Assembly: GCA_026390735.1 (NCBI GenBank)
Contig: JAPLFJ010000069.1
Coordinates: 62,001-126,000 of the forward strand
DNA length: 64,000 nucleotides
Direction: 5' to 3'
Source: Ignavibacteriota bacterium
GTDB lineage: Bacteria; Bacteroidota; Ignavibacteria; Tepidaquicellales; Tepidaquicellaceae
Positions 1-64,000 of the stretch are shown here, in pieces. A model generated the notes under the pieces. It searched no databases. It saw only the letters and a list, made by a program, of their open reading frames with translations, and was not told the DNA's origin. Made by a program: the position numbers and the translations under genes. The first letter of the stretch is position 1. Each line of letters begins with the position of its first letter.

Positions 1-1
1 A

Positions 2-295
2 TTAGTCTATTATAAACAAAAACAGATAACAGATATTACACTTGAAGAGGTTGATTTATTGATTGAAATAATTAAAGTAAGTAATACTGTAAGAACAAAT
101 GAATCCCCATTTGTTATTGGCGTTGATTGTGATTATTGGGAAAAGAGAGTTGGGAAGGGGATTTCTCCTGATACTTTTAAAATTAAAGTTCACAGGTTAA
201 AGCATAGAGACAAAATATTGAGAAGTATTATTCGGTATAGAGATAGAAAGGCAATATTAGTTAATGGTTTAAACATTCCAATTAATATTGCTTGA
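2..295 (+). CDS. 3' end of an unidentified gene (partial)
   Basis: The frame is open from the first bases of the window to a TGA at 293-295, so this is the C-terminal 97 residues of a gene that starts outside the window. A TTG at 59 could be read as a start, but the in-frame codons before it (LVYYKQKQITDITLEEVD) look like normal coding sequence, so I treat it as internal. The tail is basic and ends in a strand-rich segment (KAILVNGLNIPINIA). I see no signal peptide, membrane segment or family motif. It converges on the zinc-ribbon gene, with 16 bp between the two stop codons. Function unknown. Confidence 0.6.
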   Translation, partial: LVYYKQKQITDITLEEVDLLIEIIKVSNTVRTNESPFVIGVDCDYWEKRVGKGISPDTFKIKVHRLKHRDKILRSIIRYRDRKAILVNGLNIPINIA

Positions 296-311
296 TAATT
301 AACGAGAACCT

Positions 312-1238
312 TTATTTATCAATTCTATTTAATGAAATCTGGAATAGATCTGATATTTTATAAAGATCTTCAATGAAAGCACTTATTTCTGTTATCGCAA
401 CTTTATATTTTCTTCCAATTAAGTGATTTAAAGAAGGGACTTTCTTTGCAAAGTTATCATCTATAACCCCCATATTATGCTCATTTATGTGTCTTACTTG
501 GAACATTTTAAAATCAAATGAATAATCTTCCAAAACTTCTGACAAATCTATATTCAATTGTGTCTTAAGAACACTGCTTAACTCCAAAAAATTTTGAAAC
601 AAGTTTTTCGGTTGAATTGGGAATATTTTTGGATAAGCCAACCTTAATGCTTTTCCTAATCCGTCAAAAGATGAGACACATTCAGATAATATCATTTTTA
701 GTTGTGCATCTTTAATATTATCTTCAAAATTATTGTTTGTTATAAATTCAAGCATCTTTCTTGCAGCCTCAAGTGATTTATTAAAAATTGTAAAGGCATT
801 TAGTCTTTTACAATCAGGACAATTTGCAAATACGCCATAAATAGCAAATTCAAGTTTGCAATTATCGCATACGATTTGGGTCTCAAGTTCCTTTTCGTTA
901 TACCATTTAATTGGAAAATTAGAATAGCTGTTTGAATTTACTTTAAACTGTATCAAACTCCCTTTTGTTTCTTTTTCCAAACTCTTAAACATACTACCTA
1001 TGCTGTTCATTATTTGTTTCTTTGTATCATTCATAACTATGCTTTTTGCGTATTCAATCTGTTCTTTTGTATAGAATTCATTTGAATGTCCTTTGTAACA
1101 ACAATAAGGACAATGACATTCGGATGTTGGTAGCCCGGTTCCTGGTTTAAGTTTAAAATATTTTTCGCATTTAGGACATTCCCTTCCAGCCATTCCTTGA
1201 TTATCTGTTGGGATTGATATGTTATATGTTTTATCCAT
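312..1238 (-). CDS. Double zinc-ribbon protein with C-terminal HEPN-like domain
   Basis: 308 residues, no signal peptide, so cytoplasmic. Residues 21-46 hold a Cys cluster (CPKC, then CHCPYC) and residues 124-143 a second zinc ribbon (CDNC ... CPDC). The C-terminal part (about 155-300) is all-helical by appearance and contains R249-H-I-N-E-H254. This fits the R-[N/D/H]-x3-H motif of HEPN ribonucleases exactly, and it sits in the third quarter of the helical domain as in that superfamily. HEPN proteins are common RNA-cleaving toxins and abortive-infection effectors. The zinc ribbons could bind nucleic acid or a partner. The gene stands alone beside a tRNA locus with broken copies, which fits an accessory gene. 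The function is inferred from one motif plus architecture; a structural or regulatory HEPN without nuclease activity is possible. Confidence 0.6.
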   Translation of the reverse strand: MDKTYNISIPTDNQGMAGRECPKCEKYFKLKPGTGLPTSECHCPYCCYKGHSNEFYTKEQIEYAKSIVMNDTKKQIMNSIGSMFKSLEKETKGSLIQFKVNSNSYSNFPIKWYNEKELETQIVCDNCKLEFAIYGVFANCPDCKRLNAFTIFNKSLEAARKMLEFITNNNFEDNIKDAQLKMILSECVSSFDGLGKALRLAYPKIFPIQPKNLFQNFLELSSVLKTQLNIDLSEVLEDYSFDFKMFQVRHINEHNMGVIDDNFAKKVPSLNHLIGRKYKVAITEISAFIEDLYKISDLFQISLNRIDK

Positions 1239-1429
1239 AATAATATAATTATCAATTAATTTACTTATTCATGTTTCAACTTAAAATGAATTCTTTATAA
1301 CATATACCGCTCCTATAAATCAAATATTTTAGTAAAATTGCTTACGTTGTATTATTAATATATTCCTCTTAAGTTTACTTGTTAAAACTTACAAAAGGCA
1401 TTTGTATAAATAATAACGAGTTTATGATA

Positions 1430-1480
1430 AAACCTGTTAAGGTTCATGGGTAATGCCACCCGTAAGTCCTTAATAGGTTT
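1430..1480. other. Long two-tier hairpin, orphan structured element or bidirectional terminator
   Basis: Outer arms AAACCTGTTAAGG (1430-1442) and CCTTAATAGGTTT (1468-1480) pair over 13 bp with a single G-T wobble. Inside, GGGT (1448-1451) and ACCC (1458-1461) form a second short stem around AATGCC. A T-run follows on the plus strand, and a T-rich stretch (TTTTATCATAAA) follows on the minus strand. No gene ends close by on either strand, so an ordinary terminator role is not obvious. Confidence 0.5.
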
Positions 1481-1550
1481 TTTAATTTAACTCGGGTTGA
1501 ATTGTTCTTTAAAATATTCGGTTTTTAATACTTGGAATATGGGGTTAAAA

Positions 1551-1574
1551 AAATTACCCACTAAATTACCCACT
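1551..1574. repeat. Perfect 12-bp tandem duplication
   Basis: AAATTACCCACT occurs twice back to back. It lies 45 bp before the tRNA-Phe-like fragment on the same strand. Confidence 0.8.
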
Positions 1575-1617
1575 CTCTCTATTAATAATAAGTGGAAGTT
1601 TAAAGGTTTTATGTTGC

Positions 1618-1649
1618 GTGGGACAGGTGGTTCAGTAGGTAGAGCAACG
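1618..1649 (+). pseudogene. tRNA-Phe 5'-half fragment, inverted relative to the intact gene
   Basis: The 32 bp match the 5' end of the intact tRNA-Phe (acceptor arm, D-arm and first bases of the anticodon stem) with two substitutions (GGTT instead of AGCT at the start of the D-arm). After GAGCAACG the similarity stops. No anticodon or T-arm follows, so it cannot make a tRNA. It faces the intact gene and could pair with it as an inverted repeat about 115 bp away. Confidence 0.75.
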
Positions 1650-1681
1650 TAGCCGGTAGCCAATATGCCATTTTAAACAAG

Positions 1682-1707
1682 AAAAGGGATACTTTCGCAT
1701 CCCTTTT
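1682..1707 (-). terminator. Hairpin terminator after tRNA-Phe
   Basis: Arms AAAAGGGAT (1682-1690) and ATCCCTTTT (1699-1707) pair over 9 bp around an 8-nt loop. Read on the minus strand, the stem ends in CCCTTTTCTT, 14 nt past the tRNA 3' end. Confidence 0.7.
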
Positions 1708-1720
1708 GGTTGGTATCAAG

Positions 1721-1793
1721 TGGACAGGGCCGGAATCGAACCGGCGACACACGGCTTTTCAGGCCGTTGCTCTACCTACTGAGCTACCTGTCC
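1721..1793 (-). tRNA. tRNA-Phe (GAA)
   Basis: The minus strand folds as a complete cloverleaf of 73 nt. The acceptor is GGACAGG/CCTGTCC (7 bp) with discriminator A, and the D-stem is GCTC/GAGC. The anticodon stem ACGGC/GCCGT has loop CTGAAAA, giving anticodon GAA (Phe). The 5-nt variable loop GTGTC is followed by T-stem GCCGG/CCGGC with loop TTCGATT. CCA is not encoded. It is followed by a hairpin terminator and flanked on both sides by damaged copies of itself. Confidence 0.96.
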
Positions 1794-1812
1794 CACACTA
1801 AAACTTATTCTA

Positions 1813-1881
1813 AATCGAATCCCGATGAATCGGAACTTTTCAGGCCGTTGCTCTATCCGCCGTGGCGGAAGCTACCTGTCC
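1813..1881 (-). pseudogene. Degenerate tRNA-Phe copy interrupted by small palindromes
   Basis: This is a direct repeat of the intact gene. Blocks of 20 bp (CTTTTCAGGCCGTTGCTCTA) and 17 bp (ending ACCTGTCCCACACT) are identical. The D-loop is replaced by the perfect palindrome TCCGCCGTGGCGGA (1856-1869), which breaks the D-stem. The variable and T-arm region is replaced by CCGATgaATCGG (1822-1833), leaving only a TCGAAT remnant of the T-loop. The anticodon arm is incomplete, so a functional tRNA is not expected. Confidence 0.75.
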
Positions 1882-1954
1882 CACACTTTTTGCTACAATA
1901 ATAAAAATAGACATTTCCAACGTAAAATAAAACCATAAAATACGGTACTTTGGA

Positions 1955-3859
1955 TTATTTAGCGCTTTCGTACTTTTTCCAGTATTCGTTTTCCAGCTCT
2001 TCTTTCGGAAGCTGCATGTTTTTATCGTTTAATGCTTTTTCATAGTTCTTAAGTTTGTCAGGATCTATGTACCAGTAATAAAATATCGAAGAATATCTGT
2101 CATACCTGCTTATTATTCCATCTGGATATCCAAACTTGTTCTGATAAGCAATTGTCCTGTACGACCTGTAAAAACCATCCATCAACCCAAAATTTGAATA
2201 AGCAATTTTATCAATTTCTCTTAATATATTAATCTGTTCCTGTTTAGTATATGCCACATCGTATAGTAAACACAAGGAGTCAATTCTTTTATCTTTTACA
2301 CCTGCCCAGTTGTTTGTGTTTTTCATATCAGCTGATTCCGAACTTAAATCTGTTATTGGGTTTGGAAATACTATACCCATCCATGCCATCGGAATTATCG
2401 TAAAGCTTCTGTCGTTTCCGAGCGAGAACCTTGTTGTCCCGTCAGTTTCTTTTAAGTTTAGTTTAATACCTGCTTTTTGCAATTCTTCCTGATATATGGT
2501 CAGATACTGGTCCATCGGTTTTGAAAAAGGTATGGTTACTTCAAATTTCTTTCCGTCTTTTTCGAGTGTCCCTTTTTCCTTATTGAATATCCATCCTGCT
2601 TCGTTTAAGAGAGTCATTGCGGAATCATAATTATAACCAGTGACAGGGTTTGAAGGGTTTGCGTATTCCGAATTCGGAAAATATGAATTAAACAAAGTAT
2701 ATGTATTATCAAATAATTTTTCGTTCAACTTCTTTTTATCGAATAAACACATAAATGCTCTTCTTATTCGAATATCATTAAAAGGATACTCACGCATGTT
2801 CAAGGCAAATCCTGTGGGCCCCAGAGGAACGTTGTTAAAAATCTTTTTTCTCAGTACAATATTGCGGTTCGCATAGTCAAAATCAAAACCTGTTTTCCAT
2901 AGTTCGGGCTGCCTTATGCTGTAATAGTCAAGTTCACCCTTTTTGAACTTTTCAAACTGAAGAAGGTCGTCCATAACAAAAGTAAATGTTATTTCATCGA
3001 AATTATATTTACCTGTATTATACCTTTCATTCTCTCCCCAGTAATCACTTCTTCTTCTGAAAGTTATTGATTCACCTTTCTTAATGTCGTTTTCAAGTAT
3101 TGCATAAGGACCTGTTCCGACTAAATATTTAAACTGATACTGCTCGAGATAATCTTTTCCTGTTAGTTTGTTTAATATATGGTCAGGCAATAAAGAGAAT
3201 GTAGTCAGATAATACAGTTGTCTCCAGTTTTTGGTTTTCGATTTTATTGAAAACACATATTTACTTTCTGCTACAGGTGCTTCAAACCCTTTCGTAAATT
3301 CATTCATATAAGGCTGCTGCATCGTTGTATCTGCCATAAGCCTTAATGTTGCTATAAAATCCTGTGATGTAACAGGCATTCCGTCAGCCCATCTGGCATC
3401 AGGATTAATCCTGAACGAATAAGTTAAACTGTCGGGCGCCATTTTCCAGTGAGTTGCAAGTCCCGGATACAGAGTATTGTCTGCGGGGTCCATGTTTAAT
3501 AAAGACTCAAAAATCAGATTACTGAAAATATCGTTCAGTTCAAAATTGGAATCTTTTCCGTAAGTACGGAATGAAGCAGGAAAATCCGGCATCGCAAACA
3601 CAAATTTACCGCCTTTAACAGCTTCCTTTTTTCCTATTGAATTGTATTTCTCGTTAGTAACCCATCCCTCGCCTTTAAAACCTTTACCGCCTTTGTCGGC
3701 AGGAACGCTTGGGTCTGCCCCCGGAGGTGTGTCGAATTGCTTTACTGATATAGGTTTCGTACCTAAATTTATAGAGTCTTTCTTTGAACCACAACTGAAT
3801 GAAATCAGGATTACGGTAATCAAAAGAATACGACTTAAATATATGGCTTTATTCGTCAT
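1955..3859 (-). CDS. ABC transporter substrate-binding lipoprotein, peptide/nickel (SBP_bac_5) family
   Basis: 634 residues with a lipoprotein signal (hydrophobic segment, then lipobox ISFSC at about residue 23), so it is anchored in the envelope. The mature part has the family order: N-terminal VFAMPDFPASFRTYG, then LYPGLATHWKMAPDSLTYSFRI with the usual WADGMPVTSQDF, and later RIRRAFMCLFDKKKLNE and LLNEAGW. In OppA/DppA-type systems such proteins deliver oligopeptides or related solutes to an inner-membrane permease. No permease or ATPase gene is adjacent, so the partner lies elsewhere. It is somewhat longer than typical DppA (about 530), as is common in this phylum. Exact substrate not predictable. 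Confidence 0.9.
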   Translation of the reverse strand: MTNKAIYLSRILLITVILISFSCGSKKDSINLGTKPISVKQFDTPPGADPSVPADKGGKGFKGEGWVTNEKYNSIGKKEAVKGGKFVFAMPDFPASFRTYGKDSNFELNDIFSNLIFESLLNMDPADNTLYPGLATHWKMAPDSLTYSFRINPDARWADGMPVTSQDFIATLRLMADTTMQQPYMNEFTKGFEAPVAESKYVFSIKSKTKNWRQLYYLTTFSLLPDHILNKLTGKDYLEQYQFKYLVGTGPYAILENDIKKGESITFRRRSDYWGENERYNTGKYNFDEITFTFVMDDLLQFEKFKKGELDYYSIRQPELWKTGFDFDYANRNIVLRKKIFNNVPLGPTGFALNMREYPFNDIRIRRAFMCLFDKKKLNEKLFDNTYTLFNSYFPNSEYANPSNPVTGYNYDSAMTLLNEAGWIFNKEKGTLEKDGKKFEVTIPFSKPMDQYLTIYQEELQKAGIKLNLKETDGTTRFSLGNDRSFTIIPMAWMGIVFPNPITDLSSESADMKNTNNWAGVKDKRIDSLCLLYDVAYTKQEQINILREIDKIAYSNFGLMDGFYRSYRTIAYQNKFGYPDGIISRYDRYSSIFYYWYIDPDKLKNYEKALNDKNMQLPKEELENEYWKKYESAK

Positions 3860-4167
3860 AATGTTTTATAGTCAGTTTGAGCAATATTACAAAAAATCCG
3901 AACTTTAAATAATGCAAATATAATTATATAATTTAAACATGAAGAAGGTTTTGGTTTTGGTAAATTAAGCATGTCAAAAATTATAAAACTGGGAGGACTA
4001 TGGGAGGACTTCGACCGGTAAGCGACAAGCAACCGACAAGCAACCGACAACGACCGACAAGAAATATTTAAATAGCTTAAAAACTCGTACTTATATTATT
4101 TCAATTGATAAATGGTGTGAATTGAATTAATTTAAACATACTTGTTAAAACTTAAGTCAAAAGTATT
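3860..4167. other. Divergent intergenic region with 11-bp array
   Basis: 308 bp between the divergent substrate-binding and MarC genes. It must carry both promoters. The central part is the 11-bp periodic array at 3991-4062; the flanks are plain AT-rich DNA. I see no small gene. Confidence 0.5.
3991..4062 (+). repeat. 11-bp periodic tandem array (array A)
   Basis: GGGAGGACTAT and GGGAGGACTTC are followed by units around CGACAAGCAAC. The core GAC recurs at 3996, 4007, then 4013, 4024, 4035, 4046 and 4056, so spacing is 11 bp apart from one phase jump and one 10-bp step. It shares GGGAGGACTT, TAAGCGACAAGCAA and GCAACCGACAA with the array at 30459-30579 read on the other strand. Confidence 0.8.
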
Positions 4168-4800
4168 ATGAATGAATTGTTTACGTACGGTCTTTTGTGT
4201 TTTACTTCTTTCTTTACGCTTATTAATCCTATCGGGACGATGCCAATATTTATGACAATGACGTCTCAGCTCGATGCAGAACACAGGAATAAGACTGCTA
4301 AAAAAGCAGTGATAATCGCCCTTATTTCAATCTTGTTCTTTGCTTTTTCAGGACAGATTATGTTTCAGTTTTTCGGAATTTCGGTAAACAGTTTTAAAAT
4401 TGTTGGCGGGGTTATATTTTTTATAATGGGCCTTGACATGCTCCAGGCAAGACTGGGACAGGTTAAGGTTAAAGATTCTGAGATTAAATCATACGTAAAT
4501 GATATTTCTATAACGCCGCTTGCCATTCCTATGATTTGCGGCCCTGGTGCAATCACAAATGCTATAGTTCTGATGGAACAGGCGGGCTCAATAGAAAAGA
4601 AAGCAATACTTGTTTTCGTGATTATCTTTGTTCTTGGTGTTACCTACCTTGTTCTGTTCAGTTCTTCAAAAATAATAAAGGCACTTGGCGAAACAGGGAA
4701 TAATGTGCTGATGAGGTTGATGGGTTTGATTGTGATGGTTATTGCAGTAGAGTTTTTCTTCAGCGGATTGAAGCCAATTGTGCTGGATTTCTATAAATAA
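4168..4800 (+). CDS. MarC family integral membrane protein
   Basis: 210 residues, the normal length for the MarC/YchE family, with six predicted hydrophobic segments. The N-terminus LLCFTSFFTLINPIGTMPIF and the mid-protein ITPLAIPMICGPGAITNAI (re-entrant-like Pro/Gly-rich motif) are hallmarks. These inner-membrane proteins are sometimes described as NAAT amino-acid transporters, but the substrate is generally uncertain. It is a single gene transcribed away from the substrate-binding lipoprotein. The start ATG follows an AT-rich leader. Confidence 0.93.
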   Translation: MNELFTYGLLCFTSFFTLINPIGTMPIFMTMTSQLDAEHRNKTAKKAVIIALISILFFAFSGQIMFQFFGISVNSFKIVGGVIFFIMGLDMLQARLGQVKVKDSEIKSYVNDISITPLAIPMICGPGAITNAIVLMEQAGSIEKKAILVFVIIFVLGVTYLVLFSSSKIIKALGETGNNVLMRLMGLIVMVIAVEFFFSGLKPIVLDFYK

Positions 4801-4815
4801 TTTGTGTTGTCTATG

Positions 4816-4841
4816 CATCAATTTTTCGAGGGATATTGATG
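4816..4841 (+). terminator. Weak hairpin after the MarC gene
   Basis: CATCAAT (4816-4822) pairs with ATTGATG (4835-4841). The stem is AT-rich and the following T-run is interrupted, so a terminator role is only possible. Confidence 0.3.
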
Positions 4842-5002
4842 TGTATTTTCAATATATTAAAATGTATTTCCCTGATAATACTGTAAAGTATTATGGTTTT
4901 TTGTTCTGTTGTTGATTAAGCTTTCAGATGTGTATTGGAATTTAAATAAACCGGACAAAGTTTAACTTTAAATATAATTTAACAAAACTTAATTATTGTA
5001 AC

Positions 5003-5422
5003 ATGAAAAAGGTCTTCTTACCCTTTCTTTATATTGGTTTGGTGTTTCTTATCTCCTGCAGTTCTTCAAAGGTTCAGAATAATACTGGCAGTTTATCCGC
5101 TAATCATTGGGATTTGGTTTCCATTTCAGGTAAGTTGTTAGATGCCAATGCAACAAAAACCGGTATTCCATATATGTTGTTTTCTGCGGATAATGGCTTT
5201 ACCGGCAATACAGGCTGTAATACTTTTACAGGGTCTTATAAACTTGAAAACGGTAAACTCACACTCGACCCTGGCGCAATAACAAAGATGTTCTGCGCGG
5301 ATGTTCCCGAAACAGAATTTCTGTCAGCACTCAGACAAACTACTGGTTATAAAATTACGGGTAGTGAACTTTTACTCCTGAACGGAACAACCGAATTAAT
5401 GAAACTTATACCTAAAAAATAA
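5003..5422 (+). CDS. META-domain lipoprotein (HslJ-like)
   Basis: 139 residues. Signal with lipobox LISC at about residue 19, then one META domain: WDLVSISGKLL, later NTGCNTFTGSYKLENGKLTL and a conserved Cys in TKMFC. META/HslJ proteins are small envelope proteins linked in some bacteria to stress and novobiocin resistance; the biochemical role is unknown. First gene of a compact envelope run: the next ATG is 10 bp after its stop codon. Confidence 0.88.
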   Translation: MKKVFLPFLYIGLVFLISCSSSKVQNNTGSLSANHWDLVSISGKLLDANATKTGIPYMLFSADNGFTGNTGCNTFTGSYKLENGKLTLDPGAITKMFCADVPETEFLSALRQTTGYKITGSELLLLNGTTELMKLIPKK

Positions 5423-5432
5423 ATTCTAATAT

Positions 5433-6581
5433 ATGATAAAACTTTACAAATATGTATTTGTTTTTATAATTACTCTTCTCGTTGTTAATTCCAGTTTTTC
5501 ACAGGGAAAGGACATGCCTGTCAATCTTTCTCTTGTCTATCCTGTTAGCATAAATCAGTCTAAACAGGATAATGTAAATTTCAACGTCGGAATAATCGGT
5601 TCGCAATTTAATAATCTGAAGGGTCTGGGTATCAACGGATTATACTCTGTCCTTGGGAATGATTTAAACGGATTGCAGATAAATGGTCTTTATGCCGAAA
5701 CAAGAAATAAATTAAAAGGTATTCAGTTGACCGGAGGTGCAAACGTTGTTACCAAGGGTGGTACGGGAGCGATGATTGGCGGCCTTGCTAATATGACGTT
5801 CGACGATTTCACCGGATTTCAGTTATCTACAATTGCAAACTTTGGTTTTGAGAATGTAAAAGGTGTTCAGGCATCAGTGCTTTATAATCTTGTAGGAAAA
5901 AATATAAACCTGCTTCAGGTTGCTGTCGCAGGTAATGTCGCGGGGAAGATGATGAGTGGTGCGCAGTTGTCTCTTTTGTTTAATCTTGCCGGCAATACTA
6001 ACAGCGGCATTCAGGTCGCGTCTATTAATCTTACAAAATTCCAGAGAGGTGCACAGTTTGGACTTGTAAACATTGCAGAGGATAACGATGGATTTCAGTT
6101 AGGGATTTTTAATATTGTAGATAAAAAGCAAAAAGGACTTTCGCTTGGTCTGTTTTATATGGGCGAGAAATCAAAGGTTCAGATGTTAATGTCGGGTGGT
6201 AATATATCTTATGGAAATCTGGGGTTCAGGTTCAAGACAAACAACGTTTATACAATGCTGACTCTCGGCGGTCCTGTTGCTATATCAATTACCAATAAAT
6301 CCGTTATGACAGAATACAGAGTCGGTTATTCTTTTGATTTAAAACTTCTTGACGTAAATACAGACGTTGGTTTTATGCACATTTCAAATGAAAAAGATCA
6401 GACTCCCGGAAAACCCAGCAGTAATCAGTTTGGTCTTTCGTTCCGTGCAGGTCTTGAGAAAAACATTTTCAAAAAGTTCGGACTGTTTGTTAACGCAGGT
6501 ATTCTAAGGGCTGCCGATAGTTATAATGACTCTGTCTTTAAAAATCATTTTCTTTTCGAAGGGGGGATAGTGGTATTATGA
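5433..6581 (+). CDS. Surface repeat protein resembling the LA_2272 family
   Basis: 382 residues with a signal peptide ending near SSFSQG. From about residue 45 to 245 the sequence is a tandem series of units of about 20 residues of the form GLQINGLYAE / GIQLTGGANV / GFQLSTIANF / GVQASVLYNL / GAQLSLLFNL / GIQVASINL / GAQFGLVNI. The last third looks like amphipathic beta strands (FRFKTNNVYTMLTLGG), as in an outer-membrane barrel. The repeat pattern matches what is annotated as LA_2272-type surface repeats, family function unknown. The stop overlaps the next start (ATGA), so the two are translationally coupled. Confidence 0.7.
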   Translation: MIKLYKYVFVFIITLLVVNSSFSQGKDMPVNLSLVYPVSINQSKQDNVNFNVGIIGSQFNNLKGLGINGLYSVLGNDLNGLQINGLYAETRNKLKGIQLTGGANVVTKGGTGAMIGGLANMTFDDFTGFQLSTIANFGFENVKGVQASVLYNLVGKNINLLQVAVAGNVAGKMMSGAQLSLLFNLAGNTNSGIQVASINLTKFQRGAQFGLVNIAEDNDGFQLGIFNIVDKKQKGLSLGLFYMGEKSKVQMLMSGGNISYGNLGFRFKTNNVYTMLTLGGPVAISITNKSVMTEYRVGYSFDLKLLDVNTDVGFMHISNEKDQTPGKPSSNQFGLSFRAGLEKNIFKKFGLFVNAGILRAADSYNDSVFKNHFLFEGGIVVL

Positions 6582-8104
6582 TAAAAAGATATATTTTAAT
6601 TGCCTTCGTAATTTTGTTTGCCAATATTTCGTTCTCTCAGACAGACGGGGTTGATTTTAAAAACAATGCTCGTCTTAAACTTAATTCCTCATTAAAAGAT
6701 TATTCTAAATCTTCACTCGACAGGTCTTTTGAAAGAAATATTATATTTGAAGATTCGATTCATTCCCTGGTCAGTAAGTCAACACTTCTGAATGTTCCCG
6801 GTTTAACATATGATTCTTCGTATGTTCCGAAGAAAAATTATCTCCTGCCGGTAGCAGAAATAATAGTTTTGAACATCGGTGTATGGTCTATGAGTAAATG
6901 GGTTGTTCCTCAGCCATGGGCGCAGATAAGCCTGAATTCTGTAAAAGAAAACTGGAAACATCAGTGGGTATGGGACGCAGACAACTTTTCGACAAATCAA
7001 CTTATGCATCCATACCACGGAAACCTGTACTTTAACTTTGCACGTTCGAGTGGTCTCGGGTTCTGGGAATCCGCACCTTATTCTATGGCAGGTAGCTTTA
7101 TGTGGGAAATGTGCATGGAAACAAACTATCCTTCAAGAAACGATATAATCACAACAACGCTGGGCGGTATAGCACTCGGCGAAATGACTTACCGGTTGTC
7201 ATCAAAGATTCTCGACGAAAGAACCAGAGGCGCCGAAAGAGTCTGGCGTGAAATCGGAGCATTCTTACTCGCACCTACAAGAGGTGTTAACAGATTATTC
7301 CGCGGTGAAATGGGAAAAGTTAAACAAAAGAGCAGTTATGAAATTGAAGATGTTTACAGCTCTGTTTCCGTCGGACCGAGTTTATATCACGAGCCCGGGA
7401 ATATGTACAACGGAAACGGAAACGTTTCATTAAGGCTTGACCTGTACTACGGTAACCCTTACGCCGAAAAGACAAGAAAACCATATGACTTTTTCAACGT
7501 AAAGACAATCTTTAATTTTGGCACACAACCTTTAGTTAATCAGGTTAACGTTTACGGGTTTTTATTCGGAAAGAATCTAAAGTATAAAGATGATCAAAAA
7601 ATACTCTTTGGTCTGTTCCAGCATTTTGATTACTTTAATAACATAGGTTATGAAGTTTTTGGTCAGAGTATAGGACCTGGCATTATGTATAAATTCCCGA
7701 CTAATCCAACTGTTGATTTTCAAACGAGTCTTCATTTTACCGGAATTATACTTGGCGGAGGTTCAAACATACCTGAAGCTTTTAAATATGAAGCAGATGG
7801 TACTGCATACAGGGATTATAATTTCAGCGTAGGATATACCACAAAGTTTGAAACCCTGCTTAACTTAAAGAACAGAGCGTATTTATTCCTTGGCCTGTAT
7901 AACTTTCAGTTCTATACCGAAGACGGTGCAGACGGTTCAGACAATCTGTTAATCTTTAACCCCCGTATTGGATTTGCTGTCACACCTGGAATGTATGTTG
8001 GTTCAGAAATCAATTTTTATAGAAGAACATCAAAATATGACAAGTATGGTACGTTCAAAACGGCTATTAATGAAGTAAGGTTATTTATATCAAATAGTTT
8101 TTGA
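6578..8104 (+). CDS. DUF3943 domain outer-membrane protein
   Basis: 508 residues with a signal peptide (ending SFSQ). The middle (about 100-240) has the DUF3943 signature: HPYHGNLYFNFARSSGLGFWES, then MWEMCMETNYPSRNDIITT, LGGIALGEMTYRLS and the basic ERVWREIGAFLLAPTRGVNR. The C-terminal half alternates as beta strands and ends in a strand with terminal Phe (VRLFISNSF), as expected for a barrel. Function of the family unknown. The start overlaps the previous gene by 4 bp; the end overlaps the next by TTGA. Confidence 0.85.
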   Translation: MIKRYILIAFVILFANISFSQTDGVDFKNNARLKLNSSLKDYSKSSLDRSFERNIIFEDSIHSLVSKSTLLNVPGLTYDSSYVPKKNYLLPVAEIIVLNIGVWSMSKWVVPQPWAQISLNSVKENWKHQWVWDADNFSTNQLMHPYHGNLYFNFARSSGLGFWESAPYSMAGSFMWEMCMETNYPSRNDIITTTLGGIALGEMTYRLSSKILDERTRGAERVWREIGAFLLAPTRGVNRLFRGEMGKVKQKSSYEIEDVYSSVSVGPSLYHEPGNMYNGNGNVSLRLDLYYGNPYAEKTRKPYDFFNVKTIFNFGTQPLVNQVNVYGFLFGKNLKYKDDQKILFGLFQHFDYFNNIGYEVFGQSIGPGIMYKFPTNPTVDFQTSLHFTGIILGGGSNIPEAFKYEADGTAYRDYNFSVGYTTKFETLLNLKNRAYLFLGLYNFQFYTEDGADGSDNLLIFNPRIGFAVTPGMYVGSEINFYRRTSKYDKYGTFKTAINEVRLFISNSF

Positions 8105-8733
8105 CAGACTTATATTTCATAAAACGTAAGACATTTAATGTCACAACCCGCTTTTTAAAAAGCGGGTTGTGTTTAATATTTATAATTCTTGTTTCTTCAT
8201 CAGCGTATTCTCAGGCAGAAAGGGAACAACCGTTTATTAAATATACTTCCTGGGCTGTTATGCAGTTGCTGCCCTCGCCTGTGTTCTTTGAGGATAATGG
8301 CAGTAATAAATACGGAACAGAGTTTGGTTTCGAATGGCAGGTTACTCCATTATCATACACTTTTAAACCCAATAAGTATTTGAATCATTTATCGGTTCTG
8401 ATGATTAAACCGGTTAAGAAGTTTACGGGTTCTGCAGAGTTATTTTTCACTCCGCAGTATGCACTCGGCAGTTTTGATTTTTCTAAGGCACAAAGGTATC
8501 TGTACAATACAGGTGCACGTGTTTATTTCCCTTTGGCACAGGGTGGTGAATACTTAAGTTTCTCACTCGGTGCAGGTTATTATAGCCAGAAGAATGAGTA
8601 TAACAGCAAGGTTGACGGCATTATGTATGAAGCAGGGGTATATTCTGTGTTCGGTATGTTCGGACTTAAGTTCGCTTACAAGCAAAATGCTATCAGTAAA
8701 TATAATCTCGGTTTCTATTTAAAATATTATTAA
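8101..8733 (+). CDS. Small outer-membrane beta-barrel protein
   Basis: About 210 residues. The start is taken as the TTG overlapping the upstream stop (TTGA). The same arrangement is used by the ABC permease at 53825. A hydrophobic segment LCLIFIILVSSSAYSQ precedes signal cleavage; the rest alternates strands and ends FYLKYY. An in-frame TTG near 8168 would give a shorter signal and would start the gene just after the palindrome at 8142-8171. No family recognised. The next gene follows 4 bp after the stop codon. Confidence 0.65.
   Translation: MTDLYFIKRKTFNVTTRFLKSGLCLIFIILVSSSAYSQAEREQPFIKYTSWAVMQLLPSPVFFEDNGSNKYGTEFGFEWQVTPLSYTFKPNKYLNHLSVLMIKPVKKFTGSAELFFTPQYALGSFDFSKAQRYLYNTGARVYFPLAQGGEYLSFSLGAGYYSQKNEYNSKVDGIMYEAGVYSVFGMFGLKFAYKQNAISKYNLGFYLKYY
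8142..8171. repeat. Perfect 30-bp palindrome inside a signal-peptide coding region
   Basis: The arm CACAACCCGCTTTTT is followed directly by its exact complement. In RNA it would be a GC-capped stem of up to 15 bp with almost no loop. It overlaps codons 14-24 of the barrel gene, an unusual place for a terminator-like stem. Confidence 0.85.
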
Positions 8734-8737
8734 GTAA

Positions 8738-9703
8738 TTGAAGTTATTATTAAAAATATTAATCATTACACTATTCCTACAGTTCGGAGGATGCACAATA
8801 TTTCAGGAAATTGCTGGTAATGGTCCGTCTGCTTTTAAAGCGCCGAAGGAAGTAAAGAACAAAATAATAAATCCTGTTTTACCTAATGCACGTCTTTCGG
8901 TTCTTTGGATAGGTCACGCCAGTTGCCTGATTCAGATGGACGATAAACAGATTCTTACCGACCCTGTGCTGACAACAACTATTGGTATTTTTTCAAAGAG
9001 ATTAATAGAACCGGGGATTGAAACTGAAAACATTCCTAAACTTGACCTTATGAGCTTGTCACATCCGCATATTGACCATCTTAGTCTTGGCACGTTGAAT
9101 GAATTGAAGGATAAGAATAGAAATCTTCCCGTCGTATTTCCAGAGGGAGTTGAATCTTATCTCCCAGGATATGATTATAATTATATAAGAATGCAAAACC
9201 ACAGAGGTTACATAGATAATAACCCTGTTGGTGATTCGGTTACGGTTAATGGCATTACAATATATACTGTTTATGCAAGACACTGGGGCGGCCGATACGG
9301 ACTCGACGGGTTTCTCTGGGGTGAACATTCATACACGGGCTTTATTTTTCAGTATAACGGCTTAACTGTTTATTTCGGAGGTGACACTGGGTACGACCCA
9401 TTATCATTTAAGAAGTTAAGTGAACGTTTTAACATCGACCTTGCGATGATACCAATCGGTCCTTGCGATGAATGTAATGGCTGCGGAAACAAAAGACACG
9501 TCTATCCCGAAGGAGCAATAAAAATATTCATAGACCTTAAAGCAAAAGTCCTGATGCCGATTCACTACGGAGTATTCCAGTTTAGATTGGCGGATGTTAA
9601 TGACCCTCTTTATAAACTTGAAAAGCTTCTGAAAGAATACAACATAGAAGATAAAACGCAATCCTTAAAAATAGGCGAACAAAGAATTTTTATAAACAAG
9701 TAA
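8738..9703 (+). CDS. Lipoprotein metallo-beta-lactamase-fold hydrolase (RomA/NAPE-PLD-like)
   Basis: 321 residues from a TTG start. Lipobox FGGC at about residue 19 suggests envelope anchoring. The beta-lactamase-fold metal motif HPHIDH (HxHxDH) is present, preceded by LWIGHASCLIQ and ILTDPVL, and followed by ARHWGGRYG, FGGDTGYD and a final metal-ligand His in MPIHYGVFQF. This order is that of the NAPE-hydrolysing phospholipase D / RomA / UlaG group, which act on phospholipid-like or lactone substrates. A CDECNGCG cluster near residue 245 is an uncommon insert and might bind an extra metal. Substrate unknown; a membrane-lipid role is an inference from the family and location. Confidence 0.85.
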   Translation: MKLLLKILIITLFLQFGGCTIFQEIAGNGPSAFKAPKEVKNKIINPVLPNARLSVLWIGHASCLIQMDDKQILTDPVLTTTIGIFSKRLIEPGIETENIPKLDLMSLSHPHIDHLSLGTLNELKDKNRNLPVVFPEGVESYLPGYDYNYIRMQNHRGYIDNNPVGDSVTVNGITIYTVYARHWGGRYGLDGFLWGEHSYTGFIFQYNGLTVYFGGDTGYDPLSFKKLSERFNIDLAMIPIGPCDECNGCGNKRHVYPEGAIKIFIDLKAKVLMPIHYGVFQFRLADVNDPLYKLEKLLKEYNIEDKTQSLKIGEQRIFINK

Positions 9704-9727
9704 TATTCAATAATCAAAAACACTAAA

Positions 9728-10360
9728 ATGAAGAAAAGAAATTTTGTTCTGGGATTGCTGATGCTTGGCTTTTTAGCCGCTGCTTCAATGACAATCTATT
9801 CGTGTTATCCATACAACAGCACTAATCCTGCGGAGTATGATGTTGTTGTTACACTGCACGATGCACTGAGCAATTACAATGGCTCATACAAAAAATATGT
9901 AATGCGTGATTCCGTTGCTCACGTAACAGATGGTTCCGCAGGAACAACAATTACAAGAAGTTATGACACTTTAATCCGTAATAAAGTGAGAGATAATCTG
10001 GCAAGCTTCGGTTATACAAGAGTTTATGACACACTTTCTGCAGACGTTGTGATTACTCTCGCAATAACAAATTCCACGTCTTACTATGTCGATAACTATT
10101 ATCCGGATGATTACTGGGGCTGGGGATACGGCGGCGGTTACTATTATCCGTGGTCATCTGCTTACTCTGTTACTACAGGCTCTGTCGTTACAACTATGAC
10201 CGATAAGAAAAAGATGCAGCCTGGCACAACAAAAAAAGCAATTGTATGGATGGGTATTCTGAACGGAGTTGTTGATGGTACAACGTCTACAATGTACCAG
10301 AGAATTTCTGCAGGGATAGATAAATGTTTCAGCCAGTCTCTTTATTTGAAAGCACAATGA
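9728..10360 (+). CDS. DUF4136 lipoprotein
   Basis: 210 residues, lipobox IYSC near residue 26. The mature chain follows the DUF4136 pattern: EYDVVVTLHD, then IRNKVRDNLASFGYTRV, SADVVITLAI and the late KKAIVWMGILNGVVDG followed by RISAGIDKCF. In the middle is an aromatic/glycine-rich insert DDYWGWGYGGGYYYPW. The family is common in Bacteroidota envelopes and its function is unknown. The gene is 24 bp after the hydrolase and 25 bp before the next barrel, so probably co-transcribed. Confidence 0.8.
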   Translation: MKKRNFVLGLLMLGFLAAASMTIYSCYPYNSTNPAEYDVVVTLHDALSNYNGSYKKYVMRDSVAHVTDGSAGTTITRSYDTLIRNKVRDNLASFGYTRVYDTLSADVVITLAITNSTSYYVDNYYPDDYWGWGYGGGYYYPWSSAYSVTTGSVVTTMTDKKKMQPGTTKKAIVWMGILNGVVDGTTSTMYQRISAGIDKCFSQSLYLKAQ

Positions 10361-10385
10361 TTAACTTAAAACAGAATATTAAAAT

Positions 10386-11015
10386 ATGAAAAATATAAAA
10401 TATTTAATTATAATAATTGTACTGGTGCTGATGTCTTCTGTAAAGTCTAACGCACAGTACAATAATGAGGTATTCCTTAGCTATAACCTAGGATTACCGT
10501 TGGGGGATTCAAAGGATTATGTTTCCACACTTAGCTATATAGGTACTGAAATCAACTTAAAGAGATTCGTAAAACCGAATGTCAGTTTAAGTATATCTTT
10601 TTCCTGGAATGTATTCTATAAGGAAAGCTCCGATATGATTTCTCTTCCGAATGCCGATGTATCGGGCAAACAGAACAGATACATTAATACGGTGCCGATG
10701 CTTGCGGGTGCACAGTATTATTTCGGTAGGAACACAAACGGCATAAGGCCATATGTAGGAGCAAACCTCGGGGCGTTGTATTTAGGAAGAAGACTGCAGA
10801 TTGGTGTTTATGACATAACCGAAAACACCTGGCATTTTATGCTGCAGCCAGAGGCAGGTCTGATTTTTAACCTGAACGATTATTCGGACGCAGTAATCGG
10901 GTTATCGTATAACTACGGAACATCATCTACTAGTAGTATAACGGGTAAATCAGTCAGCGAATCGTGGATTGGTCTCAAATTCGGTTACGGCTGGAAAAAC
11001 GGAATGTTTTATTAA
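10386..11015 (+). CDS. Outer-membrane beta-barrel protein
   Basis: 209 residues with signal peptide (SSVKSNAQ). The mature part is a chain of short alternating strands with GAQYYFGRNTNGIRPYVGANLG and ends FGYGWKNGMFY, like small eight-strand barrels of the OmpA/OmpW type. No enzyme motif. It sits between two lipoproteins with Tyr/Gly-rich segments. Confidence 0.7.
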   Translation: MKNIKYLIIIIVLVLMSSVKSNAQYNNEVFLSYNLGLPLGDSKDYVSTLSYIGTEINLKRFVKPNVSLSISFSWNVFYKESSDMISLPNADVSGKQNRYINTVPMLAGAQYYFGRNTNGIRPYVGANLGALYLGRRLQIGVYDITENTWHFMLQPEAGLIFNLNDYSDAVIGLSYNYGTSSTSSITGKSVSESWIGLKFGYGWKNGMFY

Positions 11016-11079
11016 TAAACTGATTTATATTTTTTAAATCAGAAACTAATTAGTTAACTTAAAATAAAGGAAAAACAAA

Positions 11080-11751
11080 ATGAAAAAGTATTTATTACTG
11101 TCAGTTATGTTTTTAATGGCCGCATTTATCTGGTCCTGTGCGTCCTCGTATACAGAAATATCAGGTACATGGACGAAACCGGGGTATACTGGAAAACAAT
11201 TCAAAAATATTCTTGTTGTTGCTCTTTCCAACGATATTATTAAAAGGAATATTGTTGAAACAGCAGTCGTTAATGAACTTACGAATTTAAAGGTAAAATG
11301 CACGGCAAGCGAAAACATTGTTGATTTCAGCAAAATTGAAAAGGATAAGGACGGGAAAGTTGATACAACAAAACGTGATGAAATTATAAAGAAATTAACA
11401 GATGCAGGTTATGACGGTGCAATAGTATTGTCACTTCTTGATGTTAAAGAACAAACAAATTATGTCCCGGGACAGACATATTATCAGCCGTCATATTTTG
11501 GTGGTTATGGCGGATATTACAGAGGTTTCTACGGCTACTCTTACAATACTTTTGGTGTTGTAAGCACACCGGGTTACTACGTTGAAACCAAAAATGTTTT
11601 CATGGAAACAAGATTGTTCGATATTAAAAATGATGATATGCTTTGGGCTACAAAATCCGAGACATTAAACCCTTCAAGCTTGAAAGATTTTTCACGGACT
11701 TTGGCGGTTGCGTTAGCAAATACCCTGATTAAAGATAATATAATAAAATAA
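11080..11751 (+). CDS. Envelope lipoprotein, DUF4136-like, Tyr/Gly-rich insert
   Basis: 223 residues, lipobox WSCAS near residue 19. The fold pattern is KNILVVALSN, then IVETAVVNELTNLKVKC, DAGYDGAIVLSLLDVK and late VFMETRLFDIKNDDMLWATKSE. This resembles the small lipoproteins that bind as oligomers in export or assembly complexes, but no family is certain. A GGYGGYYRGFYGYSYN segment interrupts the domain, echoing the insert in the lipoprotein at 9728. It ends the run and is followed by a strong terminator. Confidence 0.65.
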   Translation: MKKYLLLSVMFLMAAFIWSCASSYTEISGTWTKPGYTGKQFKNILVVALSNDIIKRNIVETAVVNELTNLKVKCTASENIVDFSKIEKDKDGKVDTTKRDEIIKKLTDAGYDGAIVLSLLDVKEQTNYVPGQTYYQPSYFGGYGGYYRGFYGYSYNTFGVVSTPGYYVETKNVFMETRLFDIKNDDMLWATKSETLNPSSLKDFSRTLAVALANTLIKDNIIK

Positions 11752-11766
11752 GGTTTATATGAAATC

Positions 11767-11796
11767 AAATCCGCGGTTGAAAGACCGCGGATTTTA
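11767..11796 (+). terminator. Rho-independent terminator ending the 5.0-11.8 kb envelope run
   Basis: A perfect 11-bp stem AAATCCGCGGT/ACCGCGGATTT with loop TGAAAG, 15 bp after the stop codon and closing in TTTT. Confidence 0.85.
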
Positions 11797-11873
11797 AAGA
11801 GAGACAATAAGAGCAGAGATGTACATTCACAAATTACTGTTTTTTATCATTGAGCCTGAAAATCTAATTATCT

Positions 11874-12878
11874 ATGTTACTCGTTAATTTAAAAAAACAA
11901 ATTGTGAAATTAGAAAAATTACTGTTACTGTTTCTGGTGTTAATTTCCGTGAATTCATATTCGCAGAATACAAACAACACGGATTCTGTGGACTTAAGGA
12001 CGCACAAAAGACTTCCGGTTTTAAACGGATTCAGGTTTATTCCTTCGGATGTTGTTAAAGACCCGTTTGTAAACACTTACTTTAAAATCAATGCGGGTGC
12101 AGGTCTTGCACTGGATTTGCAGTCCCAGGTAAAAAATTTCAGGGGTACTGTCATTGATACGCTTTCGGGTGATCTGACTTATGTTCTTGCTGAAGTCGAA
12201 TTTCAGTATGCCGTTAATGATTGGTTGTCTTTTAATGCTATGTATGGCGGAGCTGGCAGGCTTGGCAATAATACTTACACACTGCTCAGTGCAGGAATCT
12301 CATATACCAATGGCTTTAATGTTGGTTCAAAGGTTAGACTCATCAATAAAGAAAAATTTGTTCTTTCTGCTAATGTTAATTACAGCTCTACGCAGGTTGC
12401 ACTGTATTCAATATACGATTACATAAAACGCGCAGTGCAGAATTACGGAGACTCAACAGTAAAGAATGATTTACTTGTTGAGGATAATGTTAAAAACTTC
12501 TTTATCGGCACAAATGCTGCCTATGCTCCTTGTAACTGGATTGGATTTCTTGGCAATGCAGGTTTTGGGTTTGGAAAACCATTCGAACAAAAATCGAGAG
12601 GAAATGTTAAAGTAGGCTTAGCTGCATCGGTTGATTTCTTAAACGTTAAGCATATTGGTTTTCCAATCGGTATTCTTACAAGCGCAAAATACACTGCATT
12701 CTCGGAAACAGGTGAGAACTCTGATAATTTGTTTACTTACGGACTAAGAATTGGTTACACAGGTCATAAAGATTTTGATATCGGAATAGAGGCTGCATAC
12801 TCTAAACTTAATTACAGAAAAACGGATTATCAGATAAAATCTGTTCAGTATTCAGCAAAAGTGAGATATTATTTTTAA
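11874..12878 (+). CDS. Outer-membrane beta-barrel protein
   Basis: About 334 residues. The ATG at 11874 gives a charged 10-residue extension. The in-frame GTG at 11904 gives a cleaner signal peptide (KLEKLLLLFLVLISVNSYSQ), so the true start may be there. The mature chain alternates strands and ends in VQYSAKVRYYF, a typical terminal barrel strand. It is followed after 17 bp by the Vps62-like gene. No family recognised. Confidence 0.7.
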   Translation: MLLVNLKKQIVKLEKLLLLFLVLISVNSYSQNTNNTDSVDLRTHKRLPVLNGFRFIPSDVVKDPFVNTYFKINAGAGLALDLQSQVKNFRGTVIDTLSGDLTYVLAEVEFQYAVNDWLSFNAMYGGAGRLGNNTYTLLSAGISYTNGFNVGSKVRLINKEKFVLSANVNYSSTQVALYSIYDYIKRAVQNYGDSTVKNDLLVEDNVKNFFIGTNAAYAPCNWIGFLGNAGFGFGKPFEQKSRGNVKVGLAASVDFLNVKHIGFPIGILTSAKYTAFSETGENSDNLFTYGLRIGYTGHKDFDIGIEAAYSKLNYRKTDYQIKSVQYSAKVRYYF

Positions 12879-12895
12879 AGAATAAATAAAATGTT

Positions 12896-14374
12896 ATGAA
12901 TAAAAGATTACTTTACCTTTTTGCAGTACTTGTATTTCTTCCTTTGCTCTCATTAGCTCAGGAAAGAGACTCTACTGTTTTAAATCAGGCTTTCGTTTTC
13001 TGGGCTGGTTCAAAAACTCAGCTCACATATCAGGAACTCGCATCGTACTGCGCACCCGTGTTCTGGTTCTCTCCCGATGAACCCGAACTGAAAAACAAAG
13101 AAGGTAAAGATATCACTATTCCCGCAAACTTTCCGTTCGAACCGGACTCAGGCAAACCCGTTGTGTATTACCAGTTCAGAAATCTTCTGAAATATAAGAA
13201 TGCTGTCGGAGATGTTGTTACTAAAGATAAAACCGATTTAAACAATTCTGTTATTGATATTTCTAAGATTGCAGGTTTTGATATAGACTATTCTCACTAC
13301 TATCCAAATGAAGCAGGTCTCGGCGGACACCGTCACGACACAGAACAGGCACAGTTTAAAGTATATGTGGAAAGGATAAAACACAGCGAGGGAAACATTT
13401 ATTATAAACTTATCTTATTGCAGGTTACTGCAAAAGCTCACGCACTTCATTGGTATGACAATATTTATAACATAGATACACTTTCAACTGAATTAAAACT
13501 TCCTTTTAACATACTTGTCGAAGAAGGCAAGCACGCAAGCTGTACAGACATAAACGGAGACGGAGTCTACACTCCGGGTTATGACGTAAACGTCAGAACA
13601 AACGATGCCTGGGGAATGCGCGACATCATACGCACGGGTTCTCTGTTCACAGCAGACTTTCAGAGCTATATGGCAAAAGTAAGAAGACCTCAGCACCGAG
13701 TATTTCCTCCTTTGCCCGACGATAGTCCTCTGAAAGAAAAATACTCCGTTAACGGTATATACTCTCCTGAAAATGCAATATACGAACTTCGTCCGATGCC
13801 GAATCCCGTTCTTGCTTTTCCCGATAAACTTCTGGAACATGATATGTCAGGTTACGCAGAAAGACAGTGGCCCCACATTAAAAAAGACACTGACTCGAGA
13901 AAATTTTTCTCCTGGTTCGAAGGTGACATGCTCATAAAATCATTTGCCTTCAACGCACGATACGATAACGCCTGGGGAGTATCCATAACGTTTCCACTCT
14001 TAATCTTAAAGAACGTTGAAACACCGTTAATTGGCGGATGGATGGTAAACAGAATATACCTTCAGAACGAAAAATTCCGTGACTTCGGATACAACCTTTT
14101 AATCACTCCTTCTGCATCACGCTTTATGGACCCTTACTTTGCCGCAGGTGTGGAAGTCGTTAAAACAGTAGACGACATCGGCAACATTGAGAGAAAAACA
14201 GATTTCGTTATGGAAACAGGACTGAAGTTCCGTGCAAACGTAATCTTCTCCCCGTTAAAATTCTTAAGCTTCATCACAGACTTCTGGGGAGTAAGAATCG
14301 GAATCAAAAATAAAGGATTCCCATTAATCAAAAACCTCGGCTACGTTTTCGAAATTGGTGCAGGAGTCTGGTAA
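12896..14374 (+). CDS. Secreted or outer-membrane protein with Vps62-like signature
   Basis: 492 residues with signal peptide (LLSLAQE). The central third has FDIDYSHYYPNEAGLGGHRHDTEQAQF, AHALHWYDN and VEEGKHASCTDINGDG followed by DAWGMRD. The metal- or carbohydrate-like GKHAS motif and the His-rich stretch recall Vps62-family proteins, where it is likewise unexplained. The last 120 residues look like barrel strands. It is probably co-transcribed with the upstream barrel. The assignment is by motif memory only; I cannot name a function. Confidence 0.55.
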   Translation: MNKRLLYLFAVLVFLPLLSLAQERDSTVLNQAFVFWAGSKTQLTYQELASYCAPVFWFSPDEPELKNKEGKDITIPANFPFEPDSGKPVVYYQFRNLLKYKNAVGDVVTKDKTDLNNSVIDISKIAGFDIDYSHYYPNEAGLGGHRHDTEQAQFKVYVERIKHSEGNIYYKLILLQVTAKAHALHWYDNIYNIDTLSTELKLPFNILVEEGKHASCTDINGDGVYTPGYDVNVRTNDAWGMRDIIRTGSLFTADFQSYMAKVRRPQHRVFPPLPDDSPLKEKYSVNGIYSPENAIYELRPMPNPVLAFPDKLLEHDMSGYAERQWPHIKKDTDSRKFFSWFEGDMLIKSFAFNARYDNAWGVSITFPLLILKNVETPLIGGWMVNRIYLQNEKFRDFGYNLLITPSASRFMDPYFAAGVEVVKTVDDIGNIERKTDFVMETGLKFRANVIFSPLKFLSFITDFWGVRIGIKNKGFPLIKNLGYVFEIGAGVW

Positions 14375-14669
14375 TAATAAGTCTATAAGAACCCCGTAAG
14401 AGAGTAAGACAATCTTCCAGATTGTTGCTCTTACCGACTTAATCATAAAGAACCCCTTTTCATTCCTAAAGAGAGTAAGACATCCTTCCATGTTGTTGCA
14501 CTTAATGTTTAAATCATAAAGTTGCTCTTTCTGTATTATTCTTAAAGAATGTCGTAGACATTCCATATTTGTAGCAAAGAAGTATTCATCACCTCGGAAT
14601 GCCATAGGTATTCCATATTAGCCCCTCATTTCTCTTAATATGGTAATCATCGAAATTCTTTATACAACA
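14375..14669. repeat. Decaying array of palindrome-bearing repeats
   Basis: Four related segments start near 14401, 14471, 14545 and 14596. The first two share AGAGTAAGAC, CTTCCA, GTTGTTGC and AATCATAAAG. Each segment has a small hairpin: CAATC/GATTG around TTCCA; GAATGTC/GACATTC around GTA; GGAATGCC/GGTATTCC around ATA. No gene is credible here. The array lies between the convergent Vps62-like gene and the first T9SS cargo gene. Confidence 0.65.
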
Positions 14670-14696
14670 AAAAGCCCGCCATTACAGCGGGCTTTT
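14670..14696. terminator. Bidirectional terminator
   Basis: AAAAGCCCGC (14670-14679) pairs with GCGGGCTTTT (14687-14696) around a 7-nt loop. It is flanked by A-runs and T-runs on the proper sides for both strands and separates convergent genes. The same stem core is reused at 61416 and 62852. Confidence 0.85.
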
Positions 14697-14727
14697 GATT
14701 TATCTCACTTACATCCTCAATTCCTAG

Positions 14728-17700
14728 CTATTTCACAAGCACCATCCGCTTCACAGTAACAAAATCTCCACTCTGTATCCTATAGAAATATACACCACTT
14801 GCAAGAGATGAACCGTTAAAGTCCACCGTGTAATAACCTGCCTGCTTCACCTCATTCACAAGTGTTTTTATCTCCCTCCCGATAATATCATATATCTTTA
14901 AAGTTACAAATCCTTGTTTCGGTATTGCAAAGTTTATTTTCGTCGCAGGATTAAATGGATTTGGATAGTTTTGCGATAAAGAATAATTAATTGGTAATGA
15001 ATTAATTTCCTTAATCGTTTTATTATCGGTTTCTTTTTGTGCCAACAATAATAAATCTTTTCTTATTCTTTCTCTTCTTTGTTCAGCATTCAGACTTCCT
15101 GAAATGCTAATATTATTTAATGCTCTGTTTTCAATTGATTTTTCGAAACTATGTTTCCTGTCTATGTCTGCTCGTGTTTTGCTAATATCATTTGATTTTT
15201 GCAAATCGAGATTTTCTTTTTGCTTTTTAGTCTCTTTTGCTTTAGAATATACTTTTAAGAGAATATCTTTTATTGGAGTTTTGTTCTCTTGTTTATTAAT
15301 ATTTCCTATTGCTTTAAATGCATTCTTGTTTTCCTTCGCACCACCGCCATTCCCTCCTTGAATTAATCCTTCAACGTCAATATAGCTTAAACTTGCCATT
15401 AATCTTTCTGTTTCTGATGAACTATTTCCAGCAATAAATTCATACCCGTCAAGTGCCATCGGATAACTCTTTATTTTTACTTTACACTTTAAAACAAAAT
15501 CAAACGCAACACTGACAAATTCATCATTGTTTTCGTATTGTTGAATTTTATCTTCAAGATAGTTCTTCAAATTTCCAAATATCACATTTCTAAAACTTTG
15601 AGTCCTATTGGTGTCAGATCGAACATAACATTCGTATAAGTTAAAGACTGCGCTTCCAAGATGTTTGCTGTTAGGATATGTATTAATAAGATTTTTAAAA
15701 TTTATAATTGCGGACGAATAATTCTTCAATTTCTGATTTTTAATTCCGGTTCCATAAAGTGCTGCATCATTACTCGGCGGTGGAATTGTGTTTGATTGAG
15801 TAACGAGAACTGTATCGAAAATACCATTACCCATATCAGTTATAATTATATCTACTAACTGATCATCCCAAGCCACACAATCACTAGGAATGCCCTCATA
15901 TAACATTGGCATTCCCCAAGGTTCGGGCCAGCAATCATTATAAAGTTCATACTTCGGAATATGAGGATTGCCTTGAACATACCAACAATTGCCATGAGAA
16001 TTATAAAAATATTCACATGTGTGTAAATATCCCTCCAAATGATTTTTAGAATTGTTATCAACAATAAAATTATTTCTGCCTAAATCAGTATAAAAATAAC
16101 CTGGAATTTGATGAGTTGAAGCATAAATATTTTTTCCGTTAAATGATTCCAAATGATTCTGTCCACCTGACCAATTTAATTGATTATTAGTTTGAACAGG
16201 ACTTAAATAAAGGAATGATTTAATAAGCGGCTCTAAATTATTATAATCACTCTGAATTGTATTATTTAAAAAATTAATATTGCTATTTGTTAAAACAATG
16301 CCATATGTGCCAGGATTTGGATAATAAATACTATTGTTAGAAAAAGATCCAACGGTTTTATTAAACCATATATTATTTATTCCATCAGAGAAATAGTTAT
16401 TCTTTATATAAATTGATAATAAATCTGTTAATCCTGTAACACTCAGCTGTGAACTTCCATTGTGAAAATCGTTTCCAATTATATCAATGCTATTTGAAAA
16501 AGAAGCTGAATTATTATCCTCTTCCGTCGCTACGTTATTTACTATATTAATACCACCTCCCCACATTCCAGGCACAAAAGGTAGCCAAAAATGATTATTA
16601 GATATTAATACATTAATTGTTTTGGTCATATAAATTGCACATTGTTTAGGGTCATTAAACGTGTTGTTATCAATCATTAGAGTATTAGAACCATTTCCTA
16701 ACGAATTAATCGGATTACCAATATCATTAAATATGCAATTTCTTATAAATGATGCTCCAGGTTGTGAAAGTGATATGCCACTATAAAAATCATTTGGGTC
16801 GCTGCTGTTAAATTCAGTTCCATTAGCTTCTATTGAAGCCTGATCTTGTATATATAATGTGAAAGACTGTGAAATATTAAAAGATGATAAATATCCTGAA
16901 ACAAATTTTGCTCCTTGACCTGAAATCAAAATACTATTAGTTAAACCACCATTGACAGTGTACTTTTTCCCGCTGGCTATTGTAAAAACGCTGTTATAAA
17001 ACTTAAGAGTTTTATCTGTACTAAGATTTGCATTAAAGTTAGTTACTTTTAAATTTAAATATACTTCTTCGGGAGTCTCGTGCCCAACATTTCCCGAGAT
17101 TGAATGAGCATCAATAGGAAAATCGTGATATGGATACGGAGAAATATCATTTGCATAATCTGTAAAATCACCTTTGTTTGGAGTTTGAGATCCATGCCCT
17201 GTTCCCAATTGTTCCCAAACTTTTACTACCTGTTCACCTGCTGAAATTCTTGTGGTTGGATTTCCGCTATTATCTAAATATTTAAAATAAAGAACATCGT
17301 TTGGGTCGCAATCAATTACTAATCTATGATAATAATTCTCATTCGGAATATTAACACAATAATTTGCATCCGAAAAATCAACATAACACCAATTTACTAC
17401 ATTATTATTTACTAAAATTTCAACTTTGTATTTTCCATAACCGAGACTAAAGGAACAACCATTTATATTTTCCGTCCTATCAAAATTTGCAACTTTGAAA
17501 TAATCGTTTGCACCTTGGTCATTTGATAAAACTACATCCTTTCCAAAAATATATTGATTGTTAAAAGGGTCTATCGGATTATAAGATTTAAGAGTATATT
17601 CGTAATAGCCACTGAAAACAGCACCAGAAGGATATATTTTAACCGTAATATTATGGCCACCGCTTGTTCCGGTATTATTAACCACCATAAATTCGCCCTG

Positions 17701-17784
17701 CTGTATATTTTGTGAATATAGTTTTGAAAAAACCATAAAAAATAGAACAAATAAAGCAATTGAAATCTTCATTGAATTTTTCAT
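14728..17784 (-). CDS. T9SS-secreted beta-helix protein
   Basis: 1018 residues. Signal peptide (VFSKLYSQ). From about residue 250 to 560 are Asn-rich right-handed beta-helix repeats (ANGTEFNS, IDNNTFNDP, ISNNHFW, IIGNDFHNG, IKNNYFSDG, FLNNTIQSD). There follows a short linker with helical TPR-like segments (SAIINFKNLINTYPNSKHLG) and a Lys-rich low-complexity stretch. The C-terminus is a T9SS sorting domain: NYPNPFNPATKINF, then LKIYDIIGREIKTL, SGVYFYRIQSGDF and KRMVLVK. It is expected on the cell surface or released. Beta-helix proteins often bind or cleave polysaccharide, but I see no catalytic motif. The sorting domain is nearly identical to that of the protein at 19530. Confidence 0.85.
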   Translation of the reverse strand: MKNSMKISIALFVLFFMVFSKLYSQNIQQGEFMVVNNTGTSGGHNITVKIYPSGAVFSGYYEYTLKSYNPIDPFNNQYIFGKDVVLSNDQGANDYFKVANFDRTENINGCSFSLGYGKYKVEILVNNNVVNWCYVDFSDANYCVNIPNENYYHRLVIDCDPNDVLYFKYLDNSGNPTTRISAGEQVVKVWEQLGTGHGSQTPNKGDFTDYANDISPYPYHDFPIDAHSISGNVGHETPEEVYLNLKVTNFNANLSTDKTLKFYNSVFTIASGKKYTVNGGLTNSILISGQGAKFVSGYLSSFNISQSFTLYIQDQASIEANGTEFNSSDPNDFYSGISLSQPGASFIRNCIFNDIGNPINSLGNGSNTLMIDNNTFNDPKQCAIYMTKTINVLISNNHFWLPFVPGMWGGGINIVNNVATEEDNNSASFSNSIDIIGNDFHNGSSQLSVTGLTDLLSIYIKNNYFSDGINNIWFNKTVGSFSNNSIYYPNPGTYGIVLTNSNINFLNNTIQSDYNNLEPLIKSFLYLSPVQTNNQLNWSGGQNHLESFNGKNIYASTHQIPGYFYTDLGRNNFIVDNNSKNHLEGYLHTCEYFYNSHGNCWYVQGNPHIPKYELYNDCWPEPWGMPMLYEGIPSDCVAWDDQLVDIIITDMGNGIFDTVLVTQSNTIPPPSNDAALYGTGIKNQKLKNYSSAIINFKNLINTYPNSKHLGSAVFNLYECYVRSDTNRTQSFRNVIFGNLKNYLEDKIQQYENNDEFVSVAFDFVLKCKVKIKSYPMALDGYEFIAGNSSSETERLMASLSYIDVEGLIQGGNGGGAKENKNAFKAIGNINKQENKTPIKDILLKVYSKAKETKKQKENLDLQKSNDISKTRADIDRKHSFEKSIENRALNNISISGSLNAEQRRERIRKDLLLLAQKETDNKTIKEINSLPINYSLSQNYPNPFNPATKINFAIPKQGFVTLKIYDIIGREIKTLVNEVKQAGYYTVDFNGSSLASGVYFYRIQSGDFVTVKRMVLVK

Positions 17785-17814
17785 AATTTATTAATTTTAA
17801 AATTTCTAAAAATG

Positions 17815-19305
17815 TTATTTTATTAAAACTAACTTATTGCTTTTTCTTATGCTCTTATATTCAACTATAAATAAATAAATACCACTGCTTAAAGAATACT
17901 GATTTGTGTTGAATAAAAAGCTGTTTACACCTTTTATGCAGAAATGATTTCCCAAATTCAAAACTTCTCTTCCTAATAAATCATAAACTTTGAATTTCAC
18001 ATTTCCGCTTTCAGGAATATAAAACCTAACAGATGTTGAAGGGTTAAAAGGATTAGGATAGTTTTGATATAATTCAAAATTATCATTAATACTTTCAGGT
18101 ATGTTTGAAATATTCGTTATTAATGGAGCATTAAATAAAGAATCTGTTTTTATGATAAGTATGAAACCTTTAAAGTTTATAGAAGCATTTCCTACCATTA
18201 TAAACCCGTTATCATTTGTATTTGCAGAGCTTCTTGCTCCAATCAAAGTGTATCCTGGATGTAGAAATGTTTTTGTAAATACAGAGCTATCAGTTATAGA
18301 CAATTTACTTATTCCAATAGTACTTCCCTGTAAAACAAAACCTGTAATTACAATACTACTATTAAAAACAGAATTAAGAGAATTAACTTGTTGAGGAAAA
18401 GAGTAAGTTTTTTGCCATATAATATTGCTTGAAGTATCGATGTAAGAAATTTTATAATAATATCCAATTGTGTCTAATGTTGAACTAAATGCAATAGTAC
18501 TATTAGTAACTTGAACAGGATAACCGGCACCTCCATTTGATAATAGATACTTAGTCCATACAACATCACCATTACTTCTTAATTTTTTTGCATATCCATA
18601 AAGAACATTTGTTGTTCCATATACTGCTGCTCCCAAATAATAACAGCTATCGGGAAACTGTGTTACGCTACCAAAACTTGTATATAAAGAATCTACATAA
18701 CTTTTTCGCCATTGTACGTTTCCTGCCGAATCGGTTTTTATTAAATATCCAGTAACTGTAAATGATTTATAAGCATCATAAGTGCCGCATAGAGCAAATC
18801 CGTTGTCAAGGGTTTTTGTAAAATCATAAAATCTTGGTTGTGATACAGCGGTATCGGGGTAATATTTTCTCCATAAGAAATTTCCATTTTTATCGGTTTT
18901 AAGAAGAAAATTGTGACTTGTAAAATCATAACCAAGCATCACAAATCCACTATCTTTAGTCTGAACGAGTTTGATAGGATTAATATTAATAATCGTATCA
19001 TTTGGATATTTTTGCCATTGCAGATTACCAAGATAGTCAAATTTCATTAGTAACATTTTTTCGTCACCCGCTGAAACCCCCTTTATTCCCAATACCGCAT
19101 ACCCTCCATCGTAGGTTTGAACGACTGAAATTCCATCCATACTTTTAATAGAGTCTCCAATTATTCTTACCCATGTAACTGGCTGGGAATATAAATTAAT
19201 GGAATTGGCAAATACCACCAAACTTGCAAATACGAAAATCAGAATAATTCTTCTCATAAGTAATGTTAAAACTCTTTTGCCCAAATTTAATAATAAAGTA
19301 TTCAA
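17815..19305 (-). CDS. T9SS-secreted beta-propeller-like repeat protein
   Basis: Up to 496 residues. The ATG at 19257 (MRRIILIFVFASLVVF) gives a better signal peptide than the one at 19305. Repeats of about 50 residues of the form TxDxGFxxxGxx ... KTDxxGNxxWxKxY occur at least five times (MKFDYLGNLQWQKY, KTDKNGNFLWRKY, KTDSAGNVQWRKSY, KKLRSNGDVVWTKY), suggesting a propeller. The C-terminal T9SS domain is present (NYPNPFNPSTSVRF; VYDLLGREVLNL; SGIYLFIVEY) but is more divergent than its neighbours. Role unknown; probably a surface protein. Confidence 0.82.
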   Translation of the reverse strand: MNTLLLNLGKRVLTLLMRRIILIFVFASLVVFANSINLYSQPVTWVRIIGDSIKSMDGISVVQTYDGGYAVLGIKGVSAGDEKMLLMKFDYLGNLQWQKYPNDTIININPIKLVQTKDSGFVMLGYDFTSHNFLLKTDKNGNFLWRKYYPDTAVSQPRFYDFTKTLDNGFALCGTYDAYKSFTVTGYLIKTDSAGNVQWRKSYVDSLYTSFGSVTQFPDSCYYLGAAVYGTTNVLYGYAKKLRSNGDVVWTKYLLSNGGAGYPVQVTNSTIAFSSTLDTIGYYYKISYIDTSSNIIWQKTYSFPQQVNSLNSVFNSSIVITGFVLQGSTIGISKLSITDSSVFTKTFLHPGYTLIGARSSANTNDNGFIMVGNASINFKGFILIIKTDSLFNAPLITNISNIPESINDNFELYQNYPNPFNPSTSVRFYIPESGNVKFKVYDLLGREVLNLGNHFCIKGVNSFLFNTNQYSLSSGIYLFIVEYKSIRKSNKLVLIK

Positions 19306-19529
19306 TTATCCAATTAATATTATATCCCATCGAATTGTATGGGTAATAGCTTATCAATGATTTCATCGCCGAATATCACAGGTCAAAAACAACCGTATAT
19401 TCATGCGCAGCAAAAAATACCACATACATGGATTTAATCACAAGTGGATATGAATTTCCTAAACGCCTTAATAAAACGGGAACGAAAGGATCCGATTTAT
19501 TATTAATGCTTGTTATTTATTCATGCAGC

Positions 19530-22500
19530 TTATTTTATTAAAATCATACGTTTCGTCATCACAAAATCTCCGCTTTGAATCCTATAGAAATAAACACCCG
19601 AAGCAAGCGACGAGCCGTTAAAATCAACCGTGTAATAACCAGCCTGTTTCACTTCATTAACAAGTGTTTTTATCTCCCTCCCTATAATATCATATACTTT
19701 CAAAGTAACAAATCCTTGTTTTGGCAATGCAAAGTTTATCTTTGTTGCAGGGTTAAACGGATTTGGATAATTCTGCGATAATTTATACGATGTTGGAAGA
19801 TTATCGTTAAATGTATTACCTTTTCTTATAAGATATTTAGGCTTTATTTTGTTCAATGGTCTGTTTGCCGATGTATAATTCATCAAAGATTGTTCAAACA
19901 GCTTTATCTCTATCACTTTCTCAAATAAGTTTATTAGTTCTTTGTTGCTTAATAGTTCTGTGTTAATATTCTGTGGGATCAAAAGTCCTCTGATGTTGTC
20001 TATATTCTTTTGCTTTAATTTATACGAATCATTTTTTGAAACATTATTTCCGTTAATTGATTCTCCCTTATCGTTTTTTGTCGTCTTCTTTATTCCGTTA
20101 TCTTTTGTTCTGGTAGCGTCATTTATTGTGCTCTTTTTGATAATACTTGAAGTATTGCTCTTTACATAATTTGTTGTCAGCATATTATTGATAATATTAC
20201 TGATTTGTCCGTTTGAATAACTTAAAGGATTATCCCCTCCGCCTGTATTTAATAACGTATCAAGCATAAGGCTGATAGACCTGAGTTTTTCAATATTTGC
20301 ATAGTAAACTTCATTTGGCAATTGTGAATTATCTATAATACTCTGAAACTCATTAATTGCTTGTGGGTATAAAGTTTGTTCAACATTAGAGCCGATAGAA
20401 AGAAATGTTGCATATCTGTTAAAAGCAGTGTCTGTCGTGTATTGATTTGCTGCACCAACCAGATAAGTATTCAGTTCACCAAAACTTAAATTAGATTTTA
20501 AATAAGTATTAAACAGTTTTGCAAGAATCACCTGTTTTTTCGAAGCGTTGTTCGTTGTCCCTATATACTGTTTGTATTTATTTGACGCCTGAACATAATT
20601 ACCTGAATAATCATTGATATTTGCGCTTCCAAAAAGTAAAACGCTTTGCGGCAAATTATCGTTGTTTTCGTTAGCTAATACAGGAAGACATTCATTTGTT
20701 GTTTCAGGATCATTTAAATAATCGGAGTAATTAACCGAACCTTCAGGGCTAAACATTCCGTTGTCAGGTGTTCCTCCCCAATAATTGCTTTGTGCATCAA
20801 GAGCAGGGTTTAACGCATAATTTATGTTTATCAATGTTCCATAATTAACATCATCATATATAGTGTTAAATCCTTTTATTAAATAAGGCAGACTTCTTTG
20901 TGACGATTCTTCATTATTACAAAATACTTCTTCGTATAAGTTATTATAAATCTTGTTATAGCCCGCATTGTACAAACTTTGCGTCTGCGAATATGAAGGC
21001 GACAATATTGGGTTTGAATTATTCGTCAAATACATTCCATACCCGTTATTCCATATCTCATTGTTTAAAAAGTAAGGCGAAGAATTGTCAAGTAAAACCC
21101 CATTGAAGAAATTTGTTGGACTGTTGCAGCCAAAGAATCCGAAACTCTGATAACAGTGAATTCCTGCGTATGGTGCTGCAGTTGGACTCGTTGTGGCATT
21201 TATATTATTATTTGTCACAACAGGGTTTGAACAATAAAAAAGCGAAATTCCTGTTGTATTAACGTCACTAAAAGTATTATTGTTGATATTCATAGCAGAA
21301 ACATTGTTCATTCCTACATTAAACAACTGTGTAGTTGTTCCTGTAAAAGTATTGTCAGATATGTTTCCCGGTGCATCACTTTGATTCATATTATCAAGTT
21401 TAATGTCTGCAAATTTGTTGTCCGTGAAGTTCGAATTAATAATATTTACTTTATCCGAGGCTGTGTATCCAATTGTTATTCCGCTCAGTGTATTTTTTAT
21501 TATTGCGTTGTTAATATAAACATTATTAGCTGAAGAGCAAATAATTCCTTTCCAGTAACCCGTATTTCCTATTCTGTCAAGTGTAACTGTTTTTGGTTCT
21601 ATTTGACCTTGTCCATTACAATAAATTTCTCCTTCGCAATTTAATCCGTACTCATCGCTAAACTTTAAAGTTAGATTTTGTGTGTTGTCTGATGTAAAAT
21701 ATTTAAATTTTCCAGTATTTTTAATGTTTATATCTCTATTAATATTTAAATCACCATTTAAAATGAATAGTCCTTTGCATAATATATTAAACGGAGTTAC
21801 AAAATTGATATTTGTTAATGTTTGAAGTGCGCTTTTATCCTTAATAAAAAAAGTACAATTTGTATCGATTATGAAATCATTTCTAAGATTAAATTTCCAG
21901 AATTTGGACAATTCAATTTTGTTTATCTTATTAGAATCGTAGACGGTTAAATTGGCACTACCTTGTTCGTTCTCCCCTCCAAAAAGTCTTAATGTGGCAG
22001 AGGTGTCCGGAATATAATTATTATTTAATATAATTGGAATATTAATTTGATTAGACGATATTGAAAATAATTTGGGCTCCGATAAGTTTTTAATGTGACA
22101 ATTAGAAAAGATTATTGAATCTGTTAATGCATTTGTTGAAATAGATAATGTTGTATAGCTCACTCTGTTGTCTTCAAACCCTGCTCCTTGAAAAATAATT
22201 CTTTTGGCAAGACTTCCATGTGCTTTAACCCCGTTTATTCCAATGCTGTTTTTTCCCGACTCCACTACTGTTCCCGCTTCTAGCGAATAGACGGCTTTGT
22301 TTTGTTGTTCGTGATAATAAACTGTGTCATGTAAATTTATTATATTATTAGTATCATTTTTTGAATAGATTACAAACGAATAATTTGGGGGTTCTTTAAT
22401 TGAATAATCTATAGAAAAACTTACACCACTATTGCTTGTTTGTAATTGATTAATATTGCTAATTAATATACCTGTTCTCAAATTATAAGAAGAATATGTT

Positions 22501-23960
22501 CTGCTTGAATCAAGATTGTGATACATTTGCATTGTTTTGTAACCGTAGAAATGTTCAGAGGATGCAATATTGTAACAAAGATTATAATCTTCTAATGCGG
22601 GATTTGGTAATTTAAGTTTAAAATTCTTTTCAAGAAGAACGTCAGGGCAATTATTTCCTGGAATTTTGTTGTAAGGTGAAAATTGCCAAATCAGTAATCC
22701 ACCCTTAAAGTTGGCTGTATCACCAGCAAAAAATATATTGTCATCAATTTTTCTGTCAAATCCAAGCTTACGTCTATTCTCTAAAACATAATATTCTCCT
22801 GTTTGAAAGTCAGATGACGCCGAAGGTTTTCCATAAATTGTAACAATTCCGCATTGTTTAGATGTTTCAATTGGAAGTAATTCCTCAACGTCTTGATTTT
22901 TATCATAAGATATAGGGCTTACCCAACCCTGTTGAATTTTAAAAATTGGATTAAAGTGAGACGGGCAATCCCAATGTGTTGCACTTGAATTAGGATTCAT
23001 TACGCAATATCTGCCTGAATTTGTATGACCAAAATTAAAAGGTGGGTTATGTCCTATTTCATGAACTAAAATATGTAAACCATCCATTCTTGTTTGCTTA
23101 TTATTTATATGGTCTAAGTCATTATTGAAGTTCAAATTCATCGATCTTGCGGTTAAATATTTTTGATGAGCCTCTCCCCCAATCGCGTTACTTCCACCCG
23201 CAAATATTATTACGATTTCCCCATTAAATCCAGCGGTATCAAATTCTATTTCTCCGATTGAGTGCAAGTAGACTAATTCTGTAATTGCATCATTTGCTAA
23301 TTCATCATGATTTGTTGTTGAATTTTGACTTAGAAAATACGAGTTTGTTCCATATTTTCTCTTGGGTAACATTATGCTTTTTATTAGTCGTCTTCCATTT
23401 AATAATGTATCTCTATTAATTATGCCATATGACCTTACAGAATCTCCAAGGAATTGGGAATGCGTAAGTGCTGGTGTAATTTGGATGTGGTTGTTTGTAA
23501 CCTCGGTGAAATAATCTTTTAAACTTCCGTAAGCAACTGCAGAGTGTGAATTGTAATCAGGATGTTGGTTCCCTAAATAAGTTCCAGTTGAGAAAAGTAG
23601 ATTCCATCTATCATAATATGTGTATTTTGCAGGAATTAGTGTCATAACACCATTAATGCTGTCTATCCCAAGCTCAGAGACAGCATCAATATTTCCATTG
23701 TTTGGTACTATTTGGCTTAATTGAGAATTGTTAAAAACTTGTTCAACTCCATTCACTCTGCCATCCGGAAAATCAACAAAAATAACAGCTAATTTCAATT
23801 CCGTGGTTTCTCCAAACCCTGGTCTAAGGTAAAAGGGTACTGTTTTTGTTGAATCAATCCATGGTATTGTATTAGTGCCGCAAATTGAATTATCTGATTG
23901 GCATATAGATATATTAGATAATAATAGAAACGACAAAATAGCCACATAAAACGATTTCAT
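19530..23960 (-). CDS. T9SS-secreted M6-like metalloprotease with beta-helix region
   Basis: 1476 residues, signal peptide (LLLSNISICQ). Residues 50-330 resemble M6 (immune inhibitor A-type) peptidases: LKLAVIFVDFPDG, GSLKDYFTEVTNNHIQI, then the zinc motif H300-E-I-G-H304. The usual HExGHxxGxxD is not kept; after HEIGHNPPFNF comes GH312, so the third ligand may be that His. Then come a middle linker and, from about 700 to 1050, Asn-rich beta-helix repeats (IINSNFTDNK, ISDNTFTGT, INNNTFSDV, VTNNNIN). A helical stretch follows and then a T9SS sorting domain almost identical to that at 14728. Likely a surface or released protease; whether it is active needs the third ligand confirmed. Confidence 0.82.
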   Translation of the reverse strand: MKSFYVAILSFLLLSNISICQSDNSICGTNTIPWIDSTKTVPFYLRPGFGETTELKLAVIFVDFPDGRVNGVEQVFNNSQLSQIVPNNGNIDAVSELGIDSINGVMTLIPAKYTYYDRWNLLFSTGTYLGNQHPDYNSHSAVAYGSLKDYFTEVTNNHIQITPALTHSQFLGDSVRSYGIINRDTLLNGRRLIKSIMLPKRKYGTNSYFLSQNSTTNHDELANDAITELVYLHSIGEIEFDTAGFNGEIVIIFAGGSNAIGGEAHQKYLTARSMNLNFNNDLDHINNKQTRMDGLHILVHEIGHNPPFNFGHTNSGRYCVMNPNSSATHWDCPSHFNPIFKIQQGWVSPISYDKNQDVEELLPIETSKQCGIVTIYGKPSASSDFQTGEYYVLENRRKLGFDRKIDDNIFFAGDTANFKGGLLIWQFSPYNKIPGNNCPDVLLEKNFKLKLPNPALEDYNLCYNIASSEHFYGYKTMQMYHNLDSSRTYSSYNLRTGILISNINQLQTSNSGVSFSIDYSIKEPPNYSFVIYSKNDTNNIINLHDTVYYHEQQNKAVYSLEAGTVVESGKNSIGINGVKAHGSLAKRIIFQGAGFEDNRVSYTTLSISTNALTDSIIFSNCHIKNLSEPKLFSISSNQINIPIILNNNYIPDTSATLRLFGGENEQGSANLTVYDSNKINKIELSKFWKFNLRNDFIIDTNCTFFIKDKSALQTLTNINFVTPFNILCKGLFILNGDLNINRDINIKNTGKFKYFTSDNTQNLTLKFSDEYGLNCEGEIYCNGQGQIEPKTVTLDRIGNTGYWKGIICSSANNVYINNAIIKNTLSGITIGYTASDKVNIINSNFTDNKFADIKLDNMNQSDAPGNISDNTFTGTTTQLFNVGMNNVSAMNINNNTFSDVNTTGISLFYCSNPVVTNNNINATTSPTAAPYAGIHCYQSFGFFGCNSPTNFFNGVLLDNSSPYFLNNEIWNNGYGMYLTNNSNPILSPSYSQTQSLYNAGYNKIYNNLYEEVFCNNEESSQRSLPYLIKGFNTIYDDVNYGTLININYALNPALDAQSNYWGGTPDNGMFSPEGSVNYSDYLNDPETTNECLPVLANENNDNLPQSVLLFGSANINDYSGNYVQASNKYKQYIGTTNNASKKQVILAKLFNTYLKSNLSFGELNTYLVGAANQYTTDTAFNRYATFLSIGSNVEQTLYPQAINEFQSIIDNSQLPNEVYYANIEKLRSISLMLDTLLNTGGGDNPLSYSNGQISNIINNMLTTNYVKSNTSSIIKKSTINDATRTKDNGIKKTTKNDKGESINGNNVSKNDSYKLKQKNIDNIRGLLIPQNINTELLSNKELINLFEKVIEIKLFEQSLMNYTSANRPLNKIKPKYLIRKGNTFNDNLPTSYKLSQNYPNPFNPATKINFALPKQGFVTLKVYDIIGREIKTLVNEVKQAGYYTVDFNGSSLASGVYFYRIQSGDFVMTKRMILIK

Positions 23961-23991
23961 TTATTCCTCCGAAATTTAATTATTAATAAAT

Positions 23992-25593
23992 TTATTTAAT
24001 TATTACTAATTTTTTGACTTCTTTAAACTCCTCGTTTGTGAATATTTTATAGAAATAAAGACCTGTTGATAAATTTATAGCATCTATTGAAAGACTGGTC
24101 ACATAACTACCTGTGTTGTGAAAACCATTGACCAGTATTGTAACTTCTTTTCCAAGAATATTATAAATTGAAATTCTTACAAATGCATTGCTTTCAATTC
24201 TATATGATATTTTTGTTAATCCATTAAATGGATTTGGGTAATTTTGTGACAACAAGCTCTTTTTACTTTTGATTTCGTTATTATAATGTACCGAACTTAT
24301 TACACTATCTGGGTTAGTAAAAGAGATTATATTACAGAAAATATCACCGTTACCGTTTCGATACTCTGTCCAGGTTGATATAATTCTATCTTTCCAAAGC
24401 GTCATTCCACCAAACGTTTTTGTCTGTGCGGGATTAAAATTAGTTACGGTGTGCTGATATCCTATTACCTGATTTGAATTTGAATACCTTACAAAAAACG
24501 GACACCAATTATGGCCATTGGCATTTTGATCTGCCCAACCAATTACAAAATATCCGTCTCTTCTTTTCTTTATAGCCGGCCTCCATCTATCCCATTGAAA
24601 CCCATAGCAAACTCTAAAATTACTTCCGTCAAAACTTCCGTCTGAGTTGAAAAACTGACAGTAAACATCCATGAAGCTGCCACTCGATTCTCTCGAGTCA
24701 TCCCAAACTACTGCAAATCGTCCAGATGAATCTGATGATATTTTTGGTACTAAATGAGGACAAGGTGGAATGTCACTATTTACTTTAATATTAATCCCGT
24801 TTTTTTGTCCATTAGAATAATACTTCTGCATAAAGATATCTTGCTCGGCTCCGTTATGAAGTCTGTTATCATCCCATACTATTATATAACTATTGTCTTC
24901 CCGAATTGTTATATCAGGGTCTCTTTGATCGAAAAGCAAACTTGCATCATCATTAACCTTCTCATTCATTCCAATCTTGTTTCCACTTGCATCTAATTTT
25001 TGCAAATAAATATTCGGATGATCATACATTGTTGGTGAAATTGTCATAACCGCAATTATTTCTGATAAACTATTAACACTGATTTCCGCAATTTCATCAT
25101 AGACATAATAATGTGTTGAGTCGCTAATTGCTATTCGATTGCTTATTGGATTTCCAAATTTATTAAAAATTCTAACATAAAATTTCCCAAAATCTAAATA
25201 CTGACCAACCCATACACCCTCCCACCATGATACTACAAAACTACCATCCTTTCTCATTACAACATTCGGGCAGGCTGCCGCACTATCCACCTGATTAATT
25301 TTGTAATTAACTCCTTGTGGTTCACCTCTGAAATTATATCTCTGGAAATATACATCATACTTAGGGTCGTTCCCGCTAATATTTCTTTGATCTTGCCATA
25401 CCACAACAAAATTACCGGCAGTGTCAACTTCGACCTTTGAAAGATTCTGATATGCGGAACCAATATCATCATTCACCCTGAAATCATTCACAAGTTGAGA
25501 ATACGCAGTATTAAAGAAAAGTATAGTTGTTAGAAGTGCAAAGAGAATTTTAGCTGATATATATTTGGTTTTCATAAATTTTATAATATACAT
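23992..25593 (-). CDS. T9SS-secreted beta-propeller-like protein
   Basis: 533 residues; starting at the ATG at 25575 (MKTKYISAK) gives a tidier signal peptide ending AYSQ. Repeats of about 45-60 residues contain FVVVWQDQRN, FVVSWWEG, YIIVWDDNR, FAVVWDDSR, FVIGWADQN and IISTWTEYRNG, a pattern like bladed propellers. The C-terminal sorting domain is present (NYPNPFNGLTKISY; IYNILGKEVTIL; TGLYFYKIFTNEEF). It is the upstream gene of four T9SS cargo genes on the same strand; gaps of 30-220 bp make one transcript uncertain. Confidence 0.82.
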   Translation of the reverse strand: MYIIKFMKTKYISAKILFALLTTILFFNTAYSQLVNDFRVNDDIGSAYQNLSKVEVDTAGNFVVVWQDQRNISGNDPKYDVYFQRYNFRGEPQGVNYKINQVDSAAACPNVVMRKDGSFVVSWWEGVWVGQYLDFGKFYVRIFNKFGNPISNRIAISDSTHYYVYDEIAEISVNSLSEIIAVMTISPTMYDHPNIYLQKLDASGNKIGMNEKVNDDASLLFDQRDPDITIREDNSYIIVWDDNRLHNGAEQDIFMQKYYSNGQKNGINIKVNSDIPPCPHLVPKISSDSSGRFAVVWDDSRESSGSFMDVYCQFFNSDGSFDGSNFRVCYGFQWDRWRPAIKKRRDGYFVIGWADQNANGHNWCPFFVRYSNSNQVIGYQHTVTNFNPAQTKTFGGMTLWKDRIISTWTEYRNGNGDIFCNIISFTNPDSVISSVHYNNEIKSKKSLLSQNYPNPFNGLTKISYRIESNAFVRISIYNILGKEVTILVNGFHNTGSYVTSLSIDAINLSTGLYFYKIFTNEEFKEVKKLVIIK

Positions 25594-25772
25594 TCTTTTT
25601 ATTTTAATAATATTAATTTTTTAAAACAAGTGAAATATTTTGAAAATCTTTCCGTTTGTTTTTTTCTGTCACTTCTTTAACCGTTAGTTTTAAACAAGAA
25701 ACCCCCTCCCCCTAAATTTTCCATAACTTCTATAAAATAAAATTACTATTTTAATAAAAATATAATAACTCT

Positions 25773-28514
25773 ATGCCCCTTAGTTGGAATGAGATTAAAA
25801 GCCGTGCACTTAAGTTCTCTAAAGAATGGGATAACGATTCAAGCGAACGAGCAGAAGCTAAAACCTTCTGGGATGAATTTTTCAATATCTTCGGCATTTC
25901 CCGCCGACGTGTCGCTACTTTCGAAAAGCCCGTTACCCGTCTCGACGAAAGTATCGGCTTCATAGATCTGCTCTGGAAAGGCGTTCTTCTAGTTGAACAT
26001 AAATCCAAAGGTAAGAATCTCGATAAAGCTTTCACTCAGGCAAAAGACTATTTCCCGGGTATCGCCGAACACGAACTCCCGCATTACATTCTCGTAACCG
26101 ACTTCGATAAATTTCGCCTCTATAATCTTGAAGATGACACTAAAGAGGAATTCCATCTGCACGAACTCCATACAAAAATTCATCTATTCGATTTTGTTCT
26201 TGGCTATAAACGTCAGGAGTTCAAAGAAGAAGACCCCGTCAATATAGCCGCCGCAAACCTTATGGGCTTGCTCCACGATGCTCTGAAAAGCAACGGCTAC
26301 GAAGGTCACGACCTCGAAAGGTTTCTCGTTAGAATTCTCTTTATTCTCTTCGCAGATGATACAGGCATATTTCAGCCAATCGGTCACTTCGATTTCTTCC
26401 TTAAAAACAGAACGTCCGCAGACGGTTCCGATTTAGGCGTGCATCTTGCAAACATATTTCAAACACTCAATACACCCTTAGATAAACGCCAGAAAAATCT
26501 CGACGAAGATATAAACATTTTTCCATACGTAAACGGCGACCTGTTCAAGGAAAGTCTTCCTATCACGTCCTTCGATTCTGATATGCGGAGCACTCTTCTT
26601 CAATGCAGCAGTTTCGACTGGAGCAAAATCTCTCCTGCAATTTTTGGCTCTCTCTTTCAGTCCGTAATGGATAAAGATAAACGCCGCGACCTTGGCGCTC
26701 ATTACACCTCCGAAAAAAATATAATGAAGGTGATAAAAAGTCTGTTCCTCGATGAATTGCACGCTGAGTTTGAAGACAGCAAAACAAATTCCAATAAACT
26801 TGAAAAGTTCTACGATAAAATATCCAAACTGAAATTCTTCGACCCCGCCTGTGGCTGTGGAAACTTTCTTATCATCGCATATCGCGAACTTCGCCTTCTG
26901 GAAATCGAAGTGCTGAAACATCTTTTCAAACTCTCTCCGTCTATGCAGTTGCCAATGGGCTTAAGCCGCATAGATGTTGACTGTATGTATGGCATCGAAA
27001 TAGAAGAGTTTCCATCGCGTATAGCAGAAGTCGCAATGTGGCTTCTCGACCACCAGATGAACCTTCGCCTGTCCGAACAGTTCGGAAGCTATTTCGCCCG
27101 TATCCCTTTAAAGAAGTCTGCTCAAATCATAAACGGCAATTCCTTACAGCTCGACTGGAACACAATAATCCCAAAAGAAGATTGCAGTTACATTCTCGGC
27201 AATCCTCCGTTCGTTGGAAAGAAGGAACAGAATGCTCAGCAAAAAGCCGATATGGATTTAATCTTTAATAATATAAAGAGTGTTGGTGTTCTGGATTATG
27301 TTACTGCTTGGTATATCAAAGCATCCGAGTATATTAAGAATACTCAAATCAAAGTTGCTTTTGTTTCTACTAATTCAATAGCGCAGGGTGAACAGGTTGG
27401 TATTCTATGGAATGTATTGTTTAACAACTACAACATTAAAATTAACTTTGCTCACCGTACTTTCAAGTGGGATAACGAAGCAAAGGGTAAAGCCCATGTT
27501 CACGTCGTAATTATCGGGTTTGCTAATTATAATGTTGACAAAAAGTATATATTCGATTACGAAACAATAAACTCAGAACCATTTAAAATATCGGCAAAGA
27601 ACATTAATCCTTACTTAGTTGATGCCGAAGATGTGATTATAACAAAACGCAGCAAACCTCTTTGTTCAGTTCCTGAAATCAATTATGGTAGTATGGCAAT
27701 CGACGATGGAATATTAATCTTAACAGACGATGAAAAGATTGAATTGATTAGCAAAGAACCCGATGCAGAAAAGCTCATCCGCCCTTTTACTGGTGGTGAC
27801 GAGTTTTTAAATAACATTAAAAGATGGTGTTTATGGCTTAAGGATGTTGATACCAAAGAGTTTATAAACTTACCTATGGTTTATGAAAGAGTTAAAAGAG
27901 TAAAAGAATACAGACTAAAAAGCACCCGTCCTCAGACTGTTAAACTTGCAGACTATCCTTATTTGTTTGGCGAAATAAGGCAGCCCTTAAACGATTATAT
28001 ATTAATCCCAAAAGTATCCTCCGAAACAAGGAAATATATCCCTATCGGAATTGTTGACAAGAATATTATTGCAAGCGGTAGTTGTCTAATCATTCCAACT
28101 TATTCATTATTCCATTTCGGAGTTATTTCCTCAATAATGCATATGTCCTGGATGAAGCAAACTTGTGGGAGAATGAAAAGCGATTATCAATACTCAAATT
28201 CTATAGTATATAACAACTACCCTTGGCCGGATAGTCCTTCGGAAAAGAACATCGGGCAAGTAGAAGAATGTGCTCAATCTTTAATAGACGTCAGAAAAGA
28301 ATATCCAAACAGCAGTCTCGCTGTCTTGTACGACCCAATCGCAATGCCCAAAAAGCTCGTTGACGCTCACAACAAACTCGACAAAACAGTCGACCTCTGC
28401 TATCGTCCACAGCCATTCCCAAACGAACTCTCCCGCCTCGAATTCCTCTTCGACCTCTACAAAAAATACACCGAACCCCTCCTAAAGGAGGTCAAAAAGA
28501 GAGGCAAGAGATGA
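25773..28514 (+). CDS. Single-chain restriction-modification enzyme, MmeI-like (type IIL/IIG)
   Basis: 913 residues. The N-terminal nuclease motif D65-x9-E75-H-K77 (IDLLWKGVLLVEHKSKG) matches the D-x9-ExK of MmeI-type enzymes. A helical connector follows. Then come the N6-adenine methyltransferase motif I (FDPACGCGNF, about residue 356) and motif IV (NPPF, about 477). The C-terminal specificity region has the family hallmark CGRMKSDYQYSNSIVYNNYPWP. In this family one polypeptide both methylates one strand of its site and cuts about 20 bp away, so no partner is needed. Residues about 505-827 are coded in AT-rich codons while both ends use C-ending codons heavily, suggesting replacement of the central/TRD segment. 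Recognition sequence not predictable. Confidence 0.9.
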   Translation: MPLSWNEIKSRALKFSKEWDNDSSERAEAKTFWDEFFNIFGISRRRVATFEKPVTRLDESIGFIDLLWKGVLLVEHKSKGKNLDKAFTQAKDYFPGIAEHELPHYILVTDFDKFRLYNLEDDTKEEFHLHELHTKIHLFDFVLGYKRQEFKEEDPVNIAAANLMGLLHDALKSNGYEGHDLERFLVRILFILFADDTGIFQPIGHFDFFLKNRTSADGSDLGVHLANIFQTLNTPLDKRQKNLDEDINIFPYVNGDLFKESLPITSFDSDMRSTLLQCSSFDWSKISPAIFGSLFQSVMDKDKRRDLGAHYTSEKNIMKVIKSLFLDELHAEFEDSKTNSNKLEKFYDKISKLKFFDPACGCGNFLIIAYRELRLLEIEVLKHLFKLSPSMQLPMGLSRIDVDCMYGIEIEEFPSRIAEVAMWLLDHQMNLRLSEQFGSYFARIPLKKSAQIINGNSLQLDWNTIIPKEDCSYILGNPPFVGKKEQNAQQKADMDLIFNNIKSVGVLDYVTAWYIKASEYIKNTQIKVAFVSTNSIAQGEQVGILWNVLFNNYNIKINFAHRTFKWDNEAKGKAHVHVVIIGFANYNVDKKYIFDYETINSEPFKISAKNINPYLVDAEDVIITKRSKPLCSVPEINYGSMAIDDGILILTDDEKIELISKEPDAEKLIRPFTGGDEFLNNIKRWCLWLKDVDTKEFINLPMVYERVKRVKEYRLKSTRPQTVKLADYPYLFGEIRQPLNDYILIPKVSSETRKYIPIGIVDKNIIASGSCLIIPTYSLFHFGVISSIMHMSWMKQTCGRMKSDYQYSNSIVYNNYPWPDSPSEKNIGQVEECAQSLIDVRKEYPNSSLAVLYDPIAMPKKLVDAHNKLDKTVDLCYRPQPFPNELSRLEFLFDLYKKYTEPLLKEVKKRGKR

Positions 28515-28568
28515 AAATGAAAGAAATATATGTATGTCATTTTTCTTTGTTATGTTTTCCTTCTATTT

Positions 28569-28595
28569 GTCATTCCAGCGAACGCTGGAATCTAG
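28569..28595. repeat. REP-like palindrome GTCATTCC...GGAATCT
   Basis: ATTCCAGCG and CGCTGGAAT pair over 9 bp around AA, with GTC before and CTAG after. Related elements lie at 36065 and 42016. Confidence 0.75.
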
Positions 28596-28664
28596 GCGGT
28601 TCATACTTATTGAAAGCAAAATATATAACGATGCTATTATCCGAAAATAATATAAATTAGTATT

Positions 28665-30194
28665 ATGAGCAAAATCCCCGTTTACTTAAATTTTTACGAG
28701 ATTAAAAAACACTTAAGGTCGTTAAAAACAACAGATGCTAAAATTAATTATTACGAATACATCCTTGGCATATACAATGAAATGTTTTCTCATAAATCCC
28801 TGAATGATATAAACTCTTATATAAGCAAGTATAAATTAGGGAAACAACTTAAAAACATTGAAGTGGAAAAACCGATTGACCATTCCGATTTAAAAGATGC
28901 TTTGGAAAACGTAAACGGGCTCTATATCGGCACAGGTTATGAAATACTTCACGACAAAATATCCCTCCTTTATACTTCAATTGAATATGACTTATCAAAC
29001 ATAAAGTTTTTTAACTTTATTGCAGATAGCGGTTTTAAACTCGCATTCACTAAAGAAAATGTTATGAATGTTTTAAATAAATTACCCGATGATTCTTCAA
29101 AACTTAAATGGCTAAAAGAACTGAACAAAAGGACATACAGTATTGCTACAAACTTTACTGATAGATACATCGATTTGCTTTACAAAATCTATAACTTGAA
29201 AGAGATATATCCTATAACTATGCCCCCAAAAGATAAAAGTGCTTTAAATAAATATAAAGGAAAGTATAGTAGTTTTAGAAATTCAATAACTATATCATTT
29301 GGTCATTTTTTAAAGACCTTAGAATATGATTTGCAATTTGAAATTAACGTTCAAAAAGTTAAAAGTTACGGAACTCTTGATTTAATCTCAGAAGATGATA
29401 AATATATTTTGCAGGATTATAAATTTGATACGCTGAATAGATTTGCCGAAAAAGCATTCTCATACCTTGAAGAAAAAATAGAGTACTTTAGTTATGCATT
29501 GTCTGTGTTTTATTCCAAATATCCTGTGCTGGCAAAAGAGAATCCAATGCAGGATGAAATAAGAAAAACTGAATACAGGCTAAATTACCTCAGAACTAAG
29601 TATGAAATGAGGAAAAACGGAATATCCTTGTTAGACCCGCCCTGTACAATGGAATTAAAGAAAGATTCCTCAAAGAATTCAAATGCATACAGTAATGCTA
29701 ATTTAAATTATCCGGTTATAAAAGATAAACAAAAACCAATATGGCTTAAGGATAAACTTCAACTGATAGAACTGCTCAGGCAATTGCAAGTAATGGGATA
29801 CATTGAAGATATAACTGAAACTCCCAACTGGGAGGTGCAATACTTAGCCCTATTTATTAACAACGATACAGGAAAATGTTTCTCTGATTTAAATGCTAAA
29901 CCTGTTTTGTGGAAAGAGGCAATCATAGATTTAGCTTTCTTAGTGTATTATTTAAACAAACAAGGTATGAAGAATTTATTAGACCCATCCCGTTATTTAT
30001 CAAAAATATCTGACATATTCCTGTACATCCCAAAATCCTCCGACAAATCTGAAAAGCCTGTTAAGGTTAAACCGGTAAAAGTGACAAGCCTTACAACAAG
30101 TCTTAACAAGATTAAAAAGGGTAAAAAAGTTAATAATGATATTGATCAAATTGTTAATAATGTAAAGAAAACCAGAAGTCTGTTTGCTCAATAA
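28665..30194 (+). CDS. Orphan protein of unknown function, downstream of the MmeI-like enzyme
   Basis: 509 residues, no signal peptide or membrane segment, Lys-rich, predicted mostly helical. The C-terminal part (about 350-465) holds two similar helical segments, WLKDKLQLIELLRQLQVMGY and LWKEAIIDLAFLVYYLNKQG. These faintly recall the C-terminal RteC-type domain of Bacteroidetes mobile-element regulators. The tail is basic (KVKPVKVTSLTTSLNKIKKG). It begins 150 bp after the restriction-modification gene on the same strand, with a REP-like palindrome between. Accessory or mobile-element origin is plausible; I cannot assign a function. Confidence 0.7.
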   Translation: MSKIPVYLNFYEIKKHLRSLKTTDAKINYYEYILGIYNEMFSHKSLNDINSYISKYKLGKQLKNIEVEKPIDHSDLKDALENVNGLYIGTGYEILHDKISLLYTSIEYDLSNIKFFNFIADSGFKLAFTKENVMNVLNKLPDDSSKLKWLKELNKRTYSIATNFTDRYIDLLYKIYNLKEIYPITMPPKDKSALNKYKGKYSSFRNSITISFGHFLKTLEYDLQFEINVQKVKSYGTLDLISEDDKYILQDYKFDTLNRFAEKAFSYLEEKIEYFSYALSVFYSKYPVLAKENPMQDEIRKTEYRLNYLRTKYEMRKNGISLLDPPCTMELKKDSSKNSNAYSNANLNYPVIKDKQKPIWLKDKLQLIELLRQLQVMGYIEDITETPNWEVQYLALFINNDTGKCFSDLNAKPVLWKEAIIDLAFLVYYLNKQGMKNLLDPSRYLSKISDIFLYIPKSSDKSEKPVKVKPVKVTSLTTSLNKIKKGKKVNNDIDQIVNNVKKTRSLFAQ

Positions 30195-30231
30195 AATCAG
30201 GCATTCCCGGGCGTTTGTAACATAACTTAAT

Positions 30232-30250
30232 AGTAAAATCTGATTTTACT
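30232..30250. repeat. 19-bp inverted repeat
   Basis: AGTAAAATC and GATTTTACT flank a single T. It could be an operator or a weak hairpin downstream of the 509-residue gene. Confidence 0.6.
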
Positions 30251-30292
30251 CTAAACTTTTCTCTAAACTAACTCTAACCTCAACTCTAACCC
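30249..30292. repeat. CTCTAA array, period 11-12 bp (array B)
   Basis: CTCTAA(A)C recurs at 30249, 30261, 30272 and 30284 (spacing 12, 11, 12). Confidence 0.7.
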
Positions 30293-30458
30293 TTTTTAAG
30301 CATTTTATCTATACACTGATTAGCTTGCATTAGATTTAAAATGAAATACTGCAACAATCAAATATTGGTCGAAAGACAAAACGGCAAAAGAGTAGAGGAA
30401 AACTATATCTCCAAATTCAATTCGGAAAATAGTTTCTCTGTAAATGTTTGTGATTTCC

Positions 30459-30579
30459 TTCTCTCATCTTATCGATTGCTTATCGGTTTGTTTATACTTG
30501 CTTGTCGCTTAGTTCATACTCTTTTGTCGGTTGCGGCTCGATGTGCTCTCAAAGTCCTCCCAATGTCCTCAGTCATTTT
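30459..30579 (-). repeat. Long 11-bp periodic array (array C)
   Basis: The plus strand splits into consecutive 11-mers from 30470: TATCGATTGCT, TATCGGTTTGT, TTATACTTGCT, TGTCGCTTAGT, TCATACTCTTT, TGTCGGTTGCG, GCTCGATGTGC, TCTCAAAGTCC, TCCCAATGTCC. The register never slips over about 100 bp although the units diverge. The complement shares 10- to 14-bp words with array A in the same order at the GGGAGGACTT end. Confidence 0.8.
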
Positions 30580-30774
30580 TCGGTCTTATTGCATTTTCAA
30601 ATGTTCATTCTGTAATTCATACTCATTAAATTTATATTTCGGCAGTTTAAAACAAATTCCACAACTTCTACCCCGCTCACCCCCTATACTCAAAACTAAA
30701 TTCAAAATATCAACTGCGGAAAAGCAGATTATCTATTAACAATTTTAAAAATTAAAAATGAAAGGTTGCCTAAA

Positions 30775-31473
30775 ATGGCTGATTTCATAAAAACAGTCCT
30801 TGGAAAAGGACGCGGAAAAGTCGGAGACGTTGTCTTTCGCGTTTCCCACGGTAAAACAATACTAAGTTCCGTACCTGCAACTCGTACTCCGAGTACAGAT
30901 CCTGTTGTTATTAAAAGGAAAAAAAGGTTCGGACTTACGGTTAAGTTAGCTCACGCTGTGAACTATCTCTACCAGCTTAAATTCTTTTGGAAGCTCGTCG
31001 ACATTGGCTCTGCCAAAGGCTTTAGAAGTGCTTTCAATAAAATCGTTAAATTAAACTACCCTTACGTCACTTTCGATAACCTCGGTGATGATATTATGCT
31101 CGTACCTGATAGCGGTTTCGAAGTTACCGCAACGTCAATCGAGCTTACAAACACCGAAGTTAATGTTGTTCTTAATGCAATCGGAACTGATAAAGGTATA
31201 GACCTGGCAACGGAGACAAAATGCCAGTTAGCGTTAGTGTTCTTTCTGAAGTCTCCGTCAGATCCTAACAAACCGGAATTTCATTTCATTCACGTTGTTT
31301 CCGTACAGACACCCATCAGTCTCTCTAATCCGTTAACGTTTACTTTCACGTTGACGAATATTGAGAAACAGAAATTTGATGAATACTCTGTAAGAAAAGC
31401 ATTCTTTGCTTTGGTTACACTTGATGCTGATGATAAACCGGTTCGTTATTCGAACACTTTTAAATCAACATAA
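30775..31473 (+). CDS. DUF6266-like protein
   Basis: 232 residues from the ATG at 30775. An upstream in-frame TTG at 30766 would add three residues and is less likely. The N-terminus GKGRGKVGDVVFRVSHGKTI is the Gly/Lys motif seen at the start of DUF6266-type proteins of Bacteroidota. There follow a helix (KRFGLTVKLAHAVNYLYQL) and a beta-sandwich-like C-terminus with alternating strands (VSVQTPISLSNPLTFTFTL). No signal peptide. Function unknown. The following small gene repeats the N-terminal motif. It is closed by a hairpin and a strong terminator. Confidence 0.65.
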   Translation: MADFIKTVLGKGRGKVGDVVFRVSHGKTILSSVPATRTPSTDPVVIKRKKRFGLTVKLAHAVNYLYQLKFFWKLVDIGSAKGFRSAFNKIVKLNYPYVTFDNLGDDIMLVPDSGFEVTATSIELTNTEVNVVLNAIGTDKGIDLATETKCQLALVFFLKSPSDPNKPEFHFIHVVSVQTPISLSNPLTFTFTLTNIEKQKFDEYSVRKAFFALVTLDADDKPVRYSNTFKST

Positions 31474-31475
31474 AA

Positions 31476-31525
31476 ACAGGCTGCAAAATGATAGTAAATC
31501 GAAATCTAAAATCTATGCAGCCTGT
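31476..31525 (+). other. Long-loop inverted repeat in the 3' region
   Basis: ACAGGCTGCA (31476-31485) and TGCAGCCTGT (31516-31525) are perfect 10-bp arms 30 bp apart, directly before the terminator. This may be an RNA stem protecting the 3' end or a binding site. Confidence 0.6.
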
Positions 31526-31541
31526 AATTCAAAAACCTAAA

Positions 31542-31578
31542 TGGTATTGCCCCCTCATACGGGGCAATACCACTATTT
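31542..31578 (+). terminator. Rho-independent terminator
   Basis: A 12-bp perfect stem TGGTATTGCCCC/GGGGCAATACCA, 7-nt loop, followed by CTATTTTTT. Confidence 0.88.
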
Positions 31579-31639
31579 TTTCTAACTATGGCTCATTTTA
31601 AAACTATGAGTATTATAATAACATTAAATCATAAATTCA

Positions 31640-31843
31640 ATGGCTATTTTAAAAGACCCAACATTCGGCAACCTCTCCGGTAGAATCGGAGACTTAGTAT
31701 TTAAACAAAGATACGGCAAAACAATTATCTGTTACATGCCTAAAAAGAACAAGAAGAATAAAAAGAATAATAACTCTTCGGATTTGCAGGATATTTCTCT
31801 GCATGATTATCTTATGAAGCATCAGCGCAAACAAAAACCCTGA
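31640..31843 (+). CDS. Short GDxVFxxxxGKTI protein
   Basis: 67 residues. LSGRIGDLVFKQRYGKTIICYMP aligns with residues 13-37 of the preceding 232-residue protein. The tail is highly basic (KKNKKNKKNNN) and then HDYLMKHQRKQKP. It is either a truncated paralogue or a genuine small family member consisting of the N-terminal motif only. It begins 60 bp after the terminator, so it probably has its own promoter. Confidence 0.6.
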   Translation: MAILKDPTFGNLSGRIGDLVFKQRYGKTIICYMPKKNKKNKKNNNSSDLQDISLHDYLMKHQRKQKP

Positions 31844-31960
31844 CTCATTAAACAGTTACGGCTCTGTTATTAACTTGAAAATCGGACGCTAAAAAAACAT
31901 ATTGTTGTTCGTTTGGTAAACTATAAAGTGTTACGTAAGTATTAACCATAATTAATTTAT

Positions 31961-33397
31961 TTGAACTTCATAACAATAAATTTTTTCCTGTTTTTCGTCG
32001 CTGCCTATTTGTCGTACTGGATATTAGGTAAATCAAACAATAAATATCAGAATTTAATACTCCTTATTTCCAACCTCGTCTTTTATAATTTCTGGAGCAG
32101 CAGTTTCTTATTAATATTATTATCTACATCACTGATTGATTATTTCCTCGCTTTTGGTATAAAGAGAAATGAAAATAAGAAATTAGCGAAAGTATTTTTA
32201 TACGGAAGTGTGTTAGTTAACATCGGTGCTTTAATATTCTTTAAATACTATAATTTCTTTCTGCCTGAATTTACCGCCTTGACTAAAGCAGTCGGTCTTT
32301 CCATGAATACTCAAACACTGAGTATCTTATTGCCAGTCGGTATTAGCTTTTATACTTTACAGAAATTAAGTTATACTATTGATGTCTATAAGAAAAGAAT
32401 CGAGCCGACCAATAACTTAATCACATATTTGTGCTTCGCAACCTTCTTCCCGACTATCGCCTCGGGTCCGATTGAAAGAGCCGTAAACTTTATACCTCAG
32501 ATTAATAAACTCAGAAAGTTTGATTACTCTCTGAGCATTGACGGTGCTAAACAGATTCTGTGGGGAGTTTTTAAAAAGATTGTTATTGCCGACACGGCAG
32601 CTCTGTACGTCAATGAAGTTTATTCGAATATTAACGCAAACACAGGCAGTACTTTATTCCTTGCCGCGATAATCTTCTCGTTTCAGATTTACTGCGACTT
32701 TTCAGGGTACAGCGATATATCAGTTGGGATTTCCAAACTGCTCGGAATAAGAATAACGAATAATTTTTCGTACCCGTATTTCTCAAGGTCAATCTCAGAG
32801 TTCTGGAGAAGATGGCATATATCTCTCCTTAACTGGCTCAGAGTCTATGTGTTTATGCCCCTGGGCGGAGGCTTCGGCTCAAAACTTAAAGTCATCAGAA
32901 ACACTTTTATAGTTTTTATCATCAGCGGTATCTGGCACGGCTCTGAATGGACTTTCGTTTCCTGGGGATTCTTAAATGCTGTTTATTTATTGCCAGAAAT
33001 ACTTCGCAATAATCATACACGCCCCACAAAGTATGCCGCTATGAATAAATACTTCCCAAACCTAAACGAATTTGTAAAGATAGTGTCAACGTTTTTACTG
33101 GTCACTTACGGTTGGATTCTGTTCAGGTCGGAAAGTATTCAATCAGCGTTCTTATACACGGGCAAAATGTTTTCATTATCTCTTTTCAAAGCACCCGTAC
33201 TGCCGTCTTCATTAATTGTTTTGTTAATCGTTTTCCTTGTCGTCTCTGAATGGATTCACAGAAGCAAAGAACATCCTTTGCAGTTTATTAAGAAACACAA
33301 CATCGCCTTCAGGTATGGATATTATTATGCCTTAATCATAATCATTTATACGTTTATGAGAAATGTCAATGAACAGTTTTTATACTTCAGATTCTGA
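31961..33397 (+). CDS. MBOAT-family O-acyltransferase (AlgI-like)
   Basis: 478 residues from a TTG start, polytopic membrane protein. Family landmarks: SFYTLQKLSYTIDVYKKRIEP, FQIYCDFSGYSDISVGISKLLG, SEFWRRWHISLLNWLRVYVFMPLGG and the active-site His in GIWHGSEWTFVSWGFLN. AlgI/DltB-type MBOAT proteins move acetyl (or other acyl) groups across the inner membrane for transfer to extracellular polysaccharide. The next gene encodes an SGNH-like partner, supporting a surface-polymer O-acylation unit. The polymer is not evident from the window. Confidence 0.93.
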   Translation: MNFITINFFLFFVAAYLSYWILGKSNNKYQNLILLISNLVFYNFWSSSFLLILLSTSLIDYFLAFGIKRNENKKLAKVFLYGSVLVNIGALIFFKYYNFFLPEFTALTKAVGLSMNTQTLSILLPVGISFYTLQKLSYTIDVYKKRIEPTNNLITYLCFATFFPTIASGPIERAVNFIPQINKLRKFDYSLSIDGAKQILWGVFKKIVIADTAALYVNEVYSNINANTGSTLFLAAIIFSFQIYCDFSGYSDISVGISKLLGIRITNNFSYPYFSRSISEFWRRWHISLLNWLRVYVFMPLGGGFGSKLKVIRNTFIVFIISGIWHGSEWTFVSWGFLNAVYLLPEILRNNHTRPTKYAAMNKYFPNLNEFVKIVSTFLLVTYGWILFRSESIQSAFLYTGKMFSLSLFKAPVLPSSLIVLLIVFLVVSEWIHRSKEHPLQFIKKHNIAFRYGYYYALIIIIYTFMRNVNEQFLYFRF

Positions 33398-33401
33398 CGC
33401 C

Positions 33402-34403
33402 ATGATTAAATTTCTTAATAAAATATTGCTGTTCTTCCTGCCATTCATCATTCTTGTGTTATGTATCGTAATTGCCGATCCGTTTAAAGTGTTTCTGAAA
33501 TACGATAATTATTATGCCGACAACCAGATTATAAACCTGAACAGGGAATATGTTTCAACCCAGGTTTACAAGAAGAACCCGGATAAATTTAATTCATTCA
33601 TACTTGGCAACTCACGCTCTTTATCGTATAAATGCTCTGAATGGGAAAAATTCCTTACTCCTGATTCTAAAGCTTTTCATTTCGACGCATACGGCGAAAC
33701 TATCGCGGGAATACTCGATAAACTTCAGTACTTAAACAGTAACCACACTAAAATAAATAATGCATTAATAATCCTGGATTATGAAATGATGAGTAAAGAA
33801 AAAGTACGCCTTAGTACAATGTTCCATACCCCGCCTGAATTCTCAAACGAATCTTATGCTGAGTTTTATTACAATTATTTAAAGTATTCACTGCATCCTA
33901 AGTTTATGCTGGGTCTCCTTGATTACAATTTGTTTCATAAACAAAGATCGTATATGAAGATTCTGTTTATATTCTCAAAGTATAAGAATAATTATAATCC
34001 TGTTAACAACGAAGTATCGTACGGCTACGAAGAAGACATACTGCACGATTCGGTTAACTACTATAAGAATTTTGAAATCAATGACCCGTACTTTGAGCAG
34101 TACACAAAGAAGTATGAGTTTGTAAAAATATCAGATGAAGAAATCAGAATCCTGAATGAAATCAGTTCTATTCTTAAATCCAATAAAACAGAATACAAAA
34201 TCGTCGTCTCTCCTCTGTACGATAAAATTAAACTGGATGACGGCAGAATCAAATTATTAAAAGATACATTCGGCGAAAAGAATGTATACGATTTCTCAGG
34301 AGTCAACGAAATCACAACAGAAAAGACTAACTTTTACGAAAGTTCACATTACCGCCATAAAGTTGCGAACAAAATAATGGAGACTATTTACTTCGAGAAG
34401 TAA
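33402..34403 (+). CDS. SGNH-like membrane-anchored partner of the O-acyltransferase
   Basis: 333 residues from the ATG at 33402, 4 bp after the MBOAT stop codon. An earlier in-frame ATG at 33363 overlaps that gene and lacks a good signal. An N-terminal anchor (ILLFFLPFIILVLCIVI) is followed by an extracytoplasmic domain with FILGNSRS (SGNH block I, Ser nucleophile). Late SSHYRHKVANKIM is the likely His block. AlgJ/AlgX-type SGNH proteins complete acyl transfer to the polymer in the periplasm. The assignment rests on block I, context and length. Confidence 0.75.
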   Translation: MIKFLNKILLFFLPFIILVLCIVIADPFKVFLKYDNYYADNQIINLNREYVSTQVYKKNPDKFNSFILGNSRSLSYKCSEWEKFLTPDSKAFHFDAYGETIAGILDKLQYLNSNHTKINNALIILDYEMMSKEKVRLSTMFHTPPEFSNESYAEFYYNYLKYSLHPKFMLGLLDYNLFHKQRSYMKILFIFSKYKNNYNPVNNEVSYGYEEDILHDSVNYYKNFEINDPYFEQYTKKYEFVKISDEEIRILNEISSILKSNKTEYKIVVSPLYDKIKLDDGRIKLLKDTFGEKNVYDFSGVNEITTEKTNFYESSHYRHKVANKIMETIYFEK

Positions 34404-34511
34404 GTATGAGAGATTTCTGAATTAATATTTGCATGCATTCGCAATAATCCTTTATTATGTCAGATAATATATTTAATTTATCTTTCTTTGGGATTTAAAA
34501 TATAATACATT

Positions 34512-35345
34512 ATGAAATTATTTAAACTTTCTTTAACGTTAGTTTTATTAGTATTTCTGGCTTCAACTGTTTATTCTCAATCGAAAAATGAAGAAGAGCA
34601 GACTTACGGTGGAATAGAACCTCCGGGATATATATCGGCAAACCTTAGTTTAACGTACGGCAGCGCCAAAGGTAATTATTTTATTAACACCCTTGTCCTT
34701 GAAGGAAAATCAAACGATTATATGCTTCCTGAACTTGATGTAGAAGTTGGCATCGTTAACAGACTTTCCCTTGAATTGATAACGGGATACAGGAAAATAG
34801 TTTCCAATGCTTCGGCTACTTCAACTAAACTAAACAGGACAATAAAGGCAAACAAAACATCGGATGGACTTAACACAATAATGCTTGGTGCAAATTTAGG
34901 TATAATGAACGAACATAAATACCGCCCCGGGATGTATTTGCAGAATCAGTTCTTTCTTCCAAAGACAGGCTATTCCAATTTTCAGAATGAACAGCTTGGA
35001 TACTTTACAACTTTAAATATGGAGAGTACTGTTTCTGACATTACTTATTTTGATTACAGCCTCGGCGCAGGCTGGGACGGGAACAGCCCTTACGCTATTT
35101 ATAGTTTTAACATCAACCCGAACTTTTATGTCACAGATAATATTATTGCTTACGCCGATATCGGAGGTATTTATGCAAAGTACGATGGACCTGTTAATTT
35201 AATCGATATTGGAACAACAATCACCTTTACTGATAATTTTTCCATAGATGCCTGTATAGGTAATCAGCTTCAGGCAAAGAACTATTTGAAAAACACTTAT
35301 GGTTCTCTTAAGTTTACGTTCGACTTTAACGCATTCGGAAAATAA
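34512..35345 (+). CDS. Outer-membrane beta-barrel protein
   Basis: 277 residues, signal peptide (STVYSQ). Mature chain of alternating strands with LSLELITGYRK, FFLPKTGYSN and the terminal strand GSLKFTFDFNAFGK. It resembles transporter-type barrels of unknown substrate. It stands alone and is followed by a strong terminator. Confidence 0.7.
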   Translation: MKLFKLSLTLVLLVFLASTVYSQSKNEEEQTYGGIEPPGYISANLSLTYGSAKGNYFINTLVLEGKSNDYMLPELDVEVGIVNRLSLELITGYRKIVSNASATSTKLNRTIKANKTSDGLNTIMLGANLGIMNEHKYRPGMYLQNQFFLPKTGYSNFQNEQLGYFTTLNMESTVSDITYFDYSLGAGWDGNSPYAIYSFNINPNFYVTDNIIAYADIGGIYAKYDGPVNLIDIGTTITFTDNFSIDACIGNQLQAKNYLKNTYGSLKFTFDFNAFGK

Positions 35346-35351
35346 TAAACA

Positions 35352-35385
35352 AAACCCCGTGATAATAAAATCACGGGGTTTGTTC
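35352..35385 (+). terminator. Rho-independent terminator
   Basis: A 12-bp stem AAACCCCGTGAT/ATCACGGGGTTT around AATAAA, beginning 6 bp after the barrel stop codon. Confidence 0.85.
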
Positions 35386-35420
35386 TTACTTCAAATTCTT
35401 TACTGAAAAACTCTTCACCC

Positions 35421-35519
35421 GATTAGTGTTAATTCGTATCTGTTTTTATCTCCTGCTCTTGACATAAAAATTCTTTTCTTTCAATCTTTCTTTGTGCTTT
35501 CGTGTTTTTGTGGTGAAAT
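35421..35519. repeat. Degenerate GTG-periodic intergenic repeats
   Basis: GATTAGTGTTAATTCGTATC (35421-35440) and CTTTGTGCTTTCGTGTTTTT followed by GTGGTGAAAT (35490-35519) match segments at 36155 and 37396. Similar sequence is common between genes in this phylum. Confidence 0.5.
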
Positions 35520-35556
35520 CTTTCACCCTTAAATATTCTTCCTGGTGAACCTACTC

Positions 35557-36012
35557 CTATAGTTCTCCGTAAACCTTCTTATAAATTATCTTTCCGATAA
35601 TAGGTATCTTAATGTAAGAACCCTGATAAGATTTTACAGCAAGATATATTTCATAAGCCATCGCTCCGAAAATTGAAATGAAAAGTCCGCCGTAGAACAC
35701 AACCATTAATATAACCATAATCGCGGGGAATGCTCCTCCGTCTGAATGATGACTACCTTTTGACGTCATTGCACCGAGACCTATTCCAAATATCATAAAC
35801 ACTAATACAAGTGCCACAATCACTATTACAAGTATTGCCACGTAAGCTATGTGGAAAAATATTGCCTGCAATGCATGGTACCTCACAAACCTGGATTTGT
35901 CCTTCTGCGTTGCCCATAATATAATCGGCAGTATTATTCCGCCGAATAAAATTGAAAGATGCGACAGCATCGCCATCAATCTTTCGTCACTGGTTGTTTC
36001 TTCGTTTTGCAT
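35557..36012 (-). CDS. DUF4870 membrane protein
   Basis: 151 residues. The N-terminus ERLMAMLSHLSILFGGIILPIILWATQKDKS followed by FVRYHALQAIFF is the DUF4870 signature. There are three to four membrane helices and a short basic C-terminus. Related to Tic20-like small membrane proteins; function unknown. It converges on the barrel gene at 34512. Confidence 0.9.
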   Translation of the reverse strand: MQNEETTSDERLMAMLSHLSILFGGIILPIILWATQKDKSRFVRYHALQAIFFHIAYVAILVIVIVALVLVFMIFGIGLGAMTSKGSHHSDGGAFPAIMVILMVVFYGGLFISIFGAMAYEIYLAVKSYQGSYIKIPIIGKIIYKKVYGEL

Positions 36013-36064
36013 AATCTATATTTTAAAATTTTATTTTCCAATACCTGCTGGCTTTCCAACCCTT

Positions 36065-36094
36065 GTCATTCCTGCATGATCTTAGCAGGAATCT
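36065..36094. repeat. REP-like palindrome GTCATTCCTGC...GCAGGAATCT
   Basis: An 8-bp stem ATTCCTGC/GCAGGAAT around a 9-nt loop, between two minus-strand genes. Same flanks as the element at 28569. Confidence 0.75.
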
Positions 36095-36154
36095 CTACTA
36101 AAGCAATCAGTTCTATCAGTGTAAATCCGCGTTCAATTTCCTAAATGTCTTACT

Positions 36155-36185
36155 TCGTGTCCTTGTGCCTTAGTGGTGAATTCTC
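36155..36185. repeat. GTG-periodic repeat copy
   Basis: CTTCGTGTCCTTGTGCCTTA followed by GTGGTGAATTC aligns with 35490-35519 at most positions. Confidence 0.5.
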
Positions 36186-36194
36186 TTCAGAAAT

Positions 36195-37232
36195 CTATCC
36201 CCTGTGATTCACTATCTTATCATACATTCCCGAATACGCAATATTCTTTACAACATCTCCGTTCAGAAAATCATACGGGAAACCATAGTCTATCTTACTT
36301 ACCTCGTTCAGTCTGTTCATTACATCATCGCTCAGTGTTACATCCACGCATTTCATATTCTCAATCAACTGCTTATCCGTTCTCGCACCTACTATCGGAA
36401 TGAAGACACCCTTTTGCTGCCTAACCCAGTTAAGTGCAAGCGTTGCTCCGGGAATTCCCGTCTCGTCGCTTATTTCTTTTACTGCTTTTGCTATTAAAGT
36501 GTTCCTTTCATTCAGTCTTGCACTGCCTTCTTTTATTCTTTTTGGACCTTTGTCGTCATCTGATAAGTACTTACCAGTCAGCGCACCGCCGCCAATCGTT
36601 CCCCACGGAGTTACCGCAAGGTCGAAATGATTTGCCATAGGAATCAAATCCCTTTCCGCTCCTCTTTGCAGCAGCGAATATTCAATCTGTAAAGCAACAA
36701 ATCTGGACCACCCTCTTAACTCTGCCATCGTGTTGGCACTCGAAACTACCCAGGCAGGAGAATCTGAAATACCAACGTATAAGACTTTTCCCGATTCCAC
36801 AAGTCCGTTAAACCCGTGCATTATTTCATCAATCGGAGTTAACGAATCCCAGACGTGCATCCACAGTAAATCTATGTAATCAGTTTTCATTCTTCTCAGT
36901 GAATCTTCCACTGAGTTCATCATACTCTTTCTGTTATTGCCCGACGCGTTTATGTTCTTCGGATTTGTAGGATTAGTTAAAGTATACTTTGTTGCAAGCA
37001 CATAATCGTCTCTGTGTCCTGCCATAAACTCACCAACGTATTCTTCACTCGTTCCGTTATTGTAAAGGTTCGCAGTGTCTATGTAGTTTCCGCCTGCATT
37101 GACGAATGCATCAAACACCTTCTTCGAATCCGCCTTGTTGGTTCCGAATCCCCATTCCTCGCCAAACGTCATAGTACCCAGACATAATTCCGACACCTTC
37201 AATCCCGACTTTCCCAGTAATCTGTATTTCAT
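36195..37232 (-). CDS. Aldo/keto reductase
   Basis: 345 residues, cytosolic. GKSGLKVSELCLGTMTFG opens the (beta/alpha)8 barrel. The catalytic tetrad is visible as Asp and Tyr in NYIDTANLYNNG, Lys in LATKYT and His in LWMHVWD. The late VGARTDKQLIENM matches the NADPH-binding end. These enzymes reduce aldehydes or ketones with NADPH. The closest-looking group is the general AKR set often annotated YajO/Tas-like; no substrate is evident. It is single, flanked by intergenic repeats on both sides. Confidence 0.93.
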   Translation of the reverse strand: MKYRLLGKSGLKVSELCLGTMTFGEEWGFGTNKADSKKVFDAFVNAGGNYIDTANLYNNGTSEEYVGEFMAGHRDDYVLATKYTLTNPTNPKNINASGNNRKSMMNSVEDSLRRMKTDYIDLLWMHVWDSLTPIDEIMHGFNGLVESGKVLYVGISDSPAWVVSSANTMAELRGWSRFVALQIEYSLLQRGAERDLIPMANHFDLAVTPWGTIGGGALTGKYLSDDDKGPKRIKEGSARLNERNTLIAKAVKEISDETGIPGATLALNWVRQQKGVFIPIVGARTDKQLIENMKCVDVTLSDDVMNRLNEVSKIDYGFPYDFLNGDVVKNIAYSGMYDKIVNHRG

Positions 37233-37342
37233 ATTTGTATTCTTATTTAAATTTAGTATATAATGTTATAAACGTTCTAACCTCTTAAAAGTTTTAAATC
37301 TCTTTGCCTCTTTATTTCATTGCTCCTTGCCTGAAAATATTT

Positions 37343-37425
37343 TCTCCGTGTTCTCTGTGACTTCTCTGTGGTCTCCGTGAACCTATTCTAATAATATGTG
37401 TTAATTTGTGTAATTCGTGGTAGAA
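37343..37425. repeat. GTG-periodic intergenic repeats
   Basis: CTCCGTG, CTCTGTG, CTCTGTG and CTCCGTG occur at 9-11 bp spacing (37343-37381). Then GTGTTAATTTGTGTAATTCG followed by TGG (about 37398-37420) is a relative of 35421-35440. Confidence 0.5.
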
Positions 37426-37432
37426 GTTCTTC

Positions 37433-38668
37433 CTAATTCCTCTTCACCGGTTTATACTCCTTCTCCGCATCCACCTTTTCCACATACGCACTATTCCACA
37501 CTCTTTCAAAAACTATCTCCAGCGCTTCATTCACTTTCCCGCTTTCGATTATCAGGGTTGCATTCCTGCTGTCATAAAAATAATCCCTCTCCCAGTTAGA
37601 CGTACTTATCCACGAAATATCATCGTCTGCAATGAAAAACTTGCAGTGTTGAACCCTTGCATAAGGAATGTATCCTTTGCTGAACTGAGGTACTGTACTG
37701 AACTTAATCTCTATTCCATTTACCTGCGAAAGTTCTTTAATCGCATCGATTGCATCCTTTTTAATCGCCCAGTCAGAAAGTATTATCTTAACGTCAACGC
37801 CGCGTGCAGCTGCCTTGCGGAGTTCTTTGTCAATCTTATCATAAGGAGATTTCTTGCTCTTGCCCTTTGTTGAGTATGAATAAAACTGAATGCACAACCT
37901 GTTCTTTGCACCTTTAATTGTTTTCAGAAGTTCGGTTTCTTCTTTAGCAAAACCTTTGTTCACGACATCCTTCGGACTGAAGGCAGGGTACAACTTCACC
38001 GTTCCGTAATCAGTTGTTTCAATCTTCAGCATCTTCTTCGCCGTATAAACTTTGTCTGCGCTTTCTTTTAAAAGTGATGTCATAGTCTCTTCATCCTGAT
38101 TATCGCAAAGAGTCCAGTCAGTCTCAAACACCCGCATAAACATATCCGCAAACTCTTTATGCTTTATCCTCACACCCATTTCGTGAATATGTTTCAATGC
38201 GCGCCAGTCGAAGTTCTGACTTCCAAGGAACAAATCCTCGCCGTCAACCACAAAATATTTCGCGTGCATTACGCCACCTCCGATTTTATTGAAAGGAATC
38301 TTCTTTACAGTAATGTTCGGAATGTTTTCAAAGTCATTTGCAGATTCTTTATACCTTTCAAAGAACTTTCCATCAATCATAATCCTTACTTTTACACCTC
38401 TTTCGGCCGCATCCTTAATCTCGCTTATTACACTCTCAAGCGGCTCACCCTTTTCATTCGCAATATAAAACGTCTCCATATCTATCGTAGTCTTTGCCGA
38501 CTTAATCATCTCAACCCACACTTCAGTGGCTCTCGGAAGTTTCGACTGTTCCAGTATAGTTTCCGAAGGCACAGTTTCCACTAACTGAAACAAAGTCTGT
38601 GTAAACCCCGCAACGTTCAGCGATGCAAAAAGTACAATACACCCCACTATCCATTTAAATAACTTCAT
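37433..38668 (-). CDS. Secreted phospholipase D-like protein with two HKD motifs
   Basis: 411 residues with signal peptide (LNVAGFTQ). Two HxKx4D motifs: HAKYFVVDGEDLFLGSQNFD and HCKFFIADDDISWISTSNW. Each is preceded by the usual AAERGVKVRIMIDG and AAARGVDVKIILSD strands. The two halves make one bilobed catalytic site in PLD enzymes, which act on phosphodiesters of lipids or nucleic acids. The overall layout resembles eukaryotic PLD3/4-like and bacterial secreted PLD proteins. An exported localisation favours lipid or extracellular DNA as substrate; this is inference. Confidence 0.9.
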   Translation of the reverse strand: MKLFKWIVGCIVLFASLNVAGFTQTLFQLVETVPSETILEQSKLPRATEVWVEMIKSAKTTIDMETFYIANEKGEPLESVISEIKDAAERGVKVRIMIDGKFFERYKESANDFENIPNITVKKIPFNKIGGGVMHAKYFVVDGEDLFLGSQNFDWRALKHIHEMGVRIKHKEFADMFMRVFETDWTLCDNQDEETMTSLLKESADKVYTAKKMLKIETTDYGTVKLYPAFSPKDVVNKGFAKEETELLKTIKGAKNRLCIQFYSYSTKGKSKKSPYDKIDKELRKAAARGVDVKIILSDWAIKKDAIDAIKELSQVNGIEIKFSTVPQFSKGYIPYARVQHCKFFIADDDISWISTSNWERDYFYDSRNATLIIESGKVNEALEIVFERVWNSAYVEKVDAEKEYKPVKRN

Positions 38669-38843
38669 AACCCTTATTTGTTTAATTTATATTTTTAATA
38701 ACCCTTTTTAATCTGCACTTCGCCCGGTCACTTTAAAATGATGAGTAAACACTTATGAAATGGAATGGATTTACTTGCGGAAATATTATTCCCTGCCAAT
38801 ATATCCCGGGATGGAATGCAAAACAAATTTATTGAAATATCTT

Positions 38844-39017
38844 CTATTTGTTATTGGCAAAAATCTCTTTTGCTTTCTTCCTTACGTTCTTCCCGTTAAT
38901 TGATACTATTACATACTCATCATTCTTTATCTTTTCCTTAACCATTCGTTTATGAGCAAGTAAAATTCCTTTTTTAATAGAGTTTTCTATCTTTTTATGC
39001 TTTTGTAGTTCTGTCAT
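38844..39017 (-). CDS. 57-aa small basic protein overlapping the zeta-toxin-like gene (candidate antitoxin)
   Basis: Its ATG (39017-39015) lies inside the last codons of the upstream kinase gene, in another frame, giving a 23-bp overlap and likely translational coupling. The protein begins MTELQKHKKIENSIKKGILL. It has a Lys-rich helix (KKGILLAHKRMVKEKIK) followed by a strand pair (YVIVSINGKNVRKKAKEIF) and stops at TAG. The helix plus xxxxxGKxVxxxA layout resembles the small proteins frequently encoded beside zeta-toxin-family kinases. An antitoxin role is inferred from position and size. Confidence 0.7.
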   Translation of the reverse strand: MTELQKHKKIENSIKKGILLAHKRMVKEKIKNDEYVIVSINGKNVRKKAKEIFANNK

Positions 39018-39582
39018 AAGTGTCTGTTATATTTTTGTAAATGATTTTATTATAAATCCTTATTTCCGATTTACCAAACCCTGATGCGACTTGAACAGGC
39101 TTAATATAAGAATTGTCGAAAATATACCAGTTGTCTGAATAGTCCTTAAAAATTTTGTACAAGTTTAATAATCCTTTATAATACCTTCTTCTTATAATAT
39201 CTTCAGGAACAAAGTGACCGCCAAGTCTTTTTCTTTCATTAACTCTCTGGATTGCAAGATTATGGTTGTTAAGCCAGATATACAATAATGTTATTTCAAA
39301 TTTATTCTTTTTCGCCTCTATGAAAATATTCTTATAACTTAATGTTGTCAGCGTAGTCTCAAATGCAAATGTTTCTTTCGACTGAATTAAATGTTTAATT
39401 CTGTCAAGCATTAGCCTTCCTGCTTGAAAATCAGCAGCTTTCGGATTCAACGGCGAAAGCCCGTATGCAATAGAATCCGCATTAACAAAATTATCACATT
39501 TTAAAAGTTCTGGGAGCAATGTAAACGAAGTGGTTGTTTTACCCGCCCCATTACAACCCGAAATCACATACATCTTTCTCAT
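38995..39582 (-). CDS. Zeta-toxin-like P-loop kinase
   Basis: 195 residues. Walker A GCNGAGKTTTS at residues 9-19. Then NADSIAYGLSPLNPKAADFQAGRLM (the usual Asn-Ala-Asp and substrate region), FAFETTLTTLSYKN and a lid with Arg pairs (RVNERKRLGGHFVPEDIIRRRYYKGL). This is the order of zeta-toxin family proteins. They phosphorylate nucleotide sugars (UDP-GlcNAc in PezT-type toxins), but many chromosomal homologues are uncharacterised kinases. It lacks the long C-terminus of PezT. It sits divergently from dnaG and overlaps a 57-residue gene, so a two-gene toxin-antitoxin operon is likely. Confidence 0.85.
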   Translation of the reverse strand: MRKMYVISGCNGAGKTTTSFTLLPELLKCDNFVNADSIAYGLSPLNPKAADFQAGRLMLDRIKHLIQSKETFAFETTLTTLSYKNIFIEAKKNKFEITLLYIWLNNHNLAIQRVNERKRLGGHFVPEDIIRRRYYKGLLNLYKIFKDYSDNWYIFDNSYIKPVQVASGFGKSEIRIYNKIIYKNITDTYDRTTKA

Positions 39583-40114
39583 AACTTAATATACTTTATT
39601 CTTTTAAAATTTTCACTGTATACGGCTGCCATTTTCTTACACTTTTCATCTCCCCTTTGTTATTTTTATACATTTTCTTCTCATCAGAATTCTAGGCACT
39701 ATGATTCAACTTTAAATTAACTAAACTCTTTGTTCTTTAAAATGAATAATATAATATTATGAATAGAGTAAGTTTACGACGGCAAAACCTTATCCTTTTT
39801 GCGAAGTATATATAAAGGAATACTTTTACGTGGCAAAATCCCTAATTTAGTTGTGTATTATAATAGAGGGGGAACATCCACTGTAAACATATCCCAGACC
39901 CACATCGTCTTACCATCGGTCTCCTATCGGTCTCTCATCGGTTTATCTTGCTCAAAACCTGCTTTATCATAGCTTTAAACCCCTCCTTTTCGACGCTTTC
40001 TGTTTTGGTTTAATTTACCTGCGAATAACTCAGTCAATCCTGCCTGAATCTTTTATCATCACCCTCTGTTTTTTCCGTATTATCAAAAACTCAATTTCTG
40101 TATATTTTAATAGA
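39583..40114. other. Divergent intergenic region before dnaG
   Basis: 532 bp containing promoters for the kinase operon (minus) and dnaG (plus), and the 11-bp array at 39904-39947. No supported small gene. Confidence 0.5.
39904..39947 (-). repeat. 11-bp periodic array (array D)
   Basis: ATCGTCTTACC, ATCGGTCTCCT, ATCGGTCTCTC and ATCGGTTTATC begin at 39904, 39915, 39926 and 39937, exactly 11 bp apart. On the complement the unit reads ACCGATxxGAG, close to the ACCGACAAGCA unit of array A. Confidence 0.8.
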
Positions 40115-41980
40115 ATGAGAATCCCTGACGAAATATTCGAAGAAATATTACACGCTAATGACATCGTTGATGTTATCTCCTCTTACGTAACAGTAAAAAG
40201 GCGCGGTAAGTCTTTTCTTGCATTATGTCCGTTTCATCCCGACAAAAATCCCTCTATGCATATTTCACAGGACAGACAGGTTTATCACTGCTTCTCGTGC
40301 AAGGCTGGCGGAAATGTGATTACGTTCGTTCAGGAGTATGAAAAGATTTCTTCAATGGAGGCAGTTGAAAAACTCGCTCAGCGTATAGGGATTAATCTCG
40401 GTAAGTTTTCCGCAAAGCCTGAAGTGTCCAATGAAATTGCAAAACTGTATGAAATAAATAAAATAGCAGCAAGGTTCTTCTATGATAACCTTGTGAACGT
40501 TGGCGGCGAAGAACGGGAAATGGTCTACGACTACCTTAAGAACCGCGGACTTGAAAAAGATACACTGACAAAGTTCGGAATCGGATACGCACGTGCCGGA
40601 TGGCACTCGCTTGAAAATTATTTTATAGAAGAGGGGACGTACACACGAGAAGACCTTGAACTTGCCGGACTGCTCATAAAATCTGAGAAGGACGGAAAGT
40701 TTCACGACAGGTACAGAGGAAGACTTATATTCCCGATTTTTAACGAAGGCGGAAAGGTGATTGGTTTTGGCGGAAGGGTAATTAAGAAGGATGACGATTC
40801 GGCAAAGTATATCAATTCTCCCGAGACACGTGTTTACTATAAGAGCAAAACTCTTTACGGACTGAACTTTGCAAAAGACCATATACGCTCGCACGATTCT
40901 GTACTGCTCGTCGAAGGTTATATGGATGTTGTTTCGCTGGCACACGCAGGAATCCAGAACGTTGTCGCATCAAGCGGTACGGCACTCACGGAAGAACAGG
41001 TTCATCTGATTTCGCGTTACACAAAAAACATATTCTTAATATACGATGCCGACCTTGCAGGAATAAAAGCCGCAAAGAGAGGTATTGAAATTATACTCGA
41101 ACAGGGATTAAACATTAAAGTTGTTTCACTGCCCGACGGCGAAGACCCGGATTCTTACGTCAGAAGCAAAGGTCAACAGGAATTTGAAAAACAGCTCCAG
41201 TTCAGCAAGTCTGTCATAAATTTTATCAGCGATACTTATAAGAATGCAGGTAAGTTATCAACGCCTGAAGAGAAATCTGACTTTGTAAAGGAAATCATTC
41301 AGTATCTGGTAAGGATTCCCGATAAGATAAGGATTTCTTTCTACGTGAAAGAACTATCGGATACGTACCAGTTGTACGAATCTGATTTACGCGACGAACT
41401 CAACAGGGCATACGCAGATTATAAGAAAACACAGTTTCCCAAGACATCTGTTGTCCTTCCTGTAACGAGCAGGGAAAGCAAAAAGGATAAGGATAAACGC
41501 CCGTCACAGGCAGAAGTAGAACTCGTTGGACTGTTCGTTAAATGCGACTATAAGAACAAATCGTACATCCCCGGCCTCAATTATCTGGTGGATAATCTCT
41601 ACATAGATTACATTACTAACGCAACAATTTTAAAAGCCGTTGAACTTCTTCTTGATGAATGGCATAATGACGGCAAAATTGACGTTGCAAAACTGCTATC
41701 TACAATCGAAGATGAAGAGGTCAGGAACCTTCTGCATACTCAGTCGAGCCAGTTGTATGAAATTACCAAGACTGACCATCTGCCCGCTGACAGTATTCTG
41801 GCAATCGTTGAAAATACTCCTGTGAATTATCTGAAACTCGCAACCGACATAATAAACATGCTGAAACTCCAGAGTGTGAACAGGAAAATCCGTGCAGCCC
41901 TCAAAGACCCTAAAAACCATACCGAAGGCCTCGGATATCTTGCAGAAAAGCGCAAAATAAACGACAAGAACAAACAATAA
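40115..41980 (+). CDS. dnaG: DNA primase
   Basis: 621 residues, normal length. CHC2 zinc finger C38-H41-C59-C62 (CPFH ... CFSC). The polymerase core includes KFGIGYA and GRVIFPIFNEGGKVIGFGGR-type strands (here GRLIFPIFNEGGKVIGFGGR). TOPRIM motifs are VLLVEGYMDVVSL (Glu about 266) and IYDADLAGIKAAKRG (about 310). The C-terminal 150 residues are helical and should bind DnaB helicase. It synthesises RNA primers at the replication fork. It stands alone, not in the rpsU-dnaG-rpoD order of proteobacteria. Confidence 0.97.
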   Translation: MRIPDEIFEEILHANDIVDVISSYVTVKRRGKSFLALCPFHPDKNPSMHISQDRQVYHCFSCKAGGNVITFVQEYEKISSMEAVEKLAQRIGINLGKFSAKPEVSNEIAKLYEINKIAARFFYDNLVNVGGEEREMVYDYLKNRGLEKDTLTKFGIGYARAGWHSLENYFIEEGTYTREDLELAGLLIKSEKDGKFHDRYRGRLIFPIFNEGGKVIGFGGRVIKKDDDSAKYINSPETRVYYKSKTLYGLNFAKDHIRSHDSVLLVEGYMDVVSLAHAGIQNVVASSGTALTEEQVHLISRYTKNIFLIYDADLAGIKAAKRGIEIILEQGLNIKVVSLPDGEDPDSYVRSKGQQEFEKQLQFSKSVINFISDTYKNAGKLSTPEEKSDFVKEIIQYLVRIPDKIRISFYVKELSDTYQLYESDLRDELNRAYADYKKTQFPKTSVVLPVTSRESKKDKDKRPSQAEVELVGLFVKCDYKNKSYIPGLNYLVDNLYIDYITNATILKAVELLLDEWHNDGKIDVAKLLSTIEDEEVRNLLHTQSSQLYEITKTDHLPADSILAIVENTPVNYLKLATDIINMLKLQSVNRKIRAALKDPKNHTEGLGYLAEKRKINDKNKQ

Positions 41981-42292
41981 TAGAGTTCTCTAATTTGCTC
42001 ATATTCTTCCTGGCTGTCATTCCTACTCGCGAAGCAGATACGCGAAGCGTCTCCTAGCAGGGGGTACCCTCTGGGTCATCTCTACCCCAAAATTCTTTTC
42101 TCTAACCCTTAAAAATATTCAGTGAAAATCAGTCATAATTATTCTTTTGTTGTGCCATTCTTCTTCTCTGTGAATCTCTTCCCAAATACAAATACCTATA
42201 CTAAATGTTTTTGATTGCCAACGGCTTTTATGCGTTAATTTTTAATGTTATTTTTGGTAACTTTTAAGTTAAATAAAGATAATATTTTTGAT
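41981..42292. other. Intergenic region between dnaG and nuoH
   Basis: 312 bp. It holds a REP-like element at 42016-42088 and AT-rich leader sequence for nuoH. No gene. Confidence 0.5.
42016..42088. repeat. REP-like element, expanded copy
   Basis: Starts GTCATTCCTACTCGCGAAGC and continues with a second CGCGAAGCG, TCTCCTAGCAG, then GGGGTA ... TACCCC, which can pair. It shares the GTCATTCC start with 28569 and 36065 but looks like nested or compound units. Confidence 0.6.
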
Positions 42293-43333
42293 ATGCCAGA
42301 TTGGTCTATAGACATAATAATTACTTTAATAAAGATTGTAGTTGTAGAACTCGTACTCCTTACAGGTGTTGCTTATACGGTTTATGCTGAAAGACGTGTA
42401 TCAGCGTTTATTCAGCACCGTTATGGCCCTAACCGCGTTGGTTATCAGGGTTTGCTTCAGCCGTTAGCTGATGTTTTTAAACTTATAATGAAGGAAGATA
42501 TTGTCCCTGAGAGGGCTAACAAGTTCGTACATTCTCTTGCACCTGCAATTTCTCTGTTCGTCGCACTTTCTACTTTTGCGGTTATTCCTTTCGGAGATAA
42601 GATTTTAATAGCGGGAAAAGAAATTAAACTTCAGATTGCCGACGTTAACATCGGTGTGCTGTACATACTTGCACTCCTTTCTCTCGGAGTATACGGTATA
42701 ACACTCAGCGGATGGTCTTCAAACAGTAAATATTCATTGCTTGGCGGTTTAAGGTCTTCGGCACAGATGATAAGTTACGAACTGTCTATGGGACTTGCCG
42801 TACTCGGTCTTATTCTCATTAACAGTTCATTCCGTCTTGATACTATCGTAATGAACCAGTACGGATGGAAATGGAATATTATTCTTCAGCCTATAGGGTT
42901 TATAACTTTTCTTGTGGCATCTTTTGCTGAAACGAACAGGACTCCCTTTGATTTACCCGAAGCCGAACAGGAACTCGTCGGCGGATACCACACTGAATAT
43001 TCAAGCACAAAGTTTGCACTCTTCTTTATGGCAGAGTATGCGGCTGTAATAGTTTCTTCGGCAATAATCACAACACTTTATCTTGGCGGCTGGCAGTTCC
43101 CGTATTTACAGACTTTCGGCTTACCCGATATGGCAGTGAGCATAATTCAGGTTTTAACATTCTGCGGTAAAACGGCATTTATGGTGTTCTTCTTCATATG
43201 GGTGAGATGGACGATTCCGAGATTCCGTTATGACCAGCTGATGAACATCGGATGGAAAGTGATGCTGCCCGCTGCACTCACTAATTTAATATTAACAGCA
43301 ATAGTAATAACAATTATAAAATTAAATTCTTAG
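42293..43333 (+). CDS. nuoH: NADH-quinone oxidoreductase subunit H
   Basis: About 346 residues from the ATG at 42293 (MPDWSIDIII). An upstream in-frame ATG at 42245 adds 16 non-typical residues. Hallmarks: YAERRVSAFIQHRYGPNRVGYQGLLQPLADVFKL, SSAQMISYELSMGLAVL, and FAETNRTPFDLPEAEQELVGGYHTEYSS. NuoH lies at the quinone site and joins the peripheral and membrane arms of complex I. It is encoded here away from any other nuo gene and is followed after 2 bp by a thioredoxin-like gene, an unusual context. Confidence 0.95.
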   Translation: MPDWSIDIIITLIKIVVVELVLLTGVAYTVYAERRVSAFIQHRYGPNRVGYQGLLQPLADVFKLIMKEDIVPERANKFVHSLAPAISLFVALSTFAVIPFGDKILIAGKEIKLQIADVNIGVLYILALLSLGVYGITLSGWSSNSKYSLLGGLRSSAQMISYELSMGLAVLGLILINSSFRLDTIVMNQYGWKWNIILQPIGFITFLVASFAETNRTPFDLPEAEQELVGGYHTEYSSTKFALFFMAEYAAVIVSSAIITTLYLGGWQFPYLQTFGLPDMAVSIIQVLTFCGKTAFMVFFFIWVRWTIPRFRYDQLMNIGWKVMLPAALTNLILTAIVITIIKLNS

Positions 43334-43335
43334 CA

Positions 43336-43830
43336 ATGAAAAAAACAATCTTTCTCCTGTTGTTTGTGTTTGCTTTTGCAGCTCTTTCAAAAGCACAAAT
43401 GTATTATGAATTCACTTTACCGGATCTGGACGGTAACGATGTTTCGCTTAGTAAAATCGTGGATAAATCAAACGTGGTGATGCTTAGTTTTTGGGCAACC
43501 TGGTGCACACCATGCAAAGAAGAGATGAAAAAGATGGCCGATATCTATGAAAAATACAAAGGTCAGGGATTTGAATACGTAGCACTGAATAACGATAACC
43601 AGAAATCAGTCTCAAAGGTAAAGTCGTTTATAACCGCACAGGGATACACTTTCCCCGTACTGATGGACAGCGATAAAAAAGTTTTTGAAGGTTACAGCGG
43701 GAAAGACGAGATGCCTTATTCTGTAATCATTAACAAGAAGAAGGAAATCATTTCTGTTCATACAGGATTTAAAACAGGTGATGATGCAATGATTGAGAGC
43801 GAGATTAAAGCAGCTCTTGGAATTAAATAA
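43336..43830 (+). CDS. TlpA/ResA-like thioredoxin
   Basis: 164 residues with a signal peptide (AALSKAQ). Redox motif WATWCTPCKEEM (CTPC) and the cis-Pro region DEMPYSVIINKKKEI. Extracytoplasmic thiol:disulfide proteins of this type reduce disulfides in cytochrome c maturation or secreted proteins. The gene begins 2 bp after nuoH and precedes genes for DUF6029, Omp28 and an HhH/barrel protein, which suggests redox care of envelope cargo. Confidence 0.9.
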   Translation: MKKTIFLLLFVFAFAALSKAQMYYEFTLPDLDGNDVSLSKIVDKSNVVMLSFWATWCTPCKEEMKKMADIYEKYKGQGFEYVALNNDNQKSVSKVKSFITAQGYTFPVLMDSDKKVFEGYSGKDEMPYSVIINKKKEIISVHTGFKTGDDAMIESEIKAALGIK

Positions 43831-43865
43831 TACTTTATAATTTAAAATTTCCCTTATTATATAAT

Positions 43866-45518
43866 ATGAAAAAATTTCTATTCGTTGTTATATTCTTTTC
43901 CTTTGCCTTAGCCGCCAATGCACAGTTAAACCTGAATGTTAAAGCTGCATTGAATAACCTTCTCAGGTACGGCAGCGGCACGGAAACAGTTTTAGGTAAT
44001 GCCAATCCGAAGGAATATTTTGAAAACGTTACAGACGCAAGACTGTCTGTTAATGATATAGTTTTCGGTATGAGGTATGAAATTGACCAGCCTATTGAAT
44101 ACGGTGTTAATTTCAGAGGTATAAAGAAAAGATACGTTGAGTACGGTAATAATAATGTGGGTATTGATTTCCGCGCAGGAGATTTCTGGCAGATTATCGG
44201 CAGAGGTCTTTCAATGAATTCGTTTGAAGACAGAAATCAGTTCTACGACACTGGTATCGACGGTGTAAAGTTTTCATACAAACACACATTCGGAGACAAG
44301 AGTCCTATAAAGACCAAAGGAATGTTCCTTGGCGGAAGAATTCTGTTCAATGATTATCTCGTTCCTACAAGAGTTGAAACTTATGACATAAGAAACGGTA
44401 ACTTTGAAATATCACCGATAAAGAATCTTAATATCGGCGCGAACTATGTTTATTCAATCGGTTCTGTGCCGACTGCATTCGACACTACCGCAATAAAATC
44501 ATACATCCCTGAAGGTTACGGAACTTTAACTATCGGTAATTTCCAGATGTTTGCTTCTTATGCACATAAACAGACTAACACAACACCAAACAATTCTTAC
44601 CCGACACCGCTTGTTGCAAAGGGAGACGGGTTCTATTCGTCATTGTCTTATTCGGTTGCAAAACTCGGGTTCACACTCGATTATAAGAACTACAGGTTTG
44701 ACTTAACAGCCCCTGACTACAGAGGCAACGACAGACCTACACGTATGCTTCCGTTCCAGAACCCTCCGACAGCAGTTAAGGAACACGCATCCACATTGCT
44801 TTCAAGATACCCGCACGTGGTTGACTTTAACGATGAAGTTGGCGGCCAGTTTGATGTCGTGTATGCACCGAACGATAAAGTTACTTTTAACTTAAACCTT
44901 GCTTCGGCATCAAGACATTACGATTATAAAAATATAGGTACAGGCGCATTGATAGTCTATCAGAGAGTTGAAAGAAGTTCAAGTTTCATACCGTCTATGG
45001 ATTCTACACTGTCTCCGTGGTATGAGGCGTATGTCGAGGGTGAGTGGTATGCATCCGATAAACTCTATGCAAAGATTGCTTACGATTATCAGAACTCTGT
45101 TATCTACGACAACTTAAACCCTGTTTCATCTGAAAAACAAAAAGTTAGCACTATTCCAACTGAGTTCAGGTATACATTCACTAAGAACTATACACTTAAA
45201 GTTAATTTTGAGAATCAGTTTGTTTATAATTCCAGTATGACAACCAAGAAGGATTTTATGAATGAACTGCTGTCGCTGAGTGTTTCCAAGTCGCCGAATT
45301 TAAGTGCTACAGTCAGTTACGAATGGACGACAAGCAACGAGGAGCCAACAGGTAAAACCGCCTGGGTACTCGGTGAAGTGTCGTACAAACTCAATACAAC
45401 AAACTCGGTAACTGTTTCTTACGGAACTGAACGCGGCGGAATAAGATGTACAAACGGTATCTGCAGGTATGTAAGACCGTTCGAAGGTTTCAGGTTGACA
45501 ATTAATTCAAAGTTTTAA
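43866..45518 (+). CDS. DUF6029 outer-membrane protein
   Basis: 550 residues with signal peptide (ALAANAQ). The opening LNVKAALNNLLRYGSGTE and FGMRYEIDQPIEYG, then FRAGDFWQIIGRGLSMNSFEDRN, match the pattern of DUF6029-type barrel proteins. The rest alternates strands to the end (RLTINSKF). The family is typically next to an Omp28 gene, as here. Role unknown; possibly a pore or carrier for the adjacent Omp28-like lipoprotein. Confidence 0.75.
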   Translation: MKKFLFVVIFFSFALAANAQLNLNVKAALNNLLRYGSGTETVLGNANPKEYFENVTDARLSVNDIVFGMRYEIDQPIEYGVNFRGIKKRYVEYGNNNVGIDFRAGDFWQIIGRGLSMNSFEDRNQFYDTGIDGVKFSYKHTFGDKSPIKTKGMFLGGRILFNDYLVPTRVETYDIRNGNFEISPIKNLNIGANYVYSIGSVPTAFDTTAIKSYIPEGYGTLTIGNFQMFASYAHKQTNTTPNNSYPTPLVAKGDGFYSSLSYSVAKLGFTLDYKNYRFDLTAPDYRGNDRPTRMLPFQNPPTAVKEHASTLLSRYPHVVDFNDEVGGQFDVVYAPNDKVTFNLNLASASRHYDYKNIGTGALIVYQRVERSSSFIPSMDSTLSPWYEAYVEGEWYASDKLYAKIAYDYQNSVIYDNLNPVSSEKQKVSTIPTEFRYTFTKNYTLKVNFENQFVYNSSMTTKKDFMNELLSLSVSKSPNLSATVSYEWTTSNEEPTGKTAWVLGEVSYKLNTTNSVTVSYGTERGGIRCTNGICRYVRPFEGFRLTINSKF

Positions 45519-45561
45519 AAACTGAATCTTATTTAAAAATGTTTTATATCCATAATAAAAA

Positions 45562-46347
45562 ATGAAAAAGTTAACAATATCAATAATAGGATTATTCCTG
45601 ATATCAGTGATGTTTTATTCCTGTGAATCAAACGATAATCCAGTTACGCAAAACAAAAACAACAGTGCCGCGAAGAGTAAAGTACTTATGGAATTCTTTA
45701 CTGCCGTTAACTGTCCGAACTGTCCTCCACCGGGACACTTTCTGGATTTAATTGACAGTCTCAGGGGTATATCTATAAACGACACTAACGTTGTCATCAT
45801 AAGGTACCATTCAAACTATAACGGTTATGACCCCTTCTATTTGTTCAACCCTGCAGGCAGTGCCGCAAGACATAATTACTACGGCTACCAATGGAATCCC
45901 GCAGGTACACTGATGGGAGTCAACCTTCCGAACTATGACCAGAATGTATGGCTGAATAACATTAACATCGTACTCGCAAAGAAAAACCCTCTTGAAGTCG
46001 GTATGTCGAATACTTACGATACTACATCAAGGGCAGGTACTGTAAATATATCGCTGAAGTTAGCATCGGCAATTACCGACAGTGATTTGAAATTATTTGT
46101 GATGTTCACTGAAAACGAATTGGCCTATTCAGGTACCAACGGTGAAAGAGTTCACCAGAATACATACAGACAAATATTAACCGATAATAACGGCGATGCA
46201 GTCACACTTCAGCCGGGTGTTATAGAAAATGTGTCTAAACCGTATACATTGAAAGCAGGAATCATACCCGCTAATTCACGCGTAGTAGTGTTTGTGCAAA
46301 GCCAGAACGGAAAGACCGTTTATGGCGTTGAGTCTGTAATATTTTAA
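45562..46347 (+). CDS. Omp28-related lipoprotein
   Basis: 261 residues, lipobox FYSC near residue 20. A thioredoxin-like start KVLMEFFTAVNCPNCPPPGHF carries CPNC, then IIRYHSNYNGYDPFYLFNP. The C-terminal half is a beta domain ending VVVFVQSQNGKTVYGVESV. Omp28-type proteins are surface lipoproteins of Bacteroidota related to the thioredoxin fold. The CPNC motif suggests it is redox active and may be a substrate of the TlpA-like protein two genes upstream. Confidence 0.88.
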   Translation: MKKLTISIIGLFLISVMFYSCESNDNPVTQNKNNSAAKSKVLMEFFTAVNCPNCPPPGHFLDLIDSLRGISINDTNVVIIRYHSNYNGYDPFYLFNPAGSAARHNYYGYQWNPAGTLMGVNLPNYDQNVWLNNINIVLAKKNPLEVGMSNTYDTTSRAGTVNISLKLASAITDSDLKLFVMFTENELAYSGTNGERVHQNTYRQILTDNNGDAVTLQPGVIENVSKPYTLKAGIIPANSRVVVFVQSQNGKTVYGVESVIF

Positions 46348-46373
46348 TCTTAATTTTAAATAAAGACTGCCCA

Positions 46374-48467
46374 ATGACAAAAGTAAAGATAGTACTGATA
46401 TTGGTTTCCTTGTTCCTGGGCAGTCAGTTTCTACATTCACAGATTGATACTTCCCGTGCTGTGGTACCCGATACCACGGACTTAAACTCCTACAAGTATC
46501 AGGAAAAACTTCTTGAAAATACACTCGAAGATTCGGAAGACTCTAAACTTCTCGACCAGATGGAATACCTGAAGACGAAACCAGTTGATATTAATAAAGC
46601 ATCAAGAGAAGAACTCGAAGTTGTTCCGTATATGACTACGATGGCCGCCAAGAAGATTATAGACTACAGGACTTATAACGGTAACTTTAAGTCGAAAAGG
46701 GATATACTGAAGATAGACGGCGTTACACAGGAGATGTATGAAAAGATAAAGGTGTTTATTGTCGTGAAGAACGCCAATACAGATTTTGTTAAAGATGAAT
46801 CTGGTAAAGTATACAAGGAAGATGATTATCTTTCGGGCAATGTGTTTAAGAATATTGACCTTAAGTTCCGCAGCCGTGTACAGCAGGATTTACAGACAAG
46901 GCAGGGATATAAAACAGGTGATTATCCTGGTTCACAGCAAAAAGTCTATAACCGGCTTACAGGTCTGTACAACGGTAAAGATTTTGATATCGGCGGTAAC
47001 CTTACTATTGAAAAGGATGCAGGCGAAACCAACTATGCTGACTTTTCCTCGGGATACCTTGAGATAAACAACTGGAAGTTTGTAAAGAAAGCTCTGGTCG
47101 GTGATTATATTCTTAATTTCGGACAGGGACTCGGGATGTGGACTTCACTCGCATACTCTAAGGGCTCTGAGGCAGTCGATATTATAAAGAAAAGAAGTTT
47201 TAACATAGACAGTTACCGCTCCACGAACGAAGTTCAGTTCTTCAGGGGTGCTGCAACCAACGTTGAATATAAGAATTACAATTTCATGGTATTCTATTCA
47301 AATAACTTTTTTGACGCCTCGATTGATACAACATACGATGAAGTATCGAGCATTTATTTCGACGGGTATCACAGGACTATAAGCGAACAGAACAGAAAGA
47401 ATTCAGGAATGGAACAACTCATCGGCGGACGCGCATTCGCTGATTACGGTTTCTTAAGGCTCGGTGCTACTTACTGGACTTCTAAGTTTTCAAAACTTGT
47501 AATACCAGACAGTTCAAAACAACTGTATAACTTTTCTGGCGATAAAGCAAATATGCTGAGTGTTGATTACGATGTTGTGTACAAGAACTTTAATCTCTTC
47601 GGTGAGTTTGCACGTTCGCAGTCGAGCAATGTAGCGGGAATTTCTGCTTTGCAGATTGCTCTGACGAAAGGTGCGAGTGCAATATTTCTGTACAGGAATT
47701 ATCCCGAAAACTTTGCACCTGTTCACTCCTTTGGCTTTGGCGAGAATAACGGAAACACGCAGAACGAAAATGGTGTCTATGCAGGTTTAAGTCTTAAGCC
47801 GTTAAAAGGATTGTCTGTCGATACTTACTTCGACCAGTTTAAATTTCCTTACAGAACTTACTCAAACCCCGTTTCAACATCAGGTAATGATTTCCTCCTG
47901 AATTCGGAATATAAATTCTCAAAAGACTTTCTTGTTTATATGAAATACAGGAACAAGAATAAGGAAGAAACAAGAACTGTAACCGATGAGTTTGACAGAA
48001 GCGTTAAGAAAATAGATAACAGAAACCAGATGAACATAAGGCTTGGCTTTGATTATGATTTATCCAGTGATATGAGAATAAAAAGCAGGTATGAATACGT
48101 TATGGTTAATTATGACAGTTACGGAGGAAACAACAAAGGATTCCTGTTCTACACGGACTTCAGGGCAGCAATAACAAAAAACATTTCTGCGTCAACAAGG
48201 TTTGTCGTTTTTCAGACCGATGATTATGACAGCAGGGTTTATGAGTTTGAAGATGACCTGAAAGGCGTAATGTCAAACGTGGGACTTTATGGCAATGGAA
48301 CAAGATGGTACCTGGTTCTCAGGTATAAACCTTATGCATTCGGAGAACTTACAGCAAAATATTCTGCAACTTATATGGATGGAGTTAAATCTATAAGCAG
48401 CGGAAATGATTTAATAGAAGGCGATTTGAATAACCGCTTCAATATAGGAATAGAACTGAATTTCTAA
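46374..48467 (+). CDS. Outer-membrane barrel protein with N-terminal helix-hairpin-helix domain
   Basis: 697 residues, signal peptide (QFLHSQ). Residues about 70-135 are a ComEA-type double HhH: VDINKASREELEVVPYMTTM, then AAKKIIDYRTYNGNFKSKRD and ILKIDGVTQEMYEKIKVFI. From about 160 to the end are alternating beta strands with LNFGQGLGMWTSLAYSKG and the final NRFNIGIELNF, like a large barrel. HhH domains bind DNA in ComEA, so this could be a DNA-binding outer-membrane protein, although in such fusions the HhH may be structural. Last gene of the nuoH-led operon. Confidence 0.82.
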   Translation: MTKVKIVLILVSLFLGSQFLHSQIDTSRAVVPDTTDLNSYKYQEKLLENTLEDSEDSKLLDQMEYLKTKPVDINKASREELEVVPYMTTMAAKKIIDYRTYNGNFKSKRDILKIDGVTQEMYEKIKVFIVVKNANTDFVKDESGKVYKEDDYLSGNVFKNIDLKFRSRVQQDLQTRQGYKTGDYPGSQQKVYNRLTGLYNGKDFDIGGNLTIEKDAGETNYADFSSGYLEINNWKFVKKALVGDYILNFGQGLGMWTSLAYSKGSEAVDIIKKRSFNIDSYRSTNEVQFFRGAATNVEYKNYNFMVFYSNNFFDASIDTTYDEVSSIYFDGYHRTISEQNRKNSGMEQLIGGRAFADYGFLRLGATYWTSKFSKLVIPDSSKQLYNFSGDKANMLSVDYDVVYKNFNLFGEFARSQSSNVAGISALQIALTKGASAIFLYRNYPENFAPVHSFGFGENNGNTQNENGVYAGLSLKPLKGLSVDTYFDQFKFPYRTYSNPVSTSGNDFLLNSEYKFSKDFLVYMKYRNKNKEETRTVTDEFDRSVKKIDNRNQMNIRLGFDYDLSSDMRIKSRYEYVMVNYDSYGGNNKGFLFYTDFRAAITKNISASTRFVVFQTDDYDSRVYEFEDDLKGVMSNVGLYGNGTRWYLVLRYKPYAFGELTAKYSATYMDGVKSISSGNDLIEGDLNNRFNIGIELNF

Positions 48468-48481
48468 TCTTACCCGGTAAA

Positions 48482-48679
48482 TTATACCCTGTTGTCTACC
48501 GTAACCGTAATGTAGTTAAGCACATTATCCTTATTTTTTTTGAATTTTTCTTTCGGAGCAAGTCTTTCTCTGTACTCCGAATCTCTGCATCCCTGATAAA
48601 CAAGGAAACTTAAGAACCCAATCAATATCATAAAGAACAGGACTGTGTAAATTTTAATGTCGACCCTTTTTTCACCCAT
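48482..48679 (-). CDS. Small single-pass membrane protein
   Basis: 65 residues. A basic N-terminus (MGEKRVDIK), one membrane helix (YTVLFFMILIGFLSFLVY) and a charged tail. No family. It converges on the HhH/barrel gene with 14 bp between the two stop codons. Coding character is reasonable but the evidence is only length, topology and codon use. Confidence 0.5.
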   Translation of the reverse strand: MGEKRVDIKIYTVLFFMILIGFLSFLVYQGCRDSEYRERLAPKEKFKKNKDNVLNYITVTVDNRV

Positions 48680-48912
48680 TTAATACTTTTTATTAGCAAT
48701 TAATGTTATTAGCAACAACATTAATATATTGCATTAAGTTCACCCAATTCATTTAACTTAATAAATAATCAAATTAATTCAAACACAAAAGATTAGGTAA
48801 GACGAACGATATATGTATGAACCGATAATACGGCTGCATTTCCGTAACAGAAAATCAGTTTTAGTAAAATTTTTATCCTTTAGTGTTTATTGTTATAACT
48901 ATATTTTTGAGT

Positions 48913-50595
48913 ATGCGTAGAATAATGTTATTAATATCGGTTCTCTTGTTTCCTGTGCTTGTGGTAAATGCCCAGCCCCTTACGGATGATGTTCCAAGCG
49001 AAGAGGGTATAAAGTATTTTATCGAAGGGAAATCTGCCGAACTGAGGGAAGAATATAAGAATGCTCTTCAATACTATAATACTGCCTTAAAATATGAAAA
49101 AGCAGGCGGCATCTATTTTGCCGAGGCCAATGTGTACGTTAAACTTGGCAGGTATCAGGATGCATTAATCTCAGTCAATAATGCGCTTAAATACAACACA
49201 GGAGACCTCAGATACCATACACTGAAAGCCAATATATATTACGGTACGGGCAAGATTGATAAAGCAGTTGAAATTTACGAGAGCATTCTCGCAAAGGATT
49301 CCGGGAATGTGTTTGTTCTTTATTCTCTTGCACGTTCGTACCAGGAACTCCGCCGTACGGAAGTAGCAGTAACTTACTACGAGAAGATAATAGATGTTTT
49401 CGGGTTTGAACCTGATGTGTTAAAACGTATGTATGAAATCTATTCCGGTTTCAGGAATTACGACAAAGCTGCGGAAGTGCTCGGCTATTCTTTAAAACTT
49501 GATCCGTACAACAGCGGAATGCTTCTTGAACTTGCTTCTTTGTACTCGAAACTAGGCAAAGAAGATGATGCAAAGGAAATATACGAAAGAATGTCCGCAC
49601 TGAATCCGGGAGACAAACAGATACAGGCGGAGATTGTGAAACTTTACTTCCGTAAAAACGATATTGATAAAGGGTTTGCGGAGTTTGCAAAAATACTCGG
49701 CAAAGACTCGCTCACTCTTCAGGAAAAGATTCAGCTTGGCGAAATGTATTATAATATGATGCTGCAGGACGGAAAGACTGCAGATATTGTCGAACATATT
49801 TTCGTTTATGTAATGGAGCGTTATCCTGACAACTGGGCGCCGTACTACTATCTCGGTGAAATAGATATTACAAACAAGAATAATGCCGATGCATATAAAA
49901 AATTTATCAAAGGAGTGACTTTGGTTGATTCGTCAAAGGAAGCCTGCGTACAGTTTGGTTATGCACTGTTCACACTCGAGAAATATGAAGACTCAAAGGC
50001 AATATTAATGAAAGGTCTTTCTATTGACCCCGATGATTACAGACTGAACTATACGATAGCACTAACTCTGCAGAGGTTGAATGACCTGCAGTCTGCAATT
50101 AAACATTATGAACACGCACTCGAAATCAACGCAGGGGACTTAGGACTGATTTCATCCCTGGCACTTGCTTACAATTCCAATAAACAGTACAAGGAGTCAA
50201 ACGGTATGTATGAATGGGCTCTCAGAATCGACCCTGACAATGCTTTGCTCCTTAATAATTATGCTTACAATCTTTCTACACGCGGGGAGAATCTTGAGAA
50301 AGCTCTCGATATGTCGAGACGTGCAGTCAATAAAGAACCGGGAAACCCGTCTTACCTCGATACATTCGGGTGGATATTCTATATGATGAAAGATTATAAA
50401 TCTGCCGTGGAATACATAGAGCGAGCCGTATCAATAAACGGTTCAAACGCAGTTTTACTCGACCATCTCGGCGATGCACATTTTGCACTCAAAGATGTGA
50501 AGAAAGCGGTTTATTTCTGGAAGAAGGCTTTCGAACTCAGCCCTAACAATTTACAGATTGAAAAAAAGATTAAAGAAAACGAAAACAAAGTTTAA
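48913..50595 (+). CDS. Secreted tetratricopeptide-repeat protein
   Basis: About 560 residues from the ATG at 48913 (MRRIMLLISVLLFPVLVVNAQ), a better signal peptide than the GTG at 48883. It has about thirteen TPR units, for example YQDALISVNNALKYNTGD, IDKAVEIYESILAKDSGN, TEVAVTYYEKIIDVFG, QSAIKHYEHALEINAGD and KSAVEYIERAVSINGSN. TPR solenoids are protein-binding scaffolds; exported ones in this phylum often serve outer-membrane assembly. It is 28 bp before the trxB start, so probably one transcript with it. Confidence 0.85.
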   Translation: MRRIMLLISVLLFPVLVVNAQPLTDDVPSEEGIKYFIEGKSAELREEYKNALQYYNTALKYEKAGGIYFAEANVYVKLGRYQDALISVNNALKYNTGDLRYHTLKANIYYGTGKIDKAVEIYESILAKDSGNVFVLYSLARSYQELRRTEVAVTYYEKIIDVFGFEPDVLKRMYEIYSGFRNYDKAAEVLGYSLKLDPYNSGMLLELASLYSKLGKEDDAKEIYERMSALNPGDKQIQAEIVKLYFRKNDIDKGFAEFAKILGKDSLTLQEKIQLGEMYYNMMLQDGKTADIVEHIFVYVMERYPDNWAPYYYLGEIDITNKNNADAYKKFIKGVTLVDSSKEACVQFGYALFTLEKYEDSKAILMKGLSIDPDDYRLNYTIALTLQRLNDLQSAIKHYEHALEINAGDLGLISSLALAYNSNKQYKESNGMYEWALRIDPDNALLLNNYAYNLSTRGENLEKALDMSRRAVNKEPGNPSYLDTFGWIFYMMKDYKSAVEYIERAVSINGSNAVLLDHLGDAHFALKDVKKAVYFWKKAFELSPNNLQIEKKIKENENKV

Positions 50596-50623
50596 ATAAT
50601 TAATACAGAAAGGAATGTATAAA

Positions 50624-51577
50624 ATGTCTGGACTTAAAGGACAACACAAAGTTATCATCATCGGAACCGGCCCTGCCGGATTAACAGCAGCAATCTACAC
50701 AGCAAGAGCTAATCTGTCCCCTGTGATTTTCGAAGGCTCACAGCCGGGCGGACAACTTATGATTACTACTGACATAGAAAACTATCCCGGTTTTGAAAAC
50801 GGAATAGCGGGGCCTGTGTTAATGGACATAATGAGAAAACAGGCACAGCGTTTCGGTGCAACATCATATTTTAAAACAATAACAAAGGTTGACTTCTCGT
50901 CAAAGCCCCACAAAGTCTGGGCTGATGACGGTACGGAATACACTGCAGATACCGTAATAATCGCAACGGGTGCATCTGCAAAATATCTCGGAATAGAATC
51001 AGAAAAGAAATTTATGGGCGCGGGAGTTTCTGCCTGTGCAACCTGCGACGGTTTCTTCTTCAGAAACCAGAAAGTAGTTGTCGTCGGAGGCGGAGATACG
51101 GCACTGGAAGAAGCAAACTATCTGACAAGACACGCATCGGAAGTACTTCTCATTCACAGAAGAGAAGAATTCAGGGCTTCTAAAATAATGGTTGAACGCA
51201 CACAGGCAAACCCGAAAATAAAGTTTGCACTGAATTCAGTCATCGAAGAAGTTGTGGGTACAGAAGAAGGCCTCAGAAAAGCAGTTACAGGCATTAAACT
51301 CAAGAATATAAAAACAGGCGAAACAGTATTGCACGAATGCGAAGGTGTGTTTATCGCAATCGGTCACCAGCCGAACACACAAATCTTTAACGGCATTCTT
51401 GATATGAATGATGTCGGATACCTCGAAACAGCAAAGTCTACAACAAAGACAAAGATAGAAGGTGTCTTTGCCTGCGGCGATGCACAGGACAGCGTTTACC
51501 GTCAGGCAATTACAGCTGCGGGAACGGGTTGTATGGCGGCTATTGATGTCGAGCGCTACCTGGAATCGATGGAATAA
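50624..51577 (+). CDS. trxB: Thioredoxin reductase
   Basis: 317 residues from the ATG at 50624; GAAAGGA at 50607-50613 is well spaced for it and too close for the ATG at 50615. FAD site GTGPAGLTAAIYTARANL, then SQPGGQLMITTDIENYPGF, redox CATCDGF, NADPH site VVVGGGDTALEEANYL with RREEFRAS, and C-terminal VFACGDAQD. It reduces thioredoxin with NADPH. Following the TPR gene it ends at a clear terminator. Confidence 0.95.
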   Translation: MSGLKGQHKVIIIGTGPAGLTAAIYTARANLSPVIFEGSQPGGQLMITTDIENYPGFENGIAGPVLMDIMRKQAQRFGATSYFKTITKVDFSSKPHKVWADDGTEYTADTVIIATGASAKYLGIESEKKFMGAGVSACATCDGFFFRNQKVVVVGGGDTALEEANYLTRHASEVLLIHRREEFRASKIMVERTQANPKIKFALNSVIEEVVGTEEGLRKAVTGIKLKNIKTGETVLHECEGVFIAIGHQPNTQIFNGILDMNDVGYLETAKSTTKTKIEGVFACGDAQDSVYRQAITAAGTGCMAAIDVERYLESME

Positions 51578-51590
51578 TTGATATTAATAT

Positions 51591-51624
51591 AACGCCTTTC
51601 TGCAAACCGGGAAGGCGTTTTTTA
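51591..51624 (+). terminator. Rho-independent terminator after trxB
   Basis: AACGCCTT (51591-51598) pairs with AAGGCGTT (51612-51619), followed by TTTTTA. Confidence 0.8.
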
Positions 51625-51644
51625 TAACTTAACTCAGAACCCCC

Positions 51645-52826
51645 ATGAGATACATACTTGTTTTAGTTTTATTCTCATTGTTGATTTACGGATGTACGGA
51701 ATCAACAAACCCAGTTAACCCTGTACAGACATACTCTCCCATCTGGCCTATGCCGGGTTACAATGCAAGAAACACTTCCAGTCCTTATGCTCCAACCGTT
51801 GTAATGAATCCTGTCGTTAACGGCGCGCTTGACTGGTCGTTCACTTTTCCATCGGGTAATTTCAGCGACGGAAGTCAGTTCTGTGTTGACTCAAGAGGTT
51901 TTGTGTATTACCTGCACCAGATTGGAACTTTGGGTGCCTTGTACAAATTCACATCCGACGGAAAGGTTGTCTGGAAAAAAGACAGTCTTATGCAGAATAA
52001 TTTTGCTGCCATCAGTTTAAGCAGGGATGAATCCCGCATATATTTAGTCGCTTATAAACCCGGAATAAATGATGCACTGTTCTGTCTTGATTCTGCGGGT
52101 AATTATAAATGGCATTTACCTTCTGCACTCGTTACCAAACCTGCAATCGGAAGTGACGGAATTATTTATTCGTTTTATAATAACAGCCTTACTGCAGTAT
52201 CCCCTGACGGGAGTGTTTTATGGACTAATGCACTGGTCAAAGGGAGTGCGGCTCAAAACTATATTGCTCTCGACAGAGAAGGAAGTATTTACACTGTAAA
52301 TTATCCTTCAACGTACGTGAAAGTAAGCAAAGAAGGAACAATAGTGTGGCAGTTCACCGCAGTCAATAATTTTTCAGGAATGGTTCTTGACGGGTATGGG
52401 AATGTATATTTCAACGGATATTCTGATGATAAACTTTATTGTCTGAACAACGCAGGTCAGTTAAAATGGACTAAGCCAAACATAAATGCCTATTTCTCAC
52501 CTGTTATAACTTCTGACAACAGGATTGTTGTTTCATCAGGTATTAATTTGATTTCTTATGACACTTCAGGTAGTGAAAAATGGAGATGTCAGGGGTTTAC
52601 AGGACAAATGAGTGTTGAAGGATTGCTGCTGGATAATGCAGACAATGTTTATTACATTGGCGATGTGAGCAGCGGAATTTATGCAGGCTCAGTTTCTTTC
52701 AATGGCACAAAAAGATGGGAAGTCAATACAGGTCTTCACGGTACTCTGCCTCCGCCTGTTCTGCTGCCAGGCGGAAAAATGCTGGTTGCACCAAAAAGAG
52801 CTTTGATAATTCAATCAGTAAATTAA
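51645..52826 (+). CDS. PQQ-like beta-propeller lipoprotein
   Basis: 393 residues, lipobox IYGC near residue 16. WPMPGYNARNTSSPYAP is the usual entry to PQQ-repeat propellers. The blades follow with GALYKFTSDGKVVWKKD, LFCLDSAGNYKWHL, LTAVSPDGSVLWTN, YVKVSKEGTIVWQF, LYCLNNAGQLKWTK and LISYDTSGSEKWRC. It looks like a structural propeller at the cell surface; the PQQ cofactor is not implied. Single gene after the trxB terminator. Confidence 0.85.
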   Translation: MRYILVLVLFSLLIYGCTESTNPVNPVQTYSPIWPMPGYNARNTSSPYAPTVVMNPVVNGALDWSFTFPSGNFSDGSQFCVDSRGFVYYLHQIGTLGALYKFTSDGKVVWKKDSLMQNNFAAISLSRDESRIYLVAYKPGINDALFCLDSAGNYKWHLPSALVTKPAIGSDGIIYSFYNNSLTAVSPDGSVLWTNALVKGSAAQNYIALDREGSIYTVNYPSTYVKVSKEGTIVWQFTAVNNFSGMVLDGYGNVYFNGYSDDKLYCLNNAGQLKWTKPNINAYFSPVITSDNRIVVSSGINLISYDTSGSEKWRCQGFTGQMSVEGLLLDNADNVYYIGDVSSGIYAGSVSFNGTKRWEVNTGLHGTLPPPVLLPGGKMLVAPKRALIIQSVN

Positions 52827-52910
52827 CGGATAAACATTTATATAACATTTAATGTTTACCTTCGTATATAAACAAGTTTCATTTTATCTTAAGGTTTTAA
52901 ACACAACACT

Positions 52911-53828
52911 ATGATTCAACTTAAAAACGTAAATAAATCTTTCAGCACTGTAAAAGCGCTTGACGATGTAAGTCTGGAGATTAACGGGGGAGAGTTCTTC
53001 GGACTGCTCGGTCCGAACGGAGCAGGGAAATCCACTACAATGAGTATACTCATTGGATATCTGGCTGCTGATTCGGGGAATATATTTATAAACGGTGAGG
53101 AAGTGAAAACCGATGAACTTAACTTCAGGAAAGAAATAGGTTTCGTACCCCAGTCTATTGCACTTTACGATGAATTGTCCGCAGAAGAAAACCTTAAGAT
53201 ATTCGGCTCTTTGTACGGCTTACCAAAACCGGAACTTGAAGAGGCAATGAACTCTTACCTTAACGCAGTGGGACTATACGACAGAAGAAAAGAAGAAGTT
53301 AGAAATTATTCGGGCGGAATGAAAAGAAGACTTAACCTTATAACTGCACTGCTTCATAAGCCTAAAGTGCTTCTTTGCGACGAGCCCACTGTCGGCGTTG
53401 ACCCGCAGTCGAGGAATGCCATATTCGATTTTCTCGAGAAACTTAATGCAGACGGATTAACTATTGTTTACACTACGCATTATATGGAAGAGGCAGAAAG
53501 ACTTTGTAACCGAGTTGCTATTATTGACTCAGGAAAAATTATTGCACTCGCTACTCCCGATGAATTGCTTCAGATGCTTCCGACGAGCGAGCACATATAC
53601 ATAACAAAGAATGATGCGACAGTCTCTAACGTAAACGTTTTTAAATCATACGGTGAGATTATTGATAATAACGATAGGTATGAATTGCGATTGAATAAAG
53701 AATCAAAACTATCTTCTTTTTTCGGAGCCCTTGAAAATGCAAACGTAAACGTGCAGAATGTTACGATTCAGAAACCGACACTCGAAGAACTTTTCTTAAA
53801 CCTTACAGGAAAGAGGTTACGCGATTGA
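52911..53828 (+). CDS. ABC-2 type exporter ATP-binding protein
   Basis: 305 residues. Walker A GPNGAGKST, Q-loop in GFVPQSIALYDELSA, signature YSGGMKRR, Walker B VLLCDEPTVGVDP and switch His in YTTHYMEEAERL. A C-terminal extension of about 80 residues follows, as in NatA/DrrA-type exporters. It powers export by the permease encoded next, with which it overlaps by TTGA. Substrate unknown. Confidence 0.95.
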   Translation: MIQLKNVNKSFSTVKALDDVSLEINGGEFFGLLGPNGAGKSTTMSILIGYLAADSGNIFINGEEVKTDELNFRKEIGFVPQSIALYDELSAEENLKIFGSLYGLPKPELEEAMNSYLNAVGLYDRRKEEVRNYSGGMKRRLNLITALLHKPKVLLCDEPTVGVDPQSRNAIFDFLEKLNADGLTIVYTTHYMEEAERLCNRVAIIDSGKIIALATPDELLQMLPTSEHIYITKNDATVSNVNVFKSYGEIIDNNDRYELRLNKESKLSSFFGALENANVNVQNVTIQKPTLEELFLNLTGKRLRD

Positions 53829-55147
53829 AAACAATATTACAACTTGTAAAGAAAGATTACAAATTATTTCTTAAGGATAAAGTTGCTCTGAGCTTAACCT
53901 TTATAATACCGATGGTCCTGATAGCATTGTTCGGAGCTGTATTCGGTGGTGCCGGAGATTTTGAAAAACTTTCACTTGGTTTTGTGAATCAGAGCAGCAG
54001 TAAGGTTGCTAAAACAATCGAGACCACACTTGATACCACAAAAACATTCAGGCTTATAAAAAGTTATAAAAACGAAAAAGGTGAAACTGTACTGTACGAT
54101 TCCAATACTATAAAGACTGCAGTTATGTCGGGCAAGTTTTCTGCGGCAATAGTCCTTCCCGAAGATGCTTTCACGGATACTTCAAGCAGTTTAAAGATGA
54201 AGTTCTATTACGACCCGAAAAATGATATGGAAAGTCAGGTAATACAGGGTGTGCTTCAGCAGACAATAATGCAGAGTATTCCCGAAGTCTTTACTCAGAG
54301 TATGCAGAAGAAATCGGAAAGTTTTCTCGGAAAAGATACAGGCAAGATGTTTAACTCGGAGATGAATAAAACCATCAGCAAATACTTTAAGGTTGATACT
54401 TCCGAAATCTATGGTAATATGAATAAAGGCACTACTAAAAAATCTACAGATACTACAAAGAGTAAAAAGGGCGGATTTAATATGTTCGATAATATGCTTA
54501 ACCTTGAAAAGTATCAGCTAGTAGGCAAGCAGGTTACAAACCCGATGGCAACCAGGAGCGTTGGTGGATGGGCAATGATGTTTCTTCTGTTTTCTCTCGC
54601 AGGTGCTTCAAGGTCACTGTTCGAGGAAAAGCAGAGCGGTGTTATGATAAGACTGCTTTCGTCTCCTGTTACAAGGACACAGATTTTATGGAGCAAGTAC
54701 ATATATAATATGACAGTCGGAATAATACAGTTAGTTGTTCTGTTCCTCGGCGGGATGTTCCTCTTTAAGATAGACATATTCTCAAACTTCTTAAACCTTA
54801 TGCTGCTTATTACGGCGTCATCGATTGCCTGCACAGCATTCGGAATGTTTCTTGCTTCATTCACGAAGACATCTGCTCAGGCGAACGGACTCGGAACATT
54901 GCTTATACTAACTATGAGTGCAGTTGGCGGTTCCTGGTTTCCTGTTTCAATGATGCCGGAAACCATACAGTTCTTCAGCAAGTTTACAATCACGTACTGG
55001 TCGATTGAAGGGTTTCTTGCCGTACTCTGGAGAGGGTCGGGATTTATGGAAATACTTCCTTTCTTAGGAATTCTGCTCGGAATTGGAATAGTTGTAAACA
55101 TTGTAAGCTACTTTAATTTTAAACGCGGAAATATTTTCAGGAATTGA
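53825..55147 (+). CDS. ABC-2 type exporter permease
   Basis: 440 residues from a TTG that overlaps the ATPase stop codon. N-terminal membrane helix (LTFIIPMVLIALFGAVFGG), a large extracytoplasmic domain of about 190 residues with a Lys/Ser/Thr-rich loop (KGTTKKSTDTTKSKKGG), then five membrane helices. It includes RSLFEEKQSGVMIRLLSSPVTRTQILWSKY, the conserved amphipathic segment of ABC-2 permeases. It belongs to the NatB/YhaP-like group that exports ions, lipids or drugs. Confidence 0.9.
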   Translation: MKTILQLVKKDYKLFLKDKVALSLTFIIPMVLIALFGAVFGGAGDFEKLSLGFVNQSSSKVAKTIETTLDTTKTFRLIKSYKNEKGETVLYDSNTIKTAVMSGKFSAAIVLPEDAFTDTSSSLKMKFYYDPKNDMESQVIQGVLQQTIMQSIPEVFTQSMQKKSESFLGKDTGKMFNSEMNKTISKYFKVDTSEIYGNMNKGTTKKSTDTTKSKKGGFNMFDNMLNLEKYQLVGKQVTNPMATRSVGGWAMMFLLFSLAGASRSLFEEKQSGVMIRLLSSPVTRTQILWSKYIYNMTVGIIQLVVLFLGGMFLFKIDIFSNFLNLMLLITASSIACTAFGMFLASFTKTSAQANGLGTLLILTMSAVGGSWFPVSMMPETIQFFSKFTITYWSIEGFLAVLWRGSGFMEILPFLGILLGIGIVVNIVSYFNFKRGNIFRN

Positions 55148-55219
55148 AAGAACAACGGGAACACTTTATGAATATTATTGTTAAATTAGAGTATCTCAAA
55201 ATTAAACTAATAAACAGAA

Positions 55220-55903
55220 ATGAATAAAGTAATATTGTTGTTCGTGCTCTTGATTACTTCAGTTAATCTTGCCTTTTCGGGTATAGATATAGACACCGTT
55301 AAGTTTATAGAATCGAAAAAGGAGTATAATGTTGAAATGTATTACCCTAAAATAAGGAACGAAAGTTCCGAAGGTGCCCGAGGCTTCAACAAAGCCATAG
55401 CAGGTTTCGTTGAAGGAAACAGGAAAGATTTCCTGAAAGATATTAAGTCTATGGATTACAAACCTGATATGCCAAGCGAGTATTTCGTTAACTACGACGT
55501 AAGCTATTCCGATGACCATTTTGTATCTGTAGTTTTATACACTTACTATTTTACGGGAGGTGCACACGGTTCCACGATTGCAACAACTTTTAACTACGAC
55601 ATCGACTACAACCAAAACCTGAAACTTTCTGATTTATTCGAAGGCAACTATTTAAATATAATATCGGATTATTGCATTAAAGAAATAATGAAAGACGATG
55701 CGTATGCAGATGCTGACTGGGTTAAAGAAGGTGCCTCAGCTAAAGAAGAAAACTTTAAAGCATTCAATCTTAACGAAGAAGGATTATTGATTCACTTCCA
55801 GCAGTACCAGGTTCTTCCTTATGCCGCAGGAATGCCCGATGTTTTAATACCGCAGAATTTACTAAAAGGTGTCGTCAGAAAAGACGGACTTTTAATGAGG
55901 TAA
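55220..55903 (+). CDS. DUF3298 (RsiV-like) exported protein
   Basis: 227 residues with a signal peptide (LAFSG). DUF4163/DUF3298 pattern: YNVEMYYPKIRN, FVSVVLYTYYFTGGAHGSTIATTFNYDI, LSDLFEGNYLNIIS and LIHFQQYQVLPYAAGMPDVLIP. The same fold forms the lysozyme-sensing part of RsiV, but here no sigma factor or transmembrane anchor is present, so a peptidoglycan- or glycan-binding role is only a guess. It follows the exporter by 72 bp and may be co-transcribed. Confidence 0.88.
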   Translation: MNKVILLFVLLITSVNLAFSGIDIDTVKFIESKKEYNVEMYYPKIRNESSEGARGFNKAIAGFVEGNRKDFLKDIKSMDYKPDMPSEYFVNYDVSYSDDHFVSVVLYTYYFTGGAHGSTIATTFNYDIDYNQNLKLSDLFEGNYLNIISDYCIKEIMKDDAYADADWVKEGASAKEENFKAFNLNEEGLLIHFQQYQVLPYAAGMPDVLIPQNLLKGVVRKDGLLMR

Positions 55904-55920
55904 GATATAATAAATAATAA

Positions 55921-55970
55921 TAGCCGAGTCCCAACCCTTCATTACTATCTTAGGGAATGGGATTCGGCTA
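55921..55970. terminator. Bidirectional hairpin between convergent genes
   Basis: TAGCCGAGTCCCA pairs with TGGGATTCGGCTA (one G-T wobble) around a 24-nt loop. A T-rich run follows on the minus-strand reading. Confidence 0.55.
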
Positions 55971-56004
55971 TAATTCAGAATTTAAAACTTATTCTTCTTC
56001 GACT

Positions 56005-57321
56005 TTATTTTATTAACAACATCCTTTTTGCACTTACAAAATCTCCGCTCTGAATCTTGTAGAAATAAACTCCGCTGGATAAAGATGAACCTGTAAAATC
56101 AATTGTATAATTTCCAGATGGTCTAACTTCGTTTATGAGTGTCTGAATCTGTCGTCCTGTAACGTCATAGATAGTAAGTGTTACAAGCCCGGTTTTCAGC
56201 AAAGAAAACTTAATCATAGTAGTCGGATTGAACGGATTCGGGTAATTTTGTGACAGACTATAATTAGTAACTGTTTCGCCCTCGTTATGAATTCCCACAT
56301 CAAACGCATTTGAGTATTTATAAATACAGTATCCTGACGCAAAACCAATTGTATCATTAACAAAAATAAACGAGGTTATGTTCTTACCCCATCGCGTTGT
56401 ATCAAAAGATGTTCCGCCATTGTTTGTATAGAATATAGGTGCAGTTGTTAACCTTGAACCCCCAATCCATCCAACATTTGCATCTTTAAAGCAAAGTGCC
56501 TGAGAAAGATATGATGTGTTTGAAAATACAAGTTCGCTAAATGTTGTTCCCTGGTCAATTGTCTTTAAAAACACAGAGGGGCTAACAGATCCTTCCAGAA
56601 CAACTCCTCCAACAGAATTATTGTGATTGAAGTAAATCTCCGAAGCGTTTACACCTGTTGCATTTGTAGTGTAACGGTTTGCCCAGGTTGTACCCCCGTT
56701 ACTTGTGTACAAAACAACTCCCTTTGAATTTACAAGGTAATTGCCGCTATTATACCCCGAGGCAAATCCCGTACTTTCATTAAAGAAATAACAGTCAGAT
56801 ATTCCAAGTACATATGTACTTAAATCTGAAACAGACCAGGTTGCACCTCCGTCTGTTGTTTTTGCAAACTTTGGTGCTCCGTTGGAATTACTGCAAACAT
56901 AAACTGTGTTTTGATTAATAACAGAAATACCGGGGAATGATATACCTGACATATTTGGTATATTAATTTTTACCCAGGTATTACCGCTGTTCGTTGTCTT
57001 TGCGAGTCCATTCGTTAAACCGCTCCACCCGATAAGTTCGTTTGCAAATGATATTCTCTTTGCAAAGTAAAACGAAGTGTCGTTGAATACAAGGTTCCAG
57101 GATACACCGCTGTTTGTGGTTTTATAAAATTTACCGCTGTGGTGGTTTACCCAGCCGGTATTTGAGTTAATGAAAAATACATCGTCGTATGAATCATATG
57201 TACTGGATAATGTTGGTAAACTTGTAATCTTCCTCCATGCAAATGTTTGAGCCGATGTGACTTCAGCTATTAATAACAGTATCATCACAACGGTCAGTTG
57301 AATAAATATTACTTTTCGCAT
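56005..57321 (-). CDS. T9SS-secreted Ycf48/BNR-type propeller protein
   Basis: 438 residues, signal peptide (AEVTSAQ). Repeats pair a GW segment with a TxxxGxxW box: TGWVNHHSGKFYKTTNSGVSW, IGWSGLTNGLAKTTNSGNTW, KFAKTTDGGATW, LYTSNGGTTW, FYTNNGGTSF. This is the pattern of Ycf48-like propellers. The T9SS domain at the end has NYPNPFNPTTMIKF, LTIYDVTGRQIQTL, SGVYFYKIQSGDF and KRMLLIK. The upstream region carries inverted repeats that may regulate it. Confidence 0.85.
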   Translation of the reverse strand: MRKVIFIQLTVVMILLLIAEVTSAQTFAWRKITSLPTLSSTYDSYDDVFFINSNTGWVNHHSGKFYKTTNSGVSWNLVFNDTSFYFAKRISFANELIGWSGLTNGLAKTTNSGNTWVKINIPNMSGISFPGISVINQNTVYVCSNSNGAPKFAKTTDGGATWSVSDLSTYVLGISDCYFFNESTGFASGYNSGNYLVNSKGVVLYTSNGGTTWANRYTTNATGVNASEIYFNHNNSVGGVVLEGSVSPSVFLKTIDQGTTFSELVFSNTSYLSQALCFKDANVGWIGGSRLTTAPIFYTNNGGTSFDTTRWGKNITSFIFVNDTIGFASGYCIYKYSNAFDVGIHNEGETVTNYSLSQNYPNPFNPTTMIKFSLLKTGLVTLTIYDVTGRQIQTLINEVRPSGNYTIDFTGSSLSSGVYFYKIQSGDFVSAKRMLLIK

Positions 57322-57351
57322 AATATTTCCTTTCCGTTAGGATTTTAATTA

Positions 57352-57420
57352 GGTCAACACAGGTTGACTTTGTAATATATTGTTACAAAACGTATTATTT
57401 ATCATTAGAAAAGTCAACAC
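57352..57420. promoter_or_regulatory. Nested inverted repeats upstream of the T9SS gene (candidate operator)
   Basis: GTCAAC-ACAG-GTTGAC (57353-57368) is adjacent to TTTGTAA-tatattg-TTACAAA (57369-57389). A further GTCAACAC lies at 57413-57420, exactly 60 bp from the first. They sit 31-100 bp before the minus-strand ATG, where a regulator would bind. Confidence 0.4.
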
Positions 57421-57596
57421 CTTAATACAGTACTTTTTTTTTACAATTGTTAGAGGTTAGTCTGATAACTTTTAGAAAAAAAACATACAGAGATATGATA
57501 TGTTATCTGCACTATGTAAGGAAATAAACAGAATATTGTTACCTGGTTATCTTTGAAAATATCAGGTCTAATAAATTTATGTAATAATTTCTATCC

Positions 57597-58799
57597 CTAC
57601 TTCACAAAGAAGACATTCTCAAGTTTTTCAATCTTCAGCAGTGTTGACATCATAAAGTCCATAGATGAGTCGGGCTTTAATAAGTCGTTCAGTATTATGA
57701 ACTCAGCGGAAAACAGTGCATCCTGAACCACTTCTTCTATATGGTCGTTAAACGGTTTCCACGACGACTGCATCGTGTATCCCTTTATTCCCCACATAAG
57801 GTTCTTGTTTATGTTACGTATCCTTGCATCTATGGAAAGCGAGCCTTTGCCGTGCGAATTGTCCGAAAGGTCAACTCCCTTTATTTCGTATATCCTGTGG
57901 TCGTCTTTTAATATCGTAGAGTGTGCAATGCCTTCAAGGTAGAGGTTTTTGTAGCATTCCCATTTGATTGTGTCGAGTTCGTTTTCTTCCGCATCTATCT
58001 TTGAAATCAGTTCAATCATTTTCTTCACATATTTAATAAGCTCAACGGGTTTTTGTTTTTCAATAGAGTGAAGTTCAAGAAGTATATTCTTTCTCGAGAA
58101 TGCCTTGTCCTCTTCTTTTAATTTTCCTGTAATAAAGGAGATTATAAGGTTGTAGTGGTTTGTAAGAATTTTCACTCCGTTTTGTATATCTTCGGGAATG
58201 TATTCCTCGATGAATGCATTGTACTTGTCCGCATCTATTCCTTTTCCGTCTTTAGACGTTGTCAGAAGGAGCAGATCCTCAATAGAATCGTGCATAACGG
58301 CAGTGGAACTATAATTGTATTTTCCTGTATCGTTCATCTTCAGCTGAAAAACGCAGGCGCCGACTCTGTTCAGGTGCGAAGATGCACTTATCTCGCACTT
58401 CCTTTTCAAATTCATCTGTGAATATAAGCCCAGTATCTTTCTGACGTAAGGCGCATACTCTCCGTAAAAAATCTCAAGCGCTTTAACCTCGGGTACATTA
58501 TTCAGCAGAATTGATGCGTGTATCTTCTGGTAGTTAACGTCGTTTTCTACTTCCCTTCTTGCCAGTGCAATTTCCATAGGAGCATCGTCGTTCGTTGCTC
58601 TTACAATCCTGTTCTTCAGCTCGGCACCAACAAGGTATTCTTTTATTATAGACTGAATTATCTTCGACTTTTTACCGCCATACAGTTTTTCCAGCAGCGG
58701 TAAATCGGGACACCTGCCGTTTAATATGTCCTGCAGTATCGAAAATGCAGTTTTAAAGCTTTTTTGAGTTTTTAATAGTTCAATATCGGAATTTATCAT
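57597..58799 (-). CDS. HD-domain protein resembling the hydrolase domain of SpoT
   Basis: 400 residues, cytosolic. Residues 140-180 read SSHLNRVGACVFQL then STAVMHDSIEDLL. The H142 ... H170-D171 ... E174-D175 layout is that of the (p)ppGpp-hydrolase HD domain (HPLAVA ... ALLHDVVED). The distal metal ligand is likely D310 or D313 in KGVDLSDNSHG. No synthetase, TGS or ACT domain is present; the first 130 residues are helical and unfamiliar. It could hydrolyse (p)ppGpp or a related nucleotide. Alternative: a more general HD phosphohydrolase. Confidence 0.65.
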   Translation of the reverse strand: MINSDIELLKTQKSFKTAFSILQDILNGRCPDLPLLEKLYGGKKSKIIQSIIKEYLVGAELKNRIVRATNDDAPMEIALARREVENDVNYQKIHASILLNNVPEVKALEIFYGEYAPYVRKILGLYSQMNLKRKCEISASSHLNRVGACVFQLKMNDTGKYNYSSTAVMHDSIEDLLLLTTSKDGKGIDADKYNAFIEEYIPEDIQNGVKILTNHYNLIISFITGKLKEEDKAFSRKNILLELHSIEKQKPVELIKYVKKMIELISKIDAEENELDTIKWECYKNLYLEGIAHSTILKDDHRIYEIKGVDLSDNSHGKGSLSIDARIRNINKNLMWGIKGYTMQSSWKPFNDHIEEVVQDALFSAEFIILNDLLKPDSSMDFMMSTLLKIEKLENVFFVK

Positions 58800-58879
58800 C
58801 GCCTTTTATTATTCTTCTATGTTATCTATTTTATAAGATAATTTCAACTTTAAATTTAATCTTACTTTTATATAAAGCT

Positions 58880-61333
58880 ATGAAAAAATATTTATTCATC
58901 CTGATGTTTCTTATCGCACCTGTCTTAATGTTCGCACAGGACGTGAACATTCCGAACAATGTTTACGATAAAGCAGACGATTACACAAAATCCAGGAAAG
59001 CATTCCAGCGTGAGCGCTGGTTCTTTGAACAGAGAATGTATCCGAACAATTTCATTCCAGAAGGTGCGTATCAGAAAGCACAGGATGAAAAAGCAAAACT
59101 CCGCAGGGATAAGGGGTTTATATATCCTTCAACGGTAAGCTGGTTTAACCTCGGACCGACACCGGGATATTACTTTTCCTACGGAAACATTTCTTCAAGA
59201 ATAGTAACCGTTAAGTTCGACCCCGTTAACCCGAACACTATATACATCGGTGCTGCATACGGCGGTGTTTGGAAGTCAACAAACAGCGGTCTTAACTGGA
59301 CTCCGAAAACTGATAATGAAATATCACTCTCTTCAGGTGCACTGGCAATAGACCCCGTAAACCCGAACATCATTTATTACGGAACGGGTGAAGCCACATA
59401 CAGCGGTTCTTCATACTACGGACGCGGACTCTTGAAATCGACAGACGGCGGAGACACGTGGGTGAATATTCGTGCAGGTTTCGTAACCGACACATATTTC
59501 TCAAGGATTGTAATAAAGCCGGGTAACTCAAATATGGTGTTTGCAGCAGTAGGCACTTACGGATTGTATAAAAGTACTAATGCAGGTATGAACTGGACTC
59601 AGGCAGTAAGCGGAAGATGCGACGACATTGTTTTTTCACCCGACGGCACAAAAGCATACTTAGTAGGTTCAGGCGTGCAGTACCGTTATTCCACTGACGG
59701 CGGTGCAACATTTCCCTCACTGAGTTTTCCTCCGGGAATGGGTACCAGAAATCATATAGCAATATGTAAATCTGCACCTTCTGTACTTTATATCTCAAAA
59801 TATTCAGGAACAACAATCTCTATCTATAAATCGACTGACGGAGGACTTAACTATTCACAGATATCGGTAGGAACAGATTTTAACGGCGGTCAGGCGTGGT
59901 ACGATTTTTATATGCACGTAAATCCTTTTAACCCTGATGTAGCCTACGTCGGTGCTGTTGATATATGGAGAACCACAGACGGCAACACATTCGTAAACAA
60001 TACAAACGGATACGGCGGCGGTAACGTGCACGTTGATGAACACAATATGGACTTCCACCCGACCGATTCAAACGTATGCGTTGCAGTAAGCGACGGCGGT
60101 ATATGGTATTCATCGAATAAAGGTGATACCTGGATAAACAGAAACGCAGGGTTAACACTAACTCAGTTTTACAGAATGACTTCCGACCCTAATAATGCAA
60201 ACCATCTTGCAGGCGGCACACAGGACAACGGAACTCAAAGAACTCTCGGAACTACCAACTGGGCTGCTGCGTTTGGCGGTGACGGAGGCGAAGTATGCTT
60301 TTCACCTACAAACACAAATTATATATTAGGCGAAACACAGAACAACGGAATGATGCGCTCCGTGAACAACGGCGCAGGCTGGTCTAATGCAGTAACAGGA
60401 TTAACAGGCTCAGGTGCGTGGGTTGCACCAATTGTAGCACATCCTGATTCTGCAGTGGTATTTTATACAGCACGTTCGCAGGTCTTTAAAACAACAAACA
60501 TCGGTGCAAGCTGGACAGCAATATCATCAGGTACTACAGGAACTATCAGCCAGATGGCAATAAGTAAATCCGAACCGATGATTATGTACGCAACATCAGG
60601 GGCAAACGTATTCAAATCAACCGACGGCGGAAACACGTTCTTTGGTTCAAACAACGGCGTTCCCGGTAAAACAATAACGGGTATATATTTCCATCCCGAC
60701 TCTTCAAAAGTAGGAATACTCACTCAGTCAGGTTTCGGCGGAAACAAAATTCATAAAACTATAGACGGCGGATTAAACTGGTTCAGCATAAACGGAGATT
60801 TACCCGACTCTCCGATTAACGACGGACTGATTTACTATCCGGGACATTCCACAAACGTGATACTCGCAGCAACAGACGTAGGTGTGTTTATGACGACTAA
60901 CAACGGCACTAACTGGACAGAACTCGCAAACGGACTTCCTAACACTGTGGCAATGCACCTCGATTACAATCAGGCATCGGGTAAACTCAGAATAGGTACA
61001 CACGGACGCGGAGTGTTTGAACTTAGCGGTCAGCTTATCGGAATCACGAATTACAATTCAGATATACCAGATAAGTTCACGCTGAAACAAAACTACCCGA
61101 ACCCGTTCAACCCTACTACAAGAATATCTTTCGGAGTAGTAAAGTCAGGATTCGTAAACCTGAAAGTCTACGACGCACTTGGCCGGGAAGTATCAAGCCT
61201 CGTAAGCGAAAACCTGAAACCCGGCAACTACGAAGTAACCTTCCGCGGAGACAATCTTTCAAGCGGAATGTATTTCTATAAGTTATCCGTAAACGACTTT
61301 ACTGAAACGAAAAAGATGTTGATGGTAAAGTGA
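58880..61333 (+). CDS. T9SS-secreted Asp-box (sortilin/sialidase-like) propeller protein
   Basis: 817 residues, signal peptide (VLMFAQ). Two tandem propeller-like halves with about ten Asp-boxes of the form KSTDGGxxW: KSTNSGLNW, KSTDGGDTW, KSTNAGMNW, YSTDGGATF, YSSNKGDTW, KTTNIGASW, KSTDGGNTF, KTIDGGLNW and MTTNNGTNW. Segments such as DPVNPNTIYIGAAYGGVW are typical of VPS10/xyloglucanase-type proteins. It ends with a T9SS domain (NYPNPFNPTTRISF, VYDALGREVSSL, SGMYFYKLSVNDF). I see no clear catalytic pair, so enzymatic activity is uncertain. Confidence 0.85.
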   Translation: MKKYLFILMFLIAPVLMFAQDVNIPNNVYDKADDYTKSRKAFQRERWFFEQRMYPNNFIPEGAYQKAQDEKAKLRRDKGFIYPSTVSWFNLGPTPGYYFSYGNISSRIVTVKFDPVNPNTIYIGAAYGGVWKSTNSGLNWTPKTDNEISLSSGALAIDPVNPNIIYYGTGEATYSGSSYYGRGLLKSTDGGDTWVNIRAGFVTDTYFSRIVIKPGNSNMVFAAVGTYGLYKSTNAGMNWTQAVSGRCDDIVFSPDGTKAYLVGSGVQYRYSTDGGATFPSLSFPPGMGTRNHIAICKSAPSVLYISKYSGTTISIYKSTDGGLNYSQISVGTDFNGGQAWYDFYMHVNPFNPDVAYVGAVDIWRTTDGNTFVNNTNGYGGGNVHVDEHNMDFHPTDSNVCVAVSDGGIWYSSNKGDTWINRNAGLTLTQFYRMTSDPNNANHLAGGTQDNGTQRTLGTTNWAAAFGGDGGEVCFSPTNTNYILGETQNNGMMRSVNNGAGWSNAVTGLTGSGAWVAPIVAHPDSAVVFYTARSQVFKTTNIGASWTAISSGTTGTISQMAISKSEPMIMYATSGANVFKSTDGGNTFFGSNNGVPGKTITGIYFHPDSSKVGILTQSGFGGNKIHKTIDGGLNWFSINGDLPDSPINDGLIYYPGHSTNVILAATDVGVFMTTNNGTNWTELANGLPNTVAMHLDYNQASGKLRIGTHGRGVFELSGQLIGITNYNSDIPDKFTLKQNYPNPFNPTTRISFGVVKSGFVNLKVYDALGREVSSLVSENLKPGNYEVTFRGDNLSSGMYFYKLSVNDFTETKKMLMVK

Positions 61334-61415
61334 CGGGAGTCACTTTACCGGAAATCCCGATTCTCTTAATCGGGAATGTTCATTAAATAGATATAGATTA
61401 ATATTTATTTATATC

Positions 61416-61447
61416 AAGCCCGCTCATCGAAGCGGGCTTTTCTTTTC
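61416..61447 (+). terminator. Rho-independent terminator
   Basis: AAGCCCGCT/AGCGGGCTT stem (9 bp) with loop CATCGA, followed by TTCTTTT. Confidence 0.85.
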
Positions 61448-61509
61448 CCTTATATAGCATCCCCTCGTTCCTGCAATTTTCTTAAGCAGTAACCTCTCAT
61501 TATTACATT

Positions 61510-61538
61510 TTTGCAATTAAATATTATAATTATATTTG
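61510..61538 (+). promoter_or_regulatory. Bacteroidota-type promoter candidate
   Basis: TTTG (61510-61513), 17 bp, then TATATTTG (61531-61538), matching the TTTG / TAnnTTTG pattern. It is 32 bp before the ATG at 61571, which is directly preceded by GGAGTGAGGA. Confidence 0.45.
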
Positions 61539-61570
61539 AGTAGTCAATCTCAACTTAAACGGAGTGAGGA

Positions 61571-62824
61571 ATGAAGCTAAGAATAATGTTTTTTGTATTA
61601 GTGTTTATATTAATAAACATTACATTCCTTACTGTTAATAGAAAATTATCATATTGCAATACATACCATTCAACATCTTTGCCCGATACTACAAAACCCG
61701 TAATTACACATATACCCATTAATTTCTGTCCAAGATACGGATGGCCTGCTTTGGTCAGTACGGTTGTATCAGACAGCAGTGGAATAGATTCTGTCTGGGT
61801 GAAATGGTATAAAAATAATCCTTCTACGATGAACCGTGAATTCAGACTGAATAACACAAGCGGTAATAATTATTCTCAAAGGTTCAACTCGTATTTCTCG
61901 GATGTATATTATGATGATATTATTTACTACAGAATATTTGCTCAGGATAATTCTGCTAATCATAATAGAGATTCTACACCGATTTATAATATATTAATTA
62001 CTTCTGCCTCAGTTTGTCAGGTTGGAACAGGAACTGACTCCTCAAAATTTCCCTTCTCTACTTACTGGATGGACTGCAGAACACAAATGCTGTTTAACTC
62101 TACTGATATAAGTGCATGTGGAACGCATAATGGAAATATTACAGGAATAGGATTTAAAGTGTTTTCAGTTGCTCCACAGATTATGAACGGTTTTAATATT
62201 AGGTTCCAGACTACAACTCAAACATCTTTAACGGGGTTTGTTAATTCAGGCTGGCAAACTGTATATTCGGGAACTTATGCTGTACAGGATACAGGCTGGC
62301 AATTTATTAATTTCCAGAATCCTAATTTCTGGTACCAGCAAAACACCAATTTATTAGTAGAAATATGTTTTCATAATACTTCCTACACTGAATATTCTTA
62401 TGTTTATGCAACTCAGGCTATCGGAATGACCTGGGGATACTATATGGATAACATACCGGGTTGTACTATGACGGGAGGAAGTATGCAGACTAAAAGACCA
62501 AATATAATATTTTTTATTAACCCAATTGTTGGTGCTAACGGAAACAGTAATAATATTCCGGATAAATATATATTGTATCAAAACTATCCGAATCCGTTCA
62601 ATCCTGTCACAAAAATAAATTATAATATAGCCAAAAATGGTTTTGTAAGTTTAAGAGTTTATGACATGCTCGGAAGGGAAATCCGCACTCTTGTAAATGA
62701 AGAGAAGCCCGCAGGCTCATACTCCGTAGATTTCAACGCCACTGAATTTTCCACAGGTGTCTATTTCTACAAACTGGAATCAAAAGAATTCACTGACGTC
62801 AAAAGAATGCTGTTGATTAAGTGA
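61571..62824 (+). CDS. T9SS-secreted protein with Ig-like and carbohydrate-binding-like domains
   Basis: 417 residues with an N-terminal hydrophobic segment (IMFFVLVFILINITFL). Residues 40-140 read as an Ig-like strand domain (VSTVVSDSSGIDSVWVKWY). Residues 150-320 have VGTGTDSSKFPFSTYWMDCRTQML, a module frequent in FCB-group secreted proteins. The sorting domain ends the chain: NYPNPFNPVTKINY, VYDMLGREIRTL, TGVYFYKLESKEF and KRMLLIK. Role unknown; it has its own promoter candidate and terminator. Confidence 0.83.
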   Translation: MKLRIMFFVLVFILINITFLTVNRKLSYCNTYHSTSLPDTTKPVITHIPINFCPRYGWPALVSTVVSDSSGIDSVWVKWYKNNPSTMNREFRLNNTSGNNYSQRFNSYFSDVYYDDIIYYRIFAQDNSANHNRDSTPIYNILITSASVCQVGTGTDSSKFPFSTYWMDCRTQMLFNSTDISACGTHNGNITGIGFKVFSVAPQIMNGFNIRFQTTTQTSLTGFVNSGWQTVYSGTYAVQDTGWQFINFQNPNFWYQQNTNLLVEICFHNTSYTEYSYVYATQAIGMTWGYYMDNIPGCTMTGGSMQTKRPNIIFFINPIVGANGNSNNIPDKYILYQNYPNPFNPVTKINYNIAKNGFVSLRVYDMLGREIRTLVNEEKPAGSYSVDFNATEFSTGVYFYKLESKEFTDVKRMLLIK

Positions 62825-62851
62825 TTCCTAACAAAAATTGTGTTTATAACC

Positions 62852-62884
62852 AAAAGCCCGCTCATCAAAGCGGGCTTTTTTATT
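62852..62884 (+). terminator. Rho-independent terminator
   Basis: AAAAGCCCGCT/AGCGGGCTTTT stem (11 bp), 6-nt loop, T-run following. Nearly identical to the one at 61416. Confidence 0.88.
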
Positions 62885-62920
62885 AGCAAAAGTTTTTATA
62901 AAAAGGGTCCGGATTCTTAA

Positions 62921-62972
62921 GACTAATCAGAGACCAAGGATAGACCAAGGATAGACCAAGATAAGACTATCG
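62921..62972 (+). repeat. 11-bp periodic array (array E)
   Basis: GACTAATCAGA, GACCAAGGATA, GACCAAGGATA, GACCAAGATAA and GACTATCG start at 62921, 62932, 62943, 62954 and 62965, exactly 11 bp apart. Located between the T9SS gene and the convergent Nramp gene. Confidence 0.85.
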
Positions 62973-63061
62973 TGTTTTATTACAAATTTTCCTGTCAGAT
63001 GGCAAAATTCGGTTAAAAAATAGTATTATATGTGAAGGGGTATGGAATGGGTATTATTTCT

Positions 63062-64000: not shown

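Follow-up and report, generated by a model that had tools for sequence, protein, structure and literature searches.

Intergenic arrays with an 11-bp period associated with a multicopy protein family in an Ignavibacteria genome

What keeps several intergenic repeats of one genome at a step of 11 bp, close to one helical turn, while the sequence of the repeated unit drifts? The question is raised by a window of 64,000 nucleotides, the whole stretch analyzed here, from the metagenome-assembled genome of a member of the Ignavibacteria (G000). A sequence-only reading of the window had listed five such arrays. Four of them are real at lag 11, and these are given below together with their neighbors; arrays are called owned when assigned to a member of the protein family described further on and orphan otherwise.

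3991-4062, minus strand: orphan array in two parts, TTGTCGGTTGC units followed by GTCCTCCCA units, flanked by divergent genes at 1955-3859 (minus) and 4168-4800 (plus, MarC/NAAT transporter)
30469-30579, plus strand: array (listed as 30459-30579 in the sequence-only reading) owned by the family gene at 30766-31473, made up of TTATCGATTGC TTATCGGTTTG ... TTGTCGGTTGC and then GTCCTCCCAAT-type units
39904-39947, plus strand: orphan array of four CATCGGTCTCC units, upstream of dnaG
40115-41980, plus strand: dnaG, encoding DNA primase (NCBIfam TIGR01391, E = 4.6e-139), downstream of the previous array
62920-62969, plus strand: array belonging to the largest subfamily, AGACYAANNAN (in reverse, TTRGTCTNNNN)

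Periodicity in the window and across the genome

Against 1000 local dinucleotide shuffles each, the arrays at 3991, 39904, and 62921 reached P < 0.001 at lag 11, and that at 30459 reached P = 0.001, or P = 0.019 when all lags from 5 to 15 were considered. In the last of these, which is the longest array in the window, TCG recurs at 30472, 30483, 30505, 30527, and 30538, with steps of 11, 22, 22, and 11 bp. The four ATCG copies reported at 39904 were found at 39904, 39915, 39926, and 39937, and the five exactly spaced GAC copies at 62921, 62932, 62943, 62954, and 62965. The fifth array, a looser one at 30249, did not hold up: its CTCTAA copies at 30249, 30261, 30272, and 30284 lie 12, 11, and 12 bp apart, and lag 11 is not significant (P = 0.069). 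Calling the period strict was likewise a slight overstatement, because the array at 3991 loses register at its 3' end, where GAC occurs at 4046, 4052, and 4056. A common GACC/ACCGA core is recognizable in many arrays (AGACYAA, ACCGAY) but not in all, as exemplified by TTCTCGTATGT, CACTTCAAACG, and TCCACTNATAG, among others. An Rfam search of the window returned one tRNA and no other match.

Lag autocorrelation against shuffles, the check that had been proposed for these arrays, was applied to the intergenic DNA in an 854-kb sample of G000. It yielded 25 lag-11 arrays compared with none in the shuffles; lag 7 was enriched too (19 arrays, plus harmonics), and lags 8 to 10, 12, and 13 gave zero to two arrays each. 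Apart from the enrichment at lag 7, neither outcome named beforehand as refuting the observation, no excess at lag 11 or an equal excess at many lags, was obtained. The lag-7 signal is found throughout the class, in which slippage-type heptamer arrays are common, and the lag-11 excess is confined to G000 and G004, a sister species. With the model of the AGACYAA subfamily (R1), 21 sites were located in G000 and 17 in G004. Intergenic regions that bear arrays show no enrichment in other short repeats, and the idea that they are repeat graveyards was rejected on this ground. We found no account in the literature of 11-bp arrays in this phylum.

A multicopy protein family downstream of the arrays

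The 3' edge of the array at 30459-30579 lies about 190 bp from a gene that the sequence-only reading had not recognized as array linked. This gene and a neighboring fragment belong to one family.

30766-31473, plus strand: member of the array-linked family, 235 amino acids, with the N terminus LGKGRGKVGDVVF
31640-31825, plus strand: N-terminal fragment (about 62 amino acids) of a second member, downstream of the first (profile match G000:C56:93640-93825, E = 7.4e-8)

Members are typically about 230 to 270 amino acids long, with a glycine-rich, basic N terminus. Searches of Pfam, NCBIfam, PHROG, PADLOC, and the PDB gave no match, profile and PDB sequence searches found no recognizable DNA-binding domain, and no relatives were found in phages, plasmids, or viral contigs. 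Judged from these comparisons, the family is an undescribed, lineage-specific one. We take it to resemble DUF6266 of Bacteroidota, which has a glycine-rich N-terminal ILGxxxGKVGxxV..RP motif, a similar length, and multiple copies; a Pfam match to DUF6266 was absent for five members at E values up to 5 and for ten more at E values up to 1, and a literature search found no description of that domain. A single-sequence fold prediction of a family protein was unusable (pLDDT, 39).

Among 22 genomes, the family profile matched 40 times in G000, 25 times in G004, once in G008, which belongs to another genus, and not at all in the 19 other relatives, counts that parallel the distribution of the arrays. 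Most members are directly preceded by an array. An upstream 11-bp array was present for 25 of the 33 members with readable upstream DNA, a set that includes the sample members that first suggested the link, compared with 27 of 540 other genes (P = 1e-22). The association is restricted to lag 11: upstream arrays at lags 7, 8, 9, 10, 12, and 13 were found for 5, 0, 5, 0, 1, and 0 members, respectively. The distance from array to gene ranges from 5 to 512 bp and is mostly 50 to 290 bp. Of the eight members without an array at the threshold used, several come second in a tandem gene pair, and the sole member in G008 also has an array.

The units mostly differ from member to member. Unit similarity tracks protein similarity, albeit weakly, when units are read in gene orientation (Mantel r = 0.18, P = 0.0015; P = 0.003 after pairs above 50% identity were dropped), whereas the correlation is not significant for the reverse complement.

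Orphan arrays and conservation between species

Units of orphan arrays recur in owned arrays, with corrected p values of 0.001 to 0.022. The unit upstream of dnaG also makes up the owned array of L293 (family member at G000:C32:89846; corrected p = 0.001), and the array at 3991 matches that of the window's own member, at 30459 (corrected p = 0.022). The comparison, which covered 27 owned arrays, revealed no owner of AGACYAA, the commonest unit. Orphan arrays show no preferred gene context, and some of them are flanked by convergent genes. Arrays of the AGACYAA type face either way relative to genes, and array contexts match the expectation from the intergenic supply.

Some arrays are accompanied by a promoter-like motif.

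39832-39862, plus strand: GGCAAAA-N17-TATTATA, upstream of the dnaG array
63001-63030, plus strand: GGCAAAA-N16-TATTATA, adjoining the array at 62921

Of 20 intergenic GGCAAAA occurrences, 10 are no more than 160 bp away from an array (P = 5e-6), and tRNA promoters do not resemble the motif. We rejected the possibility that the arrays are simple gene promoters, given that their contexts follow the intergenic supply and that the motif is frequently directed into a gene of opposite orientation.

Between species, arrays hold register, and substitutions avoid the unit cores. The dnaG array is present in register in G004, and the orthologous owned arrays L293/L284 and L299/L292 are likewise kept. 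In six aligned orthologous arrays, all without internal gaps, identity was 86% in cores, 48% in spacers, and 66% in flanks, figures that carry an ascertainment bias because cores and loci were chosen from G000. Substitutions depend on the unit column at period 11 only (P = 0.0002), although such column-dependent differences could also come from homogenization within arrays. Arrays at other loci have been lost, reduced, or turned over; at C1:57253 the unit itself was replaced. Some G004 arrays show a 22-bp higher-order duplication. Arrays are absent upstream of dnaG in G001 to G003 and upstream of rpsL in G002 and G003.

Candidate roles of the arrays and comparison with known systems

The sequence-only reading had offered two explanations, repeated slippage of an 11-mer and selection that keeps one site in every helical turn, through a filament-forming or nucleoid protein or through RNA geometry. 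The latter fits our data, but a single generic nucleoid protein does not, because the arrays of the family mostly differ in unit and are tied to a multicopy protein family. Instead, the arrays may be sites for the family members themselves, as cognate protein-array pairs with one protomer per helical turn, a reading to which we give an even chance. Most family genes would then carry an upstream direct-repeat array with its own unit at the constant 11-bp step; protomers would most likely occupy this private unit in head-to-tail order, with each turn taking one, and the protein would probably control its own gene. Copies of the unit elsewhere (at dnaG, 3991, C37, C68:168026, C58:170276, and C58:170569) would serve the same protein as sites in trans. 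Unit and protein would diverge together, so that the period is conserved while the sequence drifts. Binding, head-to-tail packing, autoregulation, and DNA rather than RNA as the target are all features that we infer. Points that weigh against this reading are the absence of a recognizable DNA-binding domain, the eight members without an array, the missing owner of AGACYAA, the weakness of the Mantel correlation, and the varied gene contexts of the orphan arrays. Our confidence falls a little short of even for the wider picture, in which dozens of paralogous sequence-specific binders use private 11-bp, one-per-turn codes at their own genes, with copies scattered over other loci, dnaG included.

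Control could conceivably be exerted at the RNA level, with the array in the 5' leader of the mRNA and the protein binding its own repeated message, one protomer per 11 nucleotides. The array-to-gene distances, the restriction of the protein-unit correlation to gene orientation, the basic, glycine-rich N terminus, and the promoter-like motif upstream of the dnaG array would all suit such autogenous control. Several orphan arrays between convergent genes and the occurrence of AGACYAA arrays in both orientations would not, nor do the arrays fold stably as RNA (z between -1.7 and +1.0, not better than shuffles), and we consider this mechanism unlikely. A structured RNA was rejected on the same folding result and the lack of an Rfam match to the arrays, and Rho utilization sites are disfavored by a strand count, the pyrimidine strand being more often antisense in tandem contexts (8 versus 3), the reverse of what such sites would call for. 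Similarly doubtful, in our view, is the proposal that gene and array form a mobile cassette, in which the array would be an end or a recombination site and orphan arrays would be left over from earlier copies. High copy number, patchy distribution, fragments such as that at 31640-31825, the absences upstream of dnaG and rpsL, and dispersed 109-bp AGACYAA modules with terminal TGACANNNNTGTCA palindromes speak for mobility, although owned arrays differ for the most part in unit, which copies of a single element would not, place and register are kept between species at most orthologous loci compared, and the family has no phage, plasmid, or viral-contig relatives. Target-site duplication, judged by eye, was not evident at the 109-bp modules, and the type I module had no match among plasmids. 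Viral or plasmid spread was rejected, as AGACYAA matches in viral contigs proved to be two unrelated simple repeats.

Less probable still are neutral minisatellites, in which slippage duplicates 11-mers that persist by chance. The heptamer arrays of the class, the 22-bp duplications in G004, and the unit turnover at C1:57253 are of the kind expected from slippage, but lag 11 stands far above lags 8, 9, 10, 12, and 13, and the tie to one gene family is strong. Slippage as the sole cause is disfavored because aligned orthologous arrays are free of internal gaps and their substitutions follow the 11-bp register. Least of all do we favor operators of OmpR/PhoB-type response regulators, whose direct repeats, like those of PHO boxes, have 11-nucleotide units. 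TTRGTCT-NNNN does have the PHO-box form, yet G000 and G004 encode only three such regulators (PF00486), array-free sister species encode two or three, with no codistribution with arrays, and the many unrelated units are linked to an unrelated gene family; we rejected this candidate.

If the wider picture of private codes and scattered copies is true, the protein-array pairs would constitute a self-expanding, evolvable set in which geometry is constant and sequence is free to drift. If the pairs bind as proposed, comparison of sequences alone would yield dozens of protein/target-site pairs, all of one family and of fixed geometry, offering a direct route to a recognition code and its evolution and a source of orthogonal regulators, and accounting for lineage-specific change upstream of genes such as dnaG. 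Should the arrays act in RNA, they would amount to a new system of control by repeated leaders. In both cases, a protein family absent from the main libraries acquires a testable function.

Among known systems, the ParR/parC centromeres of type II plasmid partition also have direct repeats near the gene for the binding protein; ParR of plasmid R1 requires at least two 11-bp repeats, and ParR specificity and repeats diverge together between families (PMC9426499). The likeness lies in direct repeats (about 10 to 20 bp in ParMRC) beside the gene of a putative binder, here an 11-bp array upstream of 25 of 33 members. Unlike parC, our arrays are chromosomal, and the family has tens of copies per genome, without a ribbon-helix-helix match in Pfam, NCBIfam, or PDB sequence searches. 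The neighbors scanned, at part of the loci, were ordinary chromosomal genes with no ParM-like actin-type ATPase among them. A typical ParR is also smaller than the array-linked proteins. PHO boxes are 11-nucleotide direct repeats with seven conserved and four variable positions (PMC4415409), and PhoB/PhoP operators comprise several units each, bound head to tail (PMC4415409, PMC7866108). The same form is seen in the TTRGTCT-NNNN units, 54 in G000 and 43 in G004, which were selected by that core. However, PhoB and PhoP have one consensus per regulator, whereas the family genes described here mostly carry different units. Finally, the STRR repeats of cyanobacteria and other bacterial simple sequence repeats usually have 7-bp units of unknown function (PMC2670836). 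Our arrays, too, are intergenic tandem repeats that are short and degenerate, but they differ from STRRs in having an 11-bp unit, a tie to a gene family, and a conserved register.

Period and distribution of the arrays

The arrays that the sequence-only reading had described as keeping a strict 11-bp spacing are real, and they are the conspicuous side of a system of proteins and arrays for which we found no known family. At lag 11, local shuffles supported the arrays at 3991-4062, 30459-30579, 39904-39947 and 62921-62972, but not the looser one at 30249-30292, whose units are 12, 11 and 12 bp apart and which misses significance. The proposed genome-wide excess was borne out in 854 kb (94 kb intergenic) of the source genome G000, a 4.02-Mb Ignavibacteria MAG in which the window is C56:62001-126000: lag 11 gave 25 arrays versus 0 in shuffles, lag 7 gave 19, and lags 8-10, 12 and 13 gave 0 to 2. 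Only G000 and its closest relative, G004 (the LaPlata-15m bin-535 MAG; its contig 425 is L059), show the lag-11 excess: the relative G002 has one array in 37 kb, other family-level genomes one in 27 kb and order-level genomes 0 or 1; we claim no array rate for G004 because contigs there were partly picked for holding arrays. Four GACs at consecutive 11-bp steps were counted 21 times in G000 and 19 in G004 (reversed pattern, 0 and 7), and a threefold AGACYAANNAN is confined to these two among 294 genomes of the class.

The heptamer excess is class-wide. Heptamer tandem arrays, present in G002 (L127:4251, about 40 units of AAGAATT/AAGAATC) and in the G000 sample and including AGTTATG and AATTAGT types, are enriched across the class independently of the 11-bp arrays.

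A protein family downstream of the arrays

Gene annotation places several small proteins with an N-terminal M(A/P)K...LGK..GKxGDxxF downstream of arrays, including the product of window gene 30766-31473. A five-member profile matched 40 times in G000, 25 times in G004, once in G008 and never in 19 further relatives, a few matches being fragments. Members scanned against Pfam, NCBIfam, PHROG, PADLOC and PDB had no meaningful match, and searches of phages, plasmids and viral contigs turned up no relatives. Across 24 aligned members (A5), G10, G14, G17, W72 and P107 are invariant and the C-terminal part is divergent.

Among 33 members for which 300 bp or more of upstream sequence was read, 25 have a lag-11 array scoring 13 or more within 700 bp; for other genes the figure is 27 of 540 (odds ratio 59, P = 1e-22). 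The link was first noticed on sample members also counted among the 33, most of which were found later by protein profile alone, arrays disregarded. Upstream arrays at lags 7, 8, 9, 10, 12 and 13 number 5, 0, 5, 0, 1 and 0, and several array-less members stand second in a tandem pair. G008 belongs to another genus; its lone member carries an array of its own, of TTATCTTGCCT type. Units mostly differ between arrays (TGCGGTGAGAA, AATCCACNACT, TGAAAGCGGGG, TTCACGYYAGT, CATCGGTCTCC, TCGACCNNNNN, CTTCTCGTATG and others), and, with each array taken in the orientation of its gene, more similar units go with more identical proteins (Mantel r = 0.18, P = 0.0015), a weak correlation that is absent on the reverse complement and gives P = 0.003 without pairs above 50% identity. 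The orthologous pairs L293/L284 and L299/L292 keep array register. Divergent from one member, with that member's array in between, lies a gene for a 1500-aa Cas9-like protein (L103:9868-14367; G000 C1:149868-154367), in which LGLDIGTNSIG was recognized by eye.

Orphan arrays and divergence between species

Units of identified members recur in several arrays that lie apart from family genes.

Orphan arrays and matching family members (p corrected, 28 comparisons each)
39904-39947, upstream of dnaG: L293, p 0.001
C37 and C68:168026: L290 (G004 member), p 0.001
C58:170569: L288 (G004 member), p 0.001
C58:170276: L297, p 0.004
3991-4062: the window member's own array, p 0.022

Both arrays of the last match are built in two parts, with TTGTCGGTTGC units followed by GTCCTCCCA units. 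For the AGACYAA type (62921), no owner was found among the members read, which cover about half of the loci. A zeta-toxin-like ATPase gene (38995-39582; Pfam E = 2.9e-7) is divergent from dnaG, with the 39904 array between them; nearby are a two-domain phospholipase D-like protein (37433-38668; DISARM DrmC match below cutoff) and a TCTCCGTG/TCTCTGTG repeat with a period near 20 bp (37342-37380), whose CACAGAG type is found elsewhere in the genome too.

Of the first seven loci compared, six carry an 11-bp array at the corresponding position in G004; the C58:10310 array is absent from its counterpart. The array preceding rpsL (C43) and the one preceding the histidyl-tRNA synthetase gene (C1:124554, one end changed) also keep their place. 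At C1:57253 the unit differs between species (AGACYAA plus ACCGAC versus GACCGAGAGAA), and units can therefore turn over while the period stays. Three further places differ: C28 is reduced, C37 replaced and C333 in G004 only. A 21-bp-period TCATCACGTTCAATCTCGGGG array occupies L247:11880-12300 (G004 C470), where G000 has the TTCTCGTATGT array of C37. Neither dnaG in G001-G003 nor rpsL in G002 and G003 has an array upstream; this lineage has therefore probably added the arrays, and dnaG and rpsL are unlikely to need them in general.

Six aligned orthologous arrays show zero gaps within the stretch compared and identities of 86% in the core, 48% in the spacer and 66% in the flank. Substitutions in five arrays depend on position within the unit when the period is set to 11 (P = 0.0002), and no other period between 5 and 16 gives such a dependence. 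Loci and cores for these comparisons were picked from G000, and homogenization within arrays could be the source of part of the pattern.

AGACYAA, the commonest subfamily, occurs in two settings. In type I, four units are flanked by two TGACANNNNTGTCA palindromes 94-95 bp apart, and all seven intergenic copies of this palindrome in the sample lie within such modules, one of which adjoins an IS transposase gene.

Type I modules in G000 (109-bp; palindrome, four 11-bp units, palindrome)
L026:17433-17541
L110:7790-7898
L117:18750-18858
L121:10578-10685

In type II, the array lies near GGCAAAA-N16/17-TATTATA; 10 of 20 intergenic GGCAAAA copies have an array no more than 160 bp away (P = 5e-6). From one species to the other the four-base spacer has changed as a block, ATGA accounting for 12 of 54 G000 units and GTCC for 14 of 43 G004 units versus 1 of 54 in G000, the G004 count being slightly inflated because two contigs overlap. 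The arrays and palindromes of the 109-bp modules look like other copies in their own species, and spacer DNA is clearly like that of the orthologue for one of two orthologous pairs. Coevolution with a trans factor would give this pattern; gene conversion may also produce it.

The palindrome TCTCA-N3-TGAGA, which looks like a separate operator family, is mostly intergenic (14 intergenic, 2 genic in 854 kb), often paired exactly 20 bp apart, and also stands near an AGACYAA array that precedes rpsL in both G000 and G004.

TCTCA-N3-TGAGA sites (G000 C1, C68)
L026:8149-8190
L102:16884-16919
L038:19205-19240
L110:12915-12950

Possible mechanism and known systems

The simplest account would be a family of binding proteins, each with a private direct-repeat array, placing one protomer per helical turn both on the array beside its own gene and at a small number of further sites; that the proteins bind, that they regulate their own genes and that they target DNA instead of RNA is what we infer. 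OmpR-type regulators do not fit as owners, being few and not codistributed with the arrays, and the system thus falls outside the OmpR/PHO-box group despite the 11-nt unit geometry. Nor does it belong with plasmid R1 parC/ParR despite 11-bp repeats near a protein gene, since the proteins have no detectable ribbon-helix-helix domain and no ParM neighbor among the adjacent genes scanned. By analogy, PHO boxes, with 11-nt units of 7 conserved plus 4 variable positions (PMC4415409), and R1 parC, with 11-bp repeats near the gene for its binding protein (PMC9426499), show that a direct-repeat geometry of one protomer per turn can work.
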